NCBI RefSeq assembly: GCF_009932555.1
Contig: NZ_BLJO01000011.1
Coordinates: forward strand, 1-64,000
Source: Steroidobacter agaridevorans
GTDB lineage: Bacteria; Pseudomonadota; Gammaproteobacteria; Steroidobacterales; Steroidobacteraceae
DNA length: 64,000 nt
Direction of reading: 5' to 3'
A program made the translations under genes and the position numbers. Positions 1 to 64,000 of the stretch are shown piece by piece (within the stretch, counting starts at the first letter, position 1; each line of letters starts with the position of its first letter). The notes beneath the pieces are model-generated. The model was not told the DNA's origin. It searched no databases and saw only the letters and a program-made list of their open reading frames with translations.

Positions 1-84
1 GTTCACGGAGCGGCAACCCTGCCTGACTGTGCAATTTTCGTCCGCCAGAAGTGTGCAAATTACGTCCGCCACCGACAATCAACA
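1..84. mobile_element. possible terminus of an IS21-type insertion sequence (extends left of window)
   Basis: Read on the minus strand from position 84, the sequence begins TGTTGATTGTC and then carries two imperfect copies of a 19-base unit (plus-strand copies at 29-47 and 53-71, 24 bases apart). A TG-initiated end with closely spaced subterminal repeats is the layout known for IS21-family termini, where the transposase binds. No transposase gene is inside the window, so the family call is inference. The adjoining lipoprotein reading frame runs into this segment, which fits an insertion near its 3' end. Confidence 0.35.
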
Positions 85-380
85 GGTGTAGATCCCAAAC
101 CACACCCTGCTACGCTACCTCCGCGCCGAGTTGTGACGGCCTTGAGCACGCCGTTTGTGAACCACGCCGTGAGGTATTCGCATTGACCAAAGCCAACGAC
201 ATCTTGGTACTGCCATGCCTCGTTGGTTTCATCAAACGAGCGCCCGTCGGGATTACCAAGTAGCTCCTTTACCTGCGCTGTCGTCATGCCCGGATTCAGC
301 GCCTCTTTGCCACGAGCTGTAGTGCTCGCGCATCCAAGGAGACAGCCGCAAGCCAATACGGTCACAAGCAACTTCATCAT
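60..380 (-). CDS. small outer-membrane-assembly-like lipoprotein (SmpA/OmlA/BamE-like fold), 3' end possibly altered
   Basis: From the ATG at 380 the protein is about 106 residues. It begins with a hydrophobic signal and a lipobox (LLGCAS), so it should be a secreted lipoprotein. The body has the pattern GMTTAQVKELLGNPDG followed by a short tyrosine- and tryptophan-containing strand region, typical of the SmpA/OmlA domain. The start is supported by an AAGGAG ribosome binding site eight bases upstream; the longer frame to 407 adds only an arginine-rich stretch before the signal. The last seven codons and the stop fall in the putative insertion-sequence end at 60-83, so the native C-terminus may have been replaced. 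Function in this organism is unknown. Confidence 0.7.
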   Translation of the reverse strand: MMKLLVTVLACGCLLGCASTTARGKEALNPGMTTAQVKELLGNPDGRSFDETNEAWQYQDVVGFGQCEYLTAWFTNGVLKAVTTRRGGSVAGCGLGSTPVDCRWRT

Positions 381-540
381 TCTTCTTCTCCTTAGTCTGT
401 TGCCCAACTCAGATGTAGGTGACCTAAGTGACGTGACATATCACACTACAGCTTCCTTCACCGATCATTATCGTCGGGTATTCAACGTCGTGTGCTGCAT
501 TCTGACACGAATTCCGCCGCGGGATAGGTCTGCAGCTGGT

Positions 541-747
541 TCACTGCCCCCCTAGAAGCTCCTTCTGTGAACGAAGAGTTTTTGCCAACGTACGCAAGAG
601 CAGTCGCGTTCCTCCACCGTACGCGTTGCGACTGGCTCGCGCCTTGCCCTCGGGACTTCTAGGCCCGGTCGATCGTTCCCACGGCTTCCACGTCCGAATC
701 CGCTCCGACTGCCGGCGTCGTCGCTCCAAGGTCCAACCGTTTGCCAT
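541..747 (-). CDS. small conserved island protein of unknown function (WTLERR...GPRSPEGKA type)
   Basis: This is a 68-residue basic protein starting MANGWTLERRRRQ and containing STGPRSPEGKARASRNAY. I recognise the pattern as a small conserved protein of unknown function found beside a larger partner in proteobacterial islands. It overlaps the end of the upstream partner (659-1306) by 89 bases in another frame, so the two are probably cotranscribed. There are no membrane segments or catalytic motifs. Despite its small size the N-terminal motif is distinctive, which supports a real gene. Confidence 0.6.
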   Translation of the reverse strand: MANGWTLERRRRQSERIRTWKPWERSTGPRSPEGKARASRNAYGGGTRLLLRTLAKTLRSQKELLGGQ

Positions 748-1306
748 CGGTCACCTCCAATAGTTCGTTCGGCGCAATTTCTGATTCCCGCGCGCGCGGG
801 GCGTCGGTGGCGGGAGCGTTGTTAACCTGCTGCGGTCCATGTGCAATGTTCGCTTGACGCACAAATGCCACCGGCGGGTTCTTCATCGTCGCAAGCGTTT
901 CTAAGGTCGCGCGACATTGACTTTGCGCCTTGAGCGCCAGGCGCATGTAGGTCTCAGCAGCTTGCAGGTACTCTCCCATGTTGAGACCCGCGCGTCGCGC
1001 CAACTCGTGAAAGATGCCTTCGAGCACGTGGGCTTGCGCAATCAGCATCGCCTCTGCTCGCCGCAAGTCGCCGCCAGTCACAGTCGCGATTTGGCTGGAA
1101 AGTTCATCGGCGAGGGCTGTTAGATCCACATCACCGAACTCAGGCTTTACGAATCTCTGGACGGACACCGCTGCCCTTACGCTCGGACGCAAGGCCACCT
1201 TGGCAAGCGTCGTAGAGGTGTCGACACCGGGCGTCGTGCTTACCTTCAAGGCATTGTGCGGCTCGACCTTGGTCTTTGAATCGTTTGCTCTGCGGCCGGT
1301 TGTCAT
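659..1306 (-). CDS. conserved hypothetical island protein
   Basis: From the ATG at 1306 this encodes about 215 residues. The upstream part of the longer frame (to 1444) is not protein-like, and a GGACGAAAG sequence precedes 1306. The centre contains VTGGDLRRAEAMLIAQAHVL and LKAQSQCRATLETLATMKNP, followed by ANIAHGPQQVNN. I recognise this as a recurring unknown protein of proteobacterial genomic islands, partnered with the small GPRSPEGKA protein downstream. The helical, alanine-rich middle and the repeated interest in asparagine-glutamine near the end give no enzymatic clue. Function unknown. Confidence 0.65.
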   Translation of the reverse strand: MTTGRRANDSKTKVEPHNALKVSTTPGVDTSTTLAKVALRPSVRAAVSVQRFVKPEFGDVDLTALADELSSQIATVTGGDLRRAEAMLIAQAHVLEGIFHELARRAGLNMGEYLQAAETYMRLALKAQSQCRATLETLATMKNPPVAFVRQANIAHGPQQVNNAPATDAPRARESEIAPNELLEVTDGKRLDLGATTPAVGADSDVEAVGTIDRA

Positions 1307-1516
1307 GAGCTTTCGTCCGGGGTTTGGAACCCGGGGGCGTCGACACCGAGATGGCGGCGAGTTACCCCCGAGCCGGTAGAAGTCAGAAGGTAGACAGACT
1401 CTGACTTTCGCCCAACCGTGAACCACGGGCGAATTCGTTGCCAAGATTCAACCTGGCGATGAGTACATCGAATCTGAAAATACCGGCACTTGAATGCGCC
1501 CCCCATGGCGTTTTGG

Positions 1517-1552
1517 GTAGGTGCAGGTACAGGTGTAGGAGTAGGTACAGGT
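1517..1552. repeat. degenerate hexanucleotide tandem repeat
   Basis: Six contiguous 6-base units of the form (G/A)(T/C)AGG(T/A) lie between two hypothetical genes, ten bases past the stop of the 1562-2005 gene. Units read GTAGGT, GCAGGT, ACAGGT, GTAGGA, GTAGGT, ACAGGT. No gene uses the segment. Confidence 0.75.
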
Positions 1553-1561
1553 AAGAGTGCG

Positions 1562-2005
1562 TCATTGCTTGATGCATCGAATCTTCGCGATGACCGAGTA
1601 GGTCAGCCCGCCGGGAATCTGTTCCTGGCGCGATCCTTTCTGGACCGTGCGTACCGTCGCGATGAAGATGTGATTCTCGAAGTTCGACATCGGGATACGA
1701 TCCAGCCGCACGGGTGTGCCAAACAACGCAGCGAATTCCCTCAGGAAGTCGCTGTGAAAGCCGACCTTGAATCTGCCCCAAGGACCGGGTCGGCCGATCA
1801 ATCGTTTGACGTTGCAGAAGCGACTGAGCGGCTTTTCGAAGTGCTCGCCCATCGTCATGATGCGGAACATCAGATGCACCTTCGGCGCTCGGCCGAACAT
1901 CATGAACGTTGAATAGCTGTCGAACGCGACGTCGTACACGCCCGGCGGCACCAGCACGGGCCTGTCGCCATCGAGTTGCGCAATTGCGCCATCCGCGCCG
2001 CGCAT
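1562..2005 (-). CDS. conserved hypothetical protein of the integrative element
   Basis: This 147-residue protein has no signal peptide or clear membrane segment. Its start codon directly follows the stop of the FDXHR protein (TGA then ATG with no gap), so translation is probably coupled. It contains an aromatic-rich core (YDVAFDSYSTFMMFGRAPKVHLMF) and a GPWGRFKVGFHSDFLREFAALF segment. I cannot name a family with confidence; proteins like this occur in integrative elements beside AlpA and integrase genes. The compact beta-strand-like pattern could suit a nucleic-acid-binding fold, but that is a guess. Confidence 0.6.
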   Translation of the reverse strand: MRGADGAIAQLDGDRPVLVPPGVYDVAFDSYSTFMMFGRAPKVHLMFRIMTMGEHFEKPLSRFCNVKRLIGRPGPWGRFKVGFHSDFLREFAALFGTPVRLDRIPMSNFENHIFIATVRTVQKGSRQEQIPGGLTYSVIAKIRCIKQ

Positions 2006-2284
2006 TCATAGACCCGTCACATGAGTAAGGGTCTGCGGAGATCGCGTCTCCTGCTCGCGCGGTCGGCGCTTCTGATGGCGTTCTCCACGCCTCCGCTCGA
2101 TCCAGAAGCCCTGAGCGTTGACGGTCATGCCGATTGCGAGCATTTCGCCGGGCTCTCGACAATGACGATCAACCCCGGCTTTGCCTGCTCGATGCAGGTC
2201 GAAGGCTGAAGCCGAGTTGAAACGTTGATGGCAACCGCCGCACTCGCAACGGTCGCCGGTCAGGCCTTGTGATATCGTTTGCAT
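2006..2284 (-). CDS. FDXHR-type putative zinc-binding protein
   Basis: This is a 92-residue protein whose N-terminal third carries CECGGCHQRFNSASAFDLHRAG, a CxxC and H pattern with the FDLHR signature of the FDXHR putative zinc-binding family. The C-terminal part is rich in arginine and glutamate and looks disordered. The start at 2284 is preceded by TGAGG seven bases upstream. It lies between the AlpA-like regulator and the 147-residue protein with direct stop-start coupling, so the three probably form one transcription unit of the element. A small zinc-finger role in DNA or RNA binding is plausible but unproved. Confidence 0.7.
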   Translation of the reverse strand: MQTISQGLTGDRCECGGCHQRFNSASAFDLHRAGKAGVDRHCREPGEMLAIGMTVNAQGFWIERRRGERHQKRRPREQETRSPQTLTHVTGL

Positions 2285-2374
2285 GTGAAAACCTCAGGCC
2301 GGCTCGCATTACCAGTGCGCCCGGCCTTTTTTCTGCCGGGGCGGCCAATTGGGGTGAGTTCGATCGGTCCGGTG

Positions 2375-2581
2375 TCACCGGGCGACGGGTTGCACTGAAC
2401 GGCTGCGCTCGATCTGGCGAGCGATCCAGCTTTCAATGTCCGCTTCGATCCAACCAACGGCGCGAAAGCCGAGGTTGATCGCACGCGGAAAATCGCCGGC
2501 GGACATCCGCAGGTAGATGGTGGATCGGCTTAGGCCGGTGCGCGCCTTGACGGCGGGAAGTCTCAGGATGGATTGCGCCAC
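2375..2581 (-). CDS. AlpA-family phage/island transcriptional regulator
   Basis: The protein is about 68 residues with the AlpA pattern: ILRLPAVKARTGLSRSTIYLRM (helix-turn-helix), then FPRAINLGFRAVGWIEADIESWI. Regulators of this family control excision and integrase expression in P4-like elements. I chose the GTG at 2581 because GAGGTG lies six bases upstream and the protein then begins like family members; the ATG at 2611 has no visible ribosome binding site. Its position between the cargo genes and the small downstream proteins fits an element regulator. Confidence 0.85.
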   Translation of the reverse strand: MAQSILRLPAVKARTGLSRSTIYLRMSAGDFPRAINLGFRAVGWIEADIESWIARQIERSRSVQPVAR

Positions 2582-2682
2582 GTTCACACCTCGTAGGGCG
2601 TTGTTGAACATGGGCAGCGATTAAGAACGAGCTAGGGGACTAGCCCGCAAGCTGTCTCGTTCGGCGCGCGCAAGAGCGCCTG

Positions 2683-3486
2683 TTACCGAATGTTTTTCTT
2701 TTGCGAGATAGCTGTCGATCTCCTTGCCGACTTGCCTACTGGAACCATGGCAGCGCGGCCCAAAATCTGCTTCACGCGACTAACCGAGAGCGTTTCCTCA
2801 ATAGCGATCTGCTTCAAGAATGCTTTGACGCGTCCCGCCTTTAGTTCCTGCACACGCTGTCGGATCCTCATCTGTCGTTCCGATGCTGATTCGATGTCAG
2901 CATTGCTGCCGACAGGATGGTTCACGGCACGCAACAGTCGTCGACGATCTACAATGAAATGATCCCCCTTAAGCTCGAGCAAATCGGACAGCGCGAGAAG
3001 GTGTCCGCCCACTGCAACTGTCAGTTCTCCATTCACCAGAAGCTTCACATAGCCGGCGTGCTTGACGCCTCTCAATAGCCCAAGTTGCCATACTCCGCCT
3101 TCGCGGCTGTGATTCAGTGGCCGGCGCAGAGCGAGCACAGCGGCGATAAGGTCAGCGACAGCATCGACGGTGGCCTGCCACTGTTCGAGGTTGTCCAGCG
3201 GAACGGCTACGCGATTAATGTCGCGGCGCTTGTCGCATACGATGAACGCTACCGGAGTTGCGGACTGATTGGGGGCGACATCTACCGGCATGACGCATTC
3301 CCGCTCGCAGCCGGAACACACTGTGCTGACTGCCGGGCGTGTTCTCACAAGCAACCCGTTAGCCTTCAGGAGTGAGAGCGTTGCTTCTGGCCAGCGCGTC
3401 AACTCCTGCGTGCTGATGACCACGGGGGCGCCCTGATTCGCGCCGAGGCGTGCAATTAATTGGGTGAATGGCTCTGGCGCAGTCAT
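2683..3486 (-). CDS. unrecognised protein of a two-gene island cassette (downstream partner)
   Basis: About 267 residues from the ATG at 3486, which overlaps the stop of the upstream gene as ATGA. The N-terminal part looks like a winged-helix or strand-helix region. Next comes a four-cysteine-like cluster (CSGCERECVMPV, near residues 57-68) that could bind zinc, then a strand-rich centre, and finally a basic C-terminal helix-turn-helix-like segment (KQIAIEETLSVSRVKQIL). The end is lysine-arginine rich. I know no function. The translational coupling says it acts with the 409-residue neighbour; a DNA-binding role is inferred only from the C-terminus. Confidence 0.65.
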   Translation of the reverse strand: MTAPEPFTQLIARLGANQGAPVVISTQELTRWPEATLSLLKANGLLVRTRPAVSTVCSGCERECVMPVDVAPNQSATPVAFIVCDKRRDINRVAVPLDNLEQWQATVDAVADLIAAVLALRRPLNHSREGGVWQLGLLRGVKHAGYVKLLVNGELTVAVGGHLLALSDLLELKGDHFIVDRRRLLRAVNHPVGSNADIESASERQMRIRQRVQELKAGRVKAFLKQIAIEETLSVSRVKQILGRAAMVPVGKSARRSTAISQKKNIR

Positions 3487-4715
3487 CCGCACGCCGATGC
3501 TTTGGGCGCGTTGAATGGTGGGGCCGGCTCCTGCGGCTCGATGCTGGAGGCGCGCAGCATGTCGCGGAGCTTCAAATCCAACTCGTCATATTTCAGCGAG
3601 CAGGAGTTGGGATGCGTGAGCCGAAAAGTTACTGTCTTCTGTGACTTGCCCGCATCGGTGACTATTGTCGCCGCGATCTCCACTTGCGTGACGTTATAAA
3701 GATCCAGCGGCAGCGACTTGCCTATCTGCTCCATTAGCCTGTACACCGCATCAGGCTTCTGCGTGGCGTCTGCTTCAATCGTGATGCGATCACCCTTATT
3801 CACGACTGAGGAAAGCCGCAGCTTTCTTATCACGGCACCCTGGATTCCGCTGCCAACGTCAAAGACGAAATCGAAGCCTCGTTGGCGCAGCGGGTTCAGA
3901 TCGTAAACGCGCCCGTCCTTCGGGTCCGGTGGCAACTCGCTCAGCTTCAAGATTGCCTGGGCGAACATCTCCTGAAGCGGTTCAACCGCCTTGTATGATC
4001 CGGGGCAGCTCAGATCGAGGGTGCCATTCTTCTCCGAATAAACGTAGATCACCTCGAAGGCGGGATTGTGCGGGCGACGATCGAACTCGCCATTCACCCA
4101 TTCCACTGCTTGCTGCGAATAATCCTCTGGATAGGCGTAGAAATAATCCAACTCGCCACGTCTGAACGGCTCCACCACGCAGTTATTCCCTCGACCTTCA
4201 GTGCGGTGGAAATAGATACGGATCAGATCCGCCAATTGCCGAAGACTATCAGCGTCCACCGCGACCGAAAGATGCGGAAGGTTCTTACGCTTGCGCCAGT
4301 TGGACAGAGTGTCCGCGTGATAAAACAGTGTCGCGGCCTTCCAGAATTGACGGTGGTCAAGGAAGGTAATCATCGCGCGCTCGAAATGGTTAGACATTCC
4401 CGCGAGCTTGTCGACGAAGGCCGCATGCATTTGCGGATCTCTGGCCATCGTGAGCAACTGCCATTCCGCTTCATCAAGGATGGCGCGAAATCCCTTTTCG
4501 CAACTTAGCTCGAAGATCGAACTGAACTCCGCATCCATTCGGCGGCGATGTTCGTCGGGGATCAGTAGCCATGCTTCGAAGAGGTTCTTTGTTGAATAGT
4601 CTCCTCGCTCTGCGAGGCTTGCTATTGCATCCTCTTCCGTCTCGCGGAAGTAGCGCGCGAGCAGGTCCGATGACATCTGCCGAAAGAAGTTTTTCGGTGA
4701 ATAGTGCCGCGCCAT
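3483..4715 (-). CDS. unrecognised 410-residue protein of a two-gene island cassette (upstream partner)
   Basis: The protein begins MARHYSPKNFFRQ and has no signal peptide or membrane span. The first half is helical and reads like repeat or scaffold helices (SLAERGDYSTKNLFEAWLLIPDEHRRRMDAEF). The second half is strand-rich, with LSCPGSYKAVEPLQEMFAQAILK and a region carrying FDVGSGIQGAVIRKLRLSS. No nuclease, helicase or ATPase motif is visible. It lies just after the integrase in the same orientation and overlaps its partner by four bases. Cargo genes in this position of P4-like elements are often anti-phage or stress modules, but that role here is inference. Confidence 0.65.
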   Translation of the reverse strand: MARHYSPKNFFRQMSSDLLARYFRETEEDAIASLAERGDYSTKNLFEAWLLIPDEHRRRMDAEFSSIFELSCEKGFRAILDEAEWQLLTMARDPQMHAAFVDKLAGMSNHFERAMITFLDHRQFWKAATLFYHADTLSNWRKRKNLPHLSVAVDADSLRQLADLIRIYFHRTEGRGNNCVVEPFRRGELDYFYAYPEDYSQQAVEWVNGEFDRRPHNPAFEVIYVYSEKNGTLDLSCPGSYKAVEPLQEMFAQAILKLSELPPDPKDGRVYDLNPLRQRGFDFVFDVGSGIQGAVIRKLRLSSVVNKGDRITIEADATQKPDAVYRLMEQIGKSLPLDLYNVTQVEIAATIVTDAGKSQKTVTFRLTHPNSCSLKYDELDLKLRDMLRASSIEPQEPAPPFNAPKASACG

Positions 4716-4824
4716 GACTTCCGGGTTACGCGACGTGGGCCTTTTCCGTTTCCCTTATCTACGTTAGAACCCAATTGCTGCGCAAGCGGTTAGGAGTGCG
4801 GATATTACGAGGGTTGAGAACGCA

Positions 4825-6030
4825 TCATGCGCTGAAGCGCAGCGGCACTACCTTTGCTCCGGCCCGCAGTACGTCCAGATAATCCGCCCATGCCTGCATC
4901 ATCTTTCGGCGCTCGGTGAGCCTCTCGGCGCGGTTATAGGCGGCCCGAACCTTGTTTCGCTCGGCATGCGCCAGCTGCAATTCGATGATGTCCGGGTGCC
5001 ATCCCTGCTCATTCAGGCGGGTCGACGCCATTGCGCGGAAGCCGTGGCCGCACATCTCGTCCGATGCGTATCCAAGGCGGCGCAGGGCCGAATTGATCGT
5101 GTTGTCGGAGATCGGCCGCTGGTTACTGAGCACGGAAGGAAAAAGAAACTCGCTAGTCCCGCTCCACGGCCTTAAGTCGTCCAGCAGCTTCACAACCTGC
5201 TTAGACAGCGGAACCACATGGGTCTCGCGCATCTTCATGCGCTCGGCTGGAATGCGCCATAGCGGCTCCTTGGCGTCCAGTTCGAACTCTTCCCATCTAG
5301 CGCCACGCAATTCTCCGGGGCGAACGAATAGCAGCGGCGCGAGCTTCAAGGCGAAGGCGGTTGAGGCATGGCCCGTGTAGCTGTCAATGGCGTTGAGTAG
5401 TTGGCCGATCTGAGCCGGCTCTGTAATGGCGGGCCGATTCGTCCTGACGACGGGAGCGAGTGCGCCACGTAGATCCGAAGTCGGATCACGGTCTGCTCGG
5501 CCGGTGGAAATGGCAAATCGGATCACCTGCCCGCAGCGCTGCTTCGCGCGGTGTGCCGTCTCATGTTTCCCGCGAGCCTCGATGCGCCGAACGACAGCAA
5601 GGACGTCAGCCGCCGTTAACTTCCGAATTGGTTGTGACCCGATGCTTGGAAATAGCAGCGTCTCGAAAATCCACAGCGCTTTGACATACGTCGTCGGGGA
5701 AAGCTTCTTGTGCTGAAGCTCTAGCCATTCGCGGGCGATTGCCTCAAATGTATCGGCGGCAGCCAGTTTCTCCGCCCTGCGTTGGGCGTTGGGGTCTATG
5801 CCATCGGCGAGCAGCCGCCGTGCATCGTCGCGCTTCTCTCTGGCGCGCTTCAATGACACATCGGGATAGGCACCAATCGCCAGCAGTTTTTCTTTGCCGT
5901 GAACTCGATACTTGAGTCGCCAAAGCCGCGAGCCTTGAGGGTTCACCAGGAGATATAACCCACCGCCATCGAACAGCTTTGTGGGCTTCTCGGCAGCCTT
6001 CGCGGCTTGAATCGTCTTCTCGGTCAGCAT
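4825..6030 (-). CDS. P4-type tyrosine integrase
   Basis: This is a 401-residue site-specific recombinase of the DUF4102 / phage-integrase class. Residues 1-90 form the arm-binding domain (LTEKTIQAAKAAEKPTKLFD, then GIGAYPDVSLKRAREK-type sequence). The catalytic domain shows RPGELRGARW for the first arginine, HGFRAMASTRLNE for the H-x-x-R box, QLAHAERNKVRAAYNR for the last histidine and the tyrosine nucleophile. All key residues look present, so the enzyme may be active. It lies beside the 3' end of tRNA-Thr, the usual target. The start is the ATG at 6030; no strong ribosome binding site is visible. Confidence 0.95.
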   Translation of the reverse strand: MLTEKTIQAAKAAEKPTKLFDGGGLYLLVNPQGSRLWRLKYRVHGKEKLLAIGAYPDVSLKRAREKRDDARRLLADGIDPNAQRRAEKLAAADTFEAIAREWLELQHKKLSPTTYVKALWIFETLLFPSIGSQPIRKLTAADVLAVVRRIEARGKHETAHRAKQRCGQVIRFAISTGRADRDPTSDLRGALAPVVRTNRPAITEPAQIGQLLNAIDSYTGHASTAFALKLAPLLFVRPGELRGARWEEFELDAKEPLWRIPAERMKMRETHVVPLSKQVVKLLDDLRPWSGTSEFLFPSVLSNQRPISDNTINSALRRLGYASDEMCGHGFRAMASTRLNEQGWHPDIIELQLAHAERNKVRAAYNRAERLTERRKMMQAWADYLDVLRAGAKVVPLRFSA

Positions 6031-6192
6031 GGGGGTACGACCGGTGACTAGGTGGAAGATACCCCTACATCTACCCCCAGCTATGCTAGGCTGTCAATGG
6101 ACGGCTTCGGATGGCGGCGGACGGGTTTTACCGGGAATTACAGCGCTTTTCTTGATTCGCGAGGCGTCTTCGGACGCTCTTGGATTTGGAGA

Positions 6193-6268
6193 TGGTGCTG
6201 GCTGAGGGACTCGAACCCCCGACCCACTGATTACAAATCAGTAGCTCTACCAACTGAGCTAAGCCAGC
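6193..6268 (-). tRNA. tRNA-Thr (anticodon TGT), likely attachment site of the element
   Basis: On the minus strand the sequence folds as a complete cloverleaf: acceptor stem GCTGGCT pairing with AGCCAGC, a D arm with GCTCAGTTGGTAGAGC, an anticodon arm ACTGA-TTTGTAA-TCAGT giving anticodon TGT, a TTCGAGTCC T loop, discriminator A and an encoded CCA. The 3' end points toward the integrase 160 bases away, so it is probably the bacterial attachment site. I looked for a second copy of the tRNA 3' end further left and did not see one; that boundary probably lies outside the window. Confidence 0.95.
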
Positions 6269-6333
6269 CCGGAGAAGGGCGCGCATTGTAAGCCAGATCC
6301 GGCCCGGCGGGAACCTCCCGGTTGCCGACCTTG

Positions 6334-6651
6334 TCAGGCGGCCACGGTCAGCCTGACACCCAGCGAGTCCAACACCTTCCGGACCGTCTCGTATCGCACC
6401 TTGGCGCCGGGAGCGAGCGCTTTGTAGAGACTCTCGCGACCCAACCCTGAGGCCTTCGCGACCTGAGATACTCCGCGCGCCTTGGCTACGTTAGCTACGG
6501 CGCGAAGAAATACATCCGGGTCGGGATCCTCCAGCGCGGCCGCGAGATACTCGGCAATGACCTCCTCGTTGTCGAGGAATTCAGAAGCGTCGAAAGGCGC
6601 AAGCTCAGCGGAGCGCGACTTGGCCTTCGCTCGTTTCTTTGCCTTCGCCAT
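6334..6651 (-). CDS. addiction-module antidote protein (HI1420-type antitoxin)
   Basis: This is a 105-residue protein with a lysine-rich start, then FDASEFLDNEEVIAEYLAAALEDPDPDVFLRAVANVAKARG and a C-terminal helix-turn-helix (SQVAKASGLGRESLYKALAPG) ending ETVRKVLDSLGVRL. This is the layout of the HI1420-type downstream antitoxin of HI1419/HI1420 toxin pairs, which binds both toxin and operator DNA. It lies three bases after the toxin remnant at 6655-6780 in the same orientation. The antitoxin looks intact although its toxin is not, so it is now probably an orphan regulator. Confidence 0.85.
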   Translation of the reverse strand: MAKAKKRAKAKSRSAELAPFDASEFLDNEEVIAEYLAAALEDPDPDVFLRAVANVAKARGVSQVAKASGLGRESLYKALAPGAKVRYETVRKVLDSLGVRLTVAA

Positions 6652-6654
6652 ACT

Positions 6655-6780
6655 TCACTCCTCCAGCTCTCGTGCAAGCTGGATTGCACGCTTGATATCC
6701 CGCTTCTGCGTCGACTTGTCTCCGCCTAGCAACCGCCGCAACCACTCGGCGAACTCGGCCGTTCGGATGAGGGTGTTCAC
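6655..6780 (-). pseudogene. internally deleted RelE/ParE-type toxin (HI1419-like)
   Basis: The 41-codon frame from the GTG at 6780 starts NTLIRTAEFAEWLRRL, like the first residues of HI1419-type toxins, and continues directly with LLGGDKSTQKRDIKRAIQLARELEE, like their last residues. The middle of the usual toxin of about 100 residues, including the strand region of the RelE fold, is missing in frame. The remnant therefore cannot be a working mRNA-cleaving toxin. The longer frame up to 6951 is not toxin-like upstream of the GTG. The antitoxin follows at 6651. Confidence 0.75.
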
Positions 6781-6789
6781 CGGCTGAAT

Positions 6790-6807
6790 TGTATCCGCCT
6801 GGATACA
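6790..6807. promoter_or_regulatory. inverted repeat, probable operator of the toxin-antitoxin operon
   Basis: TGTATCC and GGATACA form a perfect 7-base inverted repeat with a 4-base spacer, ending ten bases before the toxin-remnant start codon. Autoregulatory operators of this form are usual in front of toxin-antitoxin operons. Confidence 0.6.
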
Positions 6808-6972
6808 GGATTGCCAACGGAGAGGTCTTGGGCTCTTGCACCTAGTGGTTTTTGGCTCGTGCCTACTGACCACTCCAGCCGCAGGGTCGGCCCCGGCCGA
6901 CCGTCCGTCTGATATACGGTAGGGTATCTTCCACCTCGTCCGAGACGCCATCGTTCGGGCGGGAGCGCCCCT

Positions 6973-7533
6973 TCAGTCGTCACCAATAGGACGAGTGACC
7001 CGAGCCGGATTTCCTCCAACAAGAGTATTCGGCGGCACGTCTTTGGTGACTACGGAACCCGCAGCCACAACCGAGTTTTCGCCTACGGTCACTCCACCAA
7101 TGATCGTTGCGCCGGTTGCAATCCATGCATTTTTTTCGATCAAGATGGGCTTGCCGATGGTAACGGCGCGGCGTTGCGAAGGTTCAAGCGGATGGCCGGT
7201 CGTGATGATGCTCACGTTCGGCCCGATCATCACTTCGTCGGCAATGTCGAGCCCGCCAAGGTCATAGAATGTGCAGTTCTGATTGATGAAGACATTGCGC
7301 CCGACGCGAATCTCGTTCCCGTGGGCGGTATAGAACGGAGGAATCAGTAGCAAACTCTCATCCACCTGCTGGCCGATGAGCTCGCTGAACAAGGTTCTGA
7401 CTTCACCGGCATCGTTGAACGTCAAACGGTTGAGCCTGGCGGTGATCGCCATCGCTCGTTTGGTGTTTGCCACCATCGCCGCTGATTCCGGCGTCCTTCT
7501 ATGAATGATCTTCGTGCCGCCATCGTTCGACAT
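6973..7533 (-). CDS. sugar O-acetyltransferase (maltose acetyltransferase / NodL / LacA family)
   Basis: This 186-residue protein has an N-terminal helical Mac domain (KRAMAITARLNRLTFNDAGEVRTLFSEL) and then a left-handed beta-helix of hexapeptide repeats (GNEIRVGRNVFINQNCTFYDLGG ... VTVGENSVVAAGSVVTKDVPPNTLVGGNPA). The conserved catalytic histidine motif is present in ITTGHPLEPSQR. Enzymes of this family transfer an acetyl group from acetyl-CoA to a sugar hydroxyl in the cytoplasm; the sugar cannot be read from the sequence. It stands alone in orientation with the antitoxin downstream and has no obvious partner genes. Confidence 0.9.
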   Translation of the reverse strand: MSNDGGTKIIHRRTPESAAMVANTKRAMAITARLNRLTFNDAGEVRTLFSELIGQQVDESLLLIPPFYTAHGNEIRVGRNVFINQNCTFYDLGGLDIADEVMIGPNVSIITTGHPLEPSQRRAVTIGKPILIEKNAWIATGATIIGGVTVGENSVVAAGSVVTKDVPPNTLVGGNPARVTRPIGDD

Positions 7534-7769
7534 TCGTTAAGTTCCCCGACCCAAAGCTCAGCATGCGTTTCGGCGCACGAAAACGGCACCGAGATTCGCT
7601 AGTGTAGCCGCAAAGCGGAAGTGCCCTCAGTGCACCGCTGTCACAGTGCAGGCTGCGACCTGTCATGGCCGCCAGGAATGTTCGACATCAACATCTCGGG
7701 CTACTTTGGCTTTGGCCCGGCGGGCACCATAGGTAGTTGTAGTATCGATCACATCTGATCGGGGACAGC

Positions 7770-8237
7770 TCACGCCGCCTCGGCCGCAGCCGATGGCTGG
7801 TGCCGCACCAACAGAACCGGCACGGGCGCGCGGCGTACGATGTACTCCGCGTCGCTGCCCATCAACAATCTGCGAACCCCGCGGCGCCCGTGAGTGCCGC
7901 AAACGATGAGGTCGGCTTTTGCCTCTTCGGCTTCTTTCACGACACATTCGCCGGCCGAGCGCCCGAGCGCCTCGATCAACGCTCGATCGACTTCAACGCC
8001 GGCTTTCGCAACCTGCTGCTCGCATTCTTTGAGCAGCTCGGAACCGGCCTGGCGGATGCCTTCGGCGAGCTCGATGACGGCGCCGGCCATCGCTTCCGCG
8101 GGCATCATGACGATGGGCTCAACGACGTGCACGAGACGGAGGCGCGCTTTCAAATTGCTGGCGAGCTCGATGGCCTCATCCAAACCTTGCGATGCTGCCG
8201 CGCTGCCATCGACTGGAACCAGGATTCGTCGGTACAT
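7770..8237 (-). CDS. universal stress protein, UspA family
   Basis: This 155-residue single-domain protein starts YRRILVPVDGSAAASQGLDEAI and ends with the ATP-binding signature GTHGRRGVRRLLMGS followed by VRRAPVPVLLVRH, matching the G-x2-G-x9-GS nucleotide-binding pattern. ATP-binding Usp proteins act in cytoplasmic stress survival and dormancy. The start at 8237 is supported by AGGAGC about ten bases upstream. The 236 bases downstream, up to the acetyltransferase start, hold no gene that I can support. Confidence 0.93.
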   Translation of the reverse strand: MYRRILVPVDGSAAASQGLDEAIELASNLKARLRLVHVVEPIVMMPAEAMAGAVIELAEGIRQAGSELLKECEQQVAKAGVEVDRALIEALGRSAGECVVKEAEEAKADLIVCGTHGRRGVRRLLMGSDAEYIVRRAPVPVLLVRHQPSAAAEAA

Positions 8238-8340
8238 GACAAAGCTCCTGAGACTGACGAGCGAAAGTGAGCGAACCGTGGCGACGGGTCTATGCGGCCT
8301 TGGTCCAACAAATTTTCACACGCGACGATGGCCCGTCTGC

Positions 8341-9684
8341 TCAGGGCTTCTCGATCAGTTTTCCCGGGTCGGCGTACAGGCTGACGGTCTGGCACTTATC
8401 GAGAAGTGCGGCGATTGCCGGGTCGCTTTCATCCAACGGCAATTGGGCCGCGGCGTCCGCCACGGTGAATGGGCGACCGACGGTCGGAGCGGCGGGTGTG
8501 CGCCACTCGGTGGTGGCGTCCGAGCTTGCTTCGAAGCGCTTGTTCGATGTCGAGATGTACATCTGCATGAAGATCGCTTCGCGCGTCTCCACGTCGCAGG
8601 CCGCCAGGCGGGCATTCAATCTTTCTTTACCCGATGCGATCTCACGCTCCTGGCGCTCCTGCTCCTGACGCCATTTCGTCACTTCCTGCGCAACGAAAGG
8701 TTCGTTGTTTCTGGGGACAGACGACGTGGTGTGCGTATCGGAGCAGACACGAGCGAACTGCGCGAGCACGATAAAGGTCACCCAGATCGCCCAGAACGGA
8801 AACCTGCGCTCGTTTTGCACCGGGATCGGCGCGGTTACCGTGAACGATGCCGGCTCCGCGACCGGTTTGTGCTGTCCGGCCATGGCGGTGCGTTCCCACC
8901 ATTCTCGATTTTCCGCTGGAATGGCGACACTCGCATCGCTCCTGGCGCGCTCCAGGATACGCTCTGCCAATCGCGAGTACGTCTGCGAGCGCGTGAGGGC
9001 GCTCAGTCGCTCGGCATCGAAGGGCGATGTGAGCACGTGATAGACGTGCAGATATCCTGGCGCAAGCTCCTCGCCCGATCGCCGATCCAAATGGACCTGC
9101 GCGCGGCTCGCCAACAGCTCGCTGTAATATCGCAGCAGCTCGTGATACGCGTGCCAGTAGCGCGGATCGCCATCGAACATGTTTTCGTGCTCACGAGCGC
9201 CGAGCAACTCGGCTACCCGTCCGCACCATTCGACATCGTCGATCTTGAATTCCTGGATCAGGCGCGCAACTTCACCGGTAAAGAAGTACTGCTCGTCGAG
9301 CGTCGCAAAGACATTCTCGGCTTTGATCGTCGCCAGCTTTTCCAGGAACGCATCGCGCCGTCCCTGGGCTAGCAGCGCATGCAGATCGGCAAATGCGCGC
9401 CGCTGCGGCGACTCGACGACAGGCACTGGCTCCGCCTGCGGCGTCGGCACAGCCTCATCCACGTGCGATTCGTCCGCCTGTTCCTCCTCCTCGTCCTCTT
9501 CCCGAACTCTGGCCAGATACTCCGCGTGTTGCTTGGCGCTTTCATAAGCCTCGCGCAGCTTCATGTAACCCGCCGGATCTTTCTCCGGCGAAGTGACCTT
9601 GAGCAACGACGCATACGCCCGTTTGATCGCCCGCTCGTCCGTCGTCGGCTCGATGCCAAGCACCGTCCAGGGAGTCTCGCGCAT
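8341..9684 (-). CDS. membrane-anchored J-domain-like protein, partner of HscC (DjlB/DjlC-like)
   Basis: The 447-residue protein starts with a J-domain-like segment (PWTVLGIEPTTDERAIKRAYASLLKV, then DPAGYMKLREAYESAK, residues 5-52). The position where HPD is expected reads SPE, so the canonical tripeptide is not visible. An acidic linker follows, then a helical region and one membrane span near residue 290-310 (FPFWAIWVTFIVLAQFA). The C-terminus is soluble. It starts five bases after the hscC stop. In E. coli the HscC chaperone is encoded near the J-proteins DjlB and DjlC, which also have an N-terminal J domain and a membrane span, so this is probably the co-chaperone. Confidence 0.85.
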   Translation of the reverse strand: MRETPWTVLGIEPTTDERAIKRAYASLLKVTSPEKDPAGYMKLREAYESAKQHAEYLARVREEDEEEEQADESHVDEAVPTPQAEPVPVVESPQRRAFADLHALLAQGRRDAFLEKLATIKAENVFATLDEQYFFTGEVARLIQEFKIDDVEWCGRVAELLGAREHENMFDGDPRYWHAYHELLRYYSELLASRAQVHLDRRSGEELAPGYLHVYHVLTSPFDAERLSALTRSQTYSRLAERILERARSDASVAIPAENREWWERTAMAGQHKPVAEPASFTVTAPIPVQNERRFPFWAIWVTFIVLAQFARVCSDTHTTSSVPRNNEPFVAQEVTKWRQEQERQEREIASGKERLNARLAACDVETREAIFMQMYISTSNKRFEASSDATTEWRTPAAPTVGRPFTVADAAAQLPLDESDPAIAALLDKCQTVSLYADPGKLIEKP

Positions 9685-9689
9685 AGAAG

Positions 9690-11393
9690 CTAGCGATCCG
9701 TCTCTAGTTCATTCAGGAAGGATTCGAACTCTTCGCGCGCACGAGCGATCTCCCGCCGCTCCTGCCGCGAGATCACGCTCTGGAAATGCACGAGCCGACT
9801 CGAAATCGCCTCGCGAGCCGCGCCCAACGATTCTTCGTAGGCACGCTCGGCGCGCGCCAGCAATTGTTTGTTGACCAGATCGTTGCGCGGATGCAGCTTC
9901 AGCTTGGACAACTCGGCGAAGCGCCGGTCGATCTCTTCTTTGCTGAGCACGCCGGGATTGCCTTCGATGACCAGGCGTTGCTTTTCACCGCTCGCAACCA
10001 CCGTCACCTCCACTTCGAGCAGGCCGTCGAGATCGTAGGTGAAGCGCACATCCACGCACTGCTGCCGCGCCGGCCCCTTCGGCACTTTCACATTGATCTC
10101 ACCGAGCAGGATGTTGTTCTTCACCAGCGGGTTCTCGCCCTGGAACACGCGCAGATTGATCTGCGTCTGGTTGTCTTGCAGGGTGTTGAAGCGCTCCTCG
10201 CGGCTGATCGGGATGTGGCTGTTACGTTCGAGGATCGGTGCGTACAAGCCCTGCTCGAACTGCTGCTCTCCGACTTGACGCGCGATCTCCACGCCCATGG
10301 AGTACGGGCAGACGTCGGTCATCACCACATCGTTCAATGCCGAATTGCGTGCTTTCAAAGCCGCTTGAATCGCCGCGCCTTGCGCAATGGCCTCGTCGGG
10401 ATTGATGTCGACCACGGGGAAGCGGCCGAACAGCTTGGTCACCAGCTTCCGGATCATCGGCATGCGAGTGGCGCCGCCAACGAGCACGACCTCATCGAGC
10501 TGGCCGGTGCGCAGCCGGGCATCGCGCAACGCTTGTTGAATAGGACGCGAGAGCCGGTTCAGCAACGCTTCGCAATGGCGTTCGAAGTCAGCCGCGGTGA
10601 TGTCCCATCGCAGCTCCTGTTCTTCCCACGTTACGCACATTTGCGCGCTCTGCGCATTGGTGAGCTTGCGCTTGGCAAGCTCGGCCTGGCGAGAGGTGCG
10701 CTCGAGCAATGCCTGCGGCGGTTTCAATGGATCGATCTTCAGCGCCGCCGCATGTTCCGCGAGAAACAGTTTGACCAGCTGATCGCGGAAATCGTCGCCG
10801 CCCAGGAAATTGTCGCCGGAGCTGGCGTGCACTTCGATGACGCCGTCGAACAGCTCGACGATGGACACGTCGAAGGTGCCGCCGCCCAGATCGAAGACCA
10901 GATATTTCGTTTCCGCGTTCTTGTTGGCGAGGCCATGAGAGAGCGCTGCCGCCGTCGGCTCGTTGAGCAGGCGTTCGACGTGCAAGCCAGCGAGCTTGCC
11001 TGCGGCGAGCGTCGCCTTACGCTGGGTATCGTTGAAGTACGCCGGCACCGTGATGACCGCTTCAGTCACCGGTGCACCGAGGAACGCCTCGGCGTCTTCT
11101 TTCAGCGAGCGCAGGACGAGAGCCGACAGCTCTTCCGCACGAAAGCGCCGGGTGCCGAGCTGAACCTCATACTGGGTGCCCATGTAGCGCTTGAAACCGG
11201 CTGCGGTCAGGTGGGGATGGGAGATCAATCGATCCTTGGCGGGCGCGCCCACCAGCAAGCCGCCGGCGTCGTCCAGGCCGACGACCGAAGGGGTCAGGAC
11301 TTCTCCAAACGCGTTCTGGATCAGGCGCGGCTTATCTTCGACCCACGCGCCGATCAGGCTGTTGGTCGTGCCCAGGTCGATACCCACCAGCAT
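9690..11393 (-). CDS. hscC: Hsp70-family chaperone HscC
   Basis: This 567-residue protein begins VGIDLGTTNSLIGAW, the Hsp70 phosphate-binding loop. It also has AVITVPAYFNDTQRKAT, LLNEPTAAALSHG, VFDLGGGTFDVSIVEL and VVLVGGATRMPMIRKLV, so the ATPase domain is complete. A shorter substrate-binding domain follows, without the long DnaK lid and tail. The length and the neighbouring membrane J-protein match HscC, a specialised Hsp70 distinct from DnaK. HscC acts in the cytoplasm with its own J-domain partner and no known GrpE need. It is the first gene of a two-gene leftward operon divergent from the lactonase-like gene. Confidence 0.92.
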   Translation of the reverse strand: MLVGIDLGTTNSLIGAWVEDKPRLIQNAFGEVLTPSVVGLDDAGGLLVGAPAKDRLISHPHLTAAGFKRYMGTQYEVQLGTRRFRAEELSALVLRSLKEDAEAFLGAPVTEAVITVPAYFNDTQRKATLAAGKLAGLHVERLLNEPTAAALSHGLANKNAETKYLVFDLGGGTFDVSIVELFDGVIEVHASSGDNFLGGDDFRDQLVKLFLAEHAAALKIDPLKPPQALLERTSRQAELAKRKLTNAQSAQMCVTWEEQELRWDITAADFERHCEALLNRLSRPIQQALRDARLRTGQLDEVVLVGGATRMPMIRKLVTKLFGRFPVVDINPDEAIAQGAAIQAALKARNSALNDVVMTDVCPYSMGVEIARQVGEQQFEQGLYAPILERNSHIPISREERFNTLQDNQTQINLRVFQGENPLVKNNILLGEINVKVPKGPARQQCVDVRFTYDLDGLLEVEVTVVASGEKQRLVIEGNPGVLSKEEIDRRFAELSKLKLHPRNDLVNKQLLARAERAYEESLGAAREAISSRLVHFQSVISRQERREIARAREEFESFLNELETDR

Positions 11394-11533
11394 TGTTATT
11401 CCGTCCTCCCGCTGCTATCGCGATATTACAAATGCGGGAGGCCCCGCGCGACCGGGCCGCCGTCACAAAACCACCAGGGCTGCCCATTTCGGGCTAGCAT
11501 TTGCCGTACGTTTGCAAACTACTGGTTTCCCTG

Positions 11534-12367
11534 ATGAACCCACGGTCCTTGACGTTTCTTGCCGTCACCCTCTTCCTGGTTGCTGCCGTGACGCCGGCCG
11601 CGTCCCCCTCCCCAGTGAAGCTTTGGCGCCTGGACTGCGGGGTGATTCAGGAAGACGACCTGAACCTGTTCTCCGACACCTATGCGTACGTTGGCAAATC
11701 GAAGCAGCTGAGCGCGGCCTGCTATCTCATCAAGCACGGTGAGACGTACATGTTGTGGGACACGGGTGTGTCGACCGAGGCGCTCGGCAAACCGTTGCGA
11801 GGACCGGGCGCGACCGGCGAGAGTCTGACCCGGTCGCTGCCCGATCAGCTCGAGAGGCTCGGTGTCGATCCGAAGCAGATCGAAATCATCGGCATCAGTC
11901 ACTATCACTATGACCACACTGGCCAGGCGGCGCTGTTCCCACAGGCACGGCTGTTGATGGGCAAAGACGATATCACTGCGGTAAGAGCCCCAGGCAGCAC
12001 GCGCGCCAAGCCGCTAACGCATTGGCTCAACGGCGCCGGCAAGCTGGAAGAAATCACCGGCGATAAAGACGTGTTCGGCGATGGCAGTGTCGTCATGCTC
12101 GACTTGCCGGGCCACACGCCGGGCCATCACGGATTGCTCGTGAAGCTGGCGAAGCAAGGCTACGTTCTGTTGTCCGGCGACGTGGCGCACTTCGAGGAGA
12201 ACTACGCCACGAATGGCGTGCCCATCTTCAACACCGACCGCGCGCAGTCGCTCGCCTCGTTGGATCGCTTCAAAGGTCTCGCCAAGAATCTGCGTGCCAC
12301 CGTCGTAATTCAGCATGAGCAGGCGGACATCGCCAAGCTGCCCGCGTTTCCGGCGTATGCGGAGTAA
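11534..12367 (+). CDS. exported metallo-beta-lactamase-fold hydrolase, N-acyl-homoserine-lactonase-like
   Basis: From the ATG at 11534 the protein is 277 residues with a Sec signal peptide (LTFLAVTLFLVAAVTPAAS). The zinc-binding motif HYHYDHTG, a later GHTPGHHG histidine and SGDVAHF aspartate give the dinuclear metal site of the family. The strand pattern around CYLIKHGETYMLWDTGVS resembles AttM/AiiA lactonases, which open acyl-homoserine lactone rings. Export to the periplasm is unusual for quorum-quenching lactonases but not rare for this group. The substrate is inferred only from family resemblance. An upstream TTG at 11501 would break the signal peptide and is less likely. Confidence 0.8.
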   Translation: MNPRSLTFLAVTLFLVAAVTPAASPSPVKLWRLDCGVIQEDDLNLFSDTYAYVGKSKQLSAACYLIKHGETYMLWDTGVSTEALGKPLRGPGATGESLTRSLPDQLERLGVDPKQIEIIGISHYHYDHTGQAALFPQARLLMGKDDITAVRAPGSTRAKPLTHWLNGAGKLEEITGDKDVFGDGSVVMLDLPGHTPGHHGLLVKLAKQGYVLLSGDVAHFEENYATNGVPIFNTDRAQSLASLDRFKGLAKNLRATVVIQHEQADIAKLPAFPAYAE

Positions 12368-12378
12368 CGTCAGCTGAC

Positions 12379-12410
12379 AAAAAAAGGCCCGCGACTCACG
12401 TCGCGGGCCT
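12379..12410 (-). terminator. rho-independent terminator
   Basis: An 11-base perfect stem (AGGCCCGCGAC pairing with GTCGCGGGCCT, loop TCAC) lies between two convergent genes. On the minus strand it is followed by a run of seven T, so it terminates the subtilase transcript; it may also slow the opposite transcript. Confidence 0.85.
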
Positions 12411-12426
12411 CGATCGAGCGATCTGG

Positions 12427-15213
12427 TTACTTTTTCTTCTGCACGGCCTTGACCGCCGCTTCGGCGTTCACGAAGCCGTAGCCGTCGAGCTGGCTGTAGC
12501 CCTTGCCGATCAGGTTGAAGAACTCGCCGCGGAAGCTGCCGCCGCCTTCATAGGTGCCGAAGAAGCTGGCGCCGCCCGGAACAACGTTGCCCGAGGGAAT
12601 CAGCACACCGCCGCCCAACAAGTCGGCGGAGTTGCCGCCCGCCGCGACATTCGGGCCGGCCGCATCGGCTTCGTCGCGATCGATGCCGAACGACAGCAAG
12701 TCGCCGCTGCGGAACGATCCTGAACGGAACGCGAGATCGAGTTGTTTGTATTGGCCGGCGGCACCCGGCGGATCCGCCGGAATCGACAGCGCGGCCGTAA
12801 CGTCGGACGCATCCAGCCCCACCGTCCGACCGACGACGAACGGCTGTCCAGGCGCGGGAGCCGGTGTGCTCCGTTCATCGAACACGATACCTTTGGGCGT
12901 CTGTGTCACATTGCCGCCGCTGCCGTTGATCGACAAGCTGGCCAGTTTGCGCAACCCGAGCTGGGTAATCGTGAACACGTTCGGATCGAACTGACTGATG
13001 GAGTTCTGATCCGCCGACGCGTTGATCGCCACCAGGCTGCCGCCCGACAGCGCGAAGCCGGAAGAGAAGAACGGATCGAGATCATGACGGAACGCGCTCT
13101 CCTGCAGGATCTTGCGCATCCGCTGCGGCGTCACCGAGCCCGGCCCACCCGCTGCGTCGAGCACCAGCGCCGCAATCGACGCCGCATGCGGAGCCGCCGC
13201 GCTCGTGCCGAAGAAGTTCGGGAATGTATCCGGATCGACGATCGAATCCGACGTGAAGAACGTCGTATTGGCGCCATCCATCGCAGCCATGTCCGGCTTC
13301 TGCCGGATCACCGGCGAGCGATAACGTTTGTTGTTCTTGTCGAAGTAGATCGTCGATGGGCCGGGCGACGTGAACGCCTCCGGAACGAACGGCGCATAGA
13401 ACGCATAGGCCGCGACACCCATCGCGCCGGCCGCCGAGTTGTGGCCGTAGGTCACCGGACCGAGATAGCTGAAGTACTCCTGCGGATTCACGCCGCTGAA
13501 GCCGACGTAACGGATGCGATCGGCAACGTTCCGGTTCTTGCCGTTCGGCGTATTGGCGCGCGCGACCACCATCTGCAAGGTTGCGCCTGGCAGTTGGCCG
13601 ATTTCCACCGGTCGATTGGTGAAGCGATTCTGTTCCGCGAAGGAGCCGATGAACGTTCCATTCGGCAGGAAGAACAGCAGGTTGTAATCGGAGAGCACCT
13701 GCTCGACGACTTCCACCTCCTGCACGCGATAGGAATAGTCGCCGAACTGCGCCGCCGTGAAGCTGTCCACCAGCACGGTGTAGGTGCCGGCGAGCGGCAG
13801 CTCCAGGGTCAGCGATTCCGGATTGGTGCTCGAATCGACGAACTGGATCTCCTGGCCGTTCGGATCGAACAAGGTGAAGGTCAGATCCGGATTCGGCGTG
13901 CCGGTTGTGGTGGTATCCGCATCGAGGAAGATTTCGACCAGCTGCCCGGCCGCGCCCGGGAACGTAAATGTCGACGTTCCATTCGGCGGCACCGTGCCAA
14001 CGCCGGCAACGATCGGCGGTCCCACCGGCGTCGGCGGAATCGGATCGTACGGCTCGTTCCACTGGAACACGATGGTGCTGCCGTTGGTGAATGCGATGGT
14101 CTGCGCGATATCGACGTCGCTGCCGCCGGCAAAATCGTGGAAGCCGCCTGCGTACAACGCCGGATCCACGCTGCTGAAGTCGAGATTCGTGCCCGCCCAC
14201 GAAGCGGGGGCGCCCGGCACGATGTGCACCTTGGAGTCATACGCCTGGGTGGCGGGCCGATTGCCGGCGGAGGAGAAATACGACACGCCCGCCGCCGCGA
14301 CTTCATCGACCGCCTGCGCGACGATGCCGTCCTGGAAGAACGGTTCCGCCAGATAGATGATGTCGTCGACGATGACATCGGCCTTGAAGCCGGGCACTGC
14401 GTTCGGCGCGCCCGAGAAGCCGGCGAGCGCGCGAATGTTATTGGCGAAATTCACTTCGCCGCCGTTCGCGGTCGCGAAGCCGAGCCTCGCCTTCGGCGCC
14501 ATGTCATGCACGATCTGTAACATCGCGCGGCCTTCATCCGACGCCGCCGGCCAGTCTTGCAGCACGACCACCGGCTCGGTGTTGCCGAAGGGATTGCCGG
14601 CGCCCGGCAAGTCACCGGTCGCGATATCGGCGGCGGCGCTGTTCGGGGCCACATTGGTATCGTAGCTGTCCGACATCACTCCGACGGTGATGCCCGCGCC
14701 ATCGATGCCGGGAATCTTGTCAACGCGATGTTGAACGATGCCCTGGCTGTCGGTCGCACCGACGTTGGTGACCATCGGGCTCGACGGCACGACTGCGAGC
14801 ACGCCCTTTTTGCCGGCGATGCTTAACAACGAACCGCCCGGCACGTAGGCCTCGACCACACCGGCGCGATAACTCAGGTCGGTGGCCGTGACTTCCACGC
14901 CCGCCGTGCTTTTCAAACTTTCGATCACCGTCGCGGCCGGCACTTTGCCATCCAGTGAGATACGCACCAGCGCGCGACCCGCAGTATCGAACTGAATGGG
15001 ATGAGTCAACTGAACTTCGCTAACTGCGGCCCGACGCGCGGCAGCCGCGGGCTGTGCAAGCTGCTCGAGTCCACCGCCTAGATTTTTCGCGGCAGGCTTG
15101 GCATCGGCGCTCAAAGGCGAGAATCCCAGCGCTGCGGCTGTTAGAACCAGGGCGGGCGCGGTCAGGCGCGATGCGCCGGATCGCAGCCGACGCAATCCCT
15201 CATGCCTATTCAT
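12427..15213 (-). CDS. secreted S8/S53-like serine protease with Glu in place of the catalytic His
   Basis: From the ATG at 15213 (GGAG about ten bases upstream) the protein is about 928 residues with a signal peptide ending near FSPLSADA. The catalytic domain shows GITVGVMSDSYD (Asp182), DEGRAMLQIVHDMAP (Glu227), YFSSAGNR for the oxyanion asparagine, and GTSAAAPHAA (Ser671). The usual HGTH box is absent and glutamate occupies the corresponding place, as in sedolisin-like peptidases. A beta-rich insertion near residues 410-500 looks like a pre-peptidase C-terminal domain. It should act outside the cell or in the periplasm. The substrate is unknown. Confidence 0.85.
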   Translation of the reverse strand: MNRHEGLRRLRSGASRLTAPALVLTAAALGFSPLSADAKPAAKNLGGGLEQLAQPAAAARRAAVSEVQLTHPIQFDTAGRALVRISLDGKVPAATVIESLKSTAGVEVTATDLSYRAGVVEAYVPGGSLLSIAGKKGVLAVVPSSPMVTNVGATDSQGIVQHRVDKIPGIDGAGITVGVMSDSYDTNVAPNSAAADIATGDLPGAGNPFGNTEPVVVLQDWPAASDEGRAMLQIVHDMAPKARLGFATANGGEVNFANNIRALAGFSGAPNAVPGFKADVIVDDIIYLAEPFFQDGIVAQAVDEVAAAGVSYFSSAGNRPATQAYDSKVHIVPGAPASWAGTNLDFSSVDPALYAGGFHDFAGGSDVDIAQTIAFTNGSTIVFQWNEPYDPIPPTPVGPPIVAGVGTVPPNGTSTFTFPGAAGQLVEIFLDADTTTTGTPNPDLTFTLFDPNGQEIQFVDSSTNPESLTLELPLAGTYTVLVDSFTAAQFGDYSYRVQEVEVVEQVLSDYNLLFFLPNGTFIGSFAEQNRFTNRPVEIGQLPGATLQMVVARANTPNGKNRNVADRIRYVGFSGVNPQEYFSYLGPVTYGHNSAAGAMGVAAYAFYAPFVPEAFTSPGPSTIYFDKNNKRYRSPVIRQKPDMAAMDGANTTFFTSDSIVDPDTFPNFFGTSAAAPHAASIAALVLDAAGGPGSVTPQRMRKILQESAFRHDLDPFFSSGFALSGGSLVAINASADQNSISQFDPNVFTITQLGLRKLASLSINGSGGNVTQTPKGIVFDERSTPAPAPGQPFVVGRTVGLDASDVTAALSIPADPPGAAGQYKQLDLAFRSGSFRSGDLLSFGIDRDEADAAGPNVAAGGNSADLLGGGVLIPSGNVVPGGASFFGTYEGGGSFRGEFFNLIGKGYSQLDGYGFVNAEAAVKAVQKKK

Positions 15214-15422
15214 GAAACATACTCCGTGTTGATATTCCGACGGGAGCCAGATCGTTGTTGTTATCGGGGCGACGATGCGCCCGAAACACATCGGATCTTC
15301 CTACGTGAATGATCACGTTCGCGCCCGACGCTACGCCGACGAGGGTCGCGATTCAAGATAGATGCTTTACGCAGTGGGCGAACGTTTGTTACACAGGAGT
15401 CACATCGTCGCTGGAAACATTT

Positions 15423-15818
15423 GTGACTCGCCCGAACCACCGGCTGCTGTTCCTTTTGCTCGCCTGCTATGCCGTGGCGAGCCTCGTGCACTTTGTACAC
15501 AACGCCGAGTTTCTCGGCGACTATCCGGGCCTGCCAGCGTCGTGGTCTCGGGCCGGCGTCTACCTGGCGTGGATCGGAATGACCGCGCTGGGCGGGGTCG
15601 GCGCGCTCCTGGTATACCGAGGACGCGAAACGATCGGGCTGATCTTATTGACGGTCTACGCCGTGCTTGGATTGGACAGCCTCGGCCACTACGTCGTCGC
15701 GCCGCTGTCGGCTCACAGCTCCATGATGAACACGACCATCCTGCTCGAAGTTGGGGCGGCGGCGTTGGTGTTATTGGAGGTCACGCGCTACGCTGTGCGC
15801 TCTCGAATCCTCAGGTGA
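15423..15818 (+). CDS. small integral membrane protein of unknown function
   Basis: About 131 residues with four predicted membrane segments: RLLFLLLACYAVASLVHFVH, a second at AGVYLAWIGMTALGGVGALLVY, a third at TIGLILLTVYAVLGLDSLGHYVV and a fourth at TTILLEVGAAALVLLEV. The GTG at 15423 is chosen because the peptide then starts like other small four-span proteins; the region upstream in the longer frame (from 15309) is not membrane-like or conserved in character. HFVHNAEFLGDYP and DSLGHY between spans are notable. It overlaps nothing and lies just before the aminopeptidase gene. Function unknown. Confidence 0.65.
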   Translation: MTRPNHRLLFLLLACYAVASLVHFVHNAEFLGDYPGLPASWSRAGVYLAWIGMTALGGVGALLVYRGRETIGLILLTVYAVLGLDSLGHYVVAPLSAHSSMMNTTILLEVGAAALVLLEVTRYAVRSRILR

Positions 15819-15822
15819 AGAC

Positions 15823-16563
15823 ATGTCCATCGACGGCCGGCACGACATCGAAGGTCTACAGCGCATTGGCGCCATCGTGGCTGAAGCGCGCGATGCCATG
15901 GGCGCTCGTGTGGCGCCCGGCGTGACCACCGCGGAACTGGATGCGATCGGCCGGGAAATCCTCGATCGTCAGGGCGCCCGCTCGGCGCCGCAACTGGCCT
16001 ATGGGTTCCCGGGAACCACCTGCATCAGCGTCAACGACGACATCGCTCACGGCATCCCGTCCTCGCAGCGCGTCCTGCGCGAGGGCGACGTGGTGAACAT
16101 CGACGTCTCCGCCGAGCTCGACGGCTACTGGGCCGACACTGGCGCGAGCTTTCCGGTCGGCGCCGTGTCCGTGCAATCGGCTCAGCTTTTGAAAGCGACC
16201 CGGCAGGCGCTGCAAGACGCGATGGAACAGGCCACAGCCGGCGCCCCGATGCACAACATCGGTCGCGCGGTGGAGCGTCGGGCCAAGCGTTGTGGATTCA
16301 GAGTCGTGCGTAACTTGTGCGGCCACGGCGTGGGCCGTTACATCCACGAGGATCCGCAAGTTCCGAACACGTTCGAGCCGCGCAATCGCATGCTGTTGCA
16401 GGAAGGTTGGGTGATCACCATCGAGCCGTTCCTGACGACACGCGCAACGACGGCAGTGACCGCTCCGGACGGCTGGACCCTGCGCACCCCGGACGGCAGC
16501 CGAGGTGCGCAGTTCGAACATACAATGATCATCACGCGCGATCGTCCGATCGTCGTGACTTGA
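15823..16563 (+). CDS. map: type I methionine aminopeptidase
   Basis: 246 residues from the ATG at 15823, with AGGTGA just upstream. It removes N-terminal methionine from new proteins in the cytoplasm. All five metal ligands are visible: aspartates in NIDVSAELDGYWADTG, a histidine in CGHGVGRYIHEDPQVPN, a glutamate in TIEPFL and one in FEHTMII. The substrate histidine and the IAHGIPS segment are also present. The length is close to the type I minimum. It follows the small membrane protein by four bases and may share its promoter. It may be a second copy, because the usual map lies beside rpsB. Confidence 0.93.
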   Translation: MSIDGRHDIEGLQRIGAIVAEARDAMGARVAPGVTTAELDAIGREILDRQGARSAPQLAYGFPGTTCISVNDDIAHGIPSSQRVLREGDVVNIDVSAELDGYWADTGASFPVGAVSVQSAQLLKATRQALQDAMEQATAGAPMHNIGRAVERRAKRCGFRVVRNLCGHGVGRYIHEDPQVPNTFEPRNRMLLQEGWVITIEPFLTTRATTAVTAPDGWTLRTPDGSRGAQFEHTMIITRDRPIVVT

Positions 16564-16566
16564 TCG

Positions 16567-18834
16567 TCACCACTCGTAACGCAACGTCCCGACGACGGTG
16601 CGCGACGCGCCGAAGTAGCAGCTGTTGGAGAACGGGCACGCCGTGACGTGCTTCTCGTCGAACAGGTTGGCCACGTTCAACGCCAGCTGCGCGCCCTCCA
16701 AAGCAGACGACAACCGGCCCAGGTCGTAAGAAGCCAGCGCATCGACCAGCACGAAGCTGTCGGTCGTGAAGTGATTGAACTGCTGCACGTTGTTGATGAC
16801 CGCGTAGGTCGTCGTGCCCTCGGAGCCGCCAACGTAACGAGTGCCGAGGCCCAGGCTCAGTCCGCCCAGCCGGCCTTCGGGACGCGCCACGCCGAAGTCA
16901 TAGCTCAGGAAAGTCGATGCCATCCACACCGGCGCGCCGAGCAGACGCGTGCCCGTCGTTGAAGGCGTCACGCCGCTTGCCGGCGCGCCTCGGGTGATTT
17001 CGGAATCGGTGTACGTGCCGGTGAGCACGACTTCGAATCCCGGCAAGATTTCGCCGCGACCTTCCAGCTCGACACCCTGCACTTTCACTTCGCCGATCTG
17101 GATCTGCGCGTTGTTGGGAATGCCATTGGCGCCGGCGCTCGGATGTCCGACCGGCACCTTCTGCCGACGCAGGTCATAGGCCGCGAGCGTGAACAGCGCG
17201 TTCATGGCCTGCGGCTGATACTTCAGGCCCACTTCATACTGACGGCCGGTCACCGGATCGAACGGATCGCCTCGATAGGTCGTGCCGGTCTGCGGCTCGA
17301 ACGATTCGGAATAGCTCACGAACGGCGCGAGGCCCATCGGCAGCTCATACAACGCACCCAGTCGTCCGGTGAAGGCATGCTGGGACAGCGGCGTCAGCAC
17401 GCCGTTTTTCTTGTTGAGCGTATCCTGCTGGTAGTCGTCGTAGCGGCCGCTTGCGATCAACTGCAGCCGGTCGATCTCGATCTGGTCCTGCACATAGAAA
17501 CCGATCTGCTCGCGTTCGGTGTCGTTGTTGGTGTAACCCGCCGACAGCCGCGTCAGATCGCGCGTCGGCATCACGCCGCGATAGCTCGGCGCATACAGGC
17601 TCAAATTGGGAATGCTGGTGACCGGACTATTGGTCTCGCCGGTATTGAAATGCTGGAAGTTCTCGCCGTCGATGTTTTGATAGTCCACACCCACGAGCAC
17701 GCTGTGCGCCAGCGGCCCGGTAGCGAACTTGATCGCAAGACTGGTATCGGCGGTGATCGTATCGAAGTCTTCGTCGGCGCCGCCGCCGCCGCGAATGATC
17801 CTCGAGAAGTCGGTATTGCGATTCGCACCGGCGCCGGTCGTCGGGAAGCCCGCGACATAGATCTGGCGATAGCTCAGCTCGGTGTTGTGAAAGCGGGCAT
17901 GGGTCCGCAACGAAACGTGCTCGTTGAAATCATGCCGGAACAGCGCCGAGAACGTGCGCTGGTAACGATCGAACACTTCGTAATCCGGATCGCCGGTGTT
18001 GATGTCCTCGGGCAGCTCGCCGAACGGATTCGGCAGCGCCGAGCCGAACGCCGGCACGCCCGAATATCCGCCGCCTTTCGGGTCGTGCTGATAAGCGCCG
18101 ATCAACGTCAAGCTGGTGTGTTCCGAGGGCGCGAACGTGAGCATCGGGCTGATGTGCGTGCGCTCGCTCTCGGTCATGTCGGTGAAGCCGTCGTAATGCT
18201 GCGCGCCGCTGACCAGCCGGAACAACCAATGGCCTGCTTCATCCAGCGGCCGGTTGATATCGATGTTCGCAAGCTGCGTATCGAAATTGCCCGCGGCGAC
18301 TTCGAGGCGCTGAAACGCGGTCGGCTCGGGCGTCTTGCTGGTGAGATTCACCAGACCGCCCGGTGACGAATTGCCATACAGCACCGACGCCGGACCCTTG
18401 ACCACGTCGAGATGATCGACGCGATTGAAATCGATCTGCGGCGTCGAGTACGGGCCGGCGATCAGGCGCATGCCGTCGAGATAAAACGTCGGGCTGAAGC
18501 CGCGCAGATACATTTGGTCGTAACGGGTCACCGTGCCGCCGCGCTGATTGGCAGAAACGCCGGCGACATAGTCCAGCGCTTGATTGATGGAGCGCGCGTT
18601 ACGACGCGCCAGCTCGTCGCCATCGATGACTGTGATGGTCTGCGGCGTTTCGATCAGCGGCGTGTCGGTCTTGGTGCCCGACGCTTGTCCCTTGTCGCGG
18701 ACGCCCGTGACGACGATGGTATTGCGCTCGGCAAGGTCCGCGTTGGTTTCCGCTACAGCGCTATTGCCTGCAACAGTCGCGATACCCGCACCGAGCAATG
18801 TTCCTTTCAGCAAACGAACCAGTGAGCCGGCCAT
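16567..18834 (-). CDS. TonB-dependent siderophore receptor
   Basis: 755 residues with a signal peptide (LLKGTLLGAGIATVAGNSAVAE), then a plug domain (TIVVTGVRDKG, TPQTITVIDGDELARRNARSINQALDYVAGVSA, YLRGFSPTFYLDGMRL) and a 22-strand beta-barrel that ends in VGTLRYEW, with the aromatic C-terminus needed for assembly. The plug arrangement matches FhuA/FpvA-type siderophore receptors. It sits in the outer membrane and imports ferric siderophores using TonB energy. No biosynthesis gene for a siderophore is nearby, so a foreign siderophore is likely. No convincing Fur box is visible upstream. Confidence 0.93.
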   Translation of the reverse strand: MAGSLVRLLKGTLLGAGIATVAGNSAVAETNADLAERNTIVVTGVRDKGQASGTKTDTPLIETPQTITVIDGDELARRNARSINQALDYVAGVSANQRGGTVTRYDQMYLRGFSPTFYLDGMRLIAGPYSTPQIDFNRVDHLDVVKGPASVLYGNSSPGGLVNLTSKTPEPTAFQRLEVAAGNFDTQLANIDINRPLDEAGHWLFRLVSGAQHYDGFTDMTESERTHISPMLTFAPSEHTSLTLIGAYQHDPKGGGYSGVPAFGSALPNPFGELPEDINTGDPDYEVFDRYQRTFSALFRHDFNEHVSLRTHARFHNTELSYRQIYVAGFPTTGAGANRNTDFSRIIRGGGGADEDFDTITADTSLAIKFATGPLAHSVLVGVDYQNIDGENFQHFNTGETNSPVTSIPNLSLYAPSYRGVMPTRDLTRLSAGYTNNDTEREQIGFYVQDQIEIDRLQLIASGRYDDYQQDTLNKKNGVLTPLSQHAFTGRLGALYELPMGLAPFVSYSESFEPQTGTTYRGDPFDPVTGRQYEVGLKYQPQAMNALFTLAAYDLRRQKVPVGHPSAGANGIPNNAQIQIGEVKVQGVELEGRGEILPGFEVVLTGTYTDSEITRGAPASGVTPSTTGTRLLGAPVWMASTFLSYDFGVARPEGRLGGLSLGLGTRYVGGSEGTTTYAVINNVQQFNHFTTDSFVLVDALASYDLGRLSSALEGAQLALNVANLFDEKHVTACPFSNSCYFGASRTVVGTLRYEW

Positions 18835-18911
18835 AAATATCCCTGACGTGCCAGCCCACTCACGGGCACACGTTGCGTGATTCTCGAGAAATGGCTGGCT
18901 CGACCGGAGCG

Positions 18912-18977
18912 CCCTCTTAATAGGAGGGGGCGCGGTCAGGGGCGGGCTGCTGACCGCGCCCCTTACTTATAAGAGGG
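18912..18977. terminator. long two-part hairpin between a small secreted-protein gene and the receptor gene
   Basis: An outer 8-base stem (CCCTCTTA with TAAGAGGG) encloses a perfect 13-base stem (GGGGCGCGGTCAG with CTGACCGCGCCCC, loop of ten bases). It lies downstream of the 19043-19435 gene and upstream of the siderophore receptor. No T-run follows on the minus strand, so it may be a weak terminator or a regulatory leader. Confidence 0.55.
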
Positions 18978-19042
18978 GCGCGGCGGCCGAGATGATAATG
19001 GTTCGCATCAAGGATGCAAGGCCCGGACGACGGCGGGCTCCC

Positions 19043-19435
19043 TCAGCGGTTCAGCACCACCACCGAGATCGCGCCGTCCACGTTGACGCCATCGGCCGTG
19101 TTTTTCAGCTCCAGAGGCCGTCCGAGAATGCCCTGGTAGGTGTGGCTGAACGTGGCCGTGCTTTTTTCTGCTTTGGCCGGTGTGACCGTGACTTCCAGTT
19201 CGTAGTTTTCCGCGTTCAGCCGGCGCACCGCCATGGCTACCACATTGGGCGGCAGGTTCAAGGTGAAGCGCTCGCCGGGCCGCGTTTCGAACGTGGAGCG
19301 CACCTTGTTGTCGGTGCCCTGCGTGGCGACGCGGATTTCATAATGGGCGCGAAACACTTCCGTCGCGCCGGCCGCTGCCACGCTCAAAAACGCGGTTCCC
19401 AGCAGCACTGCCAGTGTGTTGCCGAATGTCTTCAT
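19043..19435 (-). CDS. exported protein of unknown function
   Basis: 130 residues from the ATG at 19435, starting with a signal peptide (MKTFGNTLAVLLGTAFLSVAAAGA). The mature part is strand-rich with RPGERFTLNLPPNVVAMAVRRLNAENYELEVTVTPAK and a valine-rich end. It should be periplasmic. The longer frame to 19576 adds only an arginine-rich stretch before the signal peptide and is rejected. No family recognised; the fold looks like a small immunoglobulin-like or jelly-roll protein. Confidence 0.7.
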   Translation of the reverse strand: MKTFGNTLAVLLGTAFLSVAAAGATEVFRAHYEIRVATQGTDNKVRSTFETRPGERFTLNLPPNVVAMAVRRLNAENYELEVTVTPAKAEKSTATFSHTYQGILGRPLELKNTADGVNVDGAISVVVLNR

Positions 19436-19605
19436 TGCTTGTCTCCGTGCTCGGTCTTCCCGCCCGTGTATTCGCGATTTCACCCGATCTGGACGCGCCC
19501 GAACACGTCGGCGGCGAGCGACGTCCGCAGCCACCGACTCCCCTATTGAACTGCCTTGTGTACCTGTATATAACAACAGGTCCCTGCTGCCTCCACCCCC
19601 GTGCC

Positions 19606-19941
19606 ATGGACTACCGTGACCCCGTCGTCGTCATCGACGAGACCATCGACAATCTGGTCTATCTCGTTGAATGGTGGTTGGAAGACCTGGAGCTGCCGGT
19701 CGCCCGGGAGTTCGAGCTGCTGAGCCGCGACGACGCCAAGACTCTCTCAGCATTGCGCGCGACCCGAGCGCTGCTGCCGCGCCTGCGCATCGTCCGCTCC
19801 AACTACGAAAGCAGTCCTGCGCTTCCCGACGCGAAAGGTTATGCACGCGATCGCGCGATGGATGAGTTTGTCGAGCGCAGCCGGCTCCAGTTTCGACGGC
19901 TGCTGCATCCACCCGGCGACGGCCCGCCGCCAGGAACTTGA
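19606..19941 (+). CDS. small acidic protein of unknown function
   Basis: 111 residues from the ATG at 19606, starting MDYRDPVVVIDETIDNLVYLVEWWLEDLELP. It is mostly helical and has no signal or membrane span. No good ribosome binding site is visible, and a longer minus-strand frame covers the same place, so this call is tentative. The codon pattern and the sharp start of protein-like sequence at the ATG favour it. It precedes the SRPBCC gene by about 50 bases. Confidence 0.5.
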   Translation: MDYRDPVVVIDETIDNLVYLVEWWLEDLELPVAREFELLSRDDAKTLSALRATRALLPRLRIVRSNYESSPALPDAKGYARDRAMDEFVERSRLQFRRLLHPPGDGPPPGT

Positions 19942-19990
19942 GCATCGCGCATGGCGTTCGCAGCTTGTGACAAGACTCGAGGAGAGCGTC

Positions 19991-20455
19991 GTGGAACACG
20001 TGGAGAAAATTGTTGACGTGAATTGCCCGATTCACACGGTTTACAACCAGTGGACCCAATTCGAGGAGTTCCCGCAATTCATGGCGGGCGTCAAGGAAGT
20101 GCGGCAGATCGACGACACGCATGTGCATTGGCATGCGGAGATCTGGGGCAAGGACAAAGAGTGGGATGCGGAAATCACCGAACAGGAGCCGGACAAACGC
20201 ATTTCGTGGAAGAGTATTTCCGGCGCGCCCAACGCAGGCACCGTGCGTTTCGAGCCGCTGGGCGCCGATCGCACTCGCGTGCGCCTGGTGATGGCTTACG
20301 AGCCGGAAGGCGCCATTGAAAACATCGGCGACGCCGTCGGAATCTTCGGCTCGCGTGTCGAAAACACAGTGCAGGACTTCAAGAAATTCATCGAATCGCG
20401 CGGCCGGGAAACCGGCGCCTGGCGCGGCGAAGTCGACAAGAGCCGGCCCGTTTGA
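19991..20455 (+). CDS. SRPBCC-family protein (polyketide-cyclase/dehydrase type)
   Basis: 154 residues from the GTG at 19991, supported by GAGGAGAG just upstream. It contains VEKIVDVNCPIHTVYNQWTQFEEFPQFMAGVKEV, the START/Bet v1 helix-grip start, and GTVRFEPLGADRTRVRLVMAYEP later. The fold binds hydrophobic ligands in a central cavity. This group often occurs beside stress-response genes in proteobacteria; the neighbours here (DUF4142, DUF2934, DUF1264 proteins) agree. The ligand is unknown. Confidence 0.85.
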   Translation: MEHVEKIVDVNCPIHTVYNQWTQFEEFPQFMAGVKEVRQIDDTHVHWHAEIWGKDKEWDAEITEQEPDKRISWKSISGAPNAGTVRFEPLGADRTRVRLVMAYEPEGAIENIGDAVGIFGSRVENTVQDFKKFIESRGRETGAWRGEVDKSRPV

Positions 20456-20584
20456 AATATCTCTGCCTGCCCCGCAGCACCGTGCATCGTCCTGGAACAG
20501 ACTCGTGCACGGCGCGTTCGCTTGATACCGAAGCATCGAATCGGAATATCGCTTGTTAGGAAAAAGTTATAAACGAGGTGGGCC

Positions 20585-21097
20585 ATGAAGATTTCAACCC
20601 TGCTTTTGATAGGGGCTTTGAGCACCAGTATGGCCGCGTTCGGCGCGGACGCGATCTCAGCCAAGGATTTCGTGAAGAAGGCCGGCGAAGCCGGCGCTGC
20701 CGAAGTCGCGATGGGCAAGCTCGGAGCGGAAAAGGCGACGAATGCCGACGTGAAAGCGTTCGCGCAAAAAATGGTGACGGATCACACCAAGGCGAACAAG
20801 GAGCTGATGGCCGCGGCCAAGAGCAAAGGCCTGGAAGTGCCGACCGAACCGGGGCTGATGCATAAAGGCATGAAGGAAAAGTTCGAGCATCAGGCCGCGG
20901 ACAACGACTTCAACGAGGACTTCATGGAACAAATGGTGAAGGACCACGAAGCGGCAGTGGAGCTGTTCCAGACGGCGGCCAACGATACGACCCTGGATCC
21001 TGAGCTGCGCGCGCTGGCAAAGAAGACGCTGCCGACGTTGCAGCAACATCTTGCCGATGCGCGGAAACTGGAAGCGAAATTCGACGATAAGGAATGA
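20585..21097 (+). CDS. DUF4142 exported helical protein
   Basis: 170 residues with a signal peptide (MKISTLLLIGALSTSMAAFGADA) and a four-helix ferritin-like body: DFVKKAGEAGAAEVAMGKLGAEKATNADVKAFAQKMVTDHTKANKELMAAAKSKG and later KDHEAAVELFQTAAND. This is the DUF4142 family, periplasmic proteins of unknown function linked with stress loci. GAGGTG precedes the start. A paralogue lies at 22734-23333 in the peroxidase operon. A palindrome (21107-21132) follows the gene. Confidence 0.92.
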   Translation: MKISTLLLIGALSTSMAAFGADAISAKDFVKKAGEAGAAEVAMGKLGAEKATNADVKAFAQKMVTDHTKANKELMAAAKSKGLEVPTEPGLMHKGMKEKFEHQAADNDFNEDFMEQMVKDHEAAVELFQTAANDTTLDPELRALAKKTLPTLQQHLADARKLEAKFDDKE

Positions 21098-21106
21098 GAC
21101 ATGCGA

Positions 21107-21132
21107 GGAAGCTAACCGGCCGGTTAGCTTCC
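21107..21132. terminator. perfect 26-base palindrome between convergent genes
   Basis: Two 13-base arms with no loop (GGAAGCTAACCGG and CCGGTTAGCTTCC) lie between the stop of a DUF4142 gene and the stop of the opposing small basic protein. The placement suits a bidirectional terminator, but there is no T-run. Confidence 0.6.
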
Positions 21133-21161
21133 ACCGCGGCTCGAATTGAACAACCGCAAGA

Positions 21162-21401
21162 TCAATCGCCCTTATCGCCCTGGCCTCGTTTGGCCTTGCG
21201 CTTCGCGCGCTTCCGACGATCGCGCGACAACGACGCGCTCACATCGTCGCTTTCCTTGAAGCGGCCCTTTTTCGACCGGCGCACATAACGCTTATCGCCG
21301 CGCGGCGCGATCAGCGTACGCTTAGCTGCCTTGCGGGTGGTCTTCTTGGTGGATTTGCTTCGAGTCGACTGCTTCTTCTTTGCACGTTTCCGGGTTGCCA
21401 T
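21162..21401 (-). CDS. small very basic protein of unknown function
   Basis: 79 residues from the ATG at 21401, preceded by an AGGAGG ribosome binding site. The N-terminal half is a lysine-arginine tail (RKRAKKKQSTRSKSTKKTTRK) and the C-terminal half holds GDKRYVRRSKKGRFKESDDVSASLSRDRR. I recognise the KRYVRR-KGRFKESDDV pattern as a small conserved family in proteobacteria. The composition suggests nucleic-acid binding, which is inference. It lies among stress-type genes. Confidence 0.75.
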   Translation of the reverse strand: MATRKRAKKKQSTRSKSTKKTTRKAAKRTLIAPRGDKRYVRRSKKGRFKESDDVSASLSRDRRKRAKRKAKRGQGDKGD

Positions 21402-21450
21402 GCGGGCCTCCTGTGGGTGGTCCCCTGTCATCCTGAATTGAACCCGGCAT

Positions 21451-22200
21451 TCAGTGCGGAGTTCCCTCCGCGCGCTGCTCGATCCGCAATTGCATCACGA
21501 TGCCCTTGCTCCATGCGTCGGCTTCCGGATCGATCGGCGGATAGGGAATGTCGGCGCGCCGCTTGCGCAGTTCGGCACTCGACACGTCCAAACGCCGGTC
21601 GCGGTCGTCGATCATCTGCTGGTTCGCCTGCCCGTCCGCGGTAAAGCCCATCATCAACATCGGCGTTCCCAGCGGCAGTGCGTTCTGCTGGTCCGTGTGC
21701 CAGGTATGCCAGGTCTTGCCGTAAGTACCCGCGATCTTCGTCATCAGCTCGCGCTCGACAACTTCCGGGATCCCCGGCGCCACCAGCGACCCCGACCGCA
21801 CCTCGTGCACGTGGCTATGCCACAGATGTTTCTCTTCCGGCGGCAGCGTGGCGAACAACTTCGCCGTGACGATGTATTCGACGCCCATGAGCTTTGCATC
21901 GTCGCCGTTGCCATCGAAGATCACACACTGAATCAGATCCTCGTTGAGATGCCCGCAGTAGTGATGGGCCTCCATCTGCGCCTGCATGTTGCCGTTGTAG
22001 AAGTGAAAGCCGTCGAGGTAGGCGTTCAACTCGCCGAGCGGCGCCTTGTTTTGCAGCAGATTCGCGCCGGACTCGAGCATCTTGGTTTTGGCGACCGGCT
22101 CGCTGCCCGGCGGCGCGACCTTCGAGCTCGTGTTCTCTCCACCGCAGCCGGCAAGCGTCGCGCTCGCGATAACCGTGCACACCCAAATTCGCTTGCTCAT
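21451..22200 (-). CDS. DUF1264-type lipoprotein
   Basis: 249 residues from the ATG at 22200, with a lipoprotein signal (VCTVIASATLAGCGG). The body holds LNAYLDGFHFYNGNMQAQMEAHHYCGHLNEDLIQCVIFDGN and the repeated-histidine stretch HLWHSHVHEVRSGSLVAPGIP, typical of DUF1264 proteins (related to plant oil-body-associated proteins). It should be anchored to a membrane facing the periplasm. Many histidines suggest metal or ligand binding, but the role is unknown. The longer frame to 22536 adds non-protein-like sequence. Confidence 0.85.
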   Translation of the reverse strand: MSKRIWVCTVIASATLAGCGGENTSSKVAPPGSEPVAKTKMLESGANLLQNKAPLGELNAYLDGFHFYNGNMQAQMEAHHYCGHLNEDLIQCVIFDGNGDDAKLMGVEYIVTAKLFATLPPEEKHLWHSHVHEVRSGSLVAPGIPEVVERELMTKIAGTYGKTWHTWHTDQQNALPLGTPMLMMGFTADGQANQQMIDDRDRRLDVSSAELRKRRADIPYPPIDPEADAWSKGIVMQLRIEQRAEGTPH

Positions 22201-22366
22201 CGGCAGCCTCCACGCATCGCAGCGCGCAATGCTGAAACATCGTTTAGCGAGGGATCCGATTCGATTCCGCCGCGTTTCCCACCCACGGATCCGATCCGAA
22301 GCGGAAGAATATAGGCTCACTGCCAGGTTGTTCCCGTCCAGCACCGTGTTTCTCGGGGGAGTCACC

Positions 22367-22678
22367 ATGCGTCCGGCAAGAAAATCGTCCTCGGAACATG
22401 TCGTAAAAATCGATCCCGCACTGAACCGGCCCGCCAACGCGGATGAGAGCGTGCCGGAAGCTTTAGTACCCGATGTCATCCACACGAACGTGCAACGAAG
22501 CGCCCCGGATACTCCACAGACACGCTGGCAGCGCATCGCGCGCCGTGCCTATGAGTTGGCGCAGCAACGCGGCTTCGCGCCGGGCGCGGAGCTCAGCGAT
22601 TGGTTGCGGGCAGAGAAAGAGATCGACGTGGCCGACCAGCAAAGGGCGGCCGCGCCGGAGAATCAGCTGACCGGCTAG
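22367..22678 (+). CDS. DUF2934 protein
   Basis: 103 residues from the ATG at 22367, preceded by GGGGGAG. The C-terminal half, RWQRIARRAYELAQQRGFAPGAELSDWLRAEKEI, is the short DUF2934 helix-pair motif. The N-terminal half is low in complexity. These small proteins are common near stress genes in proteobacteria and have no assigned function. It is divergent from the DUF1264 gene and convergent with the next DUF4142 gene. Confidence 0.8.
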   Translation: MRPARKSSSEHVVKIDPALNRPANADESVPEALVPDVIHTNVQRSAPDTPQTRWQRIARRAYELAQQRGFAPGAELSDWLRAEKEIDVADQQRAAAPENQLTG

Positions 22679-22733
22679 CACGATTCAAGTCCGACTCGGG
22701 GCTCTCTGCTCGCCAAAGAGCCCCTGCGGAGCG

Positions 22734-23333
22734 TTACCGCTTCGAACCTGCGCCCTGCGTCAGCATCGCGTAACTCTCCTTGGCGTGCTCGAGATGAGCC
22801 ATCACCTCGGGCAGCGTCTCCATGGAATATTTTCGCAGCGCCTCGTTCTGGCCGGTGCTGATATGCCACTGCAGCAGATTGGCCGTGCGCTGGTGGTCCT
22901 GGATCTGCGACGAGATATACGCGAGATCAAAGGTCTGACCCTGCGCCTTGTTCAGCTCGTTGCGCACGCTCTGGTGCTCGGCATCCAGATTCTTCGGCAG
23001 ATCCGGCTGCATGCCGCGGCCCAGCTTCATCAGCTGCTGGTTCGACTTGGAGTGCACTTCCACCATGCGATCGGCGAATTCGCGCACCGCCGGATCGGTC
23101 GCCTTCTTCTGCGCGATCTTGCTCAGCTCCACTTCCGCCTGGCCGCCCAGCGCCGCCTGACGCACGAACAACTTGTCCTGCGTGTTCGAGCCTTCGGGCG
23201 CTGGTTTCGCCAGCTCCTTGCCCTCGGTATCGGGAGACATGCCGGCGGGATTGGCGCCCTCTTGCGCGAAGCTGCCGGAGGCCAGCAGCACGCAGCTGCC
23301 GGCCAATACCAAAACTGATAGATGTCGTGACAT
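22734..23333 (-). CDS. DUF4142 exported protein (second copy)
   Basis: 199 residues from the ATG at 23333, with an AGGAGG ribosome binding site. It has a signal peptide (MSRHLSVLVLAGSCVLLASGSFA), a linker, and a DUF4142 body (KLFVRQAALGGQAEVELSKIAQKKATDPAVREFADRMVEVHSKSNQQLMKL) ending in HLEHAKESYAMLTQ. It starts 11 bases after the di-haem peroxidase stop, so the two are probably cotranscribed. The pairing suggests a periplasmic role in oxidative stress, which is inference. Confidence 0.9.
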   Translation of the reverse strand: MSRHLSVLVLAGSCVLLASGSFAQEGANPAGMSPDTEGKELAKPAPEGSNTQDKLFVRQAALGGQAEVELSKIAQKKATDPAVREFADRMVEVHSKSNQQLMKLGRGMQPDLPKNLDAEHQSVRNELNKAQGQTFDLAYISSQIQDHQRTANLLQWHISTGQNEALRKYSMETLPEVMAHLEHAKESYAMLTQGAGSKR

Positions 23334-23344
23334 TTGACGTCCTC

Positions 23345-24739
23345 CTACAGCGCCAGCAGGTAAGCGACCAGCGAATCCTTCTCGTCCGCGGTGAGCTTCA
23401 GCCCGAGCACCAGGTTGAAGTACTCGACCGTATCCGCGAGCGTCATCAGGCGACCGTCGTGCATATACGGCGGCGAGTCCTTGATACCGCGCAGAGTGAA
23501 TGTCTTGATCGCGCCGTCCGGCATCGCGACCTGATCGTTGAACACCTGGCCCAGCTTGTAGAAGCGCTCCGCTTTCAGGTCGTGCATCTGGTGATCCATG
23601 AACGACTCTTGCGGAATGTGGCAAGTGGCGCACTTGCCCTTCTCCATGAAGACCTTTTCTCCGGCCAGCTCCTTCGCACTGGCCTTGCTCGGATCGAGCC
23701 GACCCAGCGGATCGAGCTTCGGCGCCGGCGGGAAGTCGATCATGTTCTGCATCTGCGCCATCAGGGCGACCTGGTTGGGTCGATCCGGCAGGTGCACGCC
23801 CTTGCGCGTGGCGCTGACGTGATCGCCATTGAAGTACGCGGTGCGCTGCTCGAACTCGGTGAAGTCTTCGACCGAGCGCAGCGAGCGTTTCGAGCCATGG
23901 ATCTGCTGATTGAACATGCCGCGCAGGCTGGTGGTATCGAGACGGAAGCGCGAGGCCTGCGGGCGCACGTCGGGCGTCAGATGGAACGCCGCGTTGGTGT
24001 GAAAGTTGGCATGGCAATCCAAGCACGCGACGCCGTCGCTCTGCTCGGCCACCTTTCGATCCTCGGTCTGGTTGAACTCTTCCTGCGGGAATGGCGTGAG
24101 CAGCAGACGCAGGCCTTCGATCTGCACCGGCGTCAGGACGCCGACCACCTTCGCGTAATAATTGCGAATGGTCAGCAGCTGGCCGCCGCTGATATCGCCC
24201 AGATCCGGCCGGTTGATCAGAAAGATCGGCGCCGGAAATTCCGGCGTCAGGTGATCGGGCAGATCGAAATCGACGTCGAAGCGCTTGAGATTGCGATCCT
24301 CGGCATCGCCGATGGCTTTGATCTGGTTTTCCGGGAACACCTGTCCGCCCGTCAGGTGCTTGACGTGGGGCAACGGCATGAAGCCCGCAGGAAACAAACC
24401 TTTCGCCTTGATGTCGTCGGGCGTCATGTTCGCCAGCGAGTCCCAGCTCGTGCCGGAGCGCAACTTCACGCGCACGCCTTCCTGCACGCCTTTGCGACCG
24501 CCGGACATCTTCACGCCCTGCATGGGCCGATCCGACATGTCGTAGCGCTCGTTGAAAAGGCTCTGCTGGCGTCGCTGCACGGCGGGCTTCGCGCCCTCAT
24601 CGTTTCGCCGGACTACATCCAGCGGCAACGTTGGCAACGGACGGTAAGTGGCATCGGGCGGCAGTGAATCGGCGAGCGTGCCGCCGCCAGCAATGGTTGC
24701 CATCGTCGCCAGACTAAGCAGGATCTTCGATTTGCGCAT
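23345..24739 (-). CDS. di-haem cytochrome-c-peroxidase-like protein
   Basis: 464 residues from the ATG at 24739, with a signal peptide (KSKILLSLATMATIAGGG). Two haem-binding motifs are present, CLDCH at 239-243 and CATCH at 371-375, as in CcpA/MauG-type di-haem proteins. The C-terminal haem domain has the usual GQVFNDQVAMPDGAIKTFTLRGIKDSPPYMHDGRLMTL segment. The protein should act in the periplasm, reducing peroxide or oxidising another substrate. It is followed by a DUF4142 gene and preceded by a small secreted-protein-like frame. Confidence 0.88.
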   Translation of the reverse strand: MRKSKILLSLATMATIAGGGTLADSLPPDATYRPLPTLPLDVVRRNDEGAKPAVQRRQQSLFNERYDMSDRPMQGVKMSGGRKGVQEGVRVKLRSGTSWDSLANMTPDDIKAKGLFPAGFMPLPHVKHLTGGQVFPENQIKAIGDAEDRNLKRFDVDFDLPDHLTPEFPAPIFLINRPDLGDISGGQLLTIRNYYAKVVGVLTPVQIEGLRLLLTPFPQEEFNQTEDRKVAEQSDGVACLDCHANFHTNAAFHLTPDVRPQASRFRLDTTSLRGMFNQQIHGSKRSLRSVEDFTEFEQRTAYFNGDHVSATRKGVHLPDRPNQVALMAQMQNMIDFPPAPKLDPLGRLDPSKASAKELAGEKVFMEKGKCATCHIPQESFMDHQMHDLKAERFYKLGQVFNDQVAMPDGAIKTFTLRGIKDSPPYMHDGRLMTLADTVEYFNLVLGLKLTADEKDSLVAYLLAL

Positions 24740-24790
24740 GGGTCGGCTCCGTGCAGCGGGTGCTTGCATGATTACTGGATTCCTCGCTCG

Positions 24791-24967
24791 TTATTGAGGC
24801 GCTTGAAACGTTCCGATCAGCTCGCCATCCGGATTGAATGCGAGCGTGCGATTCGGATGCTGGCCGCCATCGGGCGGGCACATTCGGTGTCGGTTGGAAA
24901 AATTATCTTTAGGCGAAAACGCGCTGACGAACATTCCCAAACAAACAACGCCAGCCTTGTTTCGCAT
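24791..24967 (-). CDS. possible small exported protein upstream of the peroxidase gene
   Basis: 58 residues from the ATG at 24967, preceded by GGAGACGAGC as ribosome binding site. It begins MRNKAGVVCLGMFVSAFSP, signal-like, and ends MCPPDGGQHPNRTLAFNPDGELIGTFQAPQ. No family recognised. The 51-base gap to the peroxidase start and the shared direction suggest an operon. Too short to be certain. Confidence 0.4.
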   Translation of the reverse strand: MRNKAGVVCLGMFVSAFSPKDNFSNRHRMCPPDGGQHPNRTLAFNPDGELIGTFQAPQ

Positions 24968-25230
24968 GCTCGTCTCCGTGCACCTGATGCGAGGACGCAA
25001 AGTCCGGCGTCCCCACAAAGTTCCTCAGCTGCGATTCACCGCAGTGAGAGGCGCCATCGCAGCCCGGTCGCATTTACAAGATTCCGCGTGCGTGGTCGAT
25101 TCACTTATGTATTGAGGGAACGGCGGCCGAGCGGGGACCAAAATCGGAGGTTGAGCCGTTTAGTGGCAAACGTGCCCGGCGGCGCTTACCGAATTACTCA
25201 TTGGCGGATGCGAAGCAAGAGATCCGTGTC

Positions 25231-26358
25231 ATGACCTCAGCTCGTCCGGACCTAGATCTCTCCCGCCGTCTGAACGGCGGGCTCAAGCGCATCGCGTCCG
25301 CTCATGGCATCGATGCGGTATTGCACGCGACCGCGACGGCCGCGCGGGAGTTGGCCAATGCGGCTGGACTTTGCGCCGTGCCTAACCATCAAACACATTG
25401 CGTGATATCGATTCCCGAACGCGGCACCGTGAGCACATTGAACGGCAACTCGGCTCTGCAGCGCTTGATAACGGGCGCGGTTGCGGCCGGCGAAGCCATC
25501 GTGCAGCACCGTCCATTCATGGAAGTGGAACTGCCCTCGGGCCAGCGCTTGCTGGCCGAAACCCTGCTGACTGTGCCGGTAGGCGCCGACTCCGGTTATC
25601 TCGGATTGGCGTTCTTCTGGCGCGACGGCCTGACGCCGACAGACGCGCAGATGACGTTGCTACCGGGGCTGGCGTGGACCAGTTGCCTCGCTCTGCGGGC
25701 CCAACAGCACGAAAGGCAGTTGCTGGAAAGCCGTCGCGAGCAGCAATTGCAACTTGCCGAGATCGAGCATCGTGCACGCAATGTGCTCGCCACGGTGCGC
25801 TCCATCATCCGACGTTCGGGGCAGACTGCCGAATCGTCCGAGGATTTCGCGTCTCACCTCGAGGCGCGCATCAGTGCATTGGCGCGCACACAAGGTGCAT
25901 TGACCATCGATCAGCATTCCGGTCCGGAGCTGGAAGACTTGATCCGCGCCGAGTTGACGGCGAACGCCGTTCGGGACAATCAGTTCAGCATTGCCGGCCC
26001 GTCGTGGCGCCTGGCGCGTCGCGCGGCCGAAACGATGGCTTTGACGCTGCATGAGCTCACCATGAATGCGATCAAGTTTGGCGCATTCACCGTGCCTGAC
26101 GGGCGGCTCTCGGTGAGCTGGGACATCGACACGAAGCCTGCGCCGACATTGCGCTGGCGCTGGGTCGAGTCGAATATACACATCCCGCGGACGGCCTCGC
26201 GCCGTCGCGGCTTCGGCAGGGAGTTGATCGAGCGCCTGCTGCCCTATGAGCTTGGCGCCGTCACGCGCTACACCCTTGACGACGGCGGTGCGCAATGCGA
26301 GATCGATCTACCGATCAACGAGCGCACCGCTATCGACGTCGGCCGGACATTGCCATGA
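25231..26358 (+). CDS. HWE-type sensor histidine kinase
   Basis: 375 residues from the ATG at 25231. An N-terminal GAF-like sensor region is followed by the HWE kinase core: EIEHRARNVLATVRSIIRRS (phospho-accepting His), TLHELTMNAIKFGAF (N box) and LRWRWVES (the W-x-E signature). It lacks a membrane span, so it senses an internal signal. The stop overlaps the start of a receiver-only response regulator as ATGA, and a Crp/Fnr regulator follows. This kinase, receiver and regulator set probably forms one signalling operon just before the glycoside cluster. Confidence 0.88.
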   Translation: MTSARPDLDLSRRLNGGLKRIASAHGIDAVLHATATAARELANAAGLCAVPNHQTHCVISIPERGTVSTLNGNSALQRLITGAVAAGEAIVQHRPFMEVELPSGQRLLAETLLTVPVGADSGYLGLAFFWRDGLTPTDAQMTLLPGLAWTSCLALRAQQHERQLLESRREQQLQLAEIEHRARNVLATVRSIIRRSGQTAESSEDFASHLEARISALARTQGALTIDQHSGPELEDLIRAELTANAVRDNQFSIAGPSWRLARRAAETMALTLHELTMNAIKFGAFTVPDGRLSVSWDIDTKPAPTLRWRWVESNIHIPRTASRRRGFGRELIERLLPYELGAVTRYTLDDGGAQCEIDLPINERTAIDVGRTLP

Positions 26359-26765
26359 GACCCTACCCTGTCGCCGAGAACCAGCTGTCGCTCGCGGGGC
26401 TGCGCGTGCTGGTGGTCGAAGATGACTATTTCATTGCCGAAGAAGTCTGCTCCACCCTGCGCGAGCACGGTGCGGAGATTGTTGGCCCCTCGCCCGACAT
26501 CGAGCGCGGCCTGCAACTCGTCAAGAACCGCGAGATCGATTGCGCCGTGCTGGACATCAATCTGCAAGGCGACCTCGCTTTCGGCCTCGCCCACGAACTG
26601 CGTCGGCGCGGGGTGCCGGCGATTTTCGCAACCGGCTACGACGTGTCGGTATTGCCCAGCGAATTCAGCAGTTTCGTGCGGCTGGAAAAACCGGTGAATC
26701 TGCGCGCGTTGCTGCAAGCGGTGCAGTCCGCTGGCGCTCGCGGACGAGCGCTGCGGAAAAGTTGA
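26355..26765 (+). CDS. single-domain response regulator
   Basis: 136 residues from the ATG at 26355, overlapping the kinase stop. It is a lone receiver: VLVVEDDYFIAEEV for the acidic pocket, AVLDINLQGD with the phospho-accepting aspartate, IFATGYD and RLEKPV with the conserved lysine. It has no output domain, so it probably passes phosphate on or acts through protein contacts. It is the likely target of the HWE kinase. The next gene starts on its final base (TGATG). Confidence 0.9.
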   Translation: MRPYPVAENQLSLAGLRVLVVEDDYFIAEEVCSTLREHGAEIVGPSPDIERGLQLVKNREIDCAVLDINLQGDLAFGLAHELRRRGVPAIFATGYDVSVLPSEFSSFVRLEKPVNLRALLQAVQSAGARGRALRKS

Positions 26766-27553
26766 TGATGGCTACGCTCATGCCTGAAGCCCGCCTCATT
26801 CACCTGTTGATCCGCAAGCTCGAAAACTTCGCGGAGCTGACGGAGGAAGAGAAAGACGCCCTGTACGAAGCGGCCGGGCCGGTGCGAGCGTATGGCTCGC
26901 ACGAGGACCTGATCCGTGAAGGCGATCATGCGCACGGCGTCTCCGTGATCGTTTCGGGGTTCGCCTGCCGGCACAAGATGCTGCCCGACGGCCGGCGCCA
27001 GATCATCGGCTACTTCCTGCCGGGCGACATGTGCGATGCGCGTGTGTTCATTCTGAAGAAAATGGACCACACCATCAGCACGCTCGCTCCCTCATCGGTG
27101 ACCACGCTGTCGCGTGAGTCCATTCTGGAGATCACTTCGCGCCATCCGCGTCTGACCCGAGCGTTCTGGTGGAACACCCTGGTGGAAGAAGCGATCGGAC
27201 GCCAATGGCTGGTGAGCATCGGTCAACGCACCGCGTTGGAACGCGTCGCGCACTTGTTCTGCGAAATCTACGTGCGGCTGCAATCGGTCGGGCTCGCGAC
27301 GCCGGAAGGCTGCGAGTTGCCGGTCACGCAGTCCGAGCTGGCGGACACCGTCGCGCTCTCGACTGTGCACGTCAATCGCACGTTGAAAGAGCTGCGCCGG
27401 GTCGGGCTGGTCTCGATGAGCAGCAAGTCGCTGGTCATCCATGACTTCGCCGGCCTGCGCTCGCTGGCCATGTTCGACCCTGGCTATCTGCACCTGGAAG
27501 GCGAAGGCCTGATCAAGGACCGTTACAGCCACGGGCTGTTGAAATCGCTGTGA
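26765..27553 (+). CDS. Crp/Fnr-family transcription regulator
   Basis: 262 residues from the ATG at 26765. A cyclic-nucleotide-binding-like beta-barrel (SHEDLIREGDHAHGVSVIVSGFACRHKMLPDGRRQIIGYFLPGDMCD) is followed by a winged helix with PVTQSELADTVALSTVHVNRTLKELRRVGLV. FNR-type iron-sulfur cysteines are not present in the usual places. It is the third gene of the kinase operon and converges with the methyltransferase gene of the glycoside cluster, with 40 bases of overlap between stop regions. It may control the cluster, but no target site was seen. Confidence 0.88.
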   Translation: MMATLMPEARLIHLLIRKLENFAELTEEEKDALYEAAGPVRAYGSHEDLIREGDHAHGVSVIVSGFACRHKMLPDGRRQIIGYFLPGDMCDARVFILKKMDHTISTLAPSSVTTLSRESILEITSRHPRLTRAFWWNTLVEEAIGRQWLVSIGQRTALERVAHLFCEIYVRLQSVGLATPEGCELPVTQSELADTVALSTVHVNRTLKELRRVGLVSMSSKSLVIHDFAGLRSLAMFDPGYLHLEGEGLIKDRYSHGLLKSL

Positions 27554-28295
27554 TCCGCGCCAGGTCGCGAGTCGATTCCTCCGGCACTCGCACCGGGCCG
27601 CAAACATAGAACTCATGCTCGGGCCGGGCGATCACTTCGAAACCGGCCGAACGTAACAGCGCCTCGACGCAACTGGCATTTGGCACCCACCAGTTGCTGT
27701 CGTCGTCGGCAACTCGATGCTCGACGAAGGCCATCTTGGGCCACGCTTGCTCGAGCATCAGCTCGCGGCGATTCAACGGCACATCCGGCGGCGTCACGTC
27801 GCGCGCAGGGCCGGGCAGGGTCATGCTTTGAAACACCATGAGTCGCTGCGTAGCCCGCCGCACCAGGTCGAGCGCCAGCGTCGGATAGCGCAAGTGATAG
27901 AACACGCCGGTGAACCACACCATGTCGTAGCGCCGCTCCGACCCGAGCAGCCCATAAACATCGCCTTCGACGAACTCGACGCGGTCCTTTAAATCGAATT
28001 CATGCGCAGCCCAACACGCCTGGCGTACATACATCGGTTCGACATCCACCCCGAGCACGCGCGCACCGCGCCTCGCCAGCTCGAAGCTGTAGAACCCGGC
28101 ATTGCAGCCGATATCCAGCACCGACCATCCCGACAGATCGTCCGGGATCGCCGCCGCGACGTGTTGCCATTTGAAACTTGGAAAGTCGCCGAAGGGATGA
28201 TCGGGTGACGTCTGGGTGCCGTCCGGCAAATGCAGATTGTGAAACCACGGCCCCAAGCCCGCGATCTGCTCGCGCACCGAGCTTTGTAACGCCAT
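27513..28295 (-). CDS. SAM-dependent methyltransferase, TIGR04290-like
   Basis: 260 residues from the ATG at 28295, with GAGGGC upstream. It contains the class I methyltransferase motif SVLDIGCNAGFYSFELARRGARVLGVD and EFVEGDVYGLL. The beginning (VREQIAGLGPWFHNLHLPDGTQTSPDHPFGDFPSFKWQ) matches what I know of the TIGR04290 methyltransferases, which recur in an uncharacterised glycosyltransferase cluster. It is the last gene of the leftward operon, ten bases after the CgeB-type gene. It probably methylates a sugar or cyclitol of the cluster product. Confidence 0.85.
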   Translation of the reverse strand: MALQSSVREQIAGLGPWFHNLHLPDGTQTSPDHPFGDFPSFKWQHVAAAIPDDLSGWSVLDIGCNAGFYSFELARRGARVLGVDVEPMYVRQACWAAHEFDLKDRVEFVEGDVYGLLGSERRYDMVWFTGVFYHLRYPTLALDLVRRATQRLMVFQSMTLPGPARDVTPPDVPLNRRELMLEQAWPKMAFVEHRVADDDSNWWVPNASCVEALLRSAGFEVIARPEHEFYVCGPVRVPEESTRDLARITAISTARGCNGP

Positions 28296-28305
28296 CGTCG
28301 AGCCC

Positions 28306-29445
28306 TCAATGCGCAGCGAAAGCACGCTCGCCGGATGTTCCGGCGATCGATGGCAGCGGCTTGCGAACCGCAGACCCACGCGCAGCGCTCAGGTAACTTT
28401 CCAGCTCTTCGGCACGGTGCACGCTGCTGTGTTCGGCACAGATGCGCTCACGCGCGGCAGCGGCCATCTGCTCAGCTTCGGCATCGCTCACGTTCTCGAG
28501 GATTTCCGTTACGTCGCGTGTGGAATCCGCCAGCAGGACTTCCTTGCCCGGCTCCAGCAATTCATCGATGCCGACCCACTCATCCGAAATGATCGGCGTG
28601 CCGCAAGCCGCCGCTTCGAACAAACGCACGCTGGGTGAGTATCCGGCCTTGCGCATATCGGCGCGCGTGAGATTCAAGGTGAATCGCTGCCGGCCGTAGA
28701 ACAGCGCATGCGAGCCGGGAGCCATGTGATCCACGCGCTGTACGTTCTTCGGCCATACCAGATCATCCGGATACTGCGCGCCGACCACGGCAAAGCGCCG
28801 CTTTGGCAAGCGACGCGCAGGCTCGTTCAGTAATGTTTCGAGGGCCGGTTGTCGGTCCTCGCTGTAGGTGCCGAGGTAGCCGAGCTCAATGTCACGATGC
28901 GTGCCGGTGGGCTGATACTGATCGACGTCCACACTGCAATACAACGGGCGCGCCGATCTGGCGCCGAACTCCCGCTCCAGGCGCTCCAGGATCGGGCCGC
29001 CCGTGAAGCTCAACATCAGATCGAACTCTGGAACCTGCGCAGCGCGCAGATATTCGCAGCTGTCATCCTGCAATCGCGCCACCGTCACGGGCGTATCGAT
29101 GTCGTAGAACGCCTTCACGCCGGTGGCGTGATCGAGCACCCAATCGCAGACCTGCCGCCCCTCGTCGACGTAAGAGCCGACGATCACAGCGGCGGCGGCG
29201 CGCAGCCGCGGAGTGTATCTGGCACGCAGCTCATCGACGTCCAAATACAGACGCGACTGGCAGTACGGCAGGATGGGAGCATCGCGATTGCTGGCGTACC
29301 ACGGCTGATCCCGCTCGAGGAACAGAACTTTGTGACCGAGCCGGTGCAGGCCGCGAATCAACGAGCGATAAGTGGATGCGTGCCCGTTGCCCCACGACGA
29401 GGTGATGGACAGGCCGATGAAGATGATTTCGTCAGAGCGCCGCAC
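28306..29445 (-). CDS. CgeB-type glycosyltransferase (paralogue 1)
   Basis: 379 residues from a GTG at 29445, preceded by AGGAGG six bases upstream; the alternative ATG at 29463 lacks this. The protein is a GT-B fold of the CgeB kind, with ITSSWGNGHASTYRSLIRGLHRLGHKVLFLERDQPWYA near the start and SVRLFEAAACGTPIISDEWVGIDELLEPGKEVL in the donor-binding half. The start overlaps the previous gene by 14 bases. It is close in sequence to the third CgeB gene (39040-40188), with shared SSWGNGHA and SYTGG or SFTGG elements. The acceptor is unknown. Confidence 0.85.
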   Translation of the reverse strand: MRRSDEIIFIGLSITSSWGNGHASTYRSLIRGLHRLGHKVLFLERDQPWYASNRDAPILPYCQSRLYLDVDELRARYTPRLRAAAAVIVGSYVDEGRQVCDWVLDHATGVKAFYDIDTPVTVARLQDDSCEYLRAAQVPEFDLMLSFTGGPILERLEREFGARSARPLYCSVDVDQYQPTGTHRDIELGYLGTYSEDRQPALETLLNEPARRLPKRRFAVVGAQYPDDLVWPKNVQRVDHMAPGSHALFYGRQRFTLNLTRADMRKAGYSPSVRLFEAAACGTPIISDEWVGIDELLEPGKEVLLADSTRDVTEILENVSDAEAEQMAAAARERICAEHSSVHRAEELESYLSAARGSAVRKPLPSIAGTSGERAFAAH

Positions 29446-30568
29446 GGTGCACCTCCTCGTCATATCTGGCCGGCACGGCGCGGCGGGATAGCTGCTCCAC
29501 CAGCAATTTCTTTACTTCTATCGCGCGATGCTCATAGGTGTGCTCGCTCAGCAGATGCCGGCGGGCGCGCTCCCCCATGCGCCTCGCCTCGCCTGGAGTG
29601 AGCGCAGGCAAGACGGCCGCAACGTCCTCACCGCTTTCGACACGCACGACCTCCTTCCCAGGCTCGAGAAACTGCTCCAGTCCCTGCCAGGCATCGCAGA
29701 TCAAACAGGCGCCCGCGCCGGCCGCTTCGAACACTCGCGTCGGCGGTGAGTAACCGACCTGCGCCATGCTGTCACGATTGATATTGAGGACCGCGAGCGT
29801 GGAGCAATTGAAAGCGTTGTGATCGCGCGTATAGACGTGACCCACGTAGTCGACGTTGTCGGTCAGCGCCACGTTGCGATCCCAACCCGAGCCGCCCAGC
29901 AGGAATTTCTTATCACGCAGCAAGGCGGCAGGTTTCAGAAAGAACTCGCGCACGCGGGCCTCGCGATCGGGCAGTCGGTTGCCGAGAAATCCCAGCGCGC
30001 CGCTGAATCTCGGGTCCGGTTGCACGGGATGATGGGTCGTCGGATCAAGCGCGTTGTAAATAGGAACGCAGCGGCGCGCCCCAAAGTTCGAATATTCTTC
30101 AACCACGGGCGGTCCGCCGCCGTAGGTCAGCACCAGGTCATAGTTCGGCACTCGAGAACGGAATGGATCCGAGGCATCGGCTCGCATGCGCTGCAACGTA
30201 GCCGGGGCATCGACATCCCAAAACACTGTCAGATTCGAAGCACGCCGTAGCCGCGGCACCTCGGCTTCCAGTTCCTCGTCGAACACACCGACGCCGCTGG
30301 CCTTGACGACGATGTCCGCATCTCGCGCCTGTTCGAGCACGGACTGCAAACCATCGGGCGTGGCGGGATAGATCACCACCTTGGCCCAACTCGGATCGGG
30401 CATGTCCCGGTGCTGCTGACGGCCGAAGGCGTCCGGCTCGTAGAACGTGACATCGAAACCGCAACGATCCAGGGCGCGGATCATGCCGCGGTAATAGGTC
30501 GCCGCACCGTTCCAATAGGCCGACACCAGGCTCGAGCCGAACATGGCCAATGTTACTTTCGCGGTCAT
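29432..30568 (-). CDS. CgeB-type glycosyltransferase (paralogue 2)
   Basis: 378 residues, start overlapping the previous stop as ATGA at 30565-30568. The N-terminal half has YWNGAATYYRGMIRALDRCGFDVTFYEPD and VLTYGGGPPVVEEYSNFGARR; the C-terminal half has GYSPPTRVFEAAGAGACLICDAWQGLEQFLEPGKEVVRV, the acceptor-to-donor hinge and nucleotide-binding part of a CgeB-type GT-B enzyme. It is a cytoplasmic transferase using a nucleotide sugar. It forms with the neighbouring genes a run of glycosyltransferases that should add sugars in sequence. Confidence 0.85.
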   Translation of the reverse strand: MTAKVTLAMFGSSLVSAYWNGAATYYRGMIRALDRCGFDVTFYEPDAFGRQQHRDMPDPSWAKVVIYPATPDGLQSVLEQARDADIVVKASGVGVFDEELEAEVPRLRRASNLTVFWDVDAPATLQRMRADASDPFRSRVPNYDLVLTYGGGPPVVEEYSNFGARRCVPIYNALDPTTHHPVQPDPRFSGALGFLGNRLPDREARVREFFLKPAALLRDKKFLLGGSGWDRNVALTDNVDYVGHVYTRDHNAFNCSTLAVLNINRDSMAQVGYSPPTRVFEAAGAGACLICDAWQGLEQFLEPGKEVVRVESGEDVAAVLPALTPGEARRMGERARRHLLSEHTYEHRAIEVKKLLVEQLSRRAVPARYDEEVHRAAL

Positions 30569-31689
30569 GACAGTCCTCCTGCCGCCGAGCGCGGCAAGGC
30601 AGCCGTCTGCAGCGTCGTCAAAATCTTCAACAGCTCATCGACTCGATGCGCGCAGGAATGCCGGGCTTGAATCGTTTCCAATCCATGCCGCACCAGACTC
30701 GTCGCGAGCTCACGGTCATTGAGAATCGCCCGGAGATGACGCTGCATCTCGTTGCTATTGGCCGCCACCAGGTAATCGACATCCGGCCGGAATAGATTCT
30801 CCGAGTCGAGCCACGGCGCACTGACCAACGGAATGCCGCACGCCAAGGCTTCGAACATGCGGATCGTGGGAATACCGTGCAGTTGGCGAGCGTAGGTCTG
30901 CCGGGGCACATGCACGGTGCAGCGATGACGAGCAAACACTTCCGGCACGCGATGATTCGGCAGCCAGCCTCGATACGCGATTCCGGCTTCGCGTAGCGAC
31001 TGCAGCGCATGCTCGGGATAGCGGACGCCGTGCACCGCTGCCTTCAAGCCCAACCGTCGCGTCGGCTCGATCAGATACTCGCGCAGCTCGGCGCTGCGCT
31101 CGTCATCGCCCCAGTTACCGATCCAGACGAGATCCGCGAGGTCATCGGCAACCGCCAATGGAGCGAAACGTCGCAGGTCGGCAGCTTCGTGCCACACCCA
31201 GCTTTGCGCCGCCCAACCGTGACTTGTGTACTGATCCGCGACCGCCTGACCGAACGCGAGCACGCCGTCGTAGTGACGCAGGTCCAGCGTCCCCATCGCC
31301 GACGCGTCGGTGACGCTGCGATGGTGGGTGTCGTGGAACAGTGCCGTGCAGCCGTGCCGGCTGGCGCTCGCGCCGAGCCGCTCGATCAAGCGTGGATCGT
31401 TCCACTCGTGAACGATGACCACATCGGCTCCCTCCAGCACTGCATCTAGATCCAGAATCGCAGCGTCGAAAAATCTGCTGCTCAGCTCGGGAAACGTCAC
31501 GTAAAAATCGGTGAGCGCGCCCTCGCCTCGCTCGGCGAGCAGATTCGTCAAGCTCCAGCCCGCCTCGGGCTCGTAAACCTCCACCGCATGTCCGCGATAA
31601 AGCAGCTCGCTGACAATGCCACGCAGGAAATGAGCGTTGCCGTGATTCCAATCCGAGATCAGCGAGTGATAGAACAGGACGAAGTTCAT
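30565..31689 (-). CDS. CgeB-like glycosyltransferase
   Basis: 374 residues from the ATG at 31689, which overlaps the upstream stop (ATGA). It starts MNFVLFYHSLISDWNHGNAHFLRGIVSELLYRGHAVEVYEPE and ends like other members of this group (IPTIRMFEALACGIPLVSAPWLDSENLFRPDVDYLV), so it is another GT-B glycosyltransferase of the CgeB kind but more distant from the other two. The frame further upstream (to 31947) is not protein-like. Probably cytoplasmic; the sugar is unknown. Confidence 0.83.
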   Translation of the reverse strand: MNFVLFYHSLISDWNHGNAHFLRGIVSELLYRGHAVEVYEPEAGWSLTNLLAERGEGALTDFYVTFPELSSRFFDAAILDLDAVLEGADVVIVHEWNDPRLIERLGASASRHGCTALFHDTHHRSVTDASAMGTLDLRHYDGVLAFGQAVADQYTSHGWAAQSWVWHEAADLRRFAPLAVADDLADLVWIGNWGDDERSAELREYLIEPTRRLGLKAAVHGVRYPEHALQSLREAGIAYRGWLPNHRVPEVFARHRCTVHVPRQTYARQLHGIPTIRMFEALACGIPLVSAPWLDSENLFRPDVDYLVAANSNEMQRHLRAILNDRELATSLVRHGLETIQARHSCAHRVDELLKILTTLQTAALPRSAAGGLS

Positions 31690-32783
31690 GCGGCGGTTCG
31701 CTCCCCATTCTCGTGCTTGTGAAGTAGCGCTCGATACGTCTCCAGATATTCCGCCGCAGTTGACTCCATGCGGTAGTCCTTGGCCCGCACTCTCGCCGCT
31801 GTTGCCAGCTCTTGTCGGCGCTCTGGATCGGCGAGGAGCGTGTCCAGCTTCGCGCGCAGGCTTCGGGCATCGCGCGGTTCGAAGAACACAGCCGCACCAT
31901 TCCATAGTTCGCGCAGTGTCGGGATGCCGGCGAGCACGAGCACGCATCCGGCGCTCGCCGCTTCGACCACGACCAAGCCGAACGGCTCATAAAGCGCGGG
32001 ATGCACGAATATGCTGGCCCGATGCATCCACTTGTGAACTTCGAGACTTGGCAGCGCGCCGACAGCCCGGACTGCGCATGGCGTGAAAGCCTGACCGTCC
32101 GGCCCTGTGACGCTGCCGATGACGTATGCACTCCACCGCGCGTTCCGAGCAGCATCGTCGAGAACGCACAGGTTCTTCGAAGCATCCCAGGGGCGCCCGC
32201 ACGCCAACACAATGGACTCACGTGAGACATTGCAACTGTAAGCAGGCGGTGCTCGTCCGTTCCTGATAACGCGGGTCGGCGGCGTAAAGGCATAACATGC
32301 AGCGAGCTGCTCGAGAAACGCCGCTGTTGGAGCAACCACGATGTCGGCGCTGTTCAGCCCGGTGGCGACGCGGCCGCGATATTCGTTCCACCGTGCCGGC
32401 GGCGAGCTGCCATACACCGCTTGCCACCAGGTCCATACACACGAGTGCGCCACGCAAACGACGGGTTGTGTCCACGGCAGCGCTGCATGCGAGTAGCCAT
32501 TGAGGTGGATGACATCCACTGCATTCGATGCAGCCAGGTCGAGCAGCCATTCGCCCGCCGCATCGACATCGGCCCAAGGAGCGGCCATCCATTCCAATCG
32601 ATAGTCCGACTCCACGAGTTGTACGTTGCCAAGCGCTGCGGCGGCGTTGCGCTGTTCGCCGCTCGGACGCGGCCCCATGGTCGCCAGCACCACATCGACA
32701 CCGTGTCCTGACAGAGCCGAGCACAGGTCGAGCGCATATGTCCACACGCCGCCCACCGCATCGGCTGTCATCAGGAGCTTCAT
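31686..32783 (-). CDS. GT4-family glycosyltransferase
   Basis: 365 residues from the ATG at 32783, overlapping the preceding stop. The N-terminal half (KLLMTADAVGGVWTYALDLCSALSGHGVDVVLATMG) and the C-terminal half (HPALYEPFGLVVVEAASAGCVLVLAGIPTLRELW, with the E-x7-E retaining signature) are typical of GT4 enzymes, which transfer a sugar from a nucleotide donor with retention. It is translationally coupled on both sides. The second member of a four-transferase run in the leftward operon. Confidence 0.9.
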   Translation of the reverse strand: MKLLMTADAVGGVWTYALDLCSALSGHGVDVVLATMGPRPSGEQRNAAAALGNVQLVESDYRLEWMAAPWADVDAAGEWLLDLAASNAVDVIHLNGYSHAALPWTQPVVCVAHSCVWTWWQAVYGSSPPARWNEYRGRVATGLNSADIVVAPTAAFLEQLAACYAFTPPTRVIRNGRAPPAYSCNVSRESIVLACGRPWDASKNLCVLDDAARNARWSAYVIGSVTGPDGQAFTPCAVRAVGALPSLEVHKWMHRASIFVHPALYEPFGLVVVEAASAGCVLVLAGIPTLRELWNGAAVFFEPRDARSLRAKLDTLLADPERRQELATAARVRAKDYRMESTAAEYLETYRALLHKHENGERTAA

Positions 32784-33826
32784 GCTCGATAGACCTCCTC
32801 GATGAGGGCAGCGCTGCGAACGATGTTCTCGGCTTCGGCATCGAAGCGCTTGCTCACATGCAACTGCCGCAGCCATGCCCGCAGCGCCCGCGTTCCCCAA
32901 TCGTCCCGCGACGTTCCGAGTTGCTCGCGCTCCGTGCCGTGAAATAAATGAACGTCGAAGTCATAGAAGGAGCCATCGACGTTGCGCCATGAAGCACCGC
33001 CGCGCGTGCCCGCGATTTCCATCCGGATTTGCGCCGGCTGGCCGATGTGCGCATACCAGGAGCAACACAGCCGCACGATCGCGCCATTCGCCTGGATGAA
33101 CTCGGCATAAGCGAGGTCCTCCAGCTCGCCGGCGCGGCCTTGCACCGGTTGCCCGTGAGCGAACAATCGGCTGCGCACCCGCTCCGTCGGCGGCATGCCC
33201 TGTACCCACAGCGCCAGATCGAGCAAATGCACGCCGAGGTCCAGCAAACAACCGCCACCGGCAAGTGCGGGACTCTTGCACCAGGACTTGTCAGGTCCGT
33301 ACGCATTGTGGAAAACCGCGCTGATCGCGATCACCTCGCCGATCTCGCCCGACATCAGCCGACGCCGCAACTCGCGCATGCCGGTGATGTAGCGATAGCA
33401 GAAGTCGATGCCGAGCAGACGATCGGCAGCACGGGCCGCCGCTAGCACCCGCTGTACATCGCTTAGCGTGGTCGCGAGCGGCTTCTGGCAGAACACTGCC
33501 AATCCGCGCTCCAGACAAGCGATGGCTTGATTGGCATGTAGACCATTCGGCGTCGCGATCACGACCGCGTCCAGATCTTCATCGAGCAACTCATCGACGT
33601 CCGGACTTACAGAGGCGTCTGGATGAACAGCAGCGGCCGCGCGCAGCCGATCGGCATCGCTATCGACCAGAGCGGCGACTTCGATGGCGCTGCTGTCGGC
33701 GGTCAACGCGTCGAGTCGTTTGCGCCCGATCCATCCCAGGCCGACGAATCCAAGCCGCGGCCGAGCATGAGCAAGTCGCGATGCTGGGATCGCCGATTGG
33801 GTCGGCACTTGCAAGCGCGCGCTCAC
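32780..33826 (-). CDS. Gfo/Idh/MocA-family oxidoreductase
   Basis: 348 residues from a GTG at 33826 that overlaps the upstream stop as GTGA. The N-terminal Rossmann fold (RLGFVGLGWIGRKRLDALTADSS) binds NAD(P), and FCQKPLATT carries the conserved E/QKP loop. The C-terminal half (GGGCLLDLGVHLLDLALWVQG) has the catalytic-site helix. Members oxidise or reduce cyclic polyols and sugars, including inositol. In this cluster, with inositol-phosphate synthase present, a cyclitol or keto-sugar is a reasonable substrate but not proved. Confidence 0.87.
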   Translation of the reverse strand: MSARLQVPTQSAIPASRLAHARPRLGFVGLGWIGRKRLDALTADSSAIEVAALVDSDADRLRAAAAVHPDASVSPDVDELLDEDLDAVVIATPNGLHANQAIACLERGLAVFCQKPLATTLSDVQRVLAAARAADRLLGIDFCYRYITGMRELRRRLMSGEIGEVIAISAVFHNAYGPDKSWCKSPALAGGGCLLDLGVHLLDLALWVQGMPPTERVRSRLFAHGQPVQGRAGELEDLAYAEFIQANGAIVRLCCSWYAHIGQPAQIRMEIAGTRGGASWRNVDGSFYDFDVHLFHGTEREQLGTSRDDWGTRALRAWLRQLHVSKRFDAEAENIVRSAALIEEVYRA

Positions 33827-34800
33827 GGAGCGCCCTCGTTGAGCAGCAACGCTTTGACGAAACCGTCCGGGCGGTCCCGCATCAGCTTGAAGCCGAGATC
33901 GAGCGAGCCCAGCGATACGGTATGCGTCAACAACGGGAACGGATCGAGCCGGCCTTCCAGCGCCGCTTGAATCGCCTTCTGCACCCCGTCGACGTAGCGA
34001 TCCATGGAGCGCTCGTGCGCATTGATGACATCCAGGCCGCGCCAGTTCCACTGCTGCATATTCACCTGGCGAGGCCCGTCCTGGTGATAGCCCGCGATGA
34101 TGAGTCGGGCGCGCTCGGCCGCAATGTCGCTTGCGAGATCGAGACCCGATTGCACACCCGACACCTCGATCACCCGATCGAAGCCCCGGTGGCTGGTGAG
34201 CTGCAGGGCTCGCTCGGCATCGTGGCCATCGTCTTTCGTGGCGATGATGTCCTCCGCCTCCATCGTCAGCGCGAGCTGCAACGCCCACTCCCGATGCGAC
34301 AGCACCACGACGTGCGCACCGGCGTCGGACGCCAGCTGTGTCAGCATCAAACCGATGAAACCGCCCCCTACGACCGCGACCGTCTGGCCGCTGTGAATGT
34401 CACTGCGCTCGAAAATATTCATCACACAGCCGAACGGCTCGCCGGGAAACGGCTCGCCGTCCAGTTCCTCCGGCAAGGGCACGACACAGTCACGCGCGGC
34501 GACGTCGTACTCGGCATATGCGTGGCCGGACATCAGCGCGACGCGTTGCCCTACCTCGAGATCGTCGACGCCGGCGCCGACTGCATCGACGATGCCCCAG
34601 CCCTCGTGCCCTGGCGAACCTGCCTCGAGCGGATATTTGAACCACTCACGCCCTTCCCACACCGGCAGGTTGGAAGCACAGATGCCGCAGCCCTCCAGCA
34701 TGACACGCACCTGGTTCGCGCCCGGCTCAGCCATCCTCACCTCGCTGATGCGCGTGGTCATGGGTCGAATCAATGTGGCTGCGTGCTGCGATCCCCTCAT
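33823..34800 (-). CDS. medium-chain (MDR) zinc alcohol dehydrogenase-like protein
   Basis: 325 residues. The catalytic zinc pattern is visible in GCGICASNLPVWEGREW and AGSPGHEGWGIV, and the NAD-binding fold in TVAVVGGGFIGLMLTQLASDAGAHVVVL. The structural-zinc loop of longer family members is missing, giving a short form. It shares its stop with the GTG of the Gfo/Idh gene, so the two oxidoreductases are probably made in equal amounts and may act on the same sugar or cyclitol. Substrate unknown. Confidence 0.87.
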   Translation of the reverse strand: MRGSQHAATLIRPMTTRISEVRMAEPGANQVRVMLEGCGICASNLPVWEGREWFKYPLEAGSPGHEGWGIVDAVGAGVDDLEVGQRVALMSGHAYAEYDVAARDCVVPLPEELDGEPFPGEPFGCVMNIFERSDIHSGQTVAVVGGGFIGLMLTQLASDAGAHVVVLSHREWALQLALTMEAEDIIATKDDGHDAERALQLTSHRGFDRVIEVSGVQSGLDLASDIAAERARLIIAGYHQDGPRQVNMQQWNWRGLDVINAHERSMDRYVDGVQKAIQAALEGRLDPFPLLTHTVSLGSLDLGFKLMRDRPDGFVKALLLNEGAP

Positions 34801-34804
34801 GTGA

Positions 34805-35908
34805 TTACCCAGGAGCGCCCAGTTGCACGCCGGTCTGCGCGGCCCGGCGCCGCTGCGCTGGATGCAACTCGGAAGAAGTCAGCCACTCGCACAAAGCCTC
34901 GACGCCCTCTGTCACGGGAATGCGGGCCTGCCAGCCCGTCGCCGACTGGAATCGCCCGGTATCGGAAACGTAGTAACGCTGGTCGCCGACGCGCCAGCGC
35001 TCGAAACGCAGCTCGATGCGTCGTTCCAGCAATTGTTCCAACTGCCGGATCAGCTCCAGCAAGCTCACCGTGTTGCCCGGGCCGCCGCCGATGTTGAACG
35101 CTCGCCCCGACAGACGGTCGATCTGGTGTCGCGCCTGTCTGAAGGCATCGACGAGGTCCTCGACGAACAGCACATCGCGAACTTGCTTGCCGTCGCCATA
35201 GATCGTGATGGGTGTGCCGGCCAGCGCGCTGCGGACCATGTGCGCAACCCAGCCCTGATCTTCGTTGCCGTGCTGATGCGGGCCATAGATGCAGCTCATG
35301 CGAAACACCGTCGTGCGCAGCCCGAAGCTGCGTGAATAGTCCAGAACATATTGCTCGGCCGCGCCCTTCGAGCAGCCATAGGGGCTGTGAAAATCCAGGT
35401 TGCGCGATTCATCGATGCCATGCGAGCGCACGCGCAAAGTCGTCGGCATATAGCGTTGCCCGTCGGCTCGAACTCGCAGGTCGTCGAGTGCGCCATACAC
35501 TTTGTTGGTCGACGTGAATATCAGCGATGGCGCGCGACTGGCGCGTCGTGCCGCCTCCAGCACATTCAGCGTGCCGAACGCATTCACATCGAAATCGAAC
35601 AGCGGATTGGCCAGGCTGCCGGTCACAGCCACCTGGGCTGCCAGATGGACGACATGCTCGACGCCTCTCATCGCGGCTGCGACTGCCTGGGGAGTTCTCA
35701 CATCGGCTTCGACAAAGTCGACCTGGCCGGGGTGATGGCGCTGCAGCCACTCGATGTTTCGTTCGCTGCCGGCACGCGCCAGCGAATCGAGGATGCGCAC
35801 ACGTTCGCCGTTGGCCAGCAGATCCGCTGCGAGATTCACGCCGACGAAGCCGGCGCCACCGGTGATCAGGACGCTGCCATGCTGCCCGTTCTTCACTGCG
35901 GCGGTCAC
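34805..35908 (-). CDS. NAD-dependent nucleotide-sugar epimerase, CDP-tyvelose 2-epimerase-like
   Basis: 367 residues from a GTG at 35908, overlapping the preceding stop (GTGA). SVLITGGAGFVGVNLAADL is the NAD-binding start; YGCSKGAAEQYVLDY holds the catalytic tyrosine and lysine; FRMSCIYGPHQHGNEDQGWVAHM and ITIYGDGKQVRDVLFVEDLV are characteristic of the CDP-paratose/tyvelose epimerase group. It acts on a nucleotide sugar in the cytoplasm. Which sugar cannot be read from sequence. Confidence 0.87.
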   Translation of the reverse strand: MTAAVKNGQHGSVLITGGAGFVGVNLAADLLANGERVRILDSLARAGSERNIEWLQRHHPGQVDFVEADVRTPQAVAAAMRGVEHVVHLAAQVAVTGSLANPLFDFDVNAFGTLNVLEAARRASRAPSLIFTSTNKVYGALDDLRVRADGQRYMPTTLRVRSHGIDESRNLDFHSPYGCSKGAAEQYVLDYSRSFGLRTTVFRMSCIYGPHQHGNEDQGWVAHMVRSALAGTPITIYGDGKQVRDVLFVEDLVDAFRQARHQIDRLSGRAFNIGGGPGNTVSLLELIRQLEQLLERRIELRFERWRVGDQRYYVSDTGRFQSATGWQARIPVTEGVEALCEWLTSSELHPAQRRRAAQTGVQLGAPG

Positions 35909-37092
35909 AGCGTCAGCCCTCTGCGGTCGAGCTCGGCGCTGGCGCGCATGAAGTTGTCATTCGCCGACGTGCCCGCCAGCCATTCGGCCAATTCCACCAG
36001 GCCGTCCTCGAACTTCACTTGCGGCCGATAGCCCAGCAGTCGCTCCGCTTTCGAGATATCTGCAAAGCAGTGCCGGATATCCCCTATTCGGTACTTGCCC
36101 GTGACCAATGGATCGACGGGCGCATTCACCGCATCGATGACGCTGTTGGCGACTTCCAGCACGGTGCGCGGCTCGCCGGAACCAATGTTGAAAGTCTCAC
36201 CGATGGCCGGGGTCGTGAGCGCCAACCGACATGCATGGGCGACGTCGCGCACGCTGACGAAGTCGCGCCGTTGCATGCCGTCCTCGAAGATCAACGGCGA
36301 GTTCCCGTTGAGGCAGCGTGACGCGAAGATCGCGAGCACGCCCGTGTAAGGATTCGACAACGCCTGATGCGGCCCGTAAGCGTTGAAGAAGCGCAGGGCC
36401 ACCGTCGGCACGCCATAGGCGGATCCGAACATGTGACACATCTGCTCCTGATCGTATTTCGACAACGCGTACACCGATGCCGGCGCGACGTGCTTGGTTT
36501 CCGGAGTCGCGACCGGCTCGAGCTCGCCCTCGGCAGTTTCGATCTCCCAACGGCCTTCGCTCAGCTGCTCGCGCGATCGCAGCTGCGGCTCGCAGTACTG
36601 TGAGCCGTTACCGCCGGGCTGCCGGTAGAGTCCTTCGCCATACACGCTCATGCTCGAAGCAACCACCAATCGTTGCAACGGACGATCCATCAACGTTTCC
36701 AACAGCAAGGCGGTGCCGCGATTGTTGATGTCCACGTAGCGCTCGATCTCGTACATGCTTTGACCGACGCCGACCGCGGCGGCCAGATGACAGACATGCG
36801 TAACGCCCTGCAGCGCTGCGGACAAGGTCTCGCGGTCGCGAATGTCGCCTTCGACGCGTTCGACGTCGGCATGCAGGTGAGCGGGAAAGCCCGGCTCCTC
36901 GCCGTGCACTTGCGCGTCGAGCGCATCGATCACGCGCACCCGTGAGCCGCTTTCGGCAAGCAGATTGGCCACGTGCGAACCGATGAAGCCCGCCCCGCCC
37001 GTCACCAGCACGAGTGCATCGCCGGACCAGCGGCCATTGCCGCCGCGCCCGGAGAATTGGATGGTTTCATCCGATGTCCATAGCTTGCCCAC
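35905..37092 (-). CDS. NAD-dependent epimerase/dehydratase, dTDP-rhamnose 4-epimerase-like
   Basis: 395 residues from a GTG at 37092, with AGGA eight bases upstream. LVLVTGGAGFIGSHVANLL binds NAD, and YALSKYDQEQM holds the catalytic pair. The long insertion near residues 140-190 resembles the dTDP-L-rhamnose 4-epimerase and WbiB-type enzymes. It is the first gene of the leftward operon and its transcript probably starts at the sigma-54-type promoter 60-80 bases upstream. Gives the operon a second epimerised nucleotide sugar. Confidence 0.87.
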   Translation of the reverse strand: MGKLWTSDETIQFSGRGGNGRWSGDALVLVTGGAGFIGSHVANLLAESGSRVRVIDALDAQVHGEEPGFPAHLHADVERVEGDIRDRETLSAALQGVTHVCHLAAAVGVGQSMYEIERYVDINNRGTALLLETLMDRPLQRLVVASSMSVYGEGLYRQPGGNGSQYCEPQLRSREQLSEGRWEIETAEGELEPVATPETKHVAPASVYALSKYDQEQMCHMFGSAYGVPTVALRFFNAYGPHQALSNPYTGVLAIFASRCLNGNSPLIFEDGMQRRDFVSVRDVAHACRLALTTPAIGETFNIGSGEPRTVLEVANSVIDAVNAPVDPLVTGKYRIGDIRHCFADISKAERLLGYRPQVKFEDGLVELAEWLAGTSANDNFMRASAELDRRGLTL

Positions 37093-37155
37093 TAGGAGTT
37101 CCTCGACAGCGGTCGGTGACGACTCACGATCGCGAGCCGATATATCGAGGTAAGT

Positions 37156-37171
37156 AGCAACAAGCGTGCCG
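37156..37171 (-). promoter_or_regulatory. near-consensus sigma-54 promoter for the leftward operon
   Basis: On the minus strand it reads CGGCACG-CTTG-TTGCT, against the consensus TGGCACG-N4-TTGC(A/T): one mismatch, with GG-N10-GC spacing exact. Transcription would start near 37145, about 50 bases before the GTG at 37092. A sigma-54 activator gene (44038-45069) lies at the far end of the cluster. Confidence 0.75.
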
Positions 37172-37172
37172 C

Positions 37173-37197
37173 CGCTGCGACATCGTTACACGCAGCG
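37173..37197. promoter_or_regulatory. inverted repeat beside the sigma-54 promoter, possible activator site
   Basis: CGCTGCG and CGCAGCG form a perfect 7-base inverted repeat with an 11-base spacer, immediately upstream of the -24 element of the leftward promoter and between the two divergent operons. The protein that binds it is unknown. Confidence 0.5.
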
Positions 37198-37262
37198 AAA
37201 AAGCAGCTCGCAGAGAGCGGACCGGGAAAAAAAGTTACATGGCTACGGAGCGGCTACACGCT

Positions 37263-37274
37263 TCGACGCGTCGA
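37263..37274. promoter_or_regulatory. perfect 12-base palindrome in the divergent control region
   Basis: TCGACGCGTCGA is a perfect palindrome about 85 bases upstream of the TTG start at 37357. It may be an operator of the rightward operon; chance is possible at this length and GC content. Confidence 0.35.
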
Positions 37275-37356
37275 GCGGCGCGCTTCTCGTCGATCCGAAG
37301 CCTTGCATGATTCGTGCATCACCGTTCGCGACAGGCACACCTCGCGGGAGACGGCA

Positions 37357-38496
37357 TTGAACGCTGAGACAGTGAACGTTGGCATCGTCGGCGCCGGCAA
37401 CTGCGCATCTTCCTTCGTGCAAGGCTTGCACTACTACCACGATGCCGACGACGACGCGGTCATCCCCGGTTTGATGCACGCCAGAGTGGGGCCTTACCAC
37501 GTGCGTGACATCCGAATCACCTCGGCATTCGACATCACCGCACCCAAAGTCGGCAAAGATCTGTCGGAAGCGTTGCTCGCTCCGCCCAACAACACGCGAG
37601 TATTCGCGCCGGTGCCTGCGCTGGGCGTCAAGGTCGCGCGAGGCCGCACGCTCGACGGCATCGGCATCTATCTCGAAGACGAGCTGATCGAGTCGGGTGC
37701 CGCGGAAGCGGATGTTGTGAAGGTCCTGCGGGACAGCGGCACGCAGATTCTGGTCTCCTATCTTCCGGTGGGCTCGCAGCGTGCGACCGAATGGTATGCG
37801 TTGCGCGCCCTCGAAGCCGGCTGCGCGTTCGTCAATTGCATTCCAGTGTTCATCGCTTCGGATGCCGACTGGCGGCGCCGTTTCGAAGTGGCGCGCCTGC
37901 CGCTGGTCGGCGATGACATCAAGAGCCAGGTCGGCGCGACCATCGTGCATCGGGCGCTGGCCAATCTGTTCCGTGAGCGCGGCGTGAGTCTGGATCATAC
38001 ATACCAGCTCAACTTCGGCGGCAACGCCGATTTCAAGAACATGCTGGAACGGGAGCGACTGGTCTCGAAGAAGCTGTCCAAGACGCGCTCGGTCACCAGT
38101 CAGATCGACGTGGCGCCGGGCAACATCCATGTCGGCCCGAGCGATCATGTCGAGTGGCTGAGCGACAGGAAGTGGGCCTACATCCGCATGGAAGGCACGG
38201 CATTCGGCGGCTCGCCGCTGAATATCGAGTTGAAGCTCGAAGTGTGGGACTCGCCGAACTCCGCGGGCGTGGTGATCGACGCCGTACGCTGTGCGCAGCT
38301 CGCGCTCGATCGTCGCGTAGGCGGCGCACTGACAGGGCCGTCGAGCTATTTCATGAAATCGCCGCCTCAGCAGTTCACCGATCACGTCGCGCGCCAGCTG
38401 ACGCTCGACTTCATCGCCGGCAAGGCCACTCAGGATCAACCTCATGACCAACGACCTCGTGTTCGTGCGCCACGCCACGTGCGAGCGCATGGATGA
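37357..38496 (+). CDS. myo-inositol-1-phosphate synthase (actinobacterial type)
   Basis: 379 residues from a TTG at 37357, with GGGAG eight bases upstream. It converts glucose 6-phosphate to inositol 3-phosphate with NAD as a bound cofactor. [18 protein letters not shown] is the NAD-binding loop; [15 protein letters not shown] and [26 protein letters not shown] and [20 protein letters not shown] match the Mycobacterium Ino1 class that I know. First gene of the rightward operon. Its end overlaps the next gene by 53 bases in another frame. Rare in gammaproteobacteria, so horizontal transfer is likely. Confidence 0.92.
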
Positions 38497-39043
38497 GATG
38501 TTGCTGGGACGCACGGTCGACGCGCCGCTCGCCGCCGTCGGAGTCCGGGAAGCAGAAGCCATGGCAAGCATGCTCGCTCCAGCGCCGGAAGCCTTGCTCG
38601 TGGTGAGCCCGCGCCGTCGCGCTCAACAAACTGCGGCAGCCATTGCCGCTCGCAGTCAGTGCGAGCTCGTGACGGCGTGCGACATTGACGAACTGGACTT
38701 TGGGCACTGGTCAGGACAAACATTCGCCGAGCTTGCCCAAGATCCAGCCTGGCGGCGATGGAACGAGCAGCGCGACAGCGCAGCTACCCCAGCGGGCGAG
38801 CGGATCAGGGACGTGCAGACACGAGTGCTGCGCCATCTGCATCGACTGCGTGAGGCTTTTCCCGGTCGGCCGATGATCCTGGTGACGCACGCGGAAGTGA
38901 TTCGTGCCGCGCTCCTGTACTGGCTGCAAGCGCCGGTCGATGTATATCGGCGACTGGCGATCAGTCCTGCGTCGATCAGCCGCGTGAGCCTGAACGACTG
39001 GGGCCCACGCATCGATGCCATCAACCAGCGGGCATCTCTATGA
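38444..39043 (+). CDS. histidine phosphatase (phosphoglycerate-mutase-like), possible inositol phosphatase
   Basis: 199 residues. [25 protein letters not shown] carries the RHA/G phosphohistidine motif, and [17 protein letters not shown] the second histidine, with glutamate in [10 protein letters not shown]. These enzymes remove phosphate from small molecules. Next to inositol-phosphate synthase, it is a candidate for making free inositol or for processing another phosphate intermediate; this is inference from position only. It overlaps the neighbour on both sides (53 bases before; ATGA after). Confidence 0.88.
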
Positions 39044-40188
39044 AAATTGCGATCTTCGGTTTGACCATCAGCTCCTCGTGGGGCAACGGCCACGCCACGC
39101 TGTGGCGTGGACTCGGCAAGGCGTTGGCGTCTCTCGGACACGAGTTCGTGTTCTTCGAACGCGACGTGCCGTACTACGCCGCGAGTCGCGACTGGCCTTC
39201 GCTGCCGCCGTCATTGGGGGATAGCGAGCTCGTGCTGTACTCGGACTGGTCCACCATCGAGGGCCGTGTCCGCCGCGAGCTTGCTGAGTGTGACACGGCG
39301 ATCGTCTCGTCGTATTGCTTCGACGCGCAGGCCGCGACCGACACGATCCTCGACGCTCAGCATCCGCTCGCGGTGTTCTACGACCTCGACACGCCGATCA
39401 CGCTGGATGCCTTGCGCTCCGGCAAGCAAGTTCCTTACATCCCCTGGCGCGGTCTCGGCGATTTCGATCTGGTGCTGAGCTACACCGGTGGCGCTGCGCT
39501 GGAAGCACTACGAAGCGATCTGTGCGCGCATCACGTCCGCGCGTTGTATGGCCATGTCGATCCCGACGTTCATCACCCGGTCGCTCCGGTGGAACGATAT
39601 CGAGCGATGTTGTCGTGGCTGGGCACCTACTCCGCCGACCGGCAGGTCATGCTCGAAGAATTGTTTGTCGCGCCGGCGCGGCTGCGGCCTCGGGACAAGT
39701 TCCTGATAGGCGGCGCGCAGTATCCGGAGCACTTTCCCTGGAGCAACAACGTCTATTTCGTCTATCACCTGCCGCCGCAGGAGCATGCGGCATTCTTCTC
39801 GTCGTCGCGCCTGACGTTGAATGTCACTCGCGAGCCGATGGCTCGCATGGGCTGGTGCCCGTCGGGTCGATTGTTCGAGGCCGCTGCCTGCGGAGCCGCG
39901 GTGCTCTCCGACGAATGGTGCGGCCTGGATGACTTCTACACACCCGGCGAGCAGGTGCTGGTCGCCCGCACCGCCGACGACACGCTGACGGCGCTGGATA
40001 TGAGCGATGCGAAGCTACAGGCGATCGGACGCGCCGCGCGCGAACGTACTTTGGATGAGCACACCAGCCTGCGTCGCGCGAAGCAGCTGATTGATTACCT
40101 GGAGGAGGTTCGCTCGCCGTTTCATCCGCGAGCCATGCAGGGATCGGCACAAAATTATGACCAGACTTTCGACGCAGCGAGGCCATGA
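39040..40188 (+). CDS. CgeB-type glycosyltransferase (paralogue 3)
   Basis: 382 residues, starting on the previous stop (ATGA). It has the same plan as paralogue 1: ISSSWGNGHATLWRGLGKALASLGHEFVFFERDVPYYA at the start and LFEAAACGAAVLSDEWCGLDDFYTPGEQVL near the end. A proline-histidine-glutamate rich turn (YHLPPQEHAAFFSSSRLTLNVTREPMARMGW) lies between. It is a cytoplasmic GT-B enzyme. Being on the opposite operon from its close relative suggests duplication within the cluster. Confidence 0.87.
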   Translation: MKIAIFGLTISSSWGNGHATLWRGLGKALASLGHEFVFFERDVPYYAASRDWPSLPPSLGDSELVLYSDWSTIEGRVRRELAECDTAIVSSYCFDAQAATDTILDAQHPLAVFYDLDTPITLDALRSGKQVPYIPWRGLGDFDLVLSYTGGAALEALRSDLCAHHVRALYGHVDPDVHHPVAPVERYRAMLSWLGTYSADRQVMLEELFVAPARLRPRDKFLIGGAQYPEHFPWSNNVYFVYHLPPQEHAAFFSSSRLTLNVTREPMARMGWCPSGRLFEAAACGAAVLSDEWCGLDDFYTPGEQVLVARTADDTLTALDMSDAKLQAIGRAARERTLDEHTSLRRAKQLIDYLEEVRSPFHPRAMQGSAQNYDQTFDAARP

Positions 40189-40982
40189 CCATGTGGGGCA
40201 TCGTTCCTGCAGCCGGCCGTGGCAGTCGTATCCAACCGTTAGCCTTCTCCAAGGAGCTGCTGCCGGTGGGCTCGCGCATGTTGGACGACACGCAGCGGCC
40301 TTGTGCGGTCAGCGAATATTTGCTGGAACGGATGATCCGTGGCGGCGCCGATAAGATCTGTTTCGTCATCGGCGCGGGCAAGTCCGACATTCTGGAGTAC
40401 TTCGGCGGCCAGTTCGGCGGCGCGGACCTCGCTTACGTCGTGCAGCCCCAACCTGCCGGGCTATGCGATGCCGTGTTCCGTGCGCGTGCCCTGGTGGCGC
40501 CCGACGATACTGTCGCCATCGGCTTGCCGGACACCATCTGGTTTCCAGATCACGGCCTCGCCGCGTTGCCTGACGACCAGCTGTCGTTCCTGCTGTTTCC
40601 AGTGGAGCGACCGGAGCAATTCGACGCCGTCATGCTGGCGGACGATCAATCGCACGTGGTCGAGATCCGGGTCAAACAACAGGATCCCGGCACGCACTGG
40701 ATCTGGGGTGCGTTCAAGATGCCCGGCGCCGTTCTGCACGAACTGCATGAGCTCTGGCAGCGACGCAATCGAAGCGATGAGTTCTTTGGAACCTTGATCA
40801 ATGCCTACCTGGCGGACGGCGGCGAAGCGCTCGGCATCAAGGCCGGCGAGGCTTATGTCGATGTCGGCACATTGCAAGGCTATCGCGCCGCCATGCTGAT
40901 GCTCGGCGAAACGCCGCCAGGCTCCGCCGCCATGCCGACGCCAGTCGCCCGTGAATCAGCTCGTATCGAGGTGCGGACATGA
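40185..40982 (+). CDS. sugar nucleotidyltransferase (GT-A fold, NTP_transferase)
   Basis: 265 residues, starting on the previous stop (ATGA). The start GIVPAAGRGSRIQPLAFSKELLPVG is the nucleotide-binding signature; VIGAGKSDILEYFGGQFGGADLAYVVQPQPAGLCDAV holds the sugar-phosphate side, and AYVDVGTLQGYRAAM is typical of glucose-1-phosphate nucleotidyltransferases. It joins a nucleotide to a sugar 1-phosphate to make donors for the glycosyltransferases. Phosphopentomutase downstream may supply a pentose 1-phosphate, but that link is speculative. Confidence 0.88.
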   Translation: MTMWGIVPAAGRGSRIQPLAFSKELLPVGSRMLDDTQRPCAVSEYLLERMIRGGADKICFVIGAGKSDILEYFGGQFGGADLAYVVQPQPAGLCDAVFRARALVAPDDTVAIGLPDTIWFPDHGLAALPDDQLSFLLFPVERPEQFDAVMLADDQSHVVEIRVKQQDPGTHWIWGAFKMPGAVLHELHELWQRRNRSDEFFGTLINAYLADGGEALGIKAGEAYVDVGTLQGYRAAMLMLGETPPGSAAMPTPVARESARIEVRT

Positions 40983-41911
40983 TCGAAGCCGCGATGATCT
41001 GGAATGAGCCGAATAACAAATCGCATTGGGATCCGGAGGTCGATCCCGGTTGGCCACAGTTCGCACAGATGGCGTGCCTCGCGGGTCAGGCGATTCGCTC
41101 AGCGAACCCTCGCTTGCCCCGCGTGCTCGGCGGCATGTCGCCGATCGATCCGGCCTTTCTGCAGAATCTCGCCGGACGCGGCGTACTCGAGCATGTCGAT
41201 GTCGTCGCGGTGCACGGCTTTCCGCTCGACTGGAATCTCTGGTGCATCGATGAATGGCCGCAGAAGATCGAGGAAATTCGCGCGGCAACGTCCCTGCCCG
41301 TCTGGGTCACCGAGGTCGGCGTTTCGAGCTTCGGGGCCGAAGAGGTGCAAGCATGGGGCGTGGATCGAACTGCCGCGCTACTCATAGGCAAGGCACCGCG
41401 CATTCAGTGGTACAGCCTCTACGATCTACCCCGCGCCTGGCCCGCAACGACGCGCCATCGGGAAGCCGAAGGCTCGTCCTATTACAGACATTTCCATATG
41501 GGCCTGCTGCGCGAGGACGGCACGCCGAAGCAGGCGTTGGAAAGATTCGGGCAGCACACGCCTGCGATGGGCATCTGTCAGTGGTTCCATTTCGAAGATC
41601 CTCGGCTCGATGACGCAGTGACCTGGCTGAAACGTCTCGGCGTGCGTCATCTGCGCACCGGTCTGTCATGGGCCGACAGCTTCCGCCCGAACGCGCTCGC
41701 CTGGTTCGATCGGCAGATGCAGGCGCTGCAGGACTTCGATGTCACCGTGACTTTCTGCTTCACGCCCGAGCACCTGGGCATCCTGCCCCATCACACCAGC
41801 GCGCCGCGCGAGCCGGAGCGATTCGCCGAGTTCTGCGCATCGATGATCGAGCGTTACGCCCCCGTCATGGCGAGCGATGCACGTGTAACCAACAGAGTGG
41901 CCGTCGCATGA
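40979..41911 (+). CDS. clan-A glycosidase-like protein, apparently circularly permuted
   Basis: 310 residues, starting on the previous stop. It opens at IWNEPN (acid/base Glu10) and has the nucleophile pattern WVTEVGVSS (Glu112), the second half of a GH39/GH5-like barrel. From residue 193 ([20 protein letters not shown], then [18 protein letters not shown] and ending [16 protein letters not shown] at 281-296) the sequence reads like the first three strands of such a barrel, which normally precede NEP. The halves therefore look swapped. The ribosome and operon context support this start. It may cut or transfer a glycoside; beta-xylosidase-like is only a family-level guess. Confidence 0.75.
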
Positions 41912-43143
41912 CCCGCGCATTCATCATCGTGCTGGACTCGCTGGGGGTGGGCGGCGCCCCCGATGCCGATCGCTACGGCGATGTTGGCTCCGACACCTTG
42001 GGTCACATCGCGCAACGATGTGCCGGCGGCGATGCCGATCGCAGTGGTATCAGACATGGGCCTTTGGACCTGCCCAATCTCGCCGCCCTCGGTCTGGGCG
42101 AGTGTTGTCGTGCAGCCACCGGCATCGAGGCGCCGGGCCTTGAAATATCCGCCTGGCGAATCGGTCATGCGGGCGCCGCCGCCGAAGTCTCGACAGGCAA
42201 AGACTCGCAGTCCGGACATTGGGAGATCGCCGGCAGCCCGGTCGATTTCGAATGGGCTTATTTCCCGCACACCGAGCCGTGCTTCCCACGGTCGCTGATC
42301 GACAAACTATGCGAGCGCGGCGGCTTCGACGGCGTGCTCGGGAATAAACATGCGTCCGGCACACAGATCATCGACGAGTTGGGCGACGAGCATGTGCGCA
42401 CCGGCAGGCCGATCTGTTACACCTCCGCCGACAGCGTGTTTCAAATCGCCGCTCACGAACAGCGCTTCGGACTGGAGCGCCTGTATTGGACCTGCAAGAT
42501 TGCGCGCGAACTGCTCGACGAGATGCGCGTCGGCAGAGTGATCGCGCGACCGTTCGTGACGACCCACGATGGTTATCGGCGAACTTCGAATCGTCGCGAC
42601 TATGGAGTGCCGCCGCCGTTCCCCACGCTGTTGAGTCGTGCGCAAGGCGCCCGGCGCGAAGTGGTCTCGGTCGGGAAGATCGGCGACCTGTTCTGCCATA
42701 CGGCGACCGGCCGTGAGCTGAAAGGCAAGGACAACGACGCGGTGTTCGATCAAGCCCTCGATGCGATGAGACATCTTGGGCAGGGCGGGCTGATGTTCGT
42801 CAATCTCGTCGACTTCGACACCTTGTACGGTCACCGGCGCGACGTACCGGGTTACGCAGCGGCGTTGGAAGCGTTCGATGCACGCCTGCCCGAATTCCTG
42901 CAGCAGCTCGATGACGGCGACCTCGCCATCATCACCGGCGATCATGGTTGCGATCCGACCTGGAGCGGCTCGGATCACACTCGCGAATGTGTGCCGGTGC
43001 TCGCGTTCGGCCCGAACTTCAAGCACGGCGGCGTGCAGCGTCATGCCTTGGGCCGACGCGCCAGCTTCGCGGACATGGGCGCGACGGTCGCCCGGCATCT
43101 CGGGCTGGCAGCCGGCGATCATGGCCATTCCTTCTTATGGTAG
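41908..43143 (+). CDS. phosphopentomutase-like enzyme
   Basis: 411 residues, starting on the previous stop (ATGA). It belongs to the DeoB group of the alkaline-phosphatase superfamily: [30 protein letters not shown] (Asp10 metal site), [10 protein letters not shown] at 98-106 and [24 protein letters not shown] near the end. The place of the phosphorylated Thr of characterised enzymes (KDT) reads KDS, Ser100. Normally it interconverts ribose 1- and 5-phosphate. Its place inside a sugar cluster suggests a pentose-phosphate step for the product. Confidence 0.88.
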
Positions 43144-43149
43144 CCGGCC

Positions 43150-44037
43150 GTGAACACCTGGAACGAAGCCATGAGCCGAGGCGATTTCGGTTCAGCCTGG
43201 GCAATCAGCGACGCCGTCCTGGAAGAGCGCGTCCGGCGCGGCGAGATCTGTAGCCACCTGCCCAGGCATCAGCAATTCGTCTGGCATGGCGAGCGGCTGG
43301 CGGGCCGACGCGTCTTCGTCCGCTGTTATCACGGACTCGGCGACACGCTGCAATTCGTGCGTCTGCTCGCCCATCCGCGACTGCGTGCTGCCGAACTCAC
43401 GCTCTGGGTGCAGCCCGCGTTGATCAAGCTGCTGCAAACGGTGCGCGGCATCGATCGGATCCTGCCGCTGCACGAAGGCGATCCGAGTCTCGATTACGAT
43501 GTGGACATCGAGATCATGGAACTGCCGCATGCATTGCGGCTGGACGTGGACGAGCTCCCCGGCCCCATGCCTTATATATATGTACCCGGCTCCGCGCCGA
43601 AGCGGGCGTCGCTGCGCCGGCGCATCGGCGTGTGCTGGTCGGCCGGTGAATGGGATCCGAAACGATCGCTGAGCGCGACCGAGCTGCGTCAATGGGCGAA
43701 GTTGAGCGATGTGCGCTGGTTCAGCCTGCAATTTCCACCGGCGACCTGCGCGCTGCCGGCTGCCTCGATCGCTTCTCGAGATATCGTGGAAATGGCCGCC
43801 CGCATGCAACTGCTCGATCTGATCATCACCGTGGATACGATGACTGCGCATCTGGCCGGCGCACTCGGGCTGCCAGTCTGGCTGCTGCTGCCTCATGCCC
43901 CCGATTGGCGCTGGATGCTCGAGCGCGACGATTCGCCGTGGTATCCGACGATGCGCTTGTTTCGTCAGACCAGCGCCGGCGACTGGACCACCGTCATCGA
44001 ACAGGTGCATCAGGAGCTGGCGCAGCCGCTCCACTGA
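43150..44037 (+). CDS. GT9-like glycosyltransferase
   Basis: 295 residues from a GTG at 43150, six bases after the phosphopentomutase stop. It lacks the N-terminal tetratricopeptide repeats of many relatives and holds RRVFVRCYHGLGDTLQFVRLLAHPRL, then IGVCWSAGEW and a C-terminal ITVDTMTAHLAGALGLPVWLLLPHAPDWRWMLERDDSPWYPTMRLFRQ, the ADP-heptose-glycosyltransferase-like donor site. It is the last gene of the rightward operon and meets the convergent activator gene stop to stop. Probably transfers a sugar in the cytoplasm. Confidence 0.82.
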   Translation: MNTWNEAMSRGDFGSAWAISDAVLEERVRRGEICSHLPRHQQFVWHGERLAGRRVFVRCYHGLGDTLQFVRLLAHPRLRAAELTLWVQPALIKLLQTVRGIDRILPLHEGDPSLDYDVDIEIMELPHALRLDVDELPGPMPYIYVPGSAPKRASLRRRIGVCWSAGEWDPKRSLSATELRQWAKLSDVRWFSLQFPPATCALPAASIASRDIVEMAARMQLLDLIITVDTMTAHLAGALGLPVWLLLPHAPDWRWMLERDDSPWYPTMRLFRQTSAGDWTTVIEQVHQELAQPLH

Positions 44038-45069
44038 TCAATCGAGCGCGCGATACTCGTTGAGCTTGTTATAAAGCGTCTTGACGCTGATGCCGAGCAC
44101 GGCAGCGGTCCGCGTCTTGTTTCCCGAACAGCGTCGCAACGTTTCCTTGATCACCACGCGCTCGATGGCGGAGAGCGACATTCCTTGGCGGAAAGTCACA
44201 GCGCAGTCCGCCGTTACGCCGGGTTCGGCGATATCGGCGCCGTATTCCGACGCGCCTCGCAGATCGACCTCGTCGTCGGCGAGAATGAACGCGCGTTGCA
44301 CGGTGTTGTAGAGCTCACGAACGTTGCCGGGCCAGCTGTGCTCCTGCAGATATCGCATCGAATCGACGGAGAAGCCCTTGTTCGAGCCTTCGGCTTCGTT
44401 GAGACGATCCAGAAAACATTGCGCCAGCAAATACACGTCCTCGCCACGCCGGCGCAGTGGCGGGATGTGCAGGTGGAATACTGCGAGCCGATATAACAAA
44501 TCGGCCCGGAACCGGTTCTCGGCCAGCGCCTGATTGGTGGCCGCGACTACTCTGGCTTGCAGCGGAATATCTCGCTCGCCACCCACTCGATAGAAGCGTC
44601 GCGATTCGAGCGCACGCAACAGCTTCACTTGCATCTCGGGCGGCATTTCGCCGGCCTCGTCCAGAAACAACGTGCCACGGCCGGCCCGTTCGAAATATCC
44701 TGCTTGCGAGCGGACCGCTCCAGTGAAACTGCCGCGCTCGTAACCGAACAGCTCGGCTTCCACCAAGGTCGCGGGAATGGCTCCGCAGTTCACAGCGACG
44801 AACGGCTCTTCGCGACCGGCGCTCAGAGAATGTATGGTCTCCGCGACCAACTCTTTGCCGGTGCCGCTCTCTCCCGTGAGCAGCACGCTGACGCCGGTAG
44901 GCGCAACTCGCTGCAAGCGATGAAACAACTCCGTCATCAGCGCGCATTCGCCGAGCAAACGGCCCAACCCTCGGCGGCGTAGCGTGCCCTTCGATCCACA
45001 CTGCGCGTTGCCGGCCAGAAGCGATCGAGGCCCGGACCAGTCATCGGCAGCGGGAAGATCAATGCTCAC
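44038..45069 (-). CDS. sigma-54-dependent transcriptional activator without a sensor domain
   Basis: 343 residues from a GTG at 45069 (AGGTG upstream); an alternative ATG at 45153 adds 28 unconserved residues and has no ribosome binding site. The AAA+ core has Walker A GESGTGKE, the sigma-54-contact loop GSFTGA (usual GAFTGA), Walker B LFLDEAGEMPP and the arginine finger region. A Fis-type helix-turn-helix ends the protein (CSGNKTRTAAVLGISVKTLYNKLNEY). With only about 40 residues before the core, it has no receiver, GAF or PAS domain. It is the natural candidate to act at the sigma-54 promoter at 37156-37171. Confidence 0.9.
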   Translation of the reverse strand: MSIDLPAADDWSGPRSLLAGNAQCGSKGTLRRRGLGRLLGECALMTELFHRLQRVAPTGVSVLLTGESGTGKELVAETIHSLSAGREEPFVAVNCGAIPATLVEAELFGYERGSFTGAVRSQAGYFERAGRGTLFLDEAGEMPPEMQVKLLRALESRRFYRVGGERDIPLQARVVAATNQALAENRFRADLLYRLAVFHLHIPPLRRRGEDVYLLAQCFLDRLNEAEGSNKGFSVDSMRYLQEHSWPGNVRELYNTVQRAFILADDEVDLRGASEYGADIAEPGVTADCAVTFRQGMSLSAIERVVIKETLRRCSGNKTRTAAVLGISVKTLYNKLNEYRALD

Positions 45070-45274
45070 AAGGGCTGCACCTTCGGATCTGCTTCGGCGG
45101 GGGCGCTGACGCGCGTGCACAAACACGGTATCGAGAATGGCCGCGCTTCGCATTCACATAAGATGCGCAACTCCGGCGCGGTTCCCCTGCCGGGCACGGA
45201 CAAGGCGAATCTTAAGAAAGGGTTCGGGAGCGCGCCGGAGGCGTGTGGTTTATTTTCCCGCCACGGCCCCTACT

Positions 45275-45895
45275 ATGAGGGGAATGAAACAGGCCGAGAT
45301 CTTTCCGCAAGCGTTACCGCCCGGGCTGAGCTACCGAGAAGACTTCATCACGGTCGATGAGGAGCGGCAGTTGCTGTCCGAGATTCAACGGCTGGCGTTA
45401 AAAGAATCGCAGTATCGGCAATACACCGCCCGCCGGCGGACCGTGAACTACGGCTTCTCGTATGACTTCACTCATCTGCAGTCGAAGCCTGCGCCGCCGA
45501 TTCCAGAATTCCTGACGCCTTTGCGCGCACGCGCCGCCCAGTGGGCCGATGTACGTCCGGAAAACTTCGTGCAAGCATTGATTGCTGAATATCAGCCGGG
45601 CACACCGCTCGGCTGGCATCGCGATGTGCCCGACTTCGAGGTGGTCGTGGGCATCTCGCTCGCGGGCACGGCCCGGCTGCGCTTCCGCCCGTATCCGTGG
45701 TCGCCGGAGAAGAAATCGCAGGTGTTCGCGCTGGAACTCGCGCCCCGCTCGGCGTACATCCTGCGCGATCAAGCCCGCTGGGGTTGGCAGCATCACGTGC
45801 CGCCGACCAAGGAGTTGCGTTATTCGATCACCTTTCGCACGGCAAGCGATAAGATTCCGGGATCCCGTCAGCAGAGATCCCTTGCCCGTGACTGA
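45275..45895 (+). CDS. AlkB-family 2-oxoglutarate/Fe(II) dioxygenase
   Basis: 206 residues from the ATG at 45275 (an ATG at 45284 is also possible). The iron ligands are visible in WHRDVPDFE (His and Asp) and QHHVPPTKELRYSITFR (His and the 2-oxoglutarate-binding Arg), with YNP-like EYQPGTPLGWHRD preceding. AlkB enzymes remove alkyl groups from nucleic acid bases oxidatively. A longer frame to 45137 is not supported. It overlaps the BluB gene start by eight bases. Divergent from the sigma-54 activator gene. Confidence 0.88.
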   Translation: MRGMKQAEIFPQALPPGLSYREDFITVDEERQLLSEIQRLALKESQYRQYTARRRTVNYGFSYDFTHLQSKPAPPIPEFLTPLRARAAQWADVRPENFVQALIAEYQPGTPLGWHRDVPDFEVVVGISLAGTARLRFRPYPWSPEKKSQVFALELAPRSAYILRDQARWGWQHHVPPTKELRYSITFRTASDKIPGSRQQRSLARD

Positions 45896-46574
45896 GTCCG
45901 CCCTTCGCTTCAGCGATGCCGAGCGCGCCGCCGTCTATCGCGCCATCGCCGAGCGGCGCGACATGCGCCATTTCAAATCGGATCCCGTCGACGCCGCGAC
46001 CTTGGAGCGGCTGTTGAACGCCGCACACTGCGCGCCCAGCGTCGGATTGATGCAGCCCTGGCGTTTCATTCGTATCACCGAGCGCGCCCTGCGCGAGCAG
46101 ATCCATGGCCTGGTCGAAGAAGAGCGTCATCGAACCGCGGCGGCGCTGGGTGTCCGAGCCGATGAGTTCATGCGCCTGAAGGTGCAAGGCGTGCTCGAAT
46201 GCGGCGAGTTGCTGATCGCCGCGCTCTGCGAAGGACGCGAGCAATATGTCTTCGGCCGCCGCACACTGCCGGAGATGGATCTGGCCTCGGTGTCGTGTGC
46301 AATTCAAAACTTGTGGCTGGCGGCGCGCGCAGAAGGTATCGGCATGGGCTGGGTCTCGCTGTTCGATCCGCTCGCGCTGGCACAGGTGCTCCACATGCCC
46401 GACGGCAGCTTGCCGATTGCCGTGCTGTGCCTCGGTCATGTCGAAGCTTTCTATCCCGGTCCGATGCTCGAGTTGACCGGCTGGGCCAAGGCTCGCCCCT
46501 TGAGCGAGTTGATGTTCGTCGACCGCTGGAACAATGGCGCGGATCAGAATCTGACGATGACTTCCGCACCGTAA
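45888..46574 (+). CDS. bluB: 5,6-dimethylbenzimidazole synthase BluB
   Basis: 228 residues from a GTG at 45888. The nitroreductase-like fold is shown by RRDMRHFKSDPVDAATLERLLNAAHCAPSVGLMQPWRFIRI (FMN phosphate and ring contacts) and GIGMGWVSLFDPLALAQVLHMPDGSLPIAVLCLGHV. BluB turns FMNH2 and oxygen into the lower ligand base of vitamin B12. The gene overlaps AlkB at its start and the TonB-dependent receptor gene end (convergent) at 46544-46574. No other cobalamin gene is in view. Confidence 0.92.
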   Translation: MTESALRFSDAERAAVYRAIAERRDMRHFKSDPVDAATLERLLNAAHCAPSVGLMQPWRFIRITERALREQIHGLVEEERHRTAAALGVRADEFMRLKVQGVLECGELLIAALCEGREQYVFGRRTLPEMDLASVSCAIQNLWLAARAEGIGMGWVSLFDPLALAQVLHMPDGSLPIAVLCLGHVEAFYPGPMLELTGWAKARPLSELMFVDRWNNGADQNLTMTSAP

Positions 46575-48577
46575 GTGCGGCCCTGCTGCTGAAGTAGCGT
46601 TTGTGCGTGCTCTTCGGAACCGGGGAACAGGCGTTCCTCGTCGAAGGCGTTGTAGATGCCCGCCGTCAGCTCCACTTTCGACCAGCGATCGTGGCTGTTC
46701 AACGTGAAGTTCGTGATCCAGTAAGAAGGACTGTGGGTCCTCGCGAGCGTCACGGTCTCGCTGTTGTATTGCAGCTCGAGATTCGCGAAGACCTTGCTGT
46801 TCAGGATCGGTGTGGAAGCACTCAGCTTGCCGAGCTGGCGCGGTGAATTCGTCAGCTCCAGACCGGTGGCGGTGTCCTTGGCGCGCTGAACCGACCAACT
46901 GCCGCGCAGGACGGTGCCATTGTCATAAGAGCCTTCCAGCTCCAGCTCGACACCGCGGGCATGCACATCCTCGAGGTTGTCATAGTAGGGCTCGCCGCTC
47001 TCCGTCTCCGCGAGTGTGATCAGGCCATCGATCTGGTACTGATAGCCCGACAAGCTCAACCGATACGTCGAGTTGAAGTAATGCTCGTACACCAGCTCAT
47101 AGGTGTCGATCGTTTCCGGGCGCAGCGGTGGGCGGTTGGCCTGCTCCGGGTTGTAATGAGCCTCGTATGGATTCGGCGCACGGAACGCTTCGCCATACAG
47201 CGCCTTGATGGCCGAATTCGGCAATGGATTATAGATTGCGGCGAGCCGGGGATTGGCAGTGCCGCCAAAGGTCTGCCCATAGTGGTCGTAACGCAAGCCT
47301 GCGGTGAGACTGAAATCGTCACGCAACTTCGCTTCGACCTGGCCGAACAAACCGAGCACCGAGCTCGTGTCATCCCGGTCTAGATAATAGAAGCGCGGCT
47401 CGATCACATCGTACGCCGCCTGGTACTCGCGCAAGCTGGTGCGATACTCGGCGCCAACGATGATGGTGTAACGATCGGTCGGCAGCAGAGTGAGCTGCAC
47501 CTCGCTGTTCAGCCACTCTCCCCGCATTTCGTCGCGCGCGATCGCTTCGTAGTCGCCCTCGCCGAGCAATGCGTAATTCATGGGGAAGTCGCCCTCGTAC
47601 TGGTACGAATCGTACGAGGCGCGCACATTCAAGCTGGCGCGCTCGGTCAATGCGCGCTTGTAGCTCAGCTCCAGGTAGCCGCGCATGTCATCGGTCATGG
47701 CGCGCGGATCGTCGAATATCGTGTCGAACGACGCCGTCGGAATCTGCTTGTGACGATCGCTCAGATACAGTGAGGCGGCGAAATCGCCATAGCGCAGGCT
47801 GCTGAAGAATTTCGAGGCCTTTTCGTCATCGCGGTCAGCGGCGAAGCCATCGTTGGCGGCCCGCGCATTGTCGCTGGTGCGCTGATCGAACTCGGGATAG
47901 TAGAAATTCATGCCGTCGCTGGCGTAATGCGACATCGACACCAGCCAGTCGACGCCGCTATCGAACGTCTTACCGTAAGTCGCCCGCGCCCTGTGGGTAT
48001 CGTAACTGGCCGTGTTGGCCTCGATCTCGCCGCCGTCGACGCCGCGGCCACGCTTGGTGATCACGTTGATCACACCGAAGAATGCGCTGCTGCCATAGAG
48101 CGATGAGCTCGGGCCGCGAATGACTTCGACCCGCTCGATCAGCTCCGCATCGAGCATGGAGTCGCGCCCCACCGAGCCGCTGTCATAGACGTTGTCGTTG
48201 AGGCGATGGCCGTCGATCAGCACCAGCACGCGGGTGTCGTAATCGCCGGGTCGTAGGAAGCCGCGCACACCCAGATAGGTGTAATTGCGGTCGTCGGTCG
48301 CGTACAAACCCCGAACGCCGCGCAGGACGTCGACCAGATCCGTGTAGCCGAAACGGCGGATGTCTTCGGCGGTCACGATGCTGATCGACGACGGCGCCTG
48401 CGTCACGCGCTGCTCGTATTTCGAAGCGCCGTAGACCACGTGCACGTTCATGTCCATCAGCTGCTCGAGGCTGAGCGCATCGAGATCGCGGCCGTCGGCA
48501 ACGGCGCTGGCGCACGCCAACGTCGCCGCGCCGGCGCTCAGCAACGCGCGCACGAAATAACTTAAGTTAATTCTCAT
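46544..48577 (-). CDS. TonB-dependent receptor
   Basis: 677 residues from the ATG at 48577, with a signal peptide (LLSAGAATLACASAVAD). The plug has LSLEQLMDMNVHVVYGASKYEQRVTQAPSSISIVTAEDIRRFGYTDLVDVLRGVRGLY and VLVLIDGHRLNDNVYDSG; the barrel ends in a C-terminal phenylalanine (YGAEVIVRF). This LSLEQLMDM subgroup often stands beside YfiR-like and hybrid-kinase genes, as it does here. The substrate is unknown; the neighbouring BluB would fit B12, but the order does not prove it. Confidence 0.9.
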   Translation of the reverse strand: MRINLSYFVRALLSAGAATLACASAVADGRDLDALSLEQLMDMNVHVVYGASKYEQRVTQAPSSISIVTAEDIRRFGYTDLVDVLRGVRGLYATDDRNYTYLGVRGFLRPGDYDTRVLVLIDGHRLNDNVYDSGSVGRDSMLDAELIERVEVIRGPSSSLYGSSAFFGVINVITKRGRGVDGGEIEANTASYDTHRARATYGKTFDSGVDWLVSMSHYASDGMNFYYPEFDQRTSDNARAANDGFAADRDDEKASKFFSSLRYGDFAASLYLSDRHKQIPTASFDTIFDDPRAMTDDMRGYLELSYKRALTERASLNVRASYDSYQYEGDFPMNYALLGEGDYEAIARDEMRGEWLNSEVQLTLLPTDRYTIIVGAEYRTSLREYQAAYDVIEPRFYYLDRDDTSSVLGLFGQVEAKLRDDFSLTAGLRYDHYGQTFGGTANPRLAAIYNPLPNSAIKALYGEAFRAPNPYEAHYNPEQANRPPLRPETIDTYELVYEHYFNSTYRLSLSGYQYQIDGLITLAETESGEPYYDNLEDVHARGVELELEGSYDNGTVLRGSWSVQRAKDTATGLELTNSPRQLGKLSASTPILNSKVFANLELQYNSETVTLARTHSPSYWITNFTLNSHDRWSKVELTAGIYNAFDEERLFPGSEEHAQTLLQQQGRTYGAEVIVRF

Positions 48578-48850
48578 CACCGCAGGATCGCTGCAAGTAC
48601 AGCCGCAGTACCGCTTCGCTAGCTTCGATGAGTGCGATCTTCGGCGCGCCCGACTGCGCTGTTCATAAGACTTCTCCTTAAGTAGCGGGCAGGCGCTTCG
48701 CAAATGCAGCAAAGTGAGAGCCGAGTAGCACTCCGTCGCGGGCATGCGGCCGATGACTCACGCACAATGCACCGTAATGAGTGAACTGCATCGAAGATTG
48801 AATTGAGTGCGCCACCGACGCACGAACCGACGCCCGAAGATTCGATCCAA

Positions 48851-49381
48851 ATGAATTGCCTTCTGCACATCGTCGCGATGCTTGTAGCGCTCACGGTTGC
48901 TACCGCCAGCGCTCGCGCCGATGCAGCCACTCAACGCGAAGATCAGTTCAAAGCCGCCTACGTGTTCAACTTCGTCAAATTCGTCACCTGGCCCGACCCT
49001 GAAGCCACCGGCAACCTGACGATTTGCTTCGTCGGCGGCGACGGTGTGTACACCGCGTTGAGCGCCGGCATCGCCAACAAGCGTGTCGGCGCCCGCCCGC
49101 TGGCGGCGCTGAAGATGGACGAGAGGCTGGCTGCGAATGCGTGCGACGCTCTATATATCGAAGCATCGAGGGTCGCCGGTTACCGGCTGCCTGTCGAAGA
49201 GGCCGTCCTTACTATCAGCGACGCCGCCGACTTCACTGCCCGAGGCGGAATGATCGGCTTGTTCACCGAGAATCACCGGCTGCGCTTCGCCATCAACGTG
49301 CAGAGCGCACAGCAGGCCGGCCTGCGCATCAGCTCCGATCTGTTGAAACTGGCCGCCGACGTGCAGCGGGGGCCGCGATGA
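48851..49381 (+). CDS. YfiR-family (DUF4154) periplasmic protein
   Basis: 176 residues from the ATG at 48851, with a signal peptide ([21 protein letters not shown]). The body shows [17 protein letters not shown], the usual DUF4154 start, and ends [23 protein letters not shown]. YfiR-type proteins sit in the periplasm and inhibit a membrane diguanylate cyclase or similar signal enzyme. Here the next gene, overlapping by four bases, is a CHASE8-type hybrid kinase, so this protein probably controls that kinase. The TonB receptor is divergent. Confidence 0.9.
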
Positions 49382-51750
49382 GAGTGAAGCAGTGGTTCGA
49401 ACGGCTGCCGATCGGCGGCAAGCTCACGCTGCTCGCGATCCTGGTCAGCGGCATGGCGCTGCTGCTCGCCGGCCTGGTGCTGACCATCGCCGACTATCGC
49501 ACCGATCAGAAGGAGATGTGGCGCCGGCTGGAAACGCAGGCGAACATCACGGCACGCGACAGCGAAGCCGCAGTGGCCTTCGACGATCGTGACGCCGCGA
49601 CCCGATCGTTGTCCGCGTTGAGCGCCGACTCCTCGATCGTCGCGGCGGAGATTCACTACGCGCACGGCGGCGTGCTGGCCCGTTTCGGCCGCGACCTCAG
49701 CGGCGCCGCCGACCGCGAGCAGTTCGTCCATGTGCACGCCGACATCGTGCTCGACGGCACCATCGGCTCGGTGCACCTCTGGGCCAATCGCAACGAGCTG
49801 AACGAGGGCATAGTCCAGCGCATCCTGCTGCTGGCGGTGGTGATCGTCGGCGCGCTGGGATTCGCCAGCCTGGCGGCGCTGGGCATGCAGCGCTTCATCT
49901 CCAAGCCGATTCTTGCTCTGTCACAAGCGGCCGAATGCGTCACTCGCTCCCGCGACTACAGCCTGCGCGTGCACGTTCATAACAACGACGAGATCGGCCG
50001 GCTGATCGTCGCGTTCAACGACATGCTGGGACAGATCGAAGGGCGCGACGCCGAGTTGTTGCGCGCACGCGATGAATTGGAACAACGCGTCGCGGCCCGT
50101 ACGCACGAGCTGGCAACCAGCAACAGCCGACTGGCCGACGCCACGAAACGGGCGACCGAGTCGGCGGCCAGCGCGAGCGCGGCCAACAAAGCGAAGAGCG
50201 AATTCCTCGCCAACATGAGTCATGAGATCCGCACACCCATGAACGGCGTGCTCGGCATGACCGATCTGCTGCTCGACACGCGGCTCGATACGATTCAGCG
50301 CGACTACGTGCAGACCATCAAGGACAGCGGCAGCGCGCTGCTGACCGTGATCAACGACATTCTGGACTTCTCCAAAGTCGAAGCCGGCAAGCTCGAGCTC
50401 GAAGCCGCTGACATGGACCTGCGCGACACGCTCGAAGACGTGGCCCGCCTGCTGTCGGTGCAAGCGCATGCCAAGGGCCTGGAAGTCACATTGCAGATCG
50501 ATCCGGACCTGCCCGCGGCCGTCCAGGGCGACGCCGGACGTGTCCGGCAGATCCTGTTGAATCTCGGCGGCAACGCCGTGAAATTCACCGAGTGCGGCGA
50601 AGTCTCGCTGGCGCTGAGCGTGCTCTCGAACGATGCGCAAGGTGTGTTCGTCCGGTGCGAGGTGCGCGACACCGGCATCGGCATTCCCGCCGATCGGATC
50701 AAGGCGCTGTTCTCGCCGTTCACTCAGGTCGACTCGTCCATGACCCGGCGCTTCGGCGGCACGGGCCTGGGATTGTCCATCGTGCGGCGACTGGTCGATC
50801 TGATGGGCGGCGACGTCGGTGTCACGAGCCGCGAAGGCGTGGGCTCGACATTCTGGTTCACCGCGCGCTTCAGGAAAGGTCATCCGGTGACCGGCGCATT
50901 CTCGGTGCTGACGACGGCGATCCGCGGCAAGCGCGTGTTGATCGTCGATGACAACGCCACCAATCGCAAAGTGCTCACGAACCAGCTGGAGATCTGCGGC
51001 GTCGAGCCGGACGTGGCGAGCAATGCGGCCGAAGCGATCAAGCGGATGCGCGAGGCGCATGCGAAGGGCGCGCCGTTCGACGCTGCGCTGCTGGACTATC
51101 AAATGCCCGGCTGCAATGGCGCCGAGCTGGGCCGCAAGATCGTCGCGGATCCGCAGTTGAAAGCGACTCGCTTGATCCTGCTGACCTCTTCCGGACAGCG
51201 CGAAGACAGCCGCAACTTTGCCGAGCTCGGTTTCGGCGGGTATCTGCTCAAGCCGGTCACGCAGCGGGATCTGATCAAGACCTTGCAGCTCGTGCTGGCT
51301 CAGCAGCCCGAGGTGTGGCACCTCCGGTCGCAGCCCATCATCACCGGTGAACGGCTGCACTCGGCGGGGTGCAACGAGAAAAAAGCTCACATCCTGCTGG
51401 CCGACGACAACATCGTGAATCAGAAGGTCGCGGTGCGGCTGCTCGAAAAGCTCAACTATCGAGTCGATGTCGTCGACACCGGACGAGCCGCGGTCGATGC
51501 CTGGCAGTCGGGCAACTACGATTTGATCCTGATGGATTGCCAGATGCCGGACCTCGATGGCTACGAAGCCACGCGCGAGATTCGCAAGGTCGAGAACGAC
51601 GGCAAGCGCACTCCTATCATTGCCTTGACCGCGCACGCCATGAAAGGCGCGGACGAGGAATGCAAGGCGGCAGGCATGGATGGCTATTTGTCCAAGCCCA
51701 TCGATCGCGCCTTGCTGCAAACGACGCTCGCGGGCTTTCTCGGTCGCTGA
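49378..51750 (+). CDS. CHASE8-type hybrid sensor histidine kinase with two receiver domains
   Basis: 790 residues. An N-terminal membrane span and a periplasmic CHASE8-like region (to about residue 150) are followed by a second span, a HAMP linker, a coiled coil, the HisKA domain ([10 protein letters not shown], His282), the ATPase domain ([17 protein letters not shown]), then receiver 1 ([19 protein letters not shown]) and receiver 2 ([34 protein letters not shown]). No Hpt domain is present, so a separate phosphotransfer partner is needed. Start overlaps the YfiR stop (ATGA), which suggests periplasmic control. Confidence 0.93.
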
Positions 51751-51770
51751 CGATTGCGGATACTCGGACC

Positions 51771-52136
51771 ATGAGTATCCGCATGACGACTCTTGCACTG
51801 GCGCTGATTACTCTCGCGGCGTGCGCAACCGTACCCAACCGCCCGCCGCGACCGGCGACATCCTCGTACGGATGTATGGAAGCCGTCGTGAAGGAGAAGG
51901 TGCCGTCGAATCTGCCCGATAAGAGACAACACTGTCTCGCCGGCGGCTTGATCGCCCGCTATTGCAGCGGCAGCGAAGCGTACCTGGCCGGCGCCGGCAA
52001 AGAATTAAAGGATTTGTTCGGCGGCGGCGACGCCGAATGGGGCGACTGGCGCGCCGATCGAGCCGGCATTGCCTGTGCCCGCTCCGCCAGCGACGACGAC
52101 CAGCTCGCGAAGTGCTGCGAGCAGAGCGGTTATTGA
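51771..52136 (+). CDS. small lipoprotein of unknown function
   Basis: 121 residues from the ATG at 51771, with a lipoprotein signal (TLALALITLAACA). The mature part has GCMEAVVKEKVPSNLPDKRQHCLAGGLIARYCSGSEAYLAGAGKELKDLFGGGDAEWGDWRADRAGIACA and CCEQSGY, so cysteines and an ACLAG-like core are repeated. It may be membrane-inserting, but I do not recognise a family. It stands 20 bases after the hybrid kinase. Confidence 0.75.
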   Translation: MSIRMTTLALALITLAACATVPNRPPRPATSSYGCMEAVVKEKVPSNLPDKRQHCLAGGLIARYCSGSEAYLAGAGKELKDLFGGGDAEWGDWRADRAGIACARSASDDDQLAKCCEQSGY

Positions 52137-52139
52137 AGA

Positions 52140-52913
52140 TCAGCCCGACTGCGGGCAGCCGCGCAATTCCAGGCGCAGAATACGGCTCTGGCCAACCTGG
52201 AACACACTGGTGTCGATGGTCTGGCCCGGCTCCTTCAGATCCACATCGATCCAGAACACCGAGCCGGCGCGCTTGCGATCGCTGATCTGCGGATTCAGAC
52301 CGATCGCTTTCACTTCTTCGGAGCGGCGCTGCGCGCGCTGATAATCGGAGAACACGCCCAGCGACAGCACGTTCGGCGGATCCGACCCCGGCATCAAATA
52401 AACATCCGTGATGCCGTTGGCGTTGAGCGTTTTGAGTGCATCCTCGGCGGCCTCGCGCGTCGCGAGGTCGCGAACGCTGACCCAATAGCCGGTCCACAGC
52501 TCGCCCTGCTCCACCCGCTGACGTGGCGCGAATCCCAGACTGCGCAGAGTGGCTTGTGCTTGCGAGGCCTGACCCAGATCGGCGAACGGGCCGACGCTGC
52601 TGCAGGTCAGCGCATCTTCACGCGTCGTCTGTTCAGGCGCGGATGGGGGCCGCTGCACGGTGGTCGGCGATTCGAGCGGCGCAACTTGAGGCGGCGTGAT
52701 GTCGCGCAGATCGGCGACGCGCTCTTCCTCTTCTTCGGGCTGTGGCTGCTCGGCCGGCTCGTTCTGCGCTTCTTTCGCCAGCACGATGCGAGGCGGCGGA
52801 GCGGCTATGCGAATCGGCACGCGATCGAGGCTGCTGACCTGCACATCGATCACTTGGGACCAGATGAAATACAGGGCGTTGACCAGCAGCAACAGCAGAC
52901 AGAACGCGCGCAT
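52140..52913 (-). CDS. SPOR-domain protein
   Basis: 257 residues: one N-terminal membrane span (RAFCLLLLLVNALYFIWSQVI), a proline-glutamate-rich linker, then a SPOR-like domain (CSSVGPFADLGQASQAQATLRSLG and YWVSVRDLATREAAEDALKTLNANGITDVYLMPG). SPOR domains bind denuded peptidoglycan at the septum. The position after coaX and a small cytochrome is a familiar order in gammaproteobacteria. It should be anchored in the inner membrane facing the periplasm. Confidence 0.88.
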   Translation of the reverse strand: MRAFCLLLLLVNALYFIWSQVIDVQVSSLDRVPIRIAAPPPRIVLAKEAQNEPAEQPQPEEEEERVADLRDITPPQVAPLESPTTVQRPPSAPEQTTREDALTCSSVGPFADLGQASQAQATLRSLGFAPRQRVEQGELWTGYWVSVRDLATREAAEDALKTLNANGITDVYLMPGSDPPNVLSLGVFSDYQRAQRRSEEVKAIGLNPQISDRKRAGSVFWIDVDLKEPGQTIDTSVFQVGQSRILRLELRGCPQSG

Positions 52914-52933
52914 GCAGTAGTTATATCGAGCGG

Positions 52934-53239
52934 CTAGCGCCGCTTCTTACCCTTCTGGCTGCTCTGGCCCCAATACGCGGCAATGTCCGCCACTTCGGCC
53001 GGCGTCAATTGCAGCGGCTTCCGATGCTTCACCTTGCCGGCGACGATATCGCCGATCAGGCTTTCCAGCGAGGCCACGCTTTCGCCTTCCCAGTCGTCGG
53101 CCTCGTGGCATTCGATGCATTTGGCCTGGGAGGCGGCCTTGCCGGCCTGCACGTCAGCCGCGAGCACCGACAGCGGCCACCAGCCCAGCGCCAGCAGCGC
53201 CGAACCCGCGGTCAGTCGTCGGAATCTCGATTCGGCCAT
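52934..53239 (-). CDS. small c-type cytochrome
   Basis: 101 residues from the ATG at 53239, with a signal peptide (ALGWWPLSVLAA). One haem motif, CIECH, follows, then a methionine-poor C-terminal half ending in SSQKGKKRR. The family-typical LTPAEVADIAAYWGQ helix is present. It is a periplasmic electron carrier. It lies between coaX and the SPOR gene, in the same direction. Confidence 0.87.
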   Translation of the reverse strand: MAESRFRRLTAGSALLALGWWPLSVLAADVQAGKAASQAKCIECHEADDWEGESVASLESLIGDIVAGKVKHRKPLQLTPAEVADIAAYWGQSSQKGKKRR

Positions 53240-53319
53240 CCCAGCGTCCTCAAATTGCTCTCCGCCTCGATCGAGCCGGATGATACACGAAGGCTCCCGC
53301 ATCACCGTGCCCGGCGGGA

Positions 53320-54084
53320 TCAGGCGGCGGATGATTCAGGTAACGCAGCGACGACCGCCAGACCTCGCAGCACCAGGTCGGGAATTTCTCTGCCGGGCGA
53401 ACGGATTGACCCCTGCAGCCGGGCGGCTGCGCCACCGGTGAGCAGCAGCACTGGCGGCTCGCCGAGCTGCTGTTCGAGAGTTTCCATGGCGCGCTCGGTC
53501 AGGGCCGCGAGCGCCTGGATGGCTCCTTGCTGAATCGCGCCCAAGGTGTTGTCGGCAAACAATGCTTCCCGGGCCTGACCGCCCGCTGCGCGCTGGGCAA
53601 TATCACTGGTGTTCTTCAACAGACTGGACACCATCAGCTCCGGGCCGGGCACGATCACACCGCCCAGATGCTGGCCACCGGCATCGAGTCCGTCGATGGT
53701 CATGGCCGTTCCAACGCTGACCACGCACAGCGACCGCGGCTCGAGCGCCCGCCCGCCCAACAGGCACAACCATCGATCTACGCCCAGCTTGGCCGGCTCC
53801 GGATAGGCATTGCGAATGCCGGCCTGCGCAGCCGGCGAATGAACGAATCGAGGCTCGATCCGCCATGTTGTCGCGACTGCCGTGTGCGCCAGCTCGCCCA
53901 GGCGCTTGCCGCCGACATTGGCGATCCACACACGCTCGGCTCGCGGACCCGAGCTTAGAATCTGCTGAACGAAATCATCCGGCGTCCAGTTCGAATGCAC
54001 CGCGGCGGACTGCGGGCCCATGCCCCGCTCATCGAAGCGCGCCCATTTGATGCGTGTATTGCCGATGTCGATGAGCAGCAGCAT
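53320..54084 (-). CDS. coaX: type III pantothenate kinase
   Basis: 254 residues. LLLIDIGNTRIKWARF carries the phosphate-binding DxGNT motif and KLGVDRWLCLLGG a second motif; VVSVGTAMTIDGLDAGGQHLGGVIVPG is the ribose and base loop. It catalyses the first step of coenzyme A synthesis and needs no feedback by CoA. It begins five bases after the birA stop. The birA, coaX and SPOR order is a familiar chromosomal block. Confidence 0.93.
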   Translation of the reverse strand: MLLLIDIGNTRIKWARFDERGMGPQSAAVHSNWTPDDFVQQILSSGPRAERVWIANVGGKRLGELAHTAVATTWRIEPRFVHSPAAQAGIRNAYPEPAKLGVDRWLCLLGGRALEPRSLCVVSVGTAMTIDGLDAGGQHLGGVIVPGPELMVSSLLKNTSDIAQRAAGGQAREALFADNTLGAIQQGAIQALAALTERAMETLEQQLGEPPVLLLTGGAAARLQGSIRSPGREIPDLVLRGLAVVAALPESSAA

Positions 54085-54089
54085 CGCGA

Positions 54090-55127
54090 TCAGCCCTTCA
54101 CGGCGCGCAAACTGACTTCACCCGAAACAAACTTGCGCAGCTCGCCATCGACATCGACCAGCAATGTGCCGTCCGCTTCGACGCCGCGCGCAAACCCCAT
54201 CGTAATTTGCGAGCCGCTCATGACCTTGACCGGAGCATTGGCCAGCGTGTCGAGCTCATGCCATTCATCTTTGAACGGCGCGAAGCCGCTCACCGTGAAC
54301 GTCTGCAACATGGCCAGCAGCTCGGTAGCGAGCGCGCCGATCAACACATTCCGGGTCGGCGTTTTCTCGCGCATGATCTCGTGAATGTCGGCGATCAAAG
54401 CGGCCTCGCGCTCGGCGAGCTGCATGCGGATCGCCGCCGGCATATGCATGTTGATGCCGATGCCGATGATGACTTGCGCCGGACCGGCCGATTCGCCGCG
54501 CATCTCGATGAGGATGCCGCCGAGCTTGCGGCCTTGCCATTGCAGATCGTTGGGCCACTTCAAACCGACGCCTTCGATGCCCAGGCGCCTGAAGGCCTTC
54601 ACCACCGCCACGCCGACCGCGAGACTGAGCGCCGAAAAGGTCGGCGGCGCCTCTGTGAATTGCCAGCCCAATGACATGCAGACGCCACTGCCGAACGGCG
54701 CGATCCAACTGCGACCGCGCCGGCCGCGACCGGCGTTCTGCACCTCAGCCGTGCAGAGCTGGAAATGTCCGGCTTGCGGCGGCGACAACTCGGCGACGAA
54801 CCGATTCGTCGAATCGACGGTCAGCAGCACGTCCGCCCGCTCGAGCTGCGAACGAGTCGCGGCGGGTAACGAAGCAACGATAGCTTCCTTGTCGAGCAGA
54901 TCGATGGCGCGCGGCAATCGATAACCCTGGCGAGCCACCGATTCGATGTCGACGCCCAGCGCCTTGAGCGAGTTCATCAGCTTCCAGACGCCGCCGCGCG
55001 AAATCTTCAGCTTCTTCGCCAGTTGTTCGCCGGAATAGAACGAGCCCTCCGCCAGCATGGCGAGCAGCCGCTGCCGGCGTGCCTGGGCTTGAGTCTTGGG
55101 GGTCTGGGCCTTGCTGCTGGTGGGCAT
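54090..55127 (-). CDS. birA: bifunctional biotin-[acetyl-CoA-carboxylase] ligase and biotin repressor
   Basis: 345 residues from the ATG at 55127. An N-terminal helix-turn-helix (EGSFYSGEQLAKKLKISRGGVWKLMNSLKALG) is followed by the ligase domain with NAGRGRRGRSW, the biotinyl-AMP loop, and KWPNDLQWQGRKLGGILIE. It attaches biotin to the carboxyl carrier protein and can repress biotin genes. The rest of the longer frame (to 55616) is a shadow of plsY on the same strand. It starts next to the plsY stop at 55136. Confidence 0.93.
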   Translation of the reverse strand: MPTSSKAQTPKTQAQARRQRLLAMLAEGSFYSGEQLAKKLKISRGGVWKLMNSLKALGVDIESVARQGYRLPRAIDLLDKEAIVASLPAATRSQLERADVLLTVDSTNRFVAELSPPQAGHFQLCTAEVQNAGRGRRGRSWIAPFGSGVCMSLGWQFTEAPPTFSALSLAVGVAVVKAFRRLGIEGVGLKWPNDLQWQGRKLGGILIEMRGESAGPAQVIIGIGINMHMPAAIRMQLAEREAALIADIHEIMREKTPTRNVLIGALATELLAMLQTFTVSGFAPFKDEWHELDTLANAPVKVMSGSQITMGFARGVEADGTLLVDVDGELRKFVSGEVSLRAVKG

Positions 55128-55135
55128 CGTTGCGA

Positions 55136-55780
55136 TCAGCGGGGGCGCAGCAGCCAGAGGCGCCGGGCCCGGTTTTCGGTGCCGGCACGCATGCGTTCGA
55201 TGTTGCCGCGATGGGTGTAACAAACGAACAGAGTCATCACGGCGCCGAACACCAGCACAGCGGTCGACGGCTCGGCCTCGGTGATCGCCAGATAAATAGG
55301 AAAGGACGCGACGGCCAGCATGGTGCCGAGACCGACGAACCCGGTCAGCATCACGGCCGCGAGCCATACCCCGAACACGGGCAGAATGGCGACGGGCTTC
55401 AGTCCGATGAGCACGCCGATCAACGTCGCCGCCCCCTTGCCGCCGCGGAATCCATACCAGACCGGATAAACGTGGCCAACGACGACCGCCGCCGCGCAGG
55501 CCACTGCCAGCCAGTCGCGCTCGACCTGTGGATCGATGCCAATGCCCGGCAGATTCATCGGCGCCAGCAAGCCGGCCGCGAGCCAGCCCTTGCCGATATC
55601 GATGATCATGACCCACAGCGCGAACGACCAGCCCTGGGTGCGCAAAGCATTGGTGCCGCCGGCATTGCCGCTGCCGAGCTTACGAATGTCCACACCGCCG
55701 CGCAGCTGGCCGACCAGCAAGCTGCCGATCAGCGAGCCCAGCAGGTAGGCCAGCAGGGTTTTGACGCCAAGTTCCAACAT
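55136..55780 (-). CDS. plsY: glycerol-3-phosphate acyltransferase
   Basis: 214 residues with about five membrane spans. The motifs GSGNAGGTNALRTQGW and GFRGGKGAATLIGVL are those of PlsY, which moves an acyl group from acyl phosphate to glycerol 3-phosphate in the inner membrane, the first step of phospholipid synthesis. It is followed by birA after eight bases; the two probably share a transcript. No unusual feature. Confidence 0.95.
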   Translation of the reverse strand: MLELGVKTLLAYLLGSLIGSLLVGQLRGGVDIRKLGSGNAGGTNALRTQGWSFALWVMIIDIGKGWLAAGLLAPMNLPGIGIDPQVERDWLAVACAAAVVVGHVYPVWYGFRGGKGAATLIGVLIGLKPVAILPVFGVWLAAVMLTGFVGLGTMLAVASFPIYLAITEAEPSTAVLVFGAVMTLFVCYTHRGNIERMRAGTENRARRLWLLRPR

Positions 55781-55789
55781 TTGGCGAAA

Positions 55790-56740
55790 TTATATGCGTT
55801 TCTTCTTGGGCAGATGCAGCTCGGCGAGCATGCAGCGGACGCTGCCGCCGCCCAGCTTCTCGATGGTCGGGATGGACGCGGCGACAATCGGGCCCGAGCT
55901 CGATTCCAGCGTTGCTCGCTGCTCGGCCGTCAAGGCGTCGAGCGCCTGCTGCGACATGGCGACCACGCTGCCGGTGAGCGAGGAGCCCAGTTCCAGCATG
56001 TTGCCGGCGAATGAATTCATCTGTTCGAGCGTCAGATCCACGACCGCCCGCCCCGTGCCACGCAACTGGCTCAGCACGCCGTCGCGTTCATCTTCCCGAA
56101 TGGCGCTCAGGCAGACGGCGGCAAACCGTTCGCCAACGGACATGAGTACATTGGTGTGATAGATGGCCTTGCCGCTGGCGTCGTGCGCCTCGAACGCGAC
56201 GATGTCGTAATCGAGCTGTTGCGCGAAATCGCCGAGCACATCCAGATCGGTGCGCGGGGAAACGCAGGCATAAGCCACGCGATGAATGCGATCGAGCACC
56301 AGGCTGCCCGTTCCCTCGAGATAGCGGCCGGTCTGTTCGTGCCGGGTCAGGTCGATGACCCGGGACGCATGAAAGCCATGCTTCGCGCTCAACGCTTCGA
56401 TCAGGTCCAGCCGTCGTTCGAGCCGACGGTTCTCGGCGAGCATGGGGTACAGCACGACCGTGCCGTCGGCATGAAAGCTCACCCAATTGTTCGGGAAGAT
56501 CGAGTCCGGCGTGTGCGGCTCGGGCGTGTCATCGAACCTGTGCACGGTTACGCCCGCCTTTTCCAGCGCGGCAGCGAGACCATCGAACTCGCGCAACGCC
56601 GCGGCCTGATTGGCCGCATCCTCAGTGCCGGAATCGACCTGTTGGAAGGCGTTGGACGCGCGGGTCTGAGGATTGCCGGCGAAAGCCACCGGCCGGATCA
56701 TCATGACGTCGCTCGAGGTTTGTCTATCGGCCAGGCTCAT
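55790..56740 (-). CDS. amidinotransferase / citrulline-utilization-like hydrolase (CtlX type)
   Basis: 316 residues from the ATG at 56740, with AGGGGGC upstream. VMMIRPVAFAGNPQT, PDSIFPNNWVSFHADGTVVLYPMLAENRRLER, RYLEGTGSLVLDR and a final GGGSVRCMLAELHLPKKK (catalytic Cys near the end) are the signs of the amidinotransferase superfamily, and the FPNNW block of the CtlX subgroup. It probably deiminates arginine-like compounds. Upstream frame beyond 56740 is a shadow. A palindrome sits just before its start. Confidence 0.85.
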   Translation of the reverse strand: MSLADRQTSSDVMMIRPVAFAGNPQTRASNAFQQVDSGTEDAANQAAALREFDGLAAALEKAGVTVHRFDDTPEPHTPDSIFPNNWVSFHADGTVVLYPMLAENRRLERRLDLIEALSAKHGFHASRVIDLTRHEQTGRYLEGTGSLVLDRIHRVAYACVSPRTDLDVLGDFAQQLDYDIVAFEAHDASGKAIYHTNVLMSVGERFAAVCLSAIREDERDGVLSQLRGTGRAVVDLTLEQMNSFAGNMLELGSSLTGSVVAMSQQALDALTAEQRATLESSSGPIVAASIPTIEKLGGGSVRCMLAELHLPKKKRI

Positions 56741-56746
56741 ACTGCC

Positions 56747-56760
56747 CCCTAACGTTAGGG
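56747..56760. promoter_or_regulatory. 14-base perfect palindrome upstream of the CtlX-like gene
   Basis: CCCTAACGTTAGGG is a perfect palindrome between the heparinase-like gene stop (56776) and the CtlX-like start (56740). One arm overlaps the ribosome binding site of the CtlX gene. It could be an operator or a translation-blocking hairpin. Confidence 0.45.
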
Positions 56761-56775
56761 CGGCATTATCGCGCC

Positions 56776-58776
56776 TCAGCTCTTGAAGTCGATATTGAAT
56801 CGGGTGACCAGCCGGGCTGCGCCATCGACGTGACCGGTGGCGATCAGCGTGGTCGTCGGCACTTTGACGTCGAAACTGCGCGATATCCAACCGGTGGGCT
56901 CGGGACGCTCGACACCGCGATGAACATTGCAGCGCAGCTGTTCGGGCAGCGTCATCGATATCAACACGTCGCCGCAGGACACGCGGACGTCCCGGCCGTT
57001 CGCCACGACGGCGCACGCTTCCGCGAAGTGCCAGAACATCTCGATCCGATGCGGACCGTTGCCGAGCAACTCGTCGGTGACCTGCAGTCGCGATTGCTGC
57101 TTTTCGAATTGGATCTCGCGGCGATGAGTCACTGGATGTTTGAGCCGCCCGTAGCCATCGTGACTGGCGACCCAGCGATCGACCAGTGGCGTACGCTCGA
57201 GGGCGATCAAGTGCGCCTGGGCATGCTTGACCCACAGGAAATTGCCGCCGCTGACCGACTGATCGACCCCATCGACCCGCAGGGTGTTGTGCGCCGAGGT
57301 GCCTTTGAAATAATCGCGCCACGCCCGTTGCGTGTGGTAGGCGTAAGTGCCGGGATCGATCAATATCTCCTGGCCGCCGACGCTCAGCGTGAATGACAAG
57401 GCATCGGCGTGACCGTGCGCGGCGATCGACAAATATCCCAGCGGGCCGGCATCGGCGACGATGCGCACTTCCCGATTCGTTTCGAAGCGGTCGCCGAGAA
57501 TGTAATAGCCGGCGTTGGGGAAATCCTTGCGAATGGGCAGCGACACGCGCGACATGTCGATGGCCTGGAATCGGGCCGCCGCAGCGTCGCCCAGCAGCCA
57601 GCGCGTCTTATCGTCGACGTCCTGGCTGTCGTGACCGGCGTTCGCCTTGAATTTGAACTCCGCCGAATCGAATAAAACCGCCCCGGTCGCGAGCAGCGAC
57701 CGATAGACGTCGCCCACCTCCGGATCGAGCCTGGCGATGACGGCATCGTCGGCGTCGCCGAAGTTCGGCACGGATCCGCCGCCATCCATGATGCTCGCAA
57801 TGTATTGAAGCATCGCTCGCAAGCGATGCCAGTAAGCCGTGCTGAAATCGCAGCCATTGGCCCGGGCGATCAGGCCGGCGACCGCCATCATGTCGGCGAC
57901 TTCGTGGTGGTACCAGTTTGCCTGCTCGCGATTGACGCCGTCCTCGGCGTTCTGCAGCAGCATCTCCTCTTCGAGCTCGCGTTGCGCCAGGTTCTTCCAG
58001 CGCCGGCTGCGTTTCCACAGCGGCCATGTCAGTGAAGCGACGAACAGTCCCATCAGTTCGCCGAGCAGATGATTGTTCGCGGAAGAGTAACGCGAGAAAT
58101 GGCCGGCGATGAAATGGCAATGCTGATACACGCTGGTCAGCCAGCGCTGCTTGAAGACCTCGCCCTCCGAGCCTTCGAAGATCGGCGAGCTATCGCCGCC
58201 CAGCAAATGCCAGGCGAACGACCAGTTCACCAGACGAATCGAATGTTCCAGACTGCTGGTCCAATGCACGCCCGACGGATAGGGACATTGATCGAACCAC
58301 GATGCGAGCAGCGTGCGGCAGCCCTCGGCATATTTGTCGTCGCGCGTCAGGTGCCAGGCCTGCGCCAGTGTCACGAGCTGCGCATGGCGGCTGGGCTCCC
58401 ACAGGTACTTGATATCGCCGACCAGCTTCTCGTCGCGATAGTTCAGGGTCTTGCCGAATTGCAGCGGCGCTTGCTTGCCCGTTTTCGGATCGCGATTCCA
58501 CTGCGGCGGAAATCCCAGCGCAGCCGCCGACATCGCGAAGACAGGAAAGCGGCCGTCGAGAATGTCATCGGCGGCGCGGCGATATTTGTCGACGTTGAAT
58601 GCCGTCGGCAGCGTTGCAACCCACGGCGCGCCCGTTCTTTCCGGTGCGGGCGGCGGAGGCGCGGCGGAATGCAGGCCGAACTGCTCGACGCTCGCCTGGA
58701 CCCGTTGCTTGACCCGGTAACCGACTTCCCACCCGCTCATCGCCGACAGACGATGCAGCTTCCACTTCAAACTCAT
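56776..58776 (-). CDS. heparinase II/III-family protein
   Basis: 666 residues from the ATG at 58776. The alpha/alpha toroid part has WHLTRDDKYAEGCRTLLASWFDQCPYPSGVHWTSSLEHSIRLVNWSFAWHLL and NREQANWYHHEVADMMAVAG, and the C-terminal beta-sandwich follows with AHGHADALSFTLSVGGQEILIDPGTYAYH. These features match polysaccharide lyase-like proteins found in exopolysaccharide loci. No signal peptide is visible, so a cytoplasmic role or a modified one is possible. It may cut or modify the polymer made by the neighbouring genes. Confidence 0.88.
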   Translation of the reverse strand: MSLKWKLHRLSAMSGWEVGYRVKQRVQASVEQFGLHSAAPPPPAPERTGAPWVATLPTAFNVDKYRRAADDILDGRFPVFAMSAAALGFPPQWNRDPKTGKQAPLQFGKTLNYRDEKLVGDIKYLWEPSRHAQLVTLAQAWHLTRDDKYAEGCRTLLASWFDQCPYPSGVHWTSSLEHSIRLVNWSFAWHLLGGDSSPIFEGSEGEVFKQRWLTSVYQHCHFIAGHFSRYSSANNHLLGELMGLFVASLTWPLWKRSRRWKNLAQRELEEEMLLQNAEDGVNREQANWYHHEVADMMAVAGLIARANGCDFSTAYWHRLRAMLQYIASIMDGGGSVPNFGDADDAVIARLDPEVGDVYRSLLATGAVLFDSAEFKFKANAGHDSQDVDDKTRWLLGDAAAARFQAIDMSRVSLPIRKDFPNAGYYILGDRFETNREVRIVADAGPLGYLSIAAHGHADALSFTLSVGGQEILIDPGTYAYHTQRAWRDYFKGTSAHNTLRVDGVDQSVSGGNFLWVKHAQAHLIALERTPLVDRWVASHDGYGRLKHPVTHRREIQFEKQQSRLQVTDELLGNGPHRIEMFWHFAEACAVVANGRDVRVSCGDVLISMTLPEQLRCNVHRGVERPEPTGWISRSFDVKVPTTTLIATGHVDGAARLVTRFNIDFKS

Positions 58777-58786
58777 GGCTCGAGCC

Positions 58787-60145
58787 TCACGCGATATTTC
58801 CGTGGGCACGCGTATTGTTCAGCAGCTCCTTCACCGGCGGCCGATGAATGACGAAAGGCGTCTTGCCGCGGGCCGTGCGCTCCAGCGCGGTCACGCTGCG
58901 AATCTCGACGTGCATACTCCTTGGCAACTTCTCGCGGGCGTTGTGCATCAGGCGGTCGCGGTCGCGCTCGCTGTACTCCTTCATCGGCAACACCAGAATC
59001 ACGACTTGGGCCGCGCTTTCCTGAATTACCTGGATGCGCACGATGTTGGCCACGTCGCGCTGGAAGTGACTGATGCCCGTCACCTTCACACCTTCCGGCG
59101 TGATCAGGATGTCGCTGTCACGGCCCAGCACGCCGGTGAACGTTCTCAAGCCCAGCGCCAGCTCCTCCAGTTCGTGCTCGCCCCATGCCGCCGGCACGCG
59201 GATCAGGTCGCCGGTGCGATAACGAATCAACGCCATCGATCGATTCCACAGCGGCGTGCCGACGACCTCGTACAACCGGCAATCCCCTTCCACGCCGGCG
59301 GGCTCGAATTCCACGTGGGCATAGCCCGGCAGGAATCGATATTCGCTCTGCGCGGTCGCGTAGGCGAAGGCCACGCGCTCGGCCTGGCCGTAATAGTCGA
59401 GCAATCTGCAGCCGAGTGTCTCTCGTGCCGCATGCCAGACTCGCGGATGCAGCACTTCGGACGAACACAACACCGCCGGAATGCGCACTCGCCGCTCGAC
59501 TCGCTTCAGCAGGAAGCACAACGCTTCGAGCGATGTCGGATAGCCGAGCAAACATTCCGGAGCGAACTCTTCGATCGCGCGAGCGTAGTGCTCGATCGTC
59601 GCGGCATTCAAATGTGTGGACGAGAGCACCAGTCGATTGCCGCCGCCCGCATGAATCCAGTACGGCGGCTTGAAGTCGTTGGGGTCCTTGATGCTTTCGG
59701 TCCGCAGAACGGCGCACCTCGCGGAGCGCGCGTCGACGCCGACCTTTTGCATCATGCGATCGATGCACACCTGCTCGAACACGACGGAAGGCAGCGAGCG
59801 GACCAGGTCGAGCGGAGCGCCGGACGTGCCGCCCGTATTCGCCTTGATCGTGAATAGCCGCGACCCGACCGCGAACGCCTTCGGAGCGGCGCGCACTCTT
59901 GCTTTCGTCAGCAGCGGCCAGCTTGCGATATCGCGACCGCCACGCACGCTCTTTCCATAGCCACTGCGGCTCGCCGGCCAGAGCACTTCGCCGAGCCGAT
60001 CGCGCGTCCATTGGCGACGCTCGTTCAAGCCGCCCCGCTCGAGGCGTTCCAGCTCGCGTTGCGCATCGGCGTAGAACAGCGGATTGCGTCGGACGGCCGT
60101 ATCGCCGACCTGAAGCTGTTTGAGTTTTTTTACCAGCGCTTGCAT
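58787..60145 (-). CDS. PaaK/CapK-like adenylate-forming protein
   Basis: 452 residues from the ATG at 60145. FTIKANTGGTSGAPLDLVRSLPSV is the phosphate-binding loop of AMP-forming ligases, and IRYRTGDLIRVP the later core motif, with YYGQAERVAFAYATA between. CapK-type relatives occur in capsule loci and have been called phenylacetate-CoA-ligase-like; their real reaction is uncertain. Here it lies between a glycosyltransferase and the heparinase-like gene, so it probably modifies the polysaccharide. Confidence 0.87.
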   Translation of the reverse strand: MQALVKKLKQLQVGDTAVRRNPLFYADAQRELERLERGGLNERRQWTRDRLGEVLWPASRSGYGKSVRGGRDIASWPLLTKARVRAAPKAFAVGSRLFTIKANTGGTSGAPLDLVRSLPSVVFEQVCIDRMMQKVGVDARSARCAVLRTESIKDPNDFKPPYWIHAGGGNRLVLSSTHLNAATIEHYARAIEEFAPECLLGYPTSLEALCFLLKRVERRVRIPAVLCSSEVLHPRVWHAARETLGCRLLDYYGQAERVAFAYATAQSEYRFLPGYAHVEFEPAGVEGDCRLYEVVGTPLWNRSMALIRYRTGDLIRVPAAWGEHELEELALGLRTFTGVLGRDSDILITPEGVKVTGISHFQRDVANIVRIQVIQESAAQVVILVLPMKEYSERDRDRLMHNAREKLPRSMHVEIRSVTALERTARGKTPFVIHRPPVKELLNNTRAHGNIA

Positions 60146-60161
60146 GCCCGTGACGCTCGCT

Positions 60162-61250
60162 TCAGCCCGCACGTCGACCGTTGCCGTTGGCAACGGAGCG
60201 GTACACGGCACACATGCGATCCGAGTACTGTTTGACACACAACGGTTCCACGGTCGCGCGCGCGAGGCGCCCCATGTGGACACGATCCTCTTCTTGCAAC
60301 ACCAACTTTTCGATGGCTGCGGCCAACTGCGACACATCGCCCGGTTCGATCAGCAAGCCGTTCGCGCCATTCACCACATATTCCGGAATGCTGCCGACCG
60401 GCGTGCAGATGGGCGGCAATCCCCAAGCCATCGCTTCCAGCAGCGACATCGGCAACCCTTCGGTATGCGAAGGCAATACGAATGCGTGCGCAGCCGCCAG
60501 CAGCCTGTCGCGCTCCGCCGGATCGACCCATTCACGAACCTCGACCACGTCCTGTACCCCGAGTTTGTCGGCGTGCTCGCGCAACTGAGGAACTTCGCCA
60601 TGGCCGGCAAGGACGAACTGCACGCGAGCGCGACATTCGGGCGACAGCCTGGCCACCGCCTCCGTCAGATCGAACACGCCCTTGCGCTGGGAAATCAGTC
60701 CGAAATAGACAAAGCGGATTTTGCCGCCGAGCTCGCGCACCGGCACGCTTTCCGGCAGCACCACGGGGTTCGGCAACACGACGATGCGATGCTTGGGCAC
60801 GCCGATGGATTCGAAGAATGCTTTCCATCCCTCGCCGAGCACGACCAGACGCTGCACGCTCTGCAAGGTGTTGAGTGTGATCGCACGTGTGGCCGGCGAC
60901 ATGTTCGCCCAATGTTTCTGATAGCCGCCGCCATGCGCGTGCATGATGACGCTCGCGCCGCGCGCCAAGGCAACGCGCGCCAGGATGATCTTGCGGATAT
61001 TGCTGGCGCCGCTCGCGAAATGAATGTGGACCACGTCGGGATGCCGATTCAGCTGCAAGGTCAGCTTGGCGACGGACTGCGCGAACGTCACGGCCTTGGT
61101 CCACTTGCCGCCTTCGACCATGGTCGCAATGTGAGTGGCGTGAACGTTCTCCGGCAAGGCGCTCAACAGCAGCCGCTCCACGCCCGAAACGCCGCCACGG
61201 ACGTTCAAGCCAGGGCCGAGCATCAAGACGTTGGATGATGACTCACGCAT
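60162..61250 (-). CDS. GT4-family glycosyltransferase
   Basis: 362 residues. NVLMLGPGLNVRGGVSGVERLLLSALPE opens the N-terminal GT-B domain, and FVLPSHTEGLPMSLLEAMAWGLPPICTPVGSIPEYV is the C-terminal donor site with the E-x7-E pattern. It overlaps the next gene's end by eight bases. It should add a sugar to a lipid-linked chain in the exopolysaccharide locus. The donor and acceptor are unknown. Confidence 0.9.
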   Translation of the reverse strand: MRESSSNVLMLGPGLNVRGGVSGVERLLLSALPENVHATHIATMVEGGKWTKAVTFAQSVAKLTLQLNRHPDVVHIHFASGASNIRKIILARVALARGASVIMHAHGGGYQKHWANMSPATRAITLNTLQSVQRLVVLGEGWKAFFESIGVPKHRIVVLPNPVVLPESVPVRELGGKIRFVYFGLISQRKGVFDLTEAVARLSPECRARVQFVLAGHGEVPQLREHADKLGVQDVVEVREWVDPAERDRLLAAAHAFVLPSHTEGLPMSLLEAMAWGLPPICTPVGSIPEYVVNGANGLLIEPGDVSQLAAAIEKLVLQEEDRVHMGRLARATVEPLCVKQYSDRMCAVYRSVANGNGRRAG

Positions 61251-62430
61251 GGCTCACCGACTCACGCGTGCCGAACATGCTCTGATAAGACGCCAGCATG
61301 GCATCCCAGGAGAACTCGCGCTGCGCCCTCGCGGATGCGGCAGTAGCCATGCGAGTGCGTAGCACATTGTCCAGGCGCAATCGATCCAGCAGCTCGGGCA
61401 ACTGTTGCGGCAGATCGGCCACGTCGACGATGTAACCTTCCTTGCCGTGCTCGATCATCTCCGACGCGCCGCCGGTGCGGGTCAGGATCACCGGCAATTG
61501 CATGGCCATCGCTTCGAGCGCCGCATTCGAGAAGGTCTCGGACAGCGACGGCAGTACGAATACGTCGAAAGTTCTCAGCGCCGCGCGGACATCGAGCAAC
61601 GCGCCGGTGAACGTAATTGCTGCCGAGATGCCTCGTTCGGCAGCCCGTTGCTCCAACGCCGATCGCAGCGGCCCGTCTCCCACCAGCATCAGATGCACGT
61701 CGGCGCCGGTAGCCCGCAGGTCTGCAACCGCATCGACCAGCGGCATCTGATTCTTCTCGGCGACCAGCCGACCGACGCTGCCGACCACGAACGCATTCTC
61801 ACCGATGCCATAGTGAGCCCGTTGCCCGACAGCGCCCGCACGCGCCGCTGCAAACCTGTTCAGATCGACGCCGTTGTAAATCACGCTGGACTGCGGGCGC
61901 ATCGGACTGTCGGCGGTCAGCCAGGCATCTCGCTGCAGCTCGCAGCCGTACACGGTCCAATCGAGATATCGGAGCACTCGCATATAAAAGCTGCGCTTCC
62001 ACGCCGCCCCCCGCCGCATCTCAGTGGTATTCATCAATCCGATGGTGCGCGGACGATGCCGGGCCCCGCGGGTGGCTGTGACGACATACAACGCGGGATA
62101 GAGATTCACAGATACCAGGTTGCGTGGGCACTGCTCGTCGATGAGGTCTGTCAGCGCCGCATGCGCCTTGAGCGAGAACCGACCCTGTCGGGACAGAAAG
62201 AACGTCGCCACGTTTTCGCCGATGTCCTTCAACAAGGTCGTGGGCTCGTTCAAGTAGGCAATGCCGATGCGCATGTCCCGCGCGCTCAGAGCATTGGCCA
62301 AGCGTACGATTTTCCTCTCGGAGCCGCCGACCCCGAGATTGTTCAGCACGAACAGAACATCCATTTCAGCGCCGCCGGCGGGCCGGAGCGAGGCGGCTTC
62401 GCGAGCCAACTTTACTTCCACGCTCGACAT
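61243..62430 (-). CDS. GT4-family glycosyltransferase
   Basis: 395 residues from the ATG at 62430, which follows the upstream stop by two bases. An ATG 66 bases later (62364) would give a more compact start, MDVLFVLNNLGVGGSERKIVRLANAL. The donor-binding region is VFVLPSLSETFSNAALEAMAMQLPVILTRTGGASEMI. It is one of three GT4 genes in this locus. Product unknown. Confidence 0.9.
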   Translation of the reverse strand: MSSVEVKLAREAASLRPAGGAEMDVLFVLNNLGVGGSERKIVRLANALSARDMRIGIAYLNEPTTLLKDIGENVATFFLSRQGRFSLKAHAALTDLIDEQCPRNLVSVNLYPALYVVTATRGARHRPRTIGLMNTTEMRRGAAWKRSFYMRVLRYLDWTVYGCELQRDAWLTADSPMRPQSSVIYNGVDLNRFAAARAGAVGQRAHYGIGENAFVVGSVGRLVAEKNQMPLVDAVADLRATGADVHLMLVGDGPLRSALEQRAAERGISAAITFTGALLDVRAALRTFDVFVLPSLSETFSNAALEAMAMQLPVILTRTGGASEMIEHGKEGYIVDVADLPQQLPELLDRLRLDNVLRTRMATAASARAQREFSWDAMLASYQSMFGTRESVSHA

Positions 62431-62432
62431 CT

Positions 62433-63569
62433 TCAACCACTCGTGCCGTAACGCAGGACCTGCGCGGCGCTCTGTGTCCCCAACATCTCCAGATAGCGGC
62501 TGGCAATGTGTTTCGGTCCGAACTGAGCAATTGCGTAGGCACGCGCCCGCTCGCCGATGCGCTCGCGTTCCTCGCGATTCGCGAGCAGCCGGGTGATGGC
62601 GTGCACCATGTCGTCGAGATCCGTCGCGGTATGCCCGAGCTGACGCTGCTTGATCAGAGAGTCCGGATCGAAGAATGCGACCACCGGCACGCCTCGCACC
62701 CAGGCCTGCAGGAACGTGTTCGGAAAGCCTTCGATCTGCGAGGTATTCAGGAATATTTTCGCGCGGCTGAACATCGTTCCCACATCGGTATAGGGCACCG
62801 CGCCCGGACAGGTCAGATTCGGTATCGACTGCGCCGCTTCGGTCACAGTCCGGTAATAGTCCTCCGCGCCGGGCAGCGCGCCGCCGGCCAGCGTGAAGCG
62901 CACGTCCGGCATCCGCCGCGCCAGCTCCAGAACGATTTCCGGCCGCTTCACCGGCCTGAGATTCGAGACCCACAGCACGTCGATGTCTTGCTCCGGCTGC
63001 GGGCCGCTCGGCATTTCCACGGCCATGTCGAGCACTTCGCTCTTCAGCCCGTAGTTCTGCTGTAACAGAGTGCGTTGTTGTTCGCTCTGCGCGACGATCA
63101 GGTCGGCATTGCGCAAGCCGTACTCGTAAATCTTGCGATCGCGCCAGTAGCGGATCAATTGCTTGCCGGGAATGCACGCCAGGTCCGAGGCGATGCGCGA
63201 GATGAAGCGTTTGCCATGCCGACGGCAGAACCATGCGGTGATGCCAGTGGCCGCACCCGCCGGCGATTGGTAGTAGATGTCGGCGTCGATTTCGCGCATC
63301 GCGCCGATCATCCCGGTCAGCCGCGGATGGGCAAAGCGCAGGACTGGAATGCCTTCATCGCGTGCATAAGGCGCGACCGCGCGGATCCCGTCGACATCCG
63401 TGAGCCGGCCCTGGCCGTGATCGTGCACGATCATCGATACATCGTGACCGAGATCGCGCCACGCCCGCGCCAGCAACACGTGCTGCACGGATTCGCCGCC
63501 CACATACTTCGCTGTCTTCAGCTTTGCCAATTGCGGATAGTCATCGAGCCCGACAATGCAAATCTTCAT
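62433..63569 (-). CDS. GT4-family glycosyltransferase
   Basis: 378 residues from the ATG at 63569; a GTG at 63602 would add eleven residues. It has the GT-B plan, with KYVGGESVQHVLLARAWRDLGHDVSMIVHD in the first domain and IFLNTSQIEGFPNTFLQAWVRGVPVVAFFDPDSLI in the second. It follows the polymerase gene and is coupled to the next GT gene. Role as in its neighbours. Confidence 0.9.
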   Translation of the reverse strand: MKICIVGLDDYPQLAKLKTAKYVGGESVQHVLLARAWRDLGHDVSMIVHDHGQGRLTDVDGIRAVAPYARDEGIPVLRFAHPRLTGMIGAMREIDADIYYQSPAGAATGITAWFCRRHGKRFISRIASDLACIPGKQLIRYWRDRKIYEYGLRNADLIVAQSEQQRTLLQQNYGLKSEVLDMAVEMPSGPQPEQDIDVLWVSNLRPVKRPEIVLELARRMPDVRFTLAGGALPGAEDYYRTVTEAAQSIPNLTCPGAVPYTDVGTMFSRAKIFLNTSQIEGFPNTFLQAWVRGVPVVAFFDPDSLIKQRQLGHTATDLDDMVHAITRLLANREERERIGERARAYAIAQFGPKHIASRYLEMLGTQSAAQVLRYGTSG

Positions 63570-63620
63570 CGGCCATCCAACATAGCTAGTTCGACTGTAC
63601 ACATGCCCGAGTCGCTGTTT

Positions 63621-64000
63621 TTAGTGACGAACGGCGCCGATCCAGCCATACGGGTCCCCTCGTTGCGGCGCCAGCGCCGGTTGATTGACAGTGACGGGTT
63701 CCAGCGCGCGCTCGCGGGCGATCATGGCGAGCCGCATGCTGACGCCGGCATATGCCCAGAAATAGATCCAGGGCACATAAAGATCCACAAAGAAGGTTGC
63801 AGCCGCATACGCGACTGTCGCGACCACGAAACCGGCCAGCGGGAAGCGCAGATGTGCTGGCGCCATCGCGAACGAGCGCAGCGCCGTGCGCACCGGAATC
63901 ACCAGCAACGCCACGCTGCAGATCAGGCCCGGCAAGCCCAGATTGAACCATTGCGCCAGGTAATAGTTATGCGGCGAATACCGGAACGGCATCACCCAGT
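63621..64000 (-). CDS. O-antigen ligase/polymerase-family membrane protein (5' end beyond window)
   Basis: Only the C-terminal part is visible. SPHNYYLAQWFNLGLPGLICSVALLVIPV is the periplasmic loop and following span typical of Wzy and WaaL-type proteins, with another span at FVVATVAYAAATFFVDLYVPWIYFWAYAG. This family polymerises or ligates lipid-linked oligosaccharides. The gene starts to the right of the window. It leads the leftward run of glycosyltransferases. Confidence 0.8.
   Translation of the reverse strand, partial: WVMPFRYSPHNYYLAQWFNLGLPGLICSVALLVIPVRTALRSFAMAPAHLRFPLAGFVVATVAYAAATFFVDLYVPWIYFWAYAGVSMRLAMIARERALEPVTVNQPALAPQRGDPYGWIGAVRH

What the first reader, a model, noticed from the sequence alone, without database searches (positions are those of the whole stretch)
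27513..45069. Divergent, translationally coupled cluster for an unknown inositol-linked glycoside, with its own sigma-54 control
Fifteen enzyme genes in two divergent operons carry inositol-phosphate synthesis, phosphate removal, nucleotide-sugar supply and epimerisation, two oxidoreductases, six glycosyltransferase-like proteins, a methyltransferase, a phosphopentomutase and a glycosidase-like protein. Most junctions are 4-base ATGA or GTGA overlaps, which signals a fixed stoichiometry. No transporter, flippase or polymerase is present, so the product may be a soluble or later-exported glycoside rather than a long polymer. Neighbours are stress-type genes. I know TIGR04290-type clusters with similar gene sets exist in other proteobacteria, but no product that I can name.
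Basis: partly seen in the sequence, partly recalled or inferred. Interest (0 to 1): 0.8.

Follow-up and report, generated by a model that had tools for sequence, protein, structure and literature searches.

The report
Inositol-linked oligosaccharide gene cassette, product unknown
Two back-to-back operons of enzyme genes, shared by scattered and distantly related bacteria, look set to build a small sugar compound on inositol, and one of the enzymes is a sugar-cutting-type protein whose two halves have swapped order.

Summary
In detail: sixteen enzyme-like genes in two divergent, tightly packed operons (4-base overlaps at 9 of 14 junctions), with a sigma-54 activator gene at one end. The inositol reading is partly supported. 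In 398 Pseudomonadota genomes the inositol synthase occurs in 12 of 14 genomes with TIGR04290 and in 21 of 384 without it. Five genomes carry the core but no detected inositol synthase, so inositol is an exchangeable module, not the core.

The core is two sugar-nucleotide epimerases, a GT4, three CgeB-type transferases and the TIGR04290 methyltransferase. (1) The "glycosidase" N is a PslG-like GH-A barrel in circularly permuted order, in 23 of 23 such copies. N-type proteins occur in exactly the 14 cassette genomes. The permuted form goes with an inositol synthase. The unpermuted form on its own, usually fused to epimerase H, occurs where none was found. (2) The Zn-dehydrogenase and Gfo/Idh pair is replaced in 10 of 31 regions by one B12-binding radical SAM protein (TIGR04295), never both. 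(3) H is a CDP-tyvelose-type C2-epimerase with catalytic residues kept. Best reading: a cytosolic pathway to a soluble, methylated hetero-oligosaccharide on inositol. The product is unidentified.

The parts
27513..28295 (-). A: TIGR04290 family SAM-dependent methyltransferase (core)
   Evidence: TIGR04290 317 bits, cut-off 300; start ATG 28295 chosen
28306..29463 (-). B: CgeB-type glycosyltransferase (core)
   Evidence: PF13524 133 bits; in 30 of 31 regions
29432..30568 (-). C: CgeB-type glycosyltransferase (core)
   Evidence: PF13524 130 bits; in 30 of 31 regions
30565..31689 (-). D: CgeB-type glycosyltransferase (core)
   Evidence: PF13524 119 bits; 4-base overlap with E
31686..32783 (-). 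E: GT4-type glycosyltransferase (core)
   Evidence: PF13439 and PF00534; 4-base overlap with F
32780..33826 (-). F: Gfo/Idh/MocA oxidoreductase; with G replaced by TIGR04295 in 10 of 31 regions
   Evidence: PF01408; IolG model 110 bits, below its cut-off; best PDB match 1,5-anhydro-D-fructose reductase; GTGA overlap with G
33823..34800 (-). G: zinc-binding dehydrogenase
   Evidence: PF00107 and PF08240; Tdh and IolM models far below cut-off
34805..35908 (-). H: CDP-tyvelose 2-epimerase-type SDR, inferred NDP-sugar C2-epimerase (core)
   Evidence: 286 bits to 9rl0, 271 to 1orr, next 128 bits; catalytic residues kept
35905..37092 (-). I: GalE-like NAD-dependent sugar-nucleotide epimerase (core)
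   Evidence: PF01370 172 bits; best PDB 6dnt, 4zrm
37157..37171 (-). sigma-54-type -24/-12 site CGGCACGCTTGTTGC before the I-to-A operon
   Evidence: joint best of the window by my own weighting; inside the longest invariant block of the intergenic region in three relatives
37357..38496 (+). J: inositol-3-phosphate synthase (INO1); start TTG at 37303 or 37357
   Evidence: TIGR03450 503 bits; 464 bits to inositol-3-phosphate synthase 1gr0
38444..39043 (+). K: histidine-phosphatase-family protein, inferred inositol phosphatase
   Evidence: PF00300 149 bits; in all 20 regions with J, and 2 more
39040..40188 (+). L: CgeB-type glycosyltransferase
   Evidence: PF13524 128 bits; in the same 13 of 31 regions as M
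40185..40982 (+). M: nucleotidyltransferase (NDP-sugar supply)
   Evidence: PF00483 35 bits; in the same 13 of 31 regions as L
40979..41911 (+). N: circularly permuted PslG-like GH-A barrel, both catalytic Glu motifs kept (WNEPN, WVTEVG)
   Evidence: PslG parts match in swapped order; swapped against unpermuted relatives in 23 of 23 copies; model a barrel
41908..43143 (+). O: phosphopentomutase
   Evidence: TIGR01696 450 bits, cut-off 341; in 6 of 31 regions, all of which have L and M
43150..44037 (+). P: distant GT9-like protein
   Evidence: PF01075 E 0.003, below cut-off; no PDB match at E 1; in 11 of 31 regions
44038..45153 (-). Q: sigma-54-dependent activator without receiver domain
   Evidence: PF00158 204 bits, PF02954; at the cluster in G400, G471, Peristeroidobacter and X. 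sacchari

Best explanation
The cassette is a cytosolic pathway that assembles a small, O-methylated hetero-oligosaccharide; in the version seen here it is built on myo-inositol. Inferred steps: J makes inositol-3-phosphate from glucose-6-phosphate and K removes the phosphate. H (C2-epimerase) and I (GalE-like) supply sugar nucleotides, M with O supplies one more, probably a pentose, and UDP-xylose comes from an enzyme encoded elsewhere in the genome. Soluble transferases E, D, C, B, then L and P, add sugars one at a time. G plus F invert or oxidise one position, a step that other lineages give to a single B12-binding radical SAM enzyme. A methylates. N, a retaining-glycosidase barrel in permuted order, trims or transfers sugars in the cytosol. 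A sigma-54 promoter and the activator Q switch on the core operon. Shown here: gene content, conservation, co-occurrence, the permutation (by sequence), the catalytic residues of H, and a promoter-like site. Inferred: every reaction, the order of steps, the acceptor, solubility, the action of Q and any protective role.
For: The core recurs across Pseudomonadota, Bacteroidota and Verrucomicrobiota. INO1 is in 12 of 14 cassette genomes against 21 of 384 others, Fisher p 1e-12, not corrected for relatedness. A divergent INO1 lies beside the cassette in G401. J aligns over 351 residues with a solved INO1. H keeps the TNK segment, Tyr, Lys and Gln of the characterised C2-epimerase. UDP-xylose synthase is in 21 of 31 regions. 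N-type proteins occur in exactly the 14 cassette genomes and in 0 of 384 others. No convincing membrane segment in the cluster's proteins. Sigma-54-type site.
Against: No product or phenotype is known and no paper was found. All 5 searched genomes with only the unpermuted N lack a detected INO1, so inositol cannot be the universal acceptor. No acceptor was tested for any transferase. A polysaccharide pyruvyltransferase beside 5 of 31 regions and the likeness of N to PslG also fit a surface glycan. J is below the TIGR03450 cut-off. K belongs to a broad phosphatase family whose best PDB match is a phosphoserine phosphatase, so its substrate is a guess. INO1 is also present in 21 genomes without the cassette.
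Confidence: 0.5

Rival explanations
1. The cassette makes a repeat unit or side branch for a cell-surface glycan (lipopolysaccharide or exopolysaccharide). Polymerase, flippase and export are supplied by other loci, and N plays the part of PslG in such a system.
For: The only PDB sequence match of N is PslG, of the Psl exopolysaccharide locus (recalled); a polysaccharide pyruvyltransferase and a FrhB-like protein sit beside 5 of 31 regions; P has a weak heptosyltransferase-family match; the outer modules vary as in surface glycans.
Against: No flippase, polymerase, lipid-phosphate transferase or convincing membrane segment in the window's cluster; N shows no signal peptide by eye, and its unpermuted form is fused to the NAD enzyme H in 7 of 8 cases; a soluble inositol synthase in the operon is unexpected for such a unit.
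Confidence: 0.3
2. Inositol made by J and K is not the sugar acceptor but is converted by G and F to another cyclitol that is used or excreted; the glycan genes are a separate pathway in the same regulon.
For: G and F have distant matches to inositol enzymes, IolM 75 bits and IolG 110 bits, both far below cut-off; J and G are neighbours in G131 and G283, and in P. yeei with DUF1003 between them.
Against: G and F are also present where no INO1 was found (G265, Pontibacter, Christiangramia), and G315 has the radical SAM replacement without INO1, so their substrate cannot depend on inositol synthesis; their PDB relatives act on varied sugars.
Confidence: 0.1
3. An antibiotic-like aminocyclitol glycoside.
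For: An inositol synthase, a cyclitol-type dehydrogenase, a methyltransferase and several transferases occur together, as in aminocyclitol antibiotics (recalled).
Against: No aminotransferase and no export gene among the cluster genes scanned; the cassette core is kept over several phyla.
Confidence: 0.03

Closest known systems
TIGR04290 and TIGR04295 (B12_rSAM_oligo), hypothetical equivalogs of NCBIfam
   Same: The window holds a TIGR04290 protein over cut-off; sister clusters hold TIGR04295 in place of G and F. The model name ending 'oligo' suggests that curators had tied the family to an oligosaccharide locus (inference from the name).
   Different: These are names of single protein families without a known product; the swap of TIGR04295 for G+F, the inositol module and the permuted N were not found described in the paper searches made.
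PslG (GH39-like glycosidase, PDB 4zn2)
   Same: N matches both parts of the PslG barrel, one of them only weakly, and keeps two catalytic-Glu motifs.
   Different: The order of the parts is swapped; N has no signal peptide by eye; no export machinery lies in the cluster.
CDP-tyvelose 2-epimerase (TaTyvE, PDB 9rl0)
   Same: H aligns over nearly its whole length at 286 bits and keeps Thr-Asn-Lys, Tyr, Lys and Gln.
   Different: Met85 of the VAM segment is Val in H; no 4,6-dehydratase equivalog over cut-off lies in the cluster, so the nucleotide and sugar are unknown.
Mycothiol-type INO1 (TIGR03450) with MshA
   Same: J is the same type of enzyme as 1gr0.
   Different: J is below the TIGR03450 cut-off. 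E only distantly resembles MshA (36 bits, cut-off 462.5), and no other mycothiol model appeared in the scans.

Membership tests
TIGR04290 cassette | TIGR04290 methyltransferase over the curated cut-off | tested here: met
   317 bits against 300
TIGR04290 cassette | Core genes I, H, E, D, C, B with the methyltransferase | tested here: met
   All in the window; in the 29 regions left after setting aside two partial ones, I, E, D, C, B and A are in 29 and H in 28
Inositol-3-phosphate synthase, mycothiol equivalog TIGR03450 | Score over the curated cut-off of 638 | tested here: not met
   503 bits; an INO1 homologue (464 bits to 1gr0) but not filed in that equivalog
CDP-tyvelose 2-epimerase family | TNK segment, catalytic Tyr and Lys, Gln205 | tested here: met
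   Alignment to 9rl0 read against the residues named in PMC13098431
CDP-tyvelose 2-epimerase family | C2 epimerisation of a CDP-sugar | not testable with these tools
   needs the purified enzyme
PslG-like GH39 glycosidase | Acid/base and nucleophile Glu motifs | tested here: met
   NEPN at residue 9 in 23 of 23 copies; W[IVL][TS]E.G in 22 of 23, and the 23rd, G131, reads WATEVG
PslG-like GH39 glycosidase | Linear order of barrel strands 1 to 8 | tested here: not met
   Starts before strand 4, ends after strand 3
PslG-like GH39 glycosidase | Glycoside hydrolysis | not testable with these tools
   needs an assay
Sigma-54-dependent operon | -24/-12 element before the operon, kept in relatives | tested here: met
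   CGGCACGCTTGTTGC invariant in window, Peristeroidobacter and G471; TGGCACGCGATTTGC before the X. sacchari operon; a poorer CGGCATGGTTGTTGC in G400
Sigma-54-dependent operon | Loss of expression without RpoN or Q | not testable with these tools
   no expression data
Exopolysaccharide or capsule locus | Flippase, polymerase or export protein in the locus | tested here: not met
   None among the cluster genes scanned

The most novel reading that the evidence does not exclude
N is a cytosolic, circularly permuted GH-A enzyme that has become a dedicated synthetic transglycosidase, joining or remodelling the finished oligosaccharide on inositol. The pathway exists in two interchangeable forms: an inositol form with the permuted enzyme (J, K, N) and a non-inositol form with the unpermuted barrel, usually fused to the C2-epimerase. 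In both forms one redox step can be done either by two dehydrogenases or by a B12-binding radical SAM enzyme. This would be a new class of bacterial inositol oligosaccharide and a natural permuted clan-A glycosidase with a biosynthetic job.
Probability: 0.17. Interest if true: 0.82.

Novelty: new variant of a known kind. Interest (0 to 1): 0.62.

Why it matters
A pathway core kept from Steroidobacter and Sinorhizobium to Pontibacter and a Verrucomicrobiota genome must make something useful, yet no product was found named. The cassette sits on pSymB of the laboratory species Sinorhizobium meliloti, so the product could be found by deletion and metabolite comparison. The permuted barrel is a natural experiment in protein folding, and the repeated exchange of two dehydrogenases for a radical SAM enzyme limits what that step can be, which would help assign a family (TIGR04295) of unknown function.

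Tried and rejected
Fixed stoichiometry from overlaps: not tested; 4-base overlaps are common in bacterial operons (recalled). Mycothiol-like thiol: set aside, no other mycothiol model in the scans. Aminocyclitol antibiotic: set aside, no aminotransferase. One N form strictly replacing the other: not so, Rufibacter and Sabulibacter hold both. Parsimony on a 29-region tree (midpoint root, Rufibacter and Sabulibacter counted as permuted, the Verrucomicrobiota region counted as G/F) gives at least 5 changes between G+F and TIGR04295 (shuffles mean 8.5, minimum 5) and 6 for unpermuted-only N (shuffles mean 5.6, minimum 3, so no clustering on the tree); three nodes are weak (0.19, 0.26, 0.35). I use this only to say that exchange was repeated. 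Literature: TIGR04290, Rta_06860 and TIGR04295 are in no paper of the library. S. meliloti locus tags for the cluster, SMb20238 to SMb20253, were inferred by counting genes between SMb20231 and SMb20268; 13 of these 16 were searched and gave nothing; the one hit concerns SMb20231, outside the cluster. CgeB/inositol/desiccation and INO1/phosphopentomutase/CgeB gave nothing relevant in the listings. Circular permutation with GH39/TIM barrel gave 4 papers, seen as a listing only, none about this by title and abstract start. A search for ndiA and RpoE2 in S. meliloti did not bear on the cluster. The model of P failed (pLDDT 37.5) and was not used. The model of N had two sequences in its alignment (pLDDT 66.2, pTM 0.74); Foldseek's first matches are TIM barrels, a GH5 enzyme at rank 4 with a query TM-score of 0.40, so it supports a barrel and no more. 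The survey centred on Pontibacter found the cassette only there (1 of 296).

Errors of mine that I corrected: the ORF pick took wrong frames in places and was replaced by tblastn. The 'INO1b' query was a wrong-frame peptide; with the right frame (438 residues) it matches G401 in full and otherwise only J-type genes weakly, so the G401 result stands. The count of the nucleophile motif missed G131 through too narrow a pattern.


Full report
Where it is. The window lies in an 8.0 Mb genome. The closest named relative found is Peristeroidobacter agariperforans (A 92% identical; INO1 98%), so the source belongs near Steroidobacter. The cluster runs from 27513 to 45153.

Genes. Minus operon from its promoter: I (GalE-like epimerase), H (tyvelose-type C2-epimerase), G (zinc dehydrogenase), F (Gfo/Idh/MocA), E (GT4), D, C, B (CgeB-type transferases), A (TIGR04290 methyltransferase). 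Plus operon: J (INO1), K (histidine phosphatase), L (CgeB-type), M (nucleotidyltransferase), N (GH-A-like), O (phosphopentomutase), P (weak GT9). Q, a sigma-54 activator without a receiver domain, converges on P. Nine of 14 junctions are 4-base overlaps.

Spread. TIGR04290 occurs in 14 of 398 Pseudomonadota genomes, the window's own included, in 5 of 100 genomes drawn from the same family, and in 1 of 296 genomes of the phylum of Pontibacter, that one being the centre of the search. A protein search found 130 plasmid records, 98 of them Sinorhizobium or Rhizobium, others Roseomonas, Azospirillum, Paracoccus, Bradyrhizobium, Sphingobium and one Xanthomonas. I compared 31 regions, the window included. 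Two are partial: G493 ends with its contig, and Ramli_b is a second Ramlibacter locus with only L, M and A.

Core and modules. In the other 29 regions, I, E, D, C, B and A are in all 29 and H in 28 (none found in Azospirillum). Around this core, modules come and go. (a) Redox: G+F in 19 of 31 regions and TIGR04295 in 10, never together; the Verrucomicrobiota region has G alone, Ramli_b neither. TIGR04295 sits between H (in Azospirillum I) and E, the place of G and F in the window; in other G+F clusters (for example S. meliloti, P. yeei, G131) that pair lies elsewhere. TIGR04295 was confirmed by profile on three examples at 682 to 709 bits, cut-off 400; the other seven by tblastn. (b) Inositol: J in 20 of 31, K in these 20 and in Rufibacter and Sabulibacter. 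(c) L and M: the same 13 of 31; O in 6 of these and nowhere else. (d) A pyruvyltransferase with a FrhB-like protein beside 5 of 31. UDP-xylose synthase (the S. meliloti copy scores 367 bits to human-type UXS1) is in 21 of 31, one of them only 45% identical (Christiangramia), but not in the window; the window's genome has a 56% identical homologue elsewhere.

N is circularly permuted. PslG, the only PDB match, aligns with N in two pieces in swapped order: N 3-190 to PslG 132-328 (25.6 bits) and N 201-298 to PslG 26-133 (4.0 bits, too weak alone). Relatives inside the cassette make the case: against the unpermuted N of Pontibacter, window N gives two pieces of 113 and 68 bits in swapped order, while N rotated in the script gives one piece of 163 bits over 307 residues. 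All 23 permuted copies show the swap against at least 5 of 8 unpermuted copies. In all 23 the match begins with the same stretch before the acid/base motif (M/V-I-x5-WNEPNNKSH); in 6 of 23, the window included, an in-frame stop lies within nine codons upstream, so in these no front half can be missing. In the others the frame is open further up, and some have alternative starts a few residues to some dozens upstream. The acid/base motif is in 23 of 23 and the nucleophile Glu motif in 23 of 23, one of them as WATEVG. The two-sequence model is a barrel whose first strand is at residues 2-8 (pLDDT 66.2, pTM 0.74); Foldseek's first matches are TIM barrels. Of the 8 unpermuted copies, those of X. 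sacchari and G265 were read without their first strands; in X. sacchari the front lies in another frame.

N belongs to the cassette. In the 398 genomes, N-type proteins (E 1e-10 or better) are in the 14 TIGR04290 genomes and in none of the other 384. Of those 14, 12 have the permuted form and INO1; G265 and G315 have only the unpermuted form and no INO1. Over the 31 regions, 23 have permuted N. Of these, 20 have J in the cluster; G401 has a divergent INO1 about 100 bases past A on the same contig (E 9e-31 to PF01658, 21% identical to J over 157 residues); Rufibacter and Sabulibacter have INO1 genes outside the cluster, not matched by J. Six have only unpermuted N: five genomes without INO1 by two searches (G265, G315, Pontibacter, Christiangramia, Verrucomicrobiota; the last two are metagenome assemblies), and X. 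sacchari, of which only the plasmid was seen. The two remaining regions are the partial ones. The unpermuted N is fused in front of H in 7 of 8 cases. Rufibacter and Sabulibacter carry both forms, so the link is of permuted N to INO1 and not a strict either-or. S. meliloti (permuted, INO1) and G265 (unpermuted, none) are sisters on the tree with full support, so the switch happens between relatives. INO1 is not specific to the cassette: 21 of 384 other genomes have it.

H. It scores 286 bits against TaTyvE (9rl0) and 271 against 1orr, against 128 for the next relative. Passages of the TaTyvE paper (PMC13098431, passages read) name Thr124-Asn125-Lys126, Tyr164, Lys168, the Val-Ala-Met segment and Gln205; H keeps all but that Met, which is Val. 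Passages of PMC7851689 say that the T. atlanticus enzyme accepts CDP-, UDP-, TDP-, GDP- and ADP-glucose, so the nucleotide cannot be told from sequence.

Control. By a simple weighting of my own, the joint best sigma-54-type sequence of the window (22.5 of 24.5, tied with one at 633) lies about 65 bases before I on its strand; 23 sites in the window score 20 or more, so the score alone is weak. It sits in the longest invariant block of the divergent region in window, Peristeroidobacter and G471, and a perfect consensus precedes the X. sacchari operon. No comparable site was found facing J.

What it does. See best explanation. The inositol acceptor rests on co-occurrence, not on a reaction. A soluble product rests on the absence of membrane parts. 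A stress role is suggested only by neighbours: a HWE kinase, a receiver and a Crp-like regulator at 25201-27553, and DUF1003 beside 4 of 31 regions. Host sources listed for plasmid records include soil, roots, nodules and human skin. The review of glycosyl-inositols (PMC11907402, passages read) names mycothiol and mycobacterial lipoglycans among bacterial ones; I saw no compound there that fits.

Novelty. The families exist in NCBIfam as hypothetical equivalogs. In the open-access library searched I found nothing about the cassette or about a permuted GH39/PslG-type barrel; most subscription papers are not in that library. That glucansucrases (GH70) are permuted relatives of GH13 is recalled. 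I class it as a new variant of a known kind.

Noticed in passing
window 45582-48745: A BluB (5,6-dimethylbenzimidazole synthase, TIGR02476 256 bits) and a TonB receptor whose best model is a B12 receptor, far below cut-off, lie beside the cluster, while sister clusters use a B12-binding radical SAM protein. Possibly coincidence.
   Followed up: no
L089 11332-13230, L015 907-2883: Unpermuted N is fused in front of the C2-epimerase H in 7 of 8 cases, a PslG-like barrel plus SDR fusion.
   Followed up: partly
L125 16101-17849: A 582-residue protein without Pfam match is kept beside the cassette in 9 of 31 regions; by eye it has a phosphoribosyltransferase-like and a kinase-like stretch.
   Followed up: no
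L121 15654 to L122: Ramlibacter alkalitolerans has a second locus where only L, M and a TIGR04290 protein were found, so these three may travel alone.
   Followed up: no
L124 2914-4230: G401 has a divergent INO1 directly after the cassette, an apparent replacement of J.
   Followed up: partly
L012 6096-9763: Rufibacter carries a carboxylesterase, a 3-keto-disaccharide hydrolase domain protein and an extra methyltransferase between B and A.
   Followed up: no
window 25201-27553: HWE histidine kinase, response regulator receiver and Crp-like regulator directly left of the cluster.
   Followed up: no
L089 11106-11500: In X. sacchari strain R1 the front part of the unpermuted N reads in a different frame from the rest: a frameshift or a sequencing error.
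   Followed up: no
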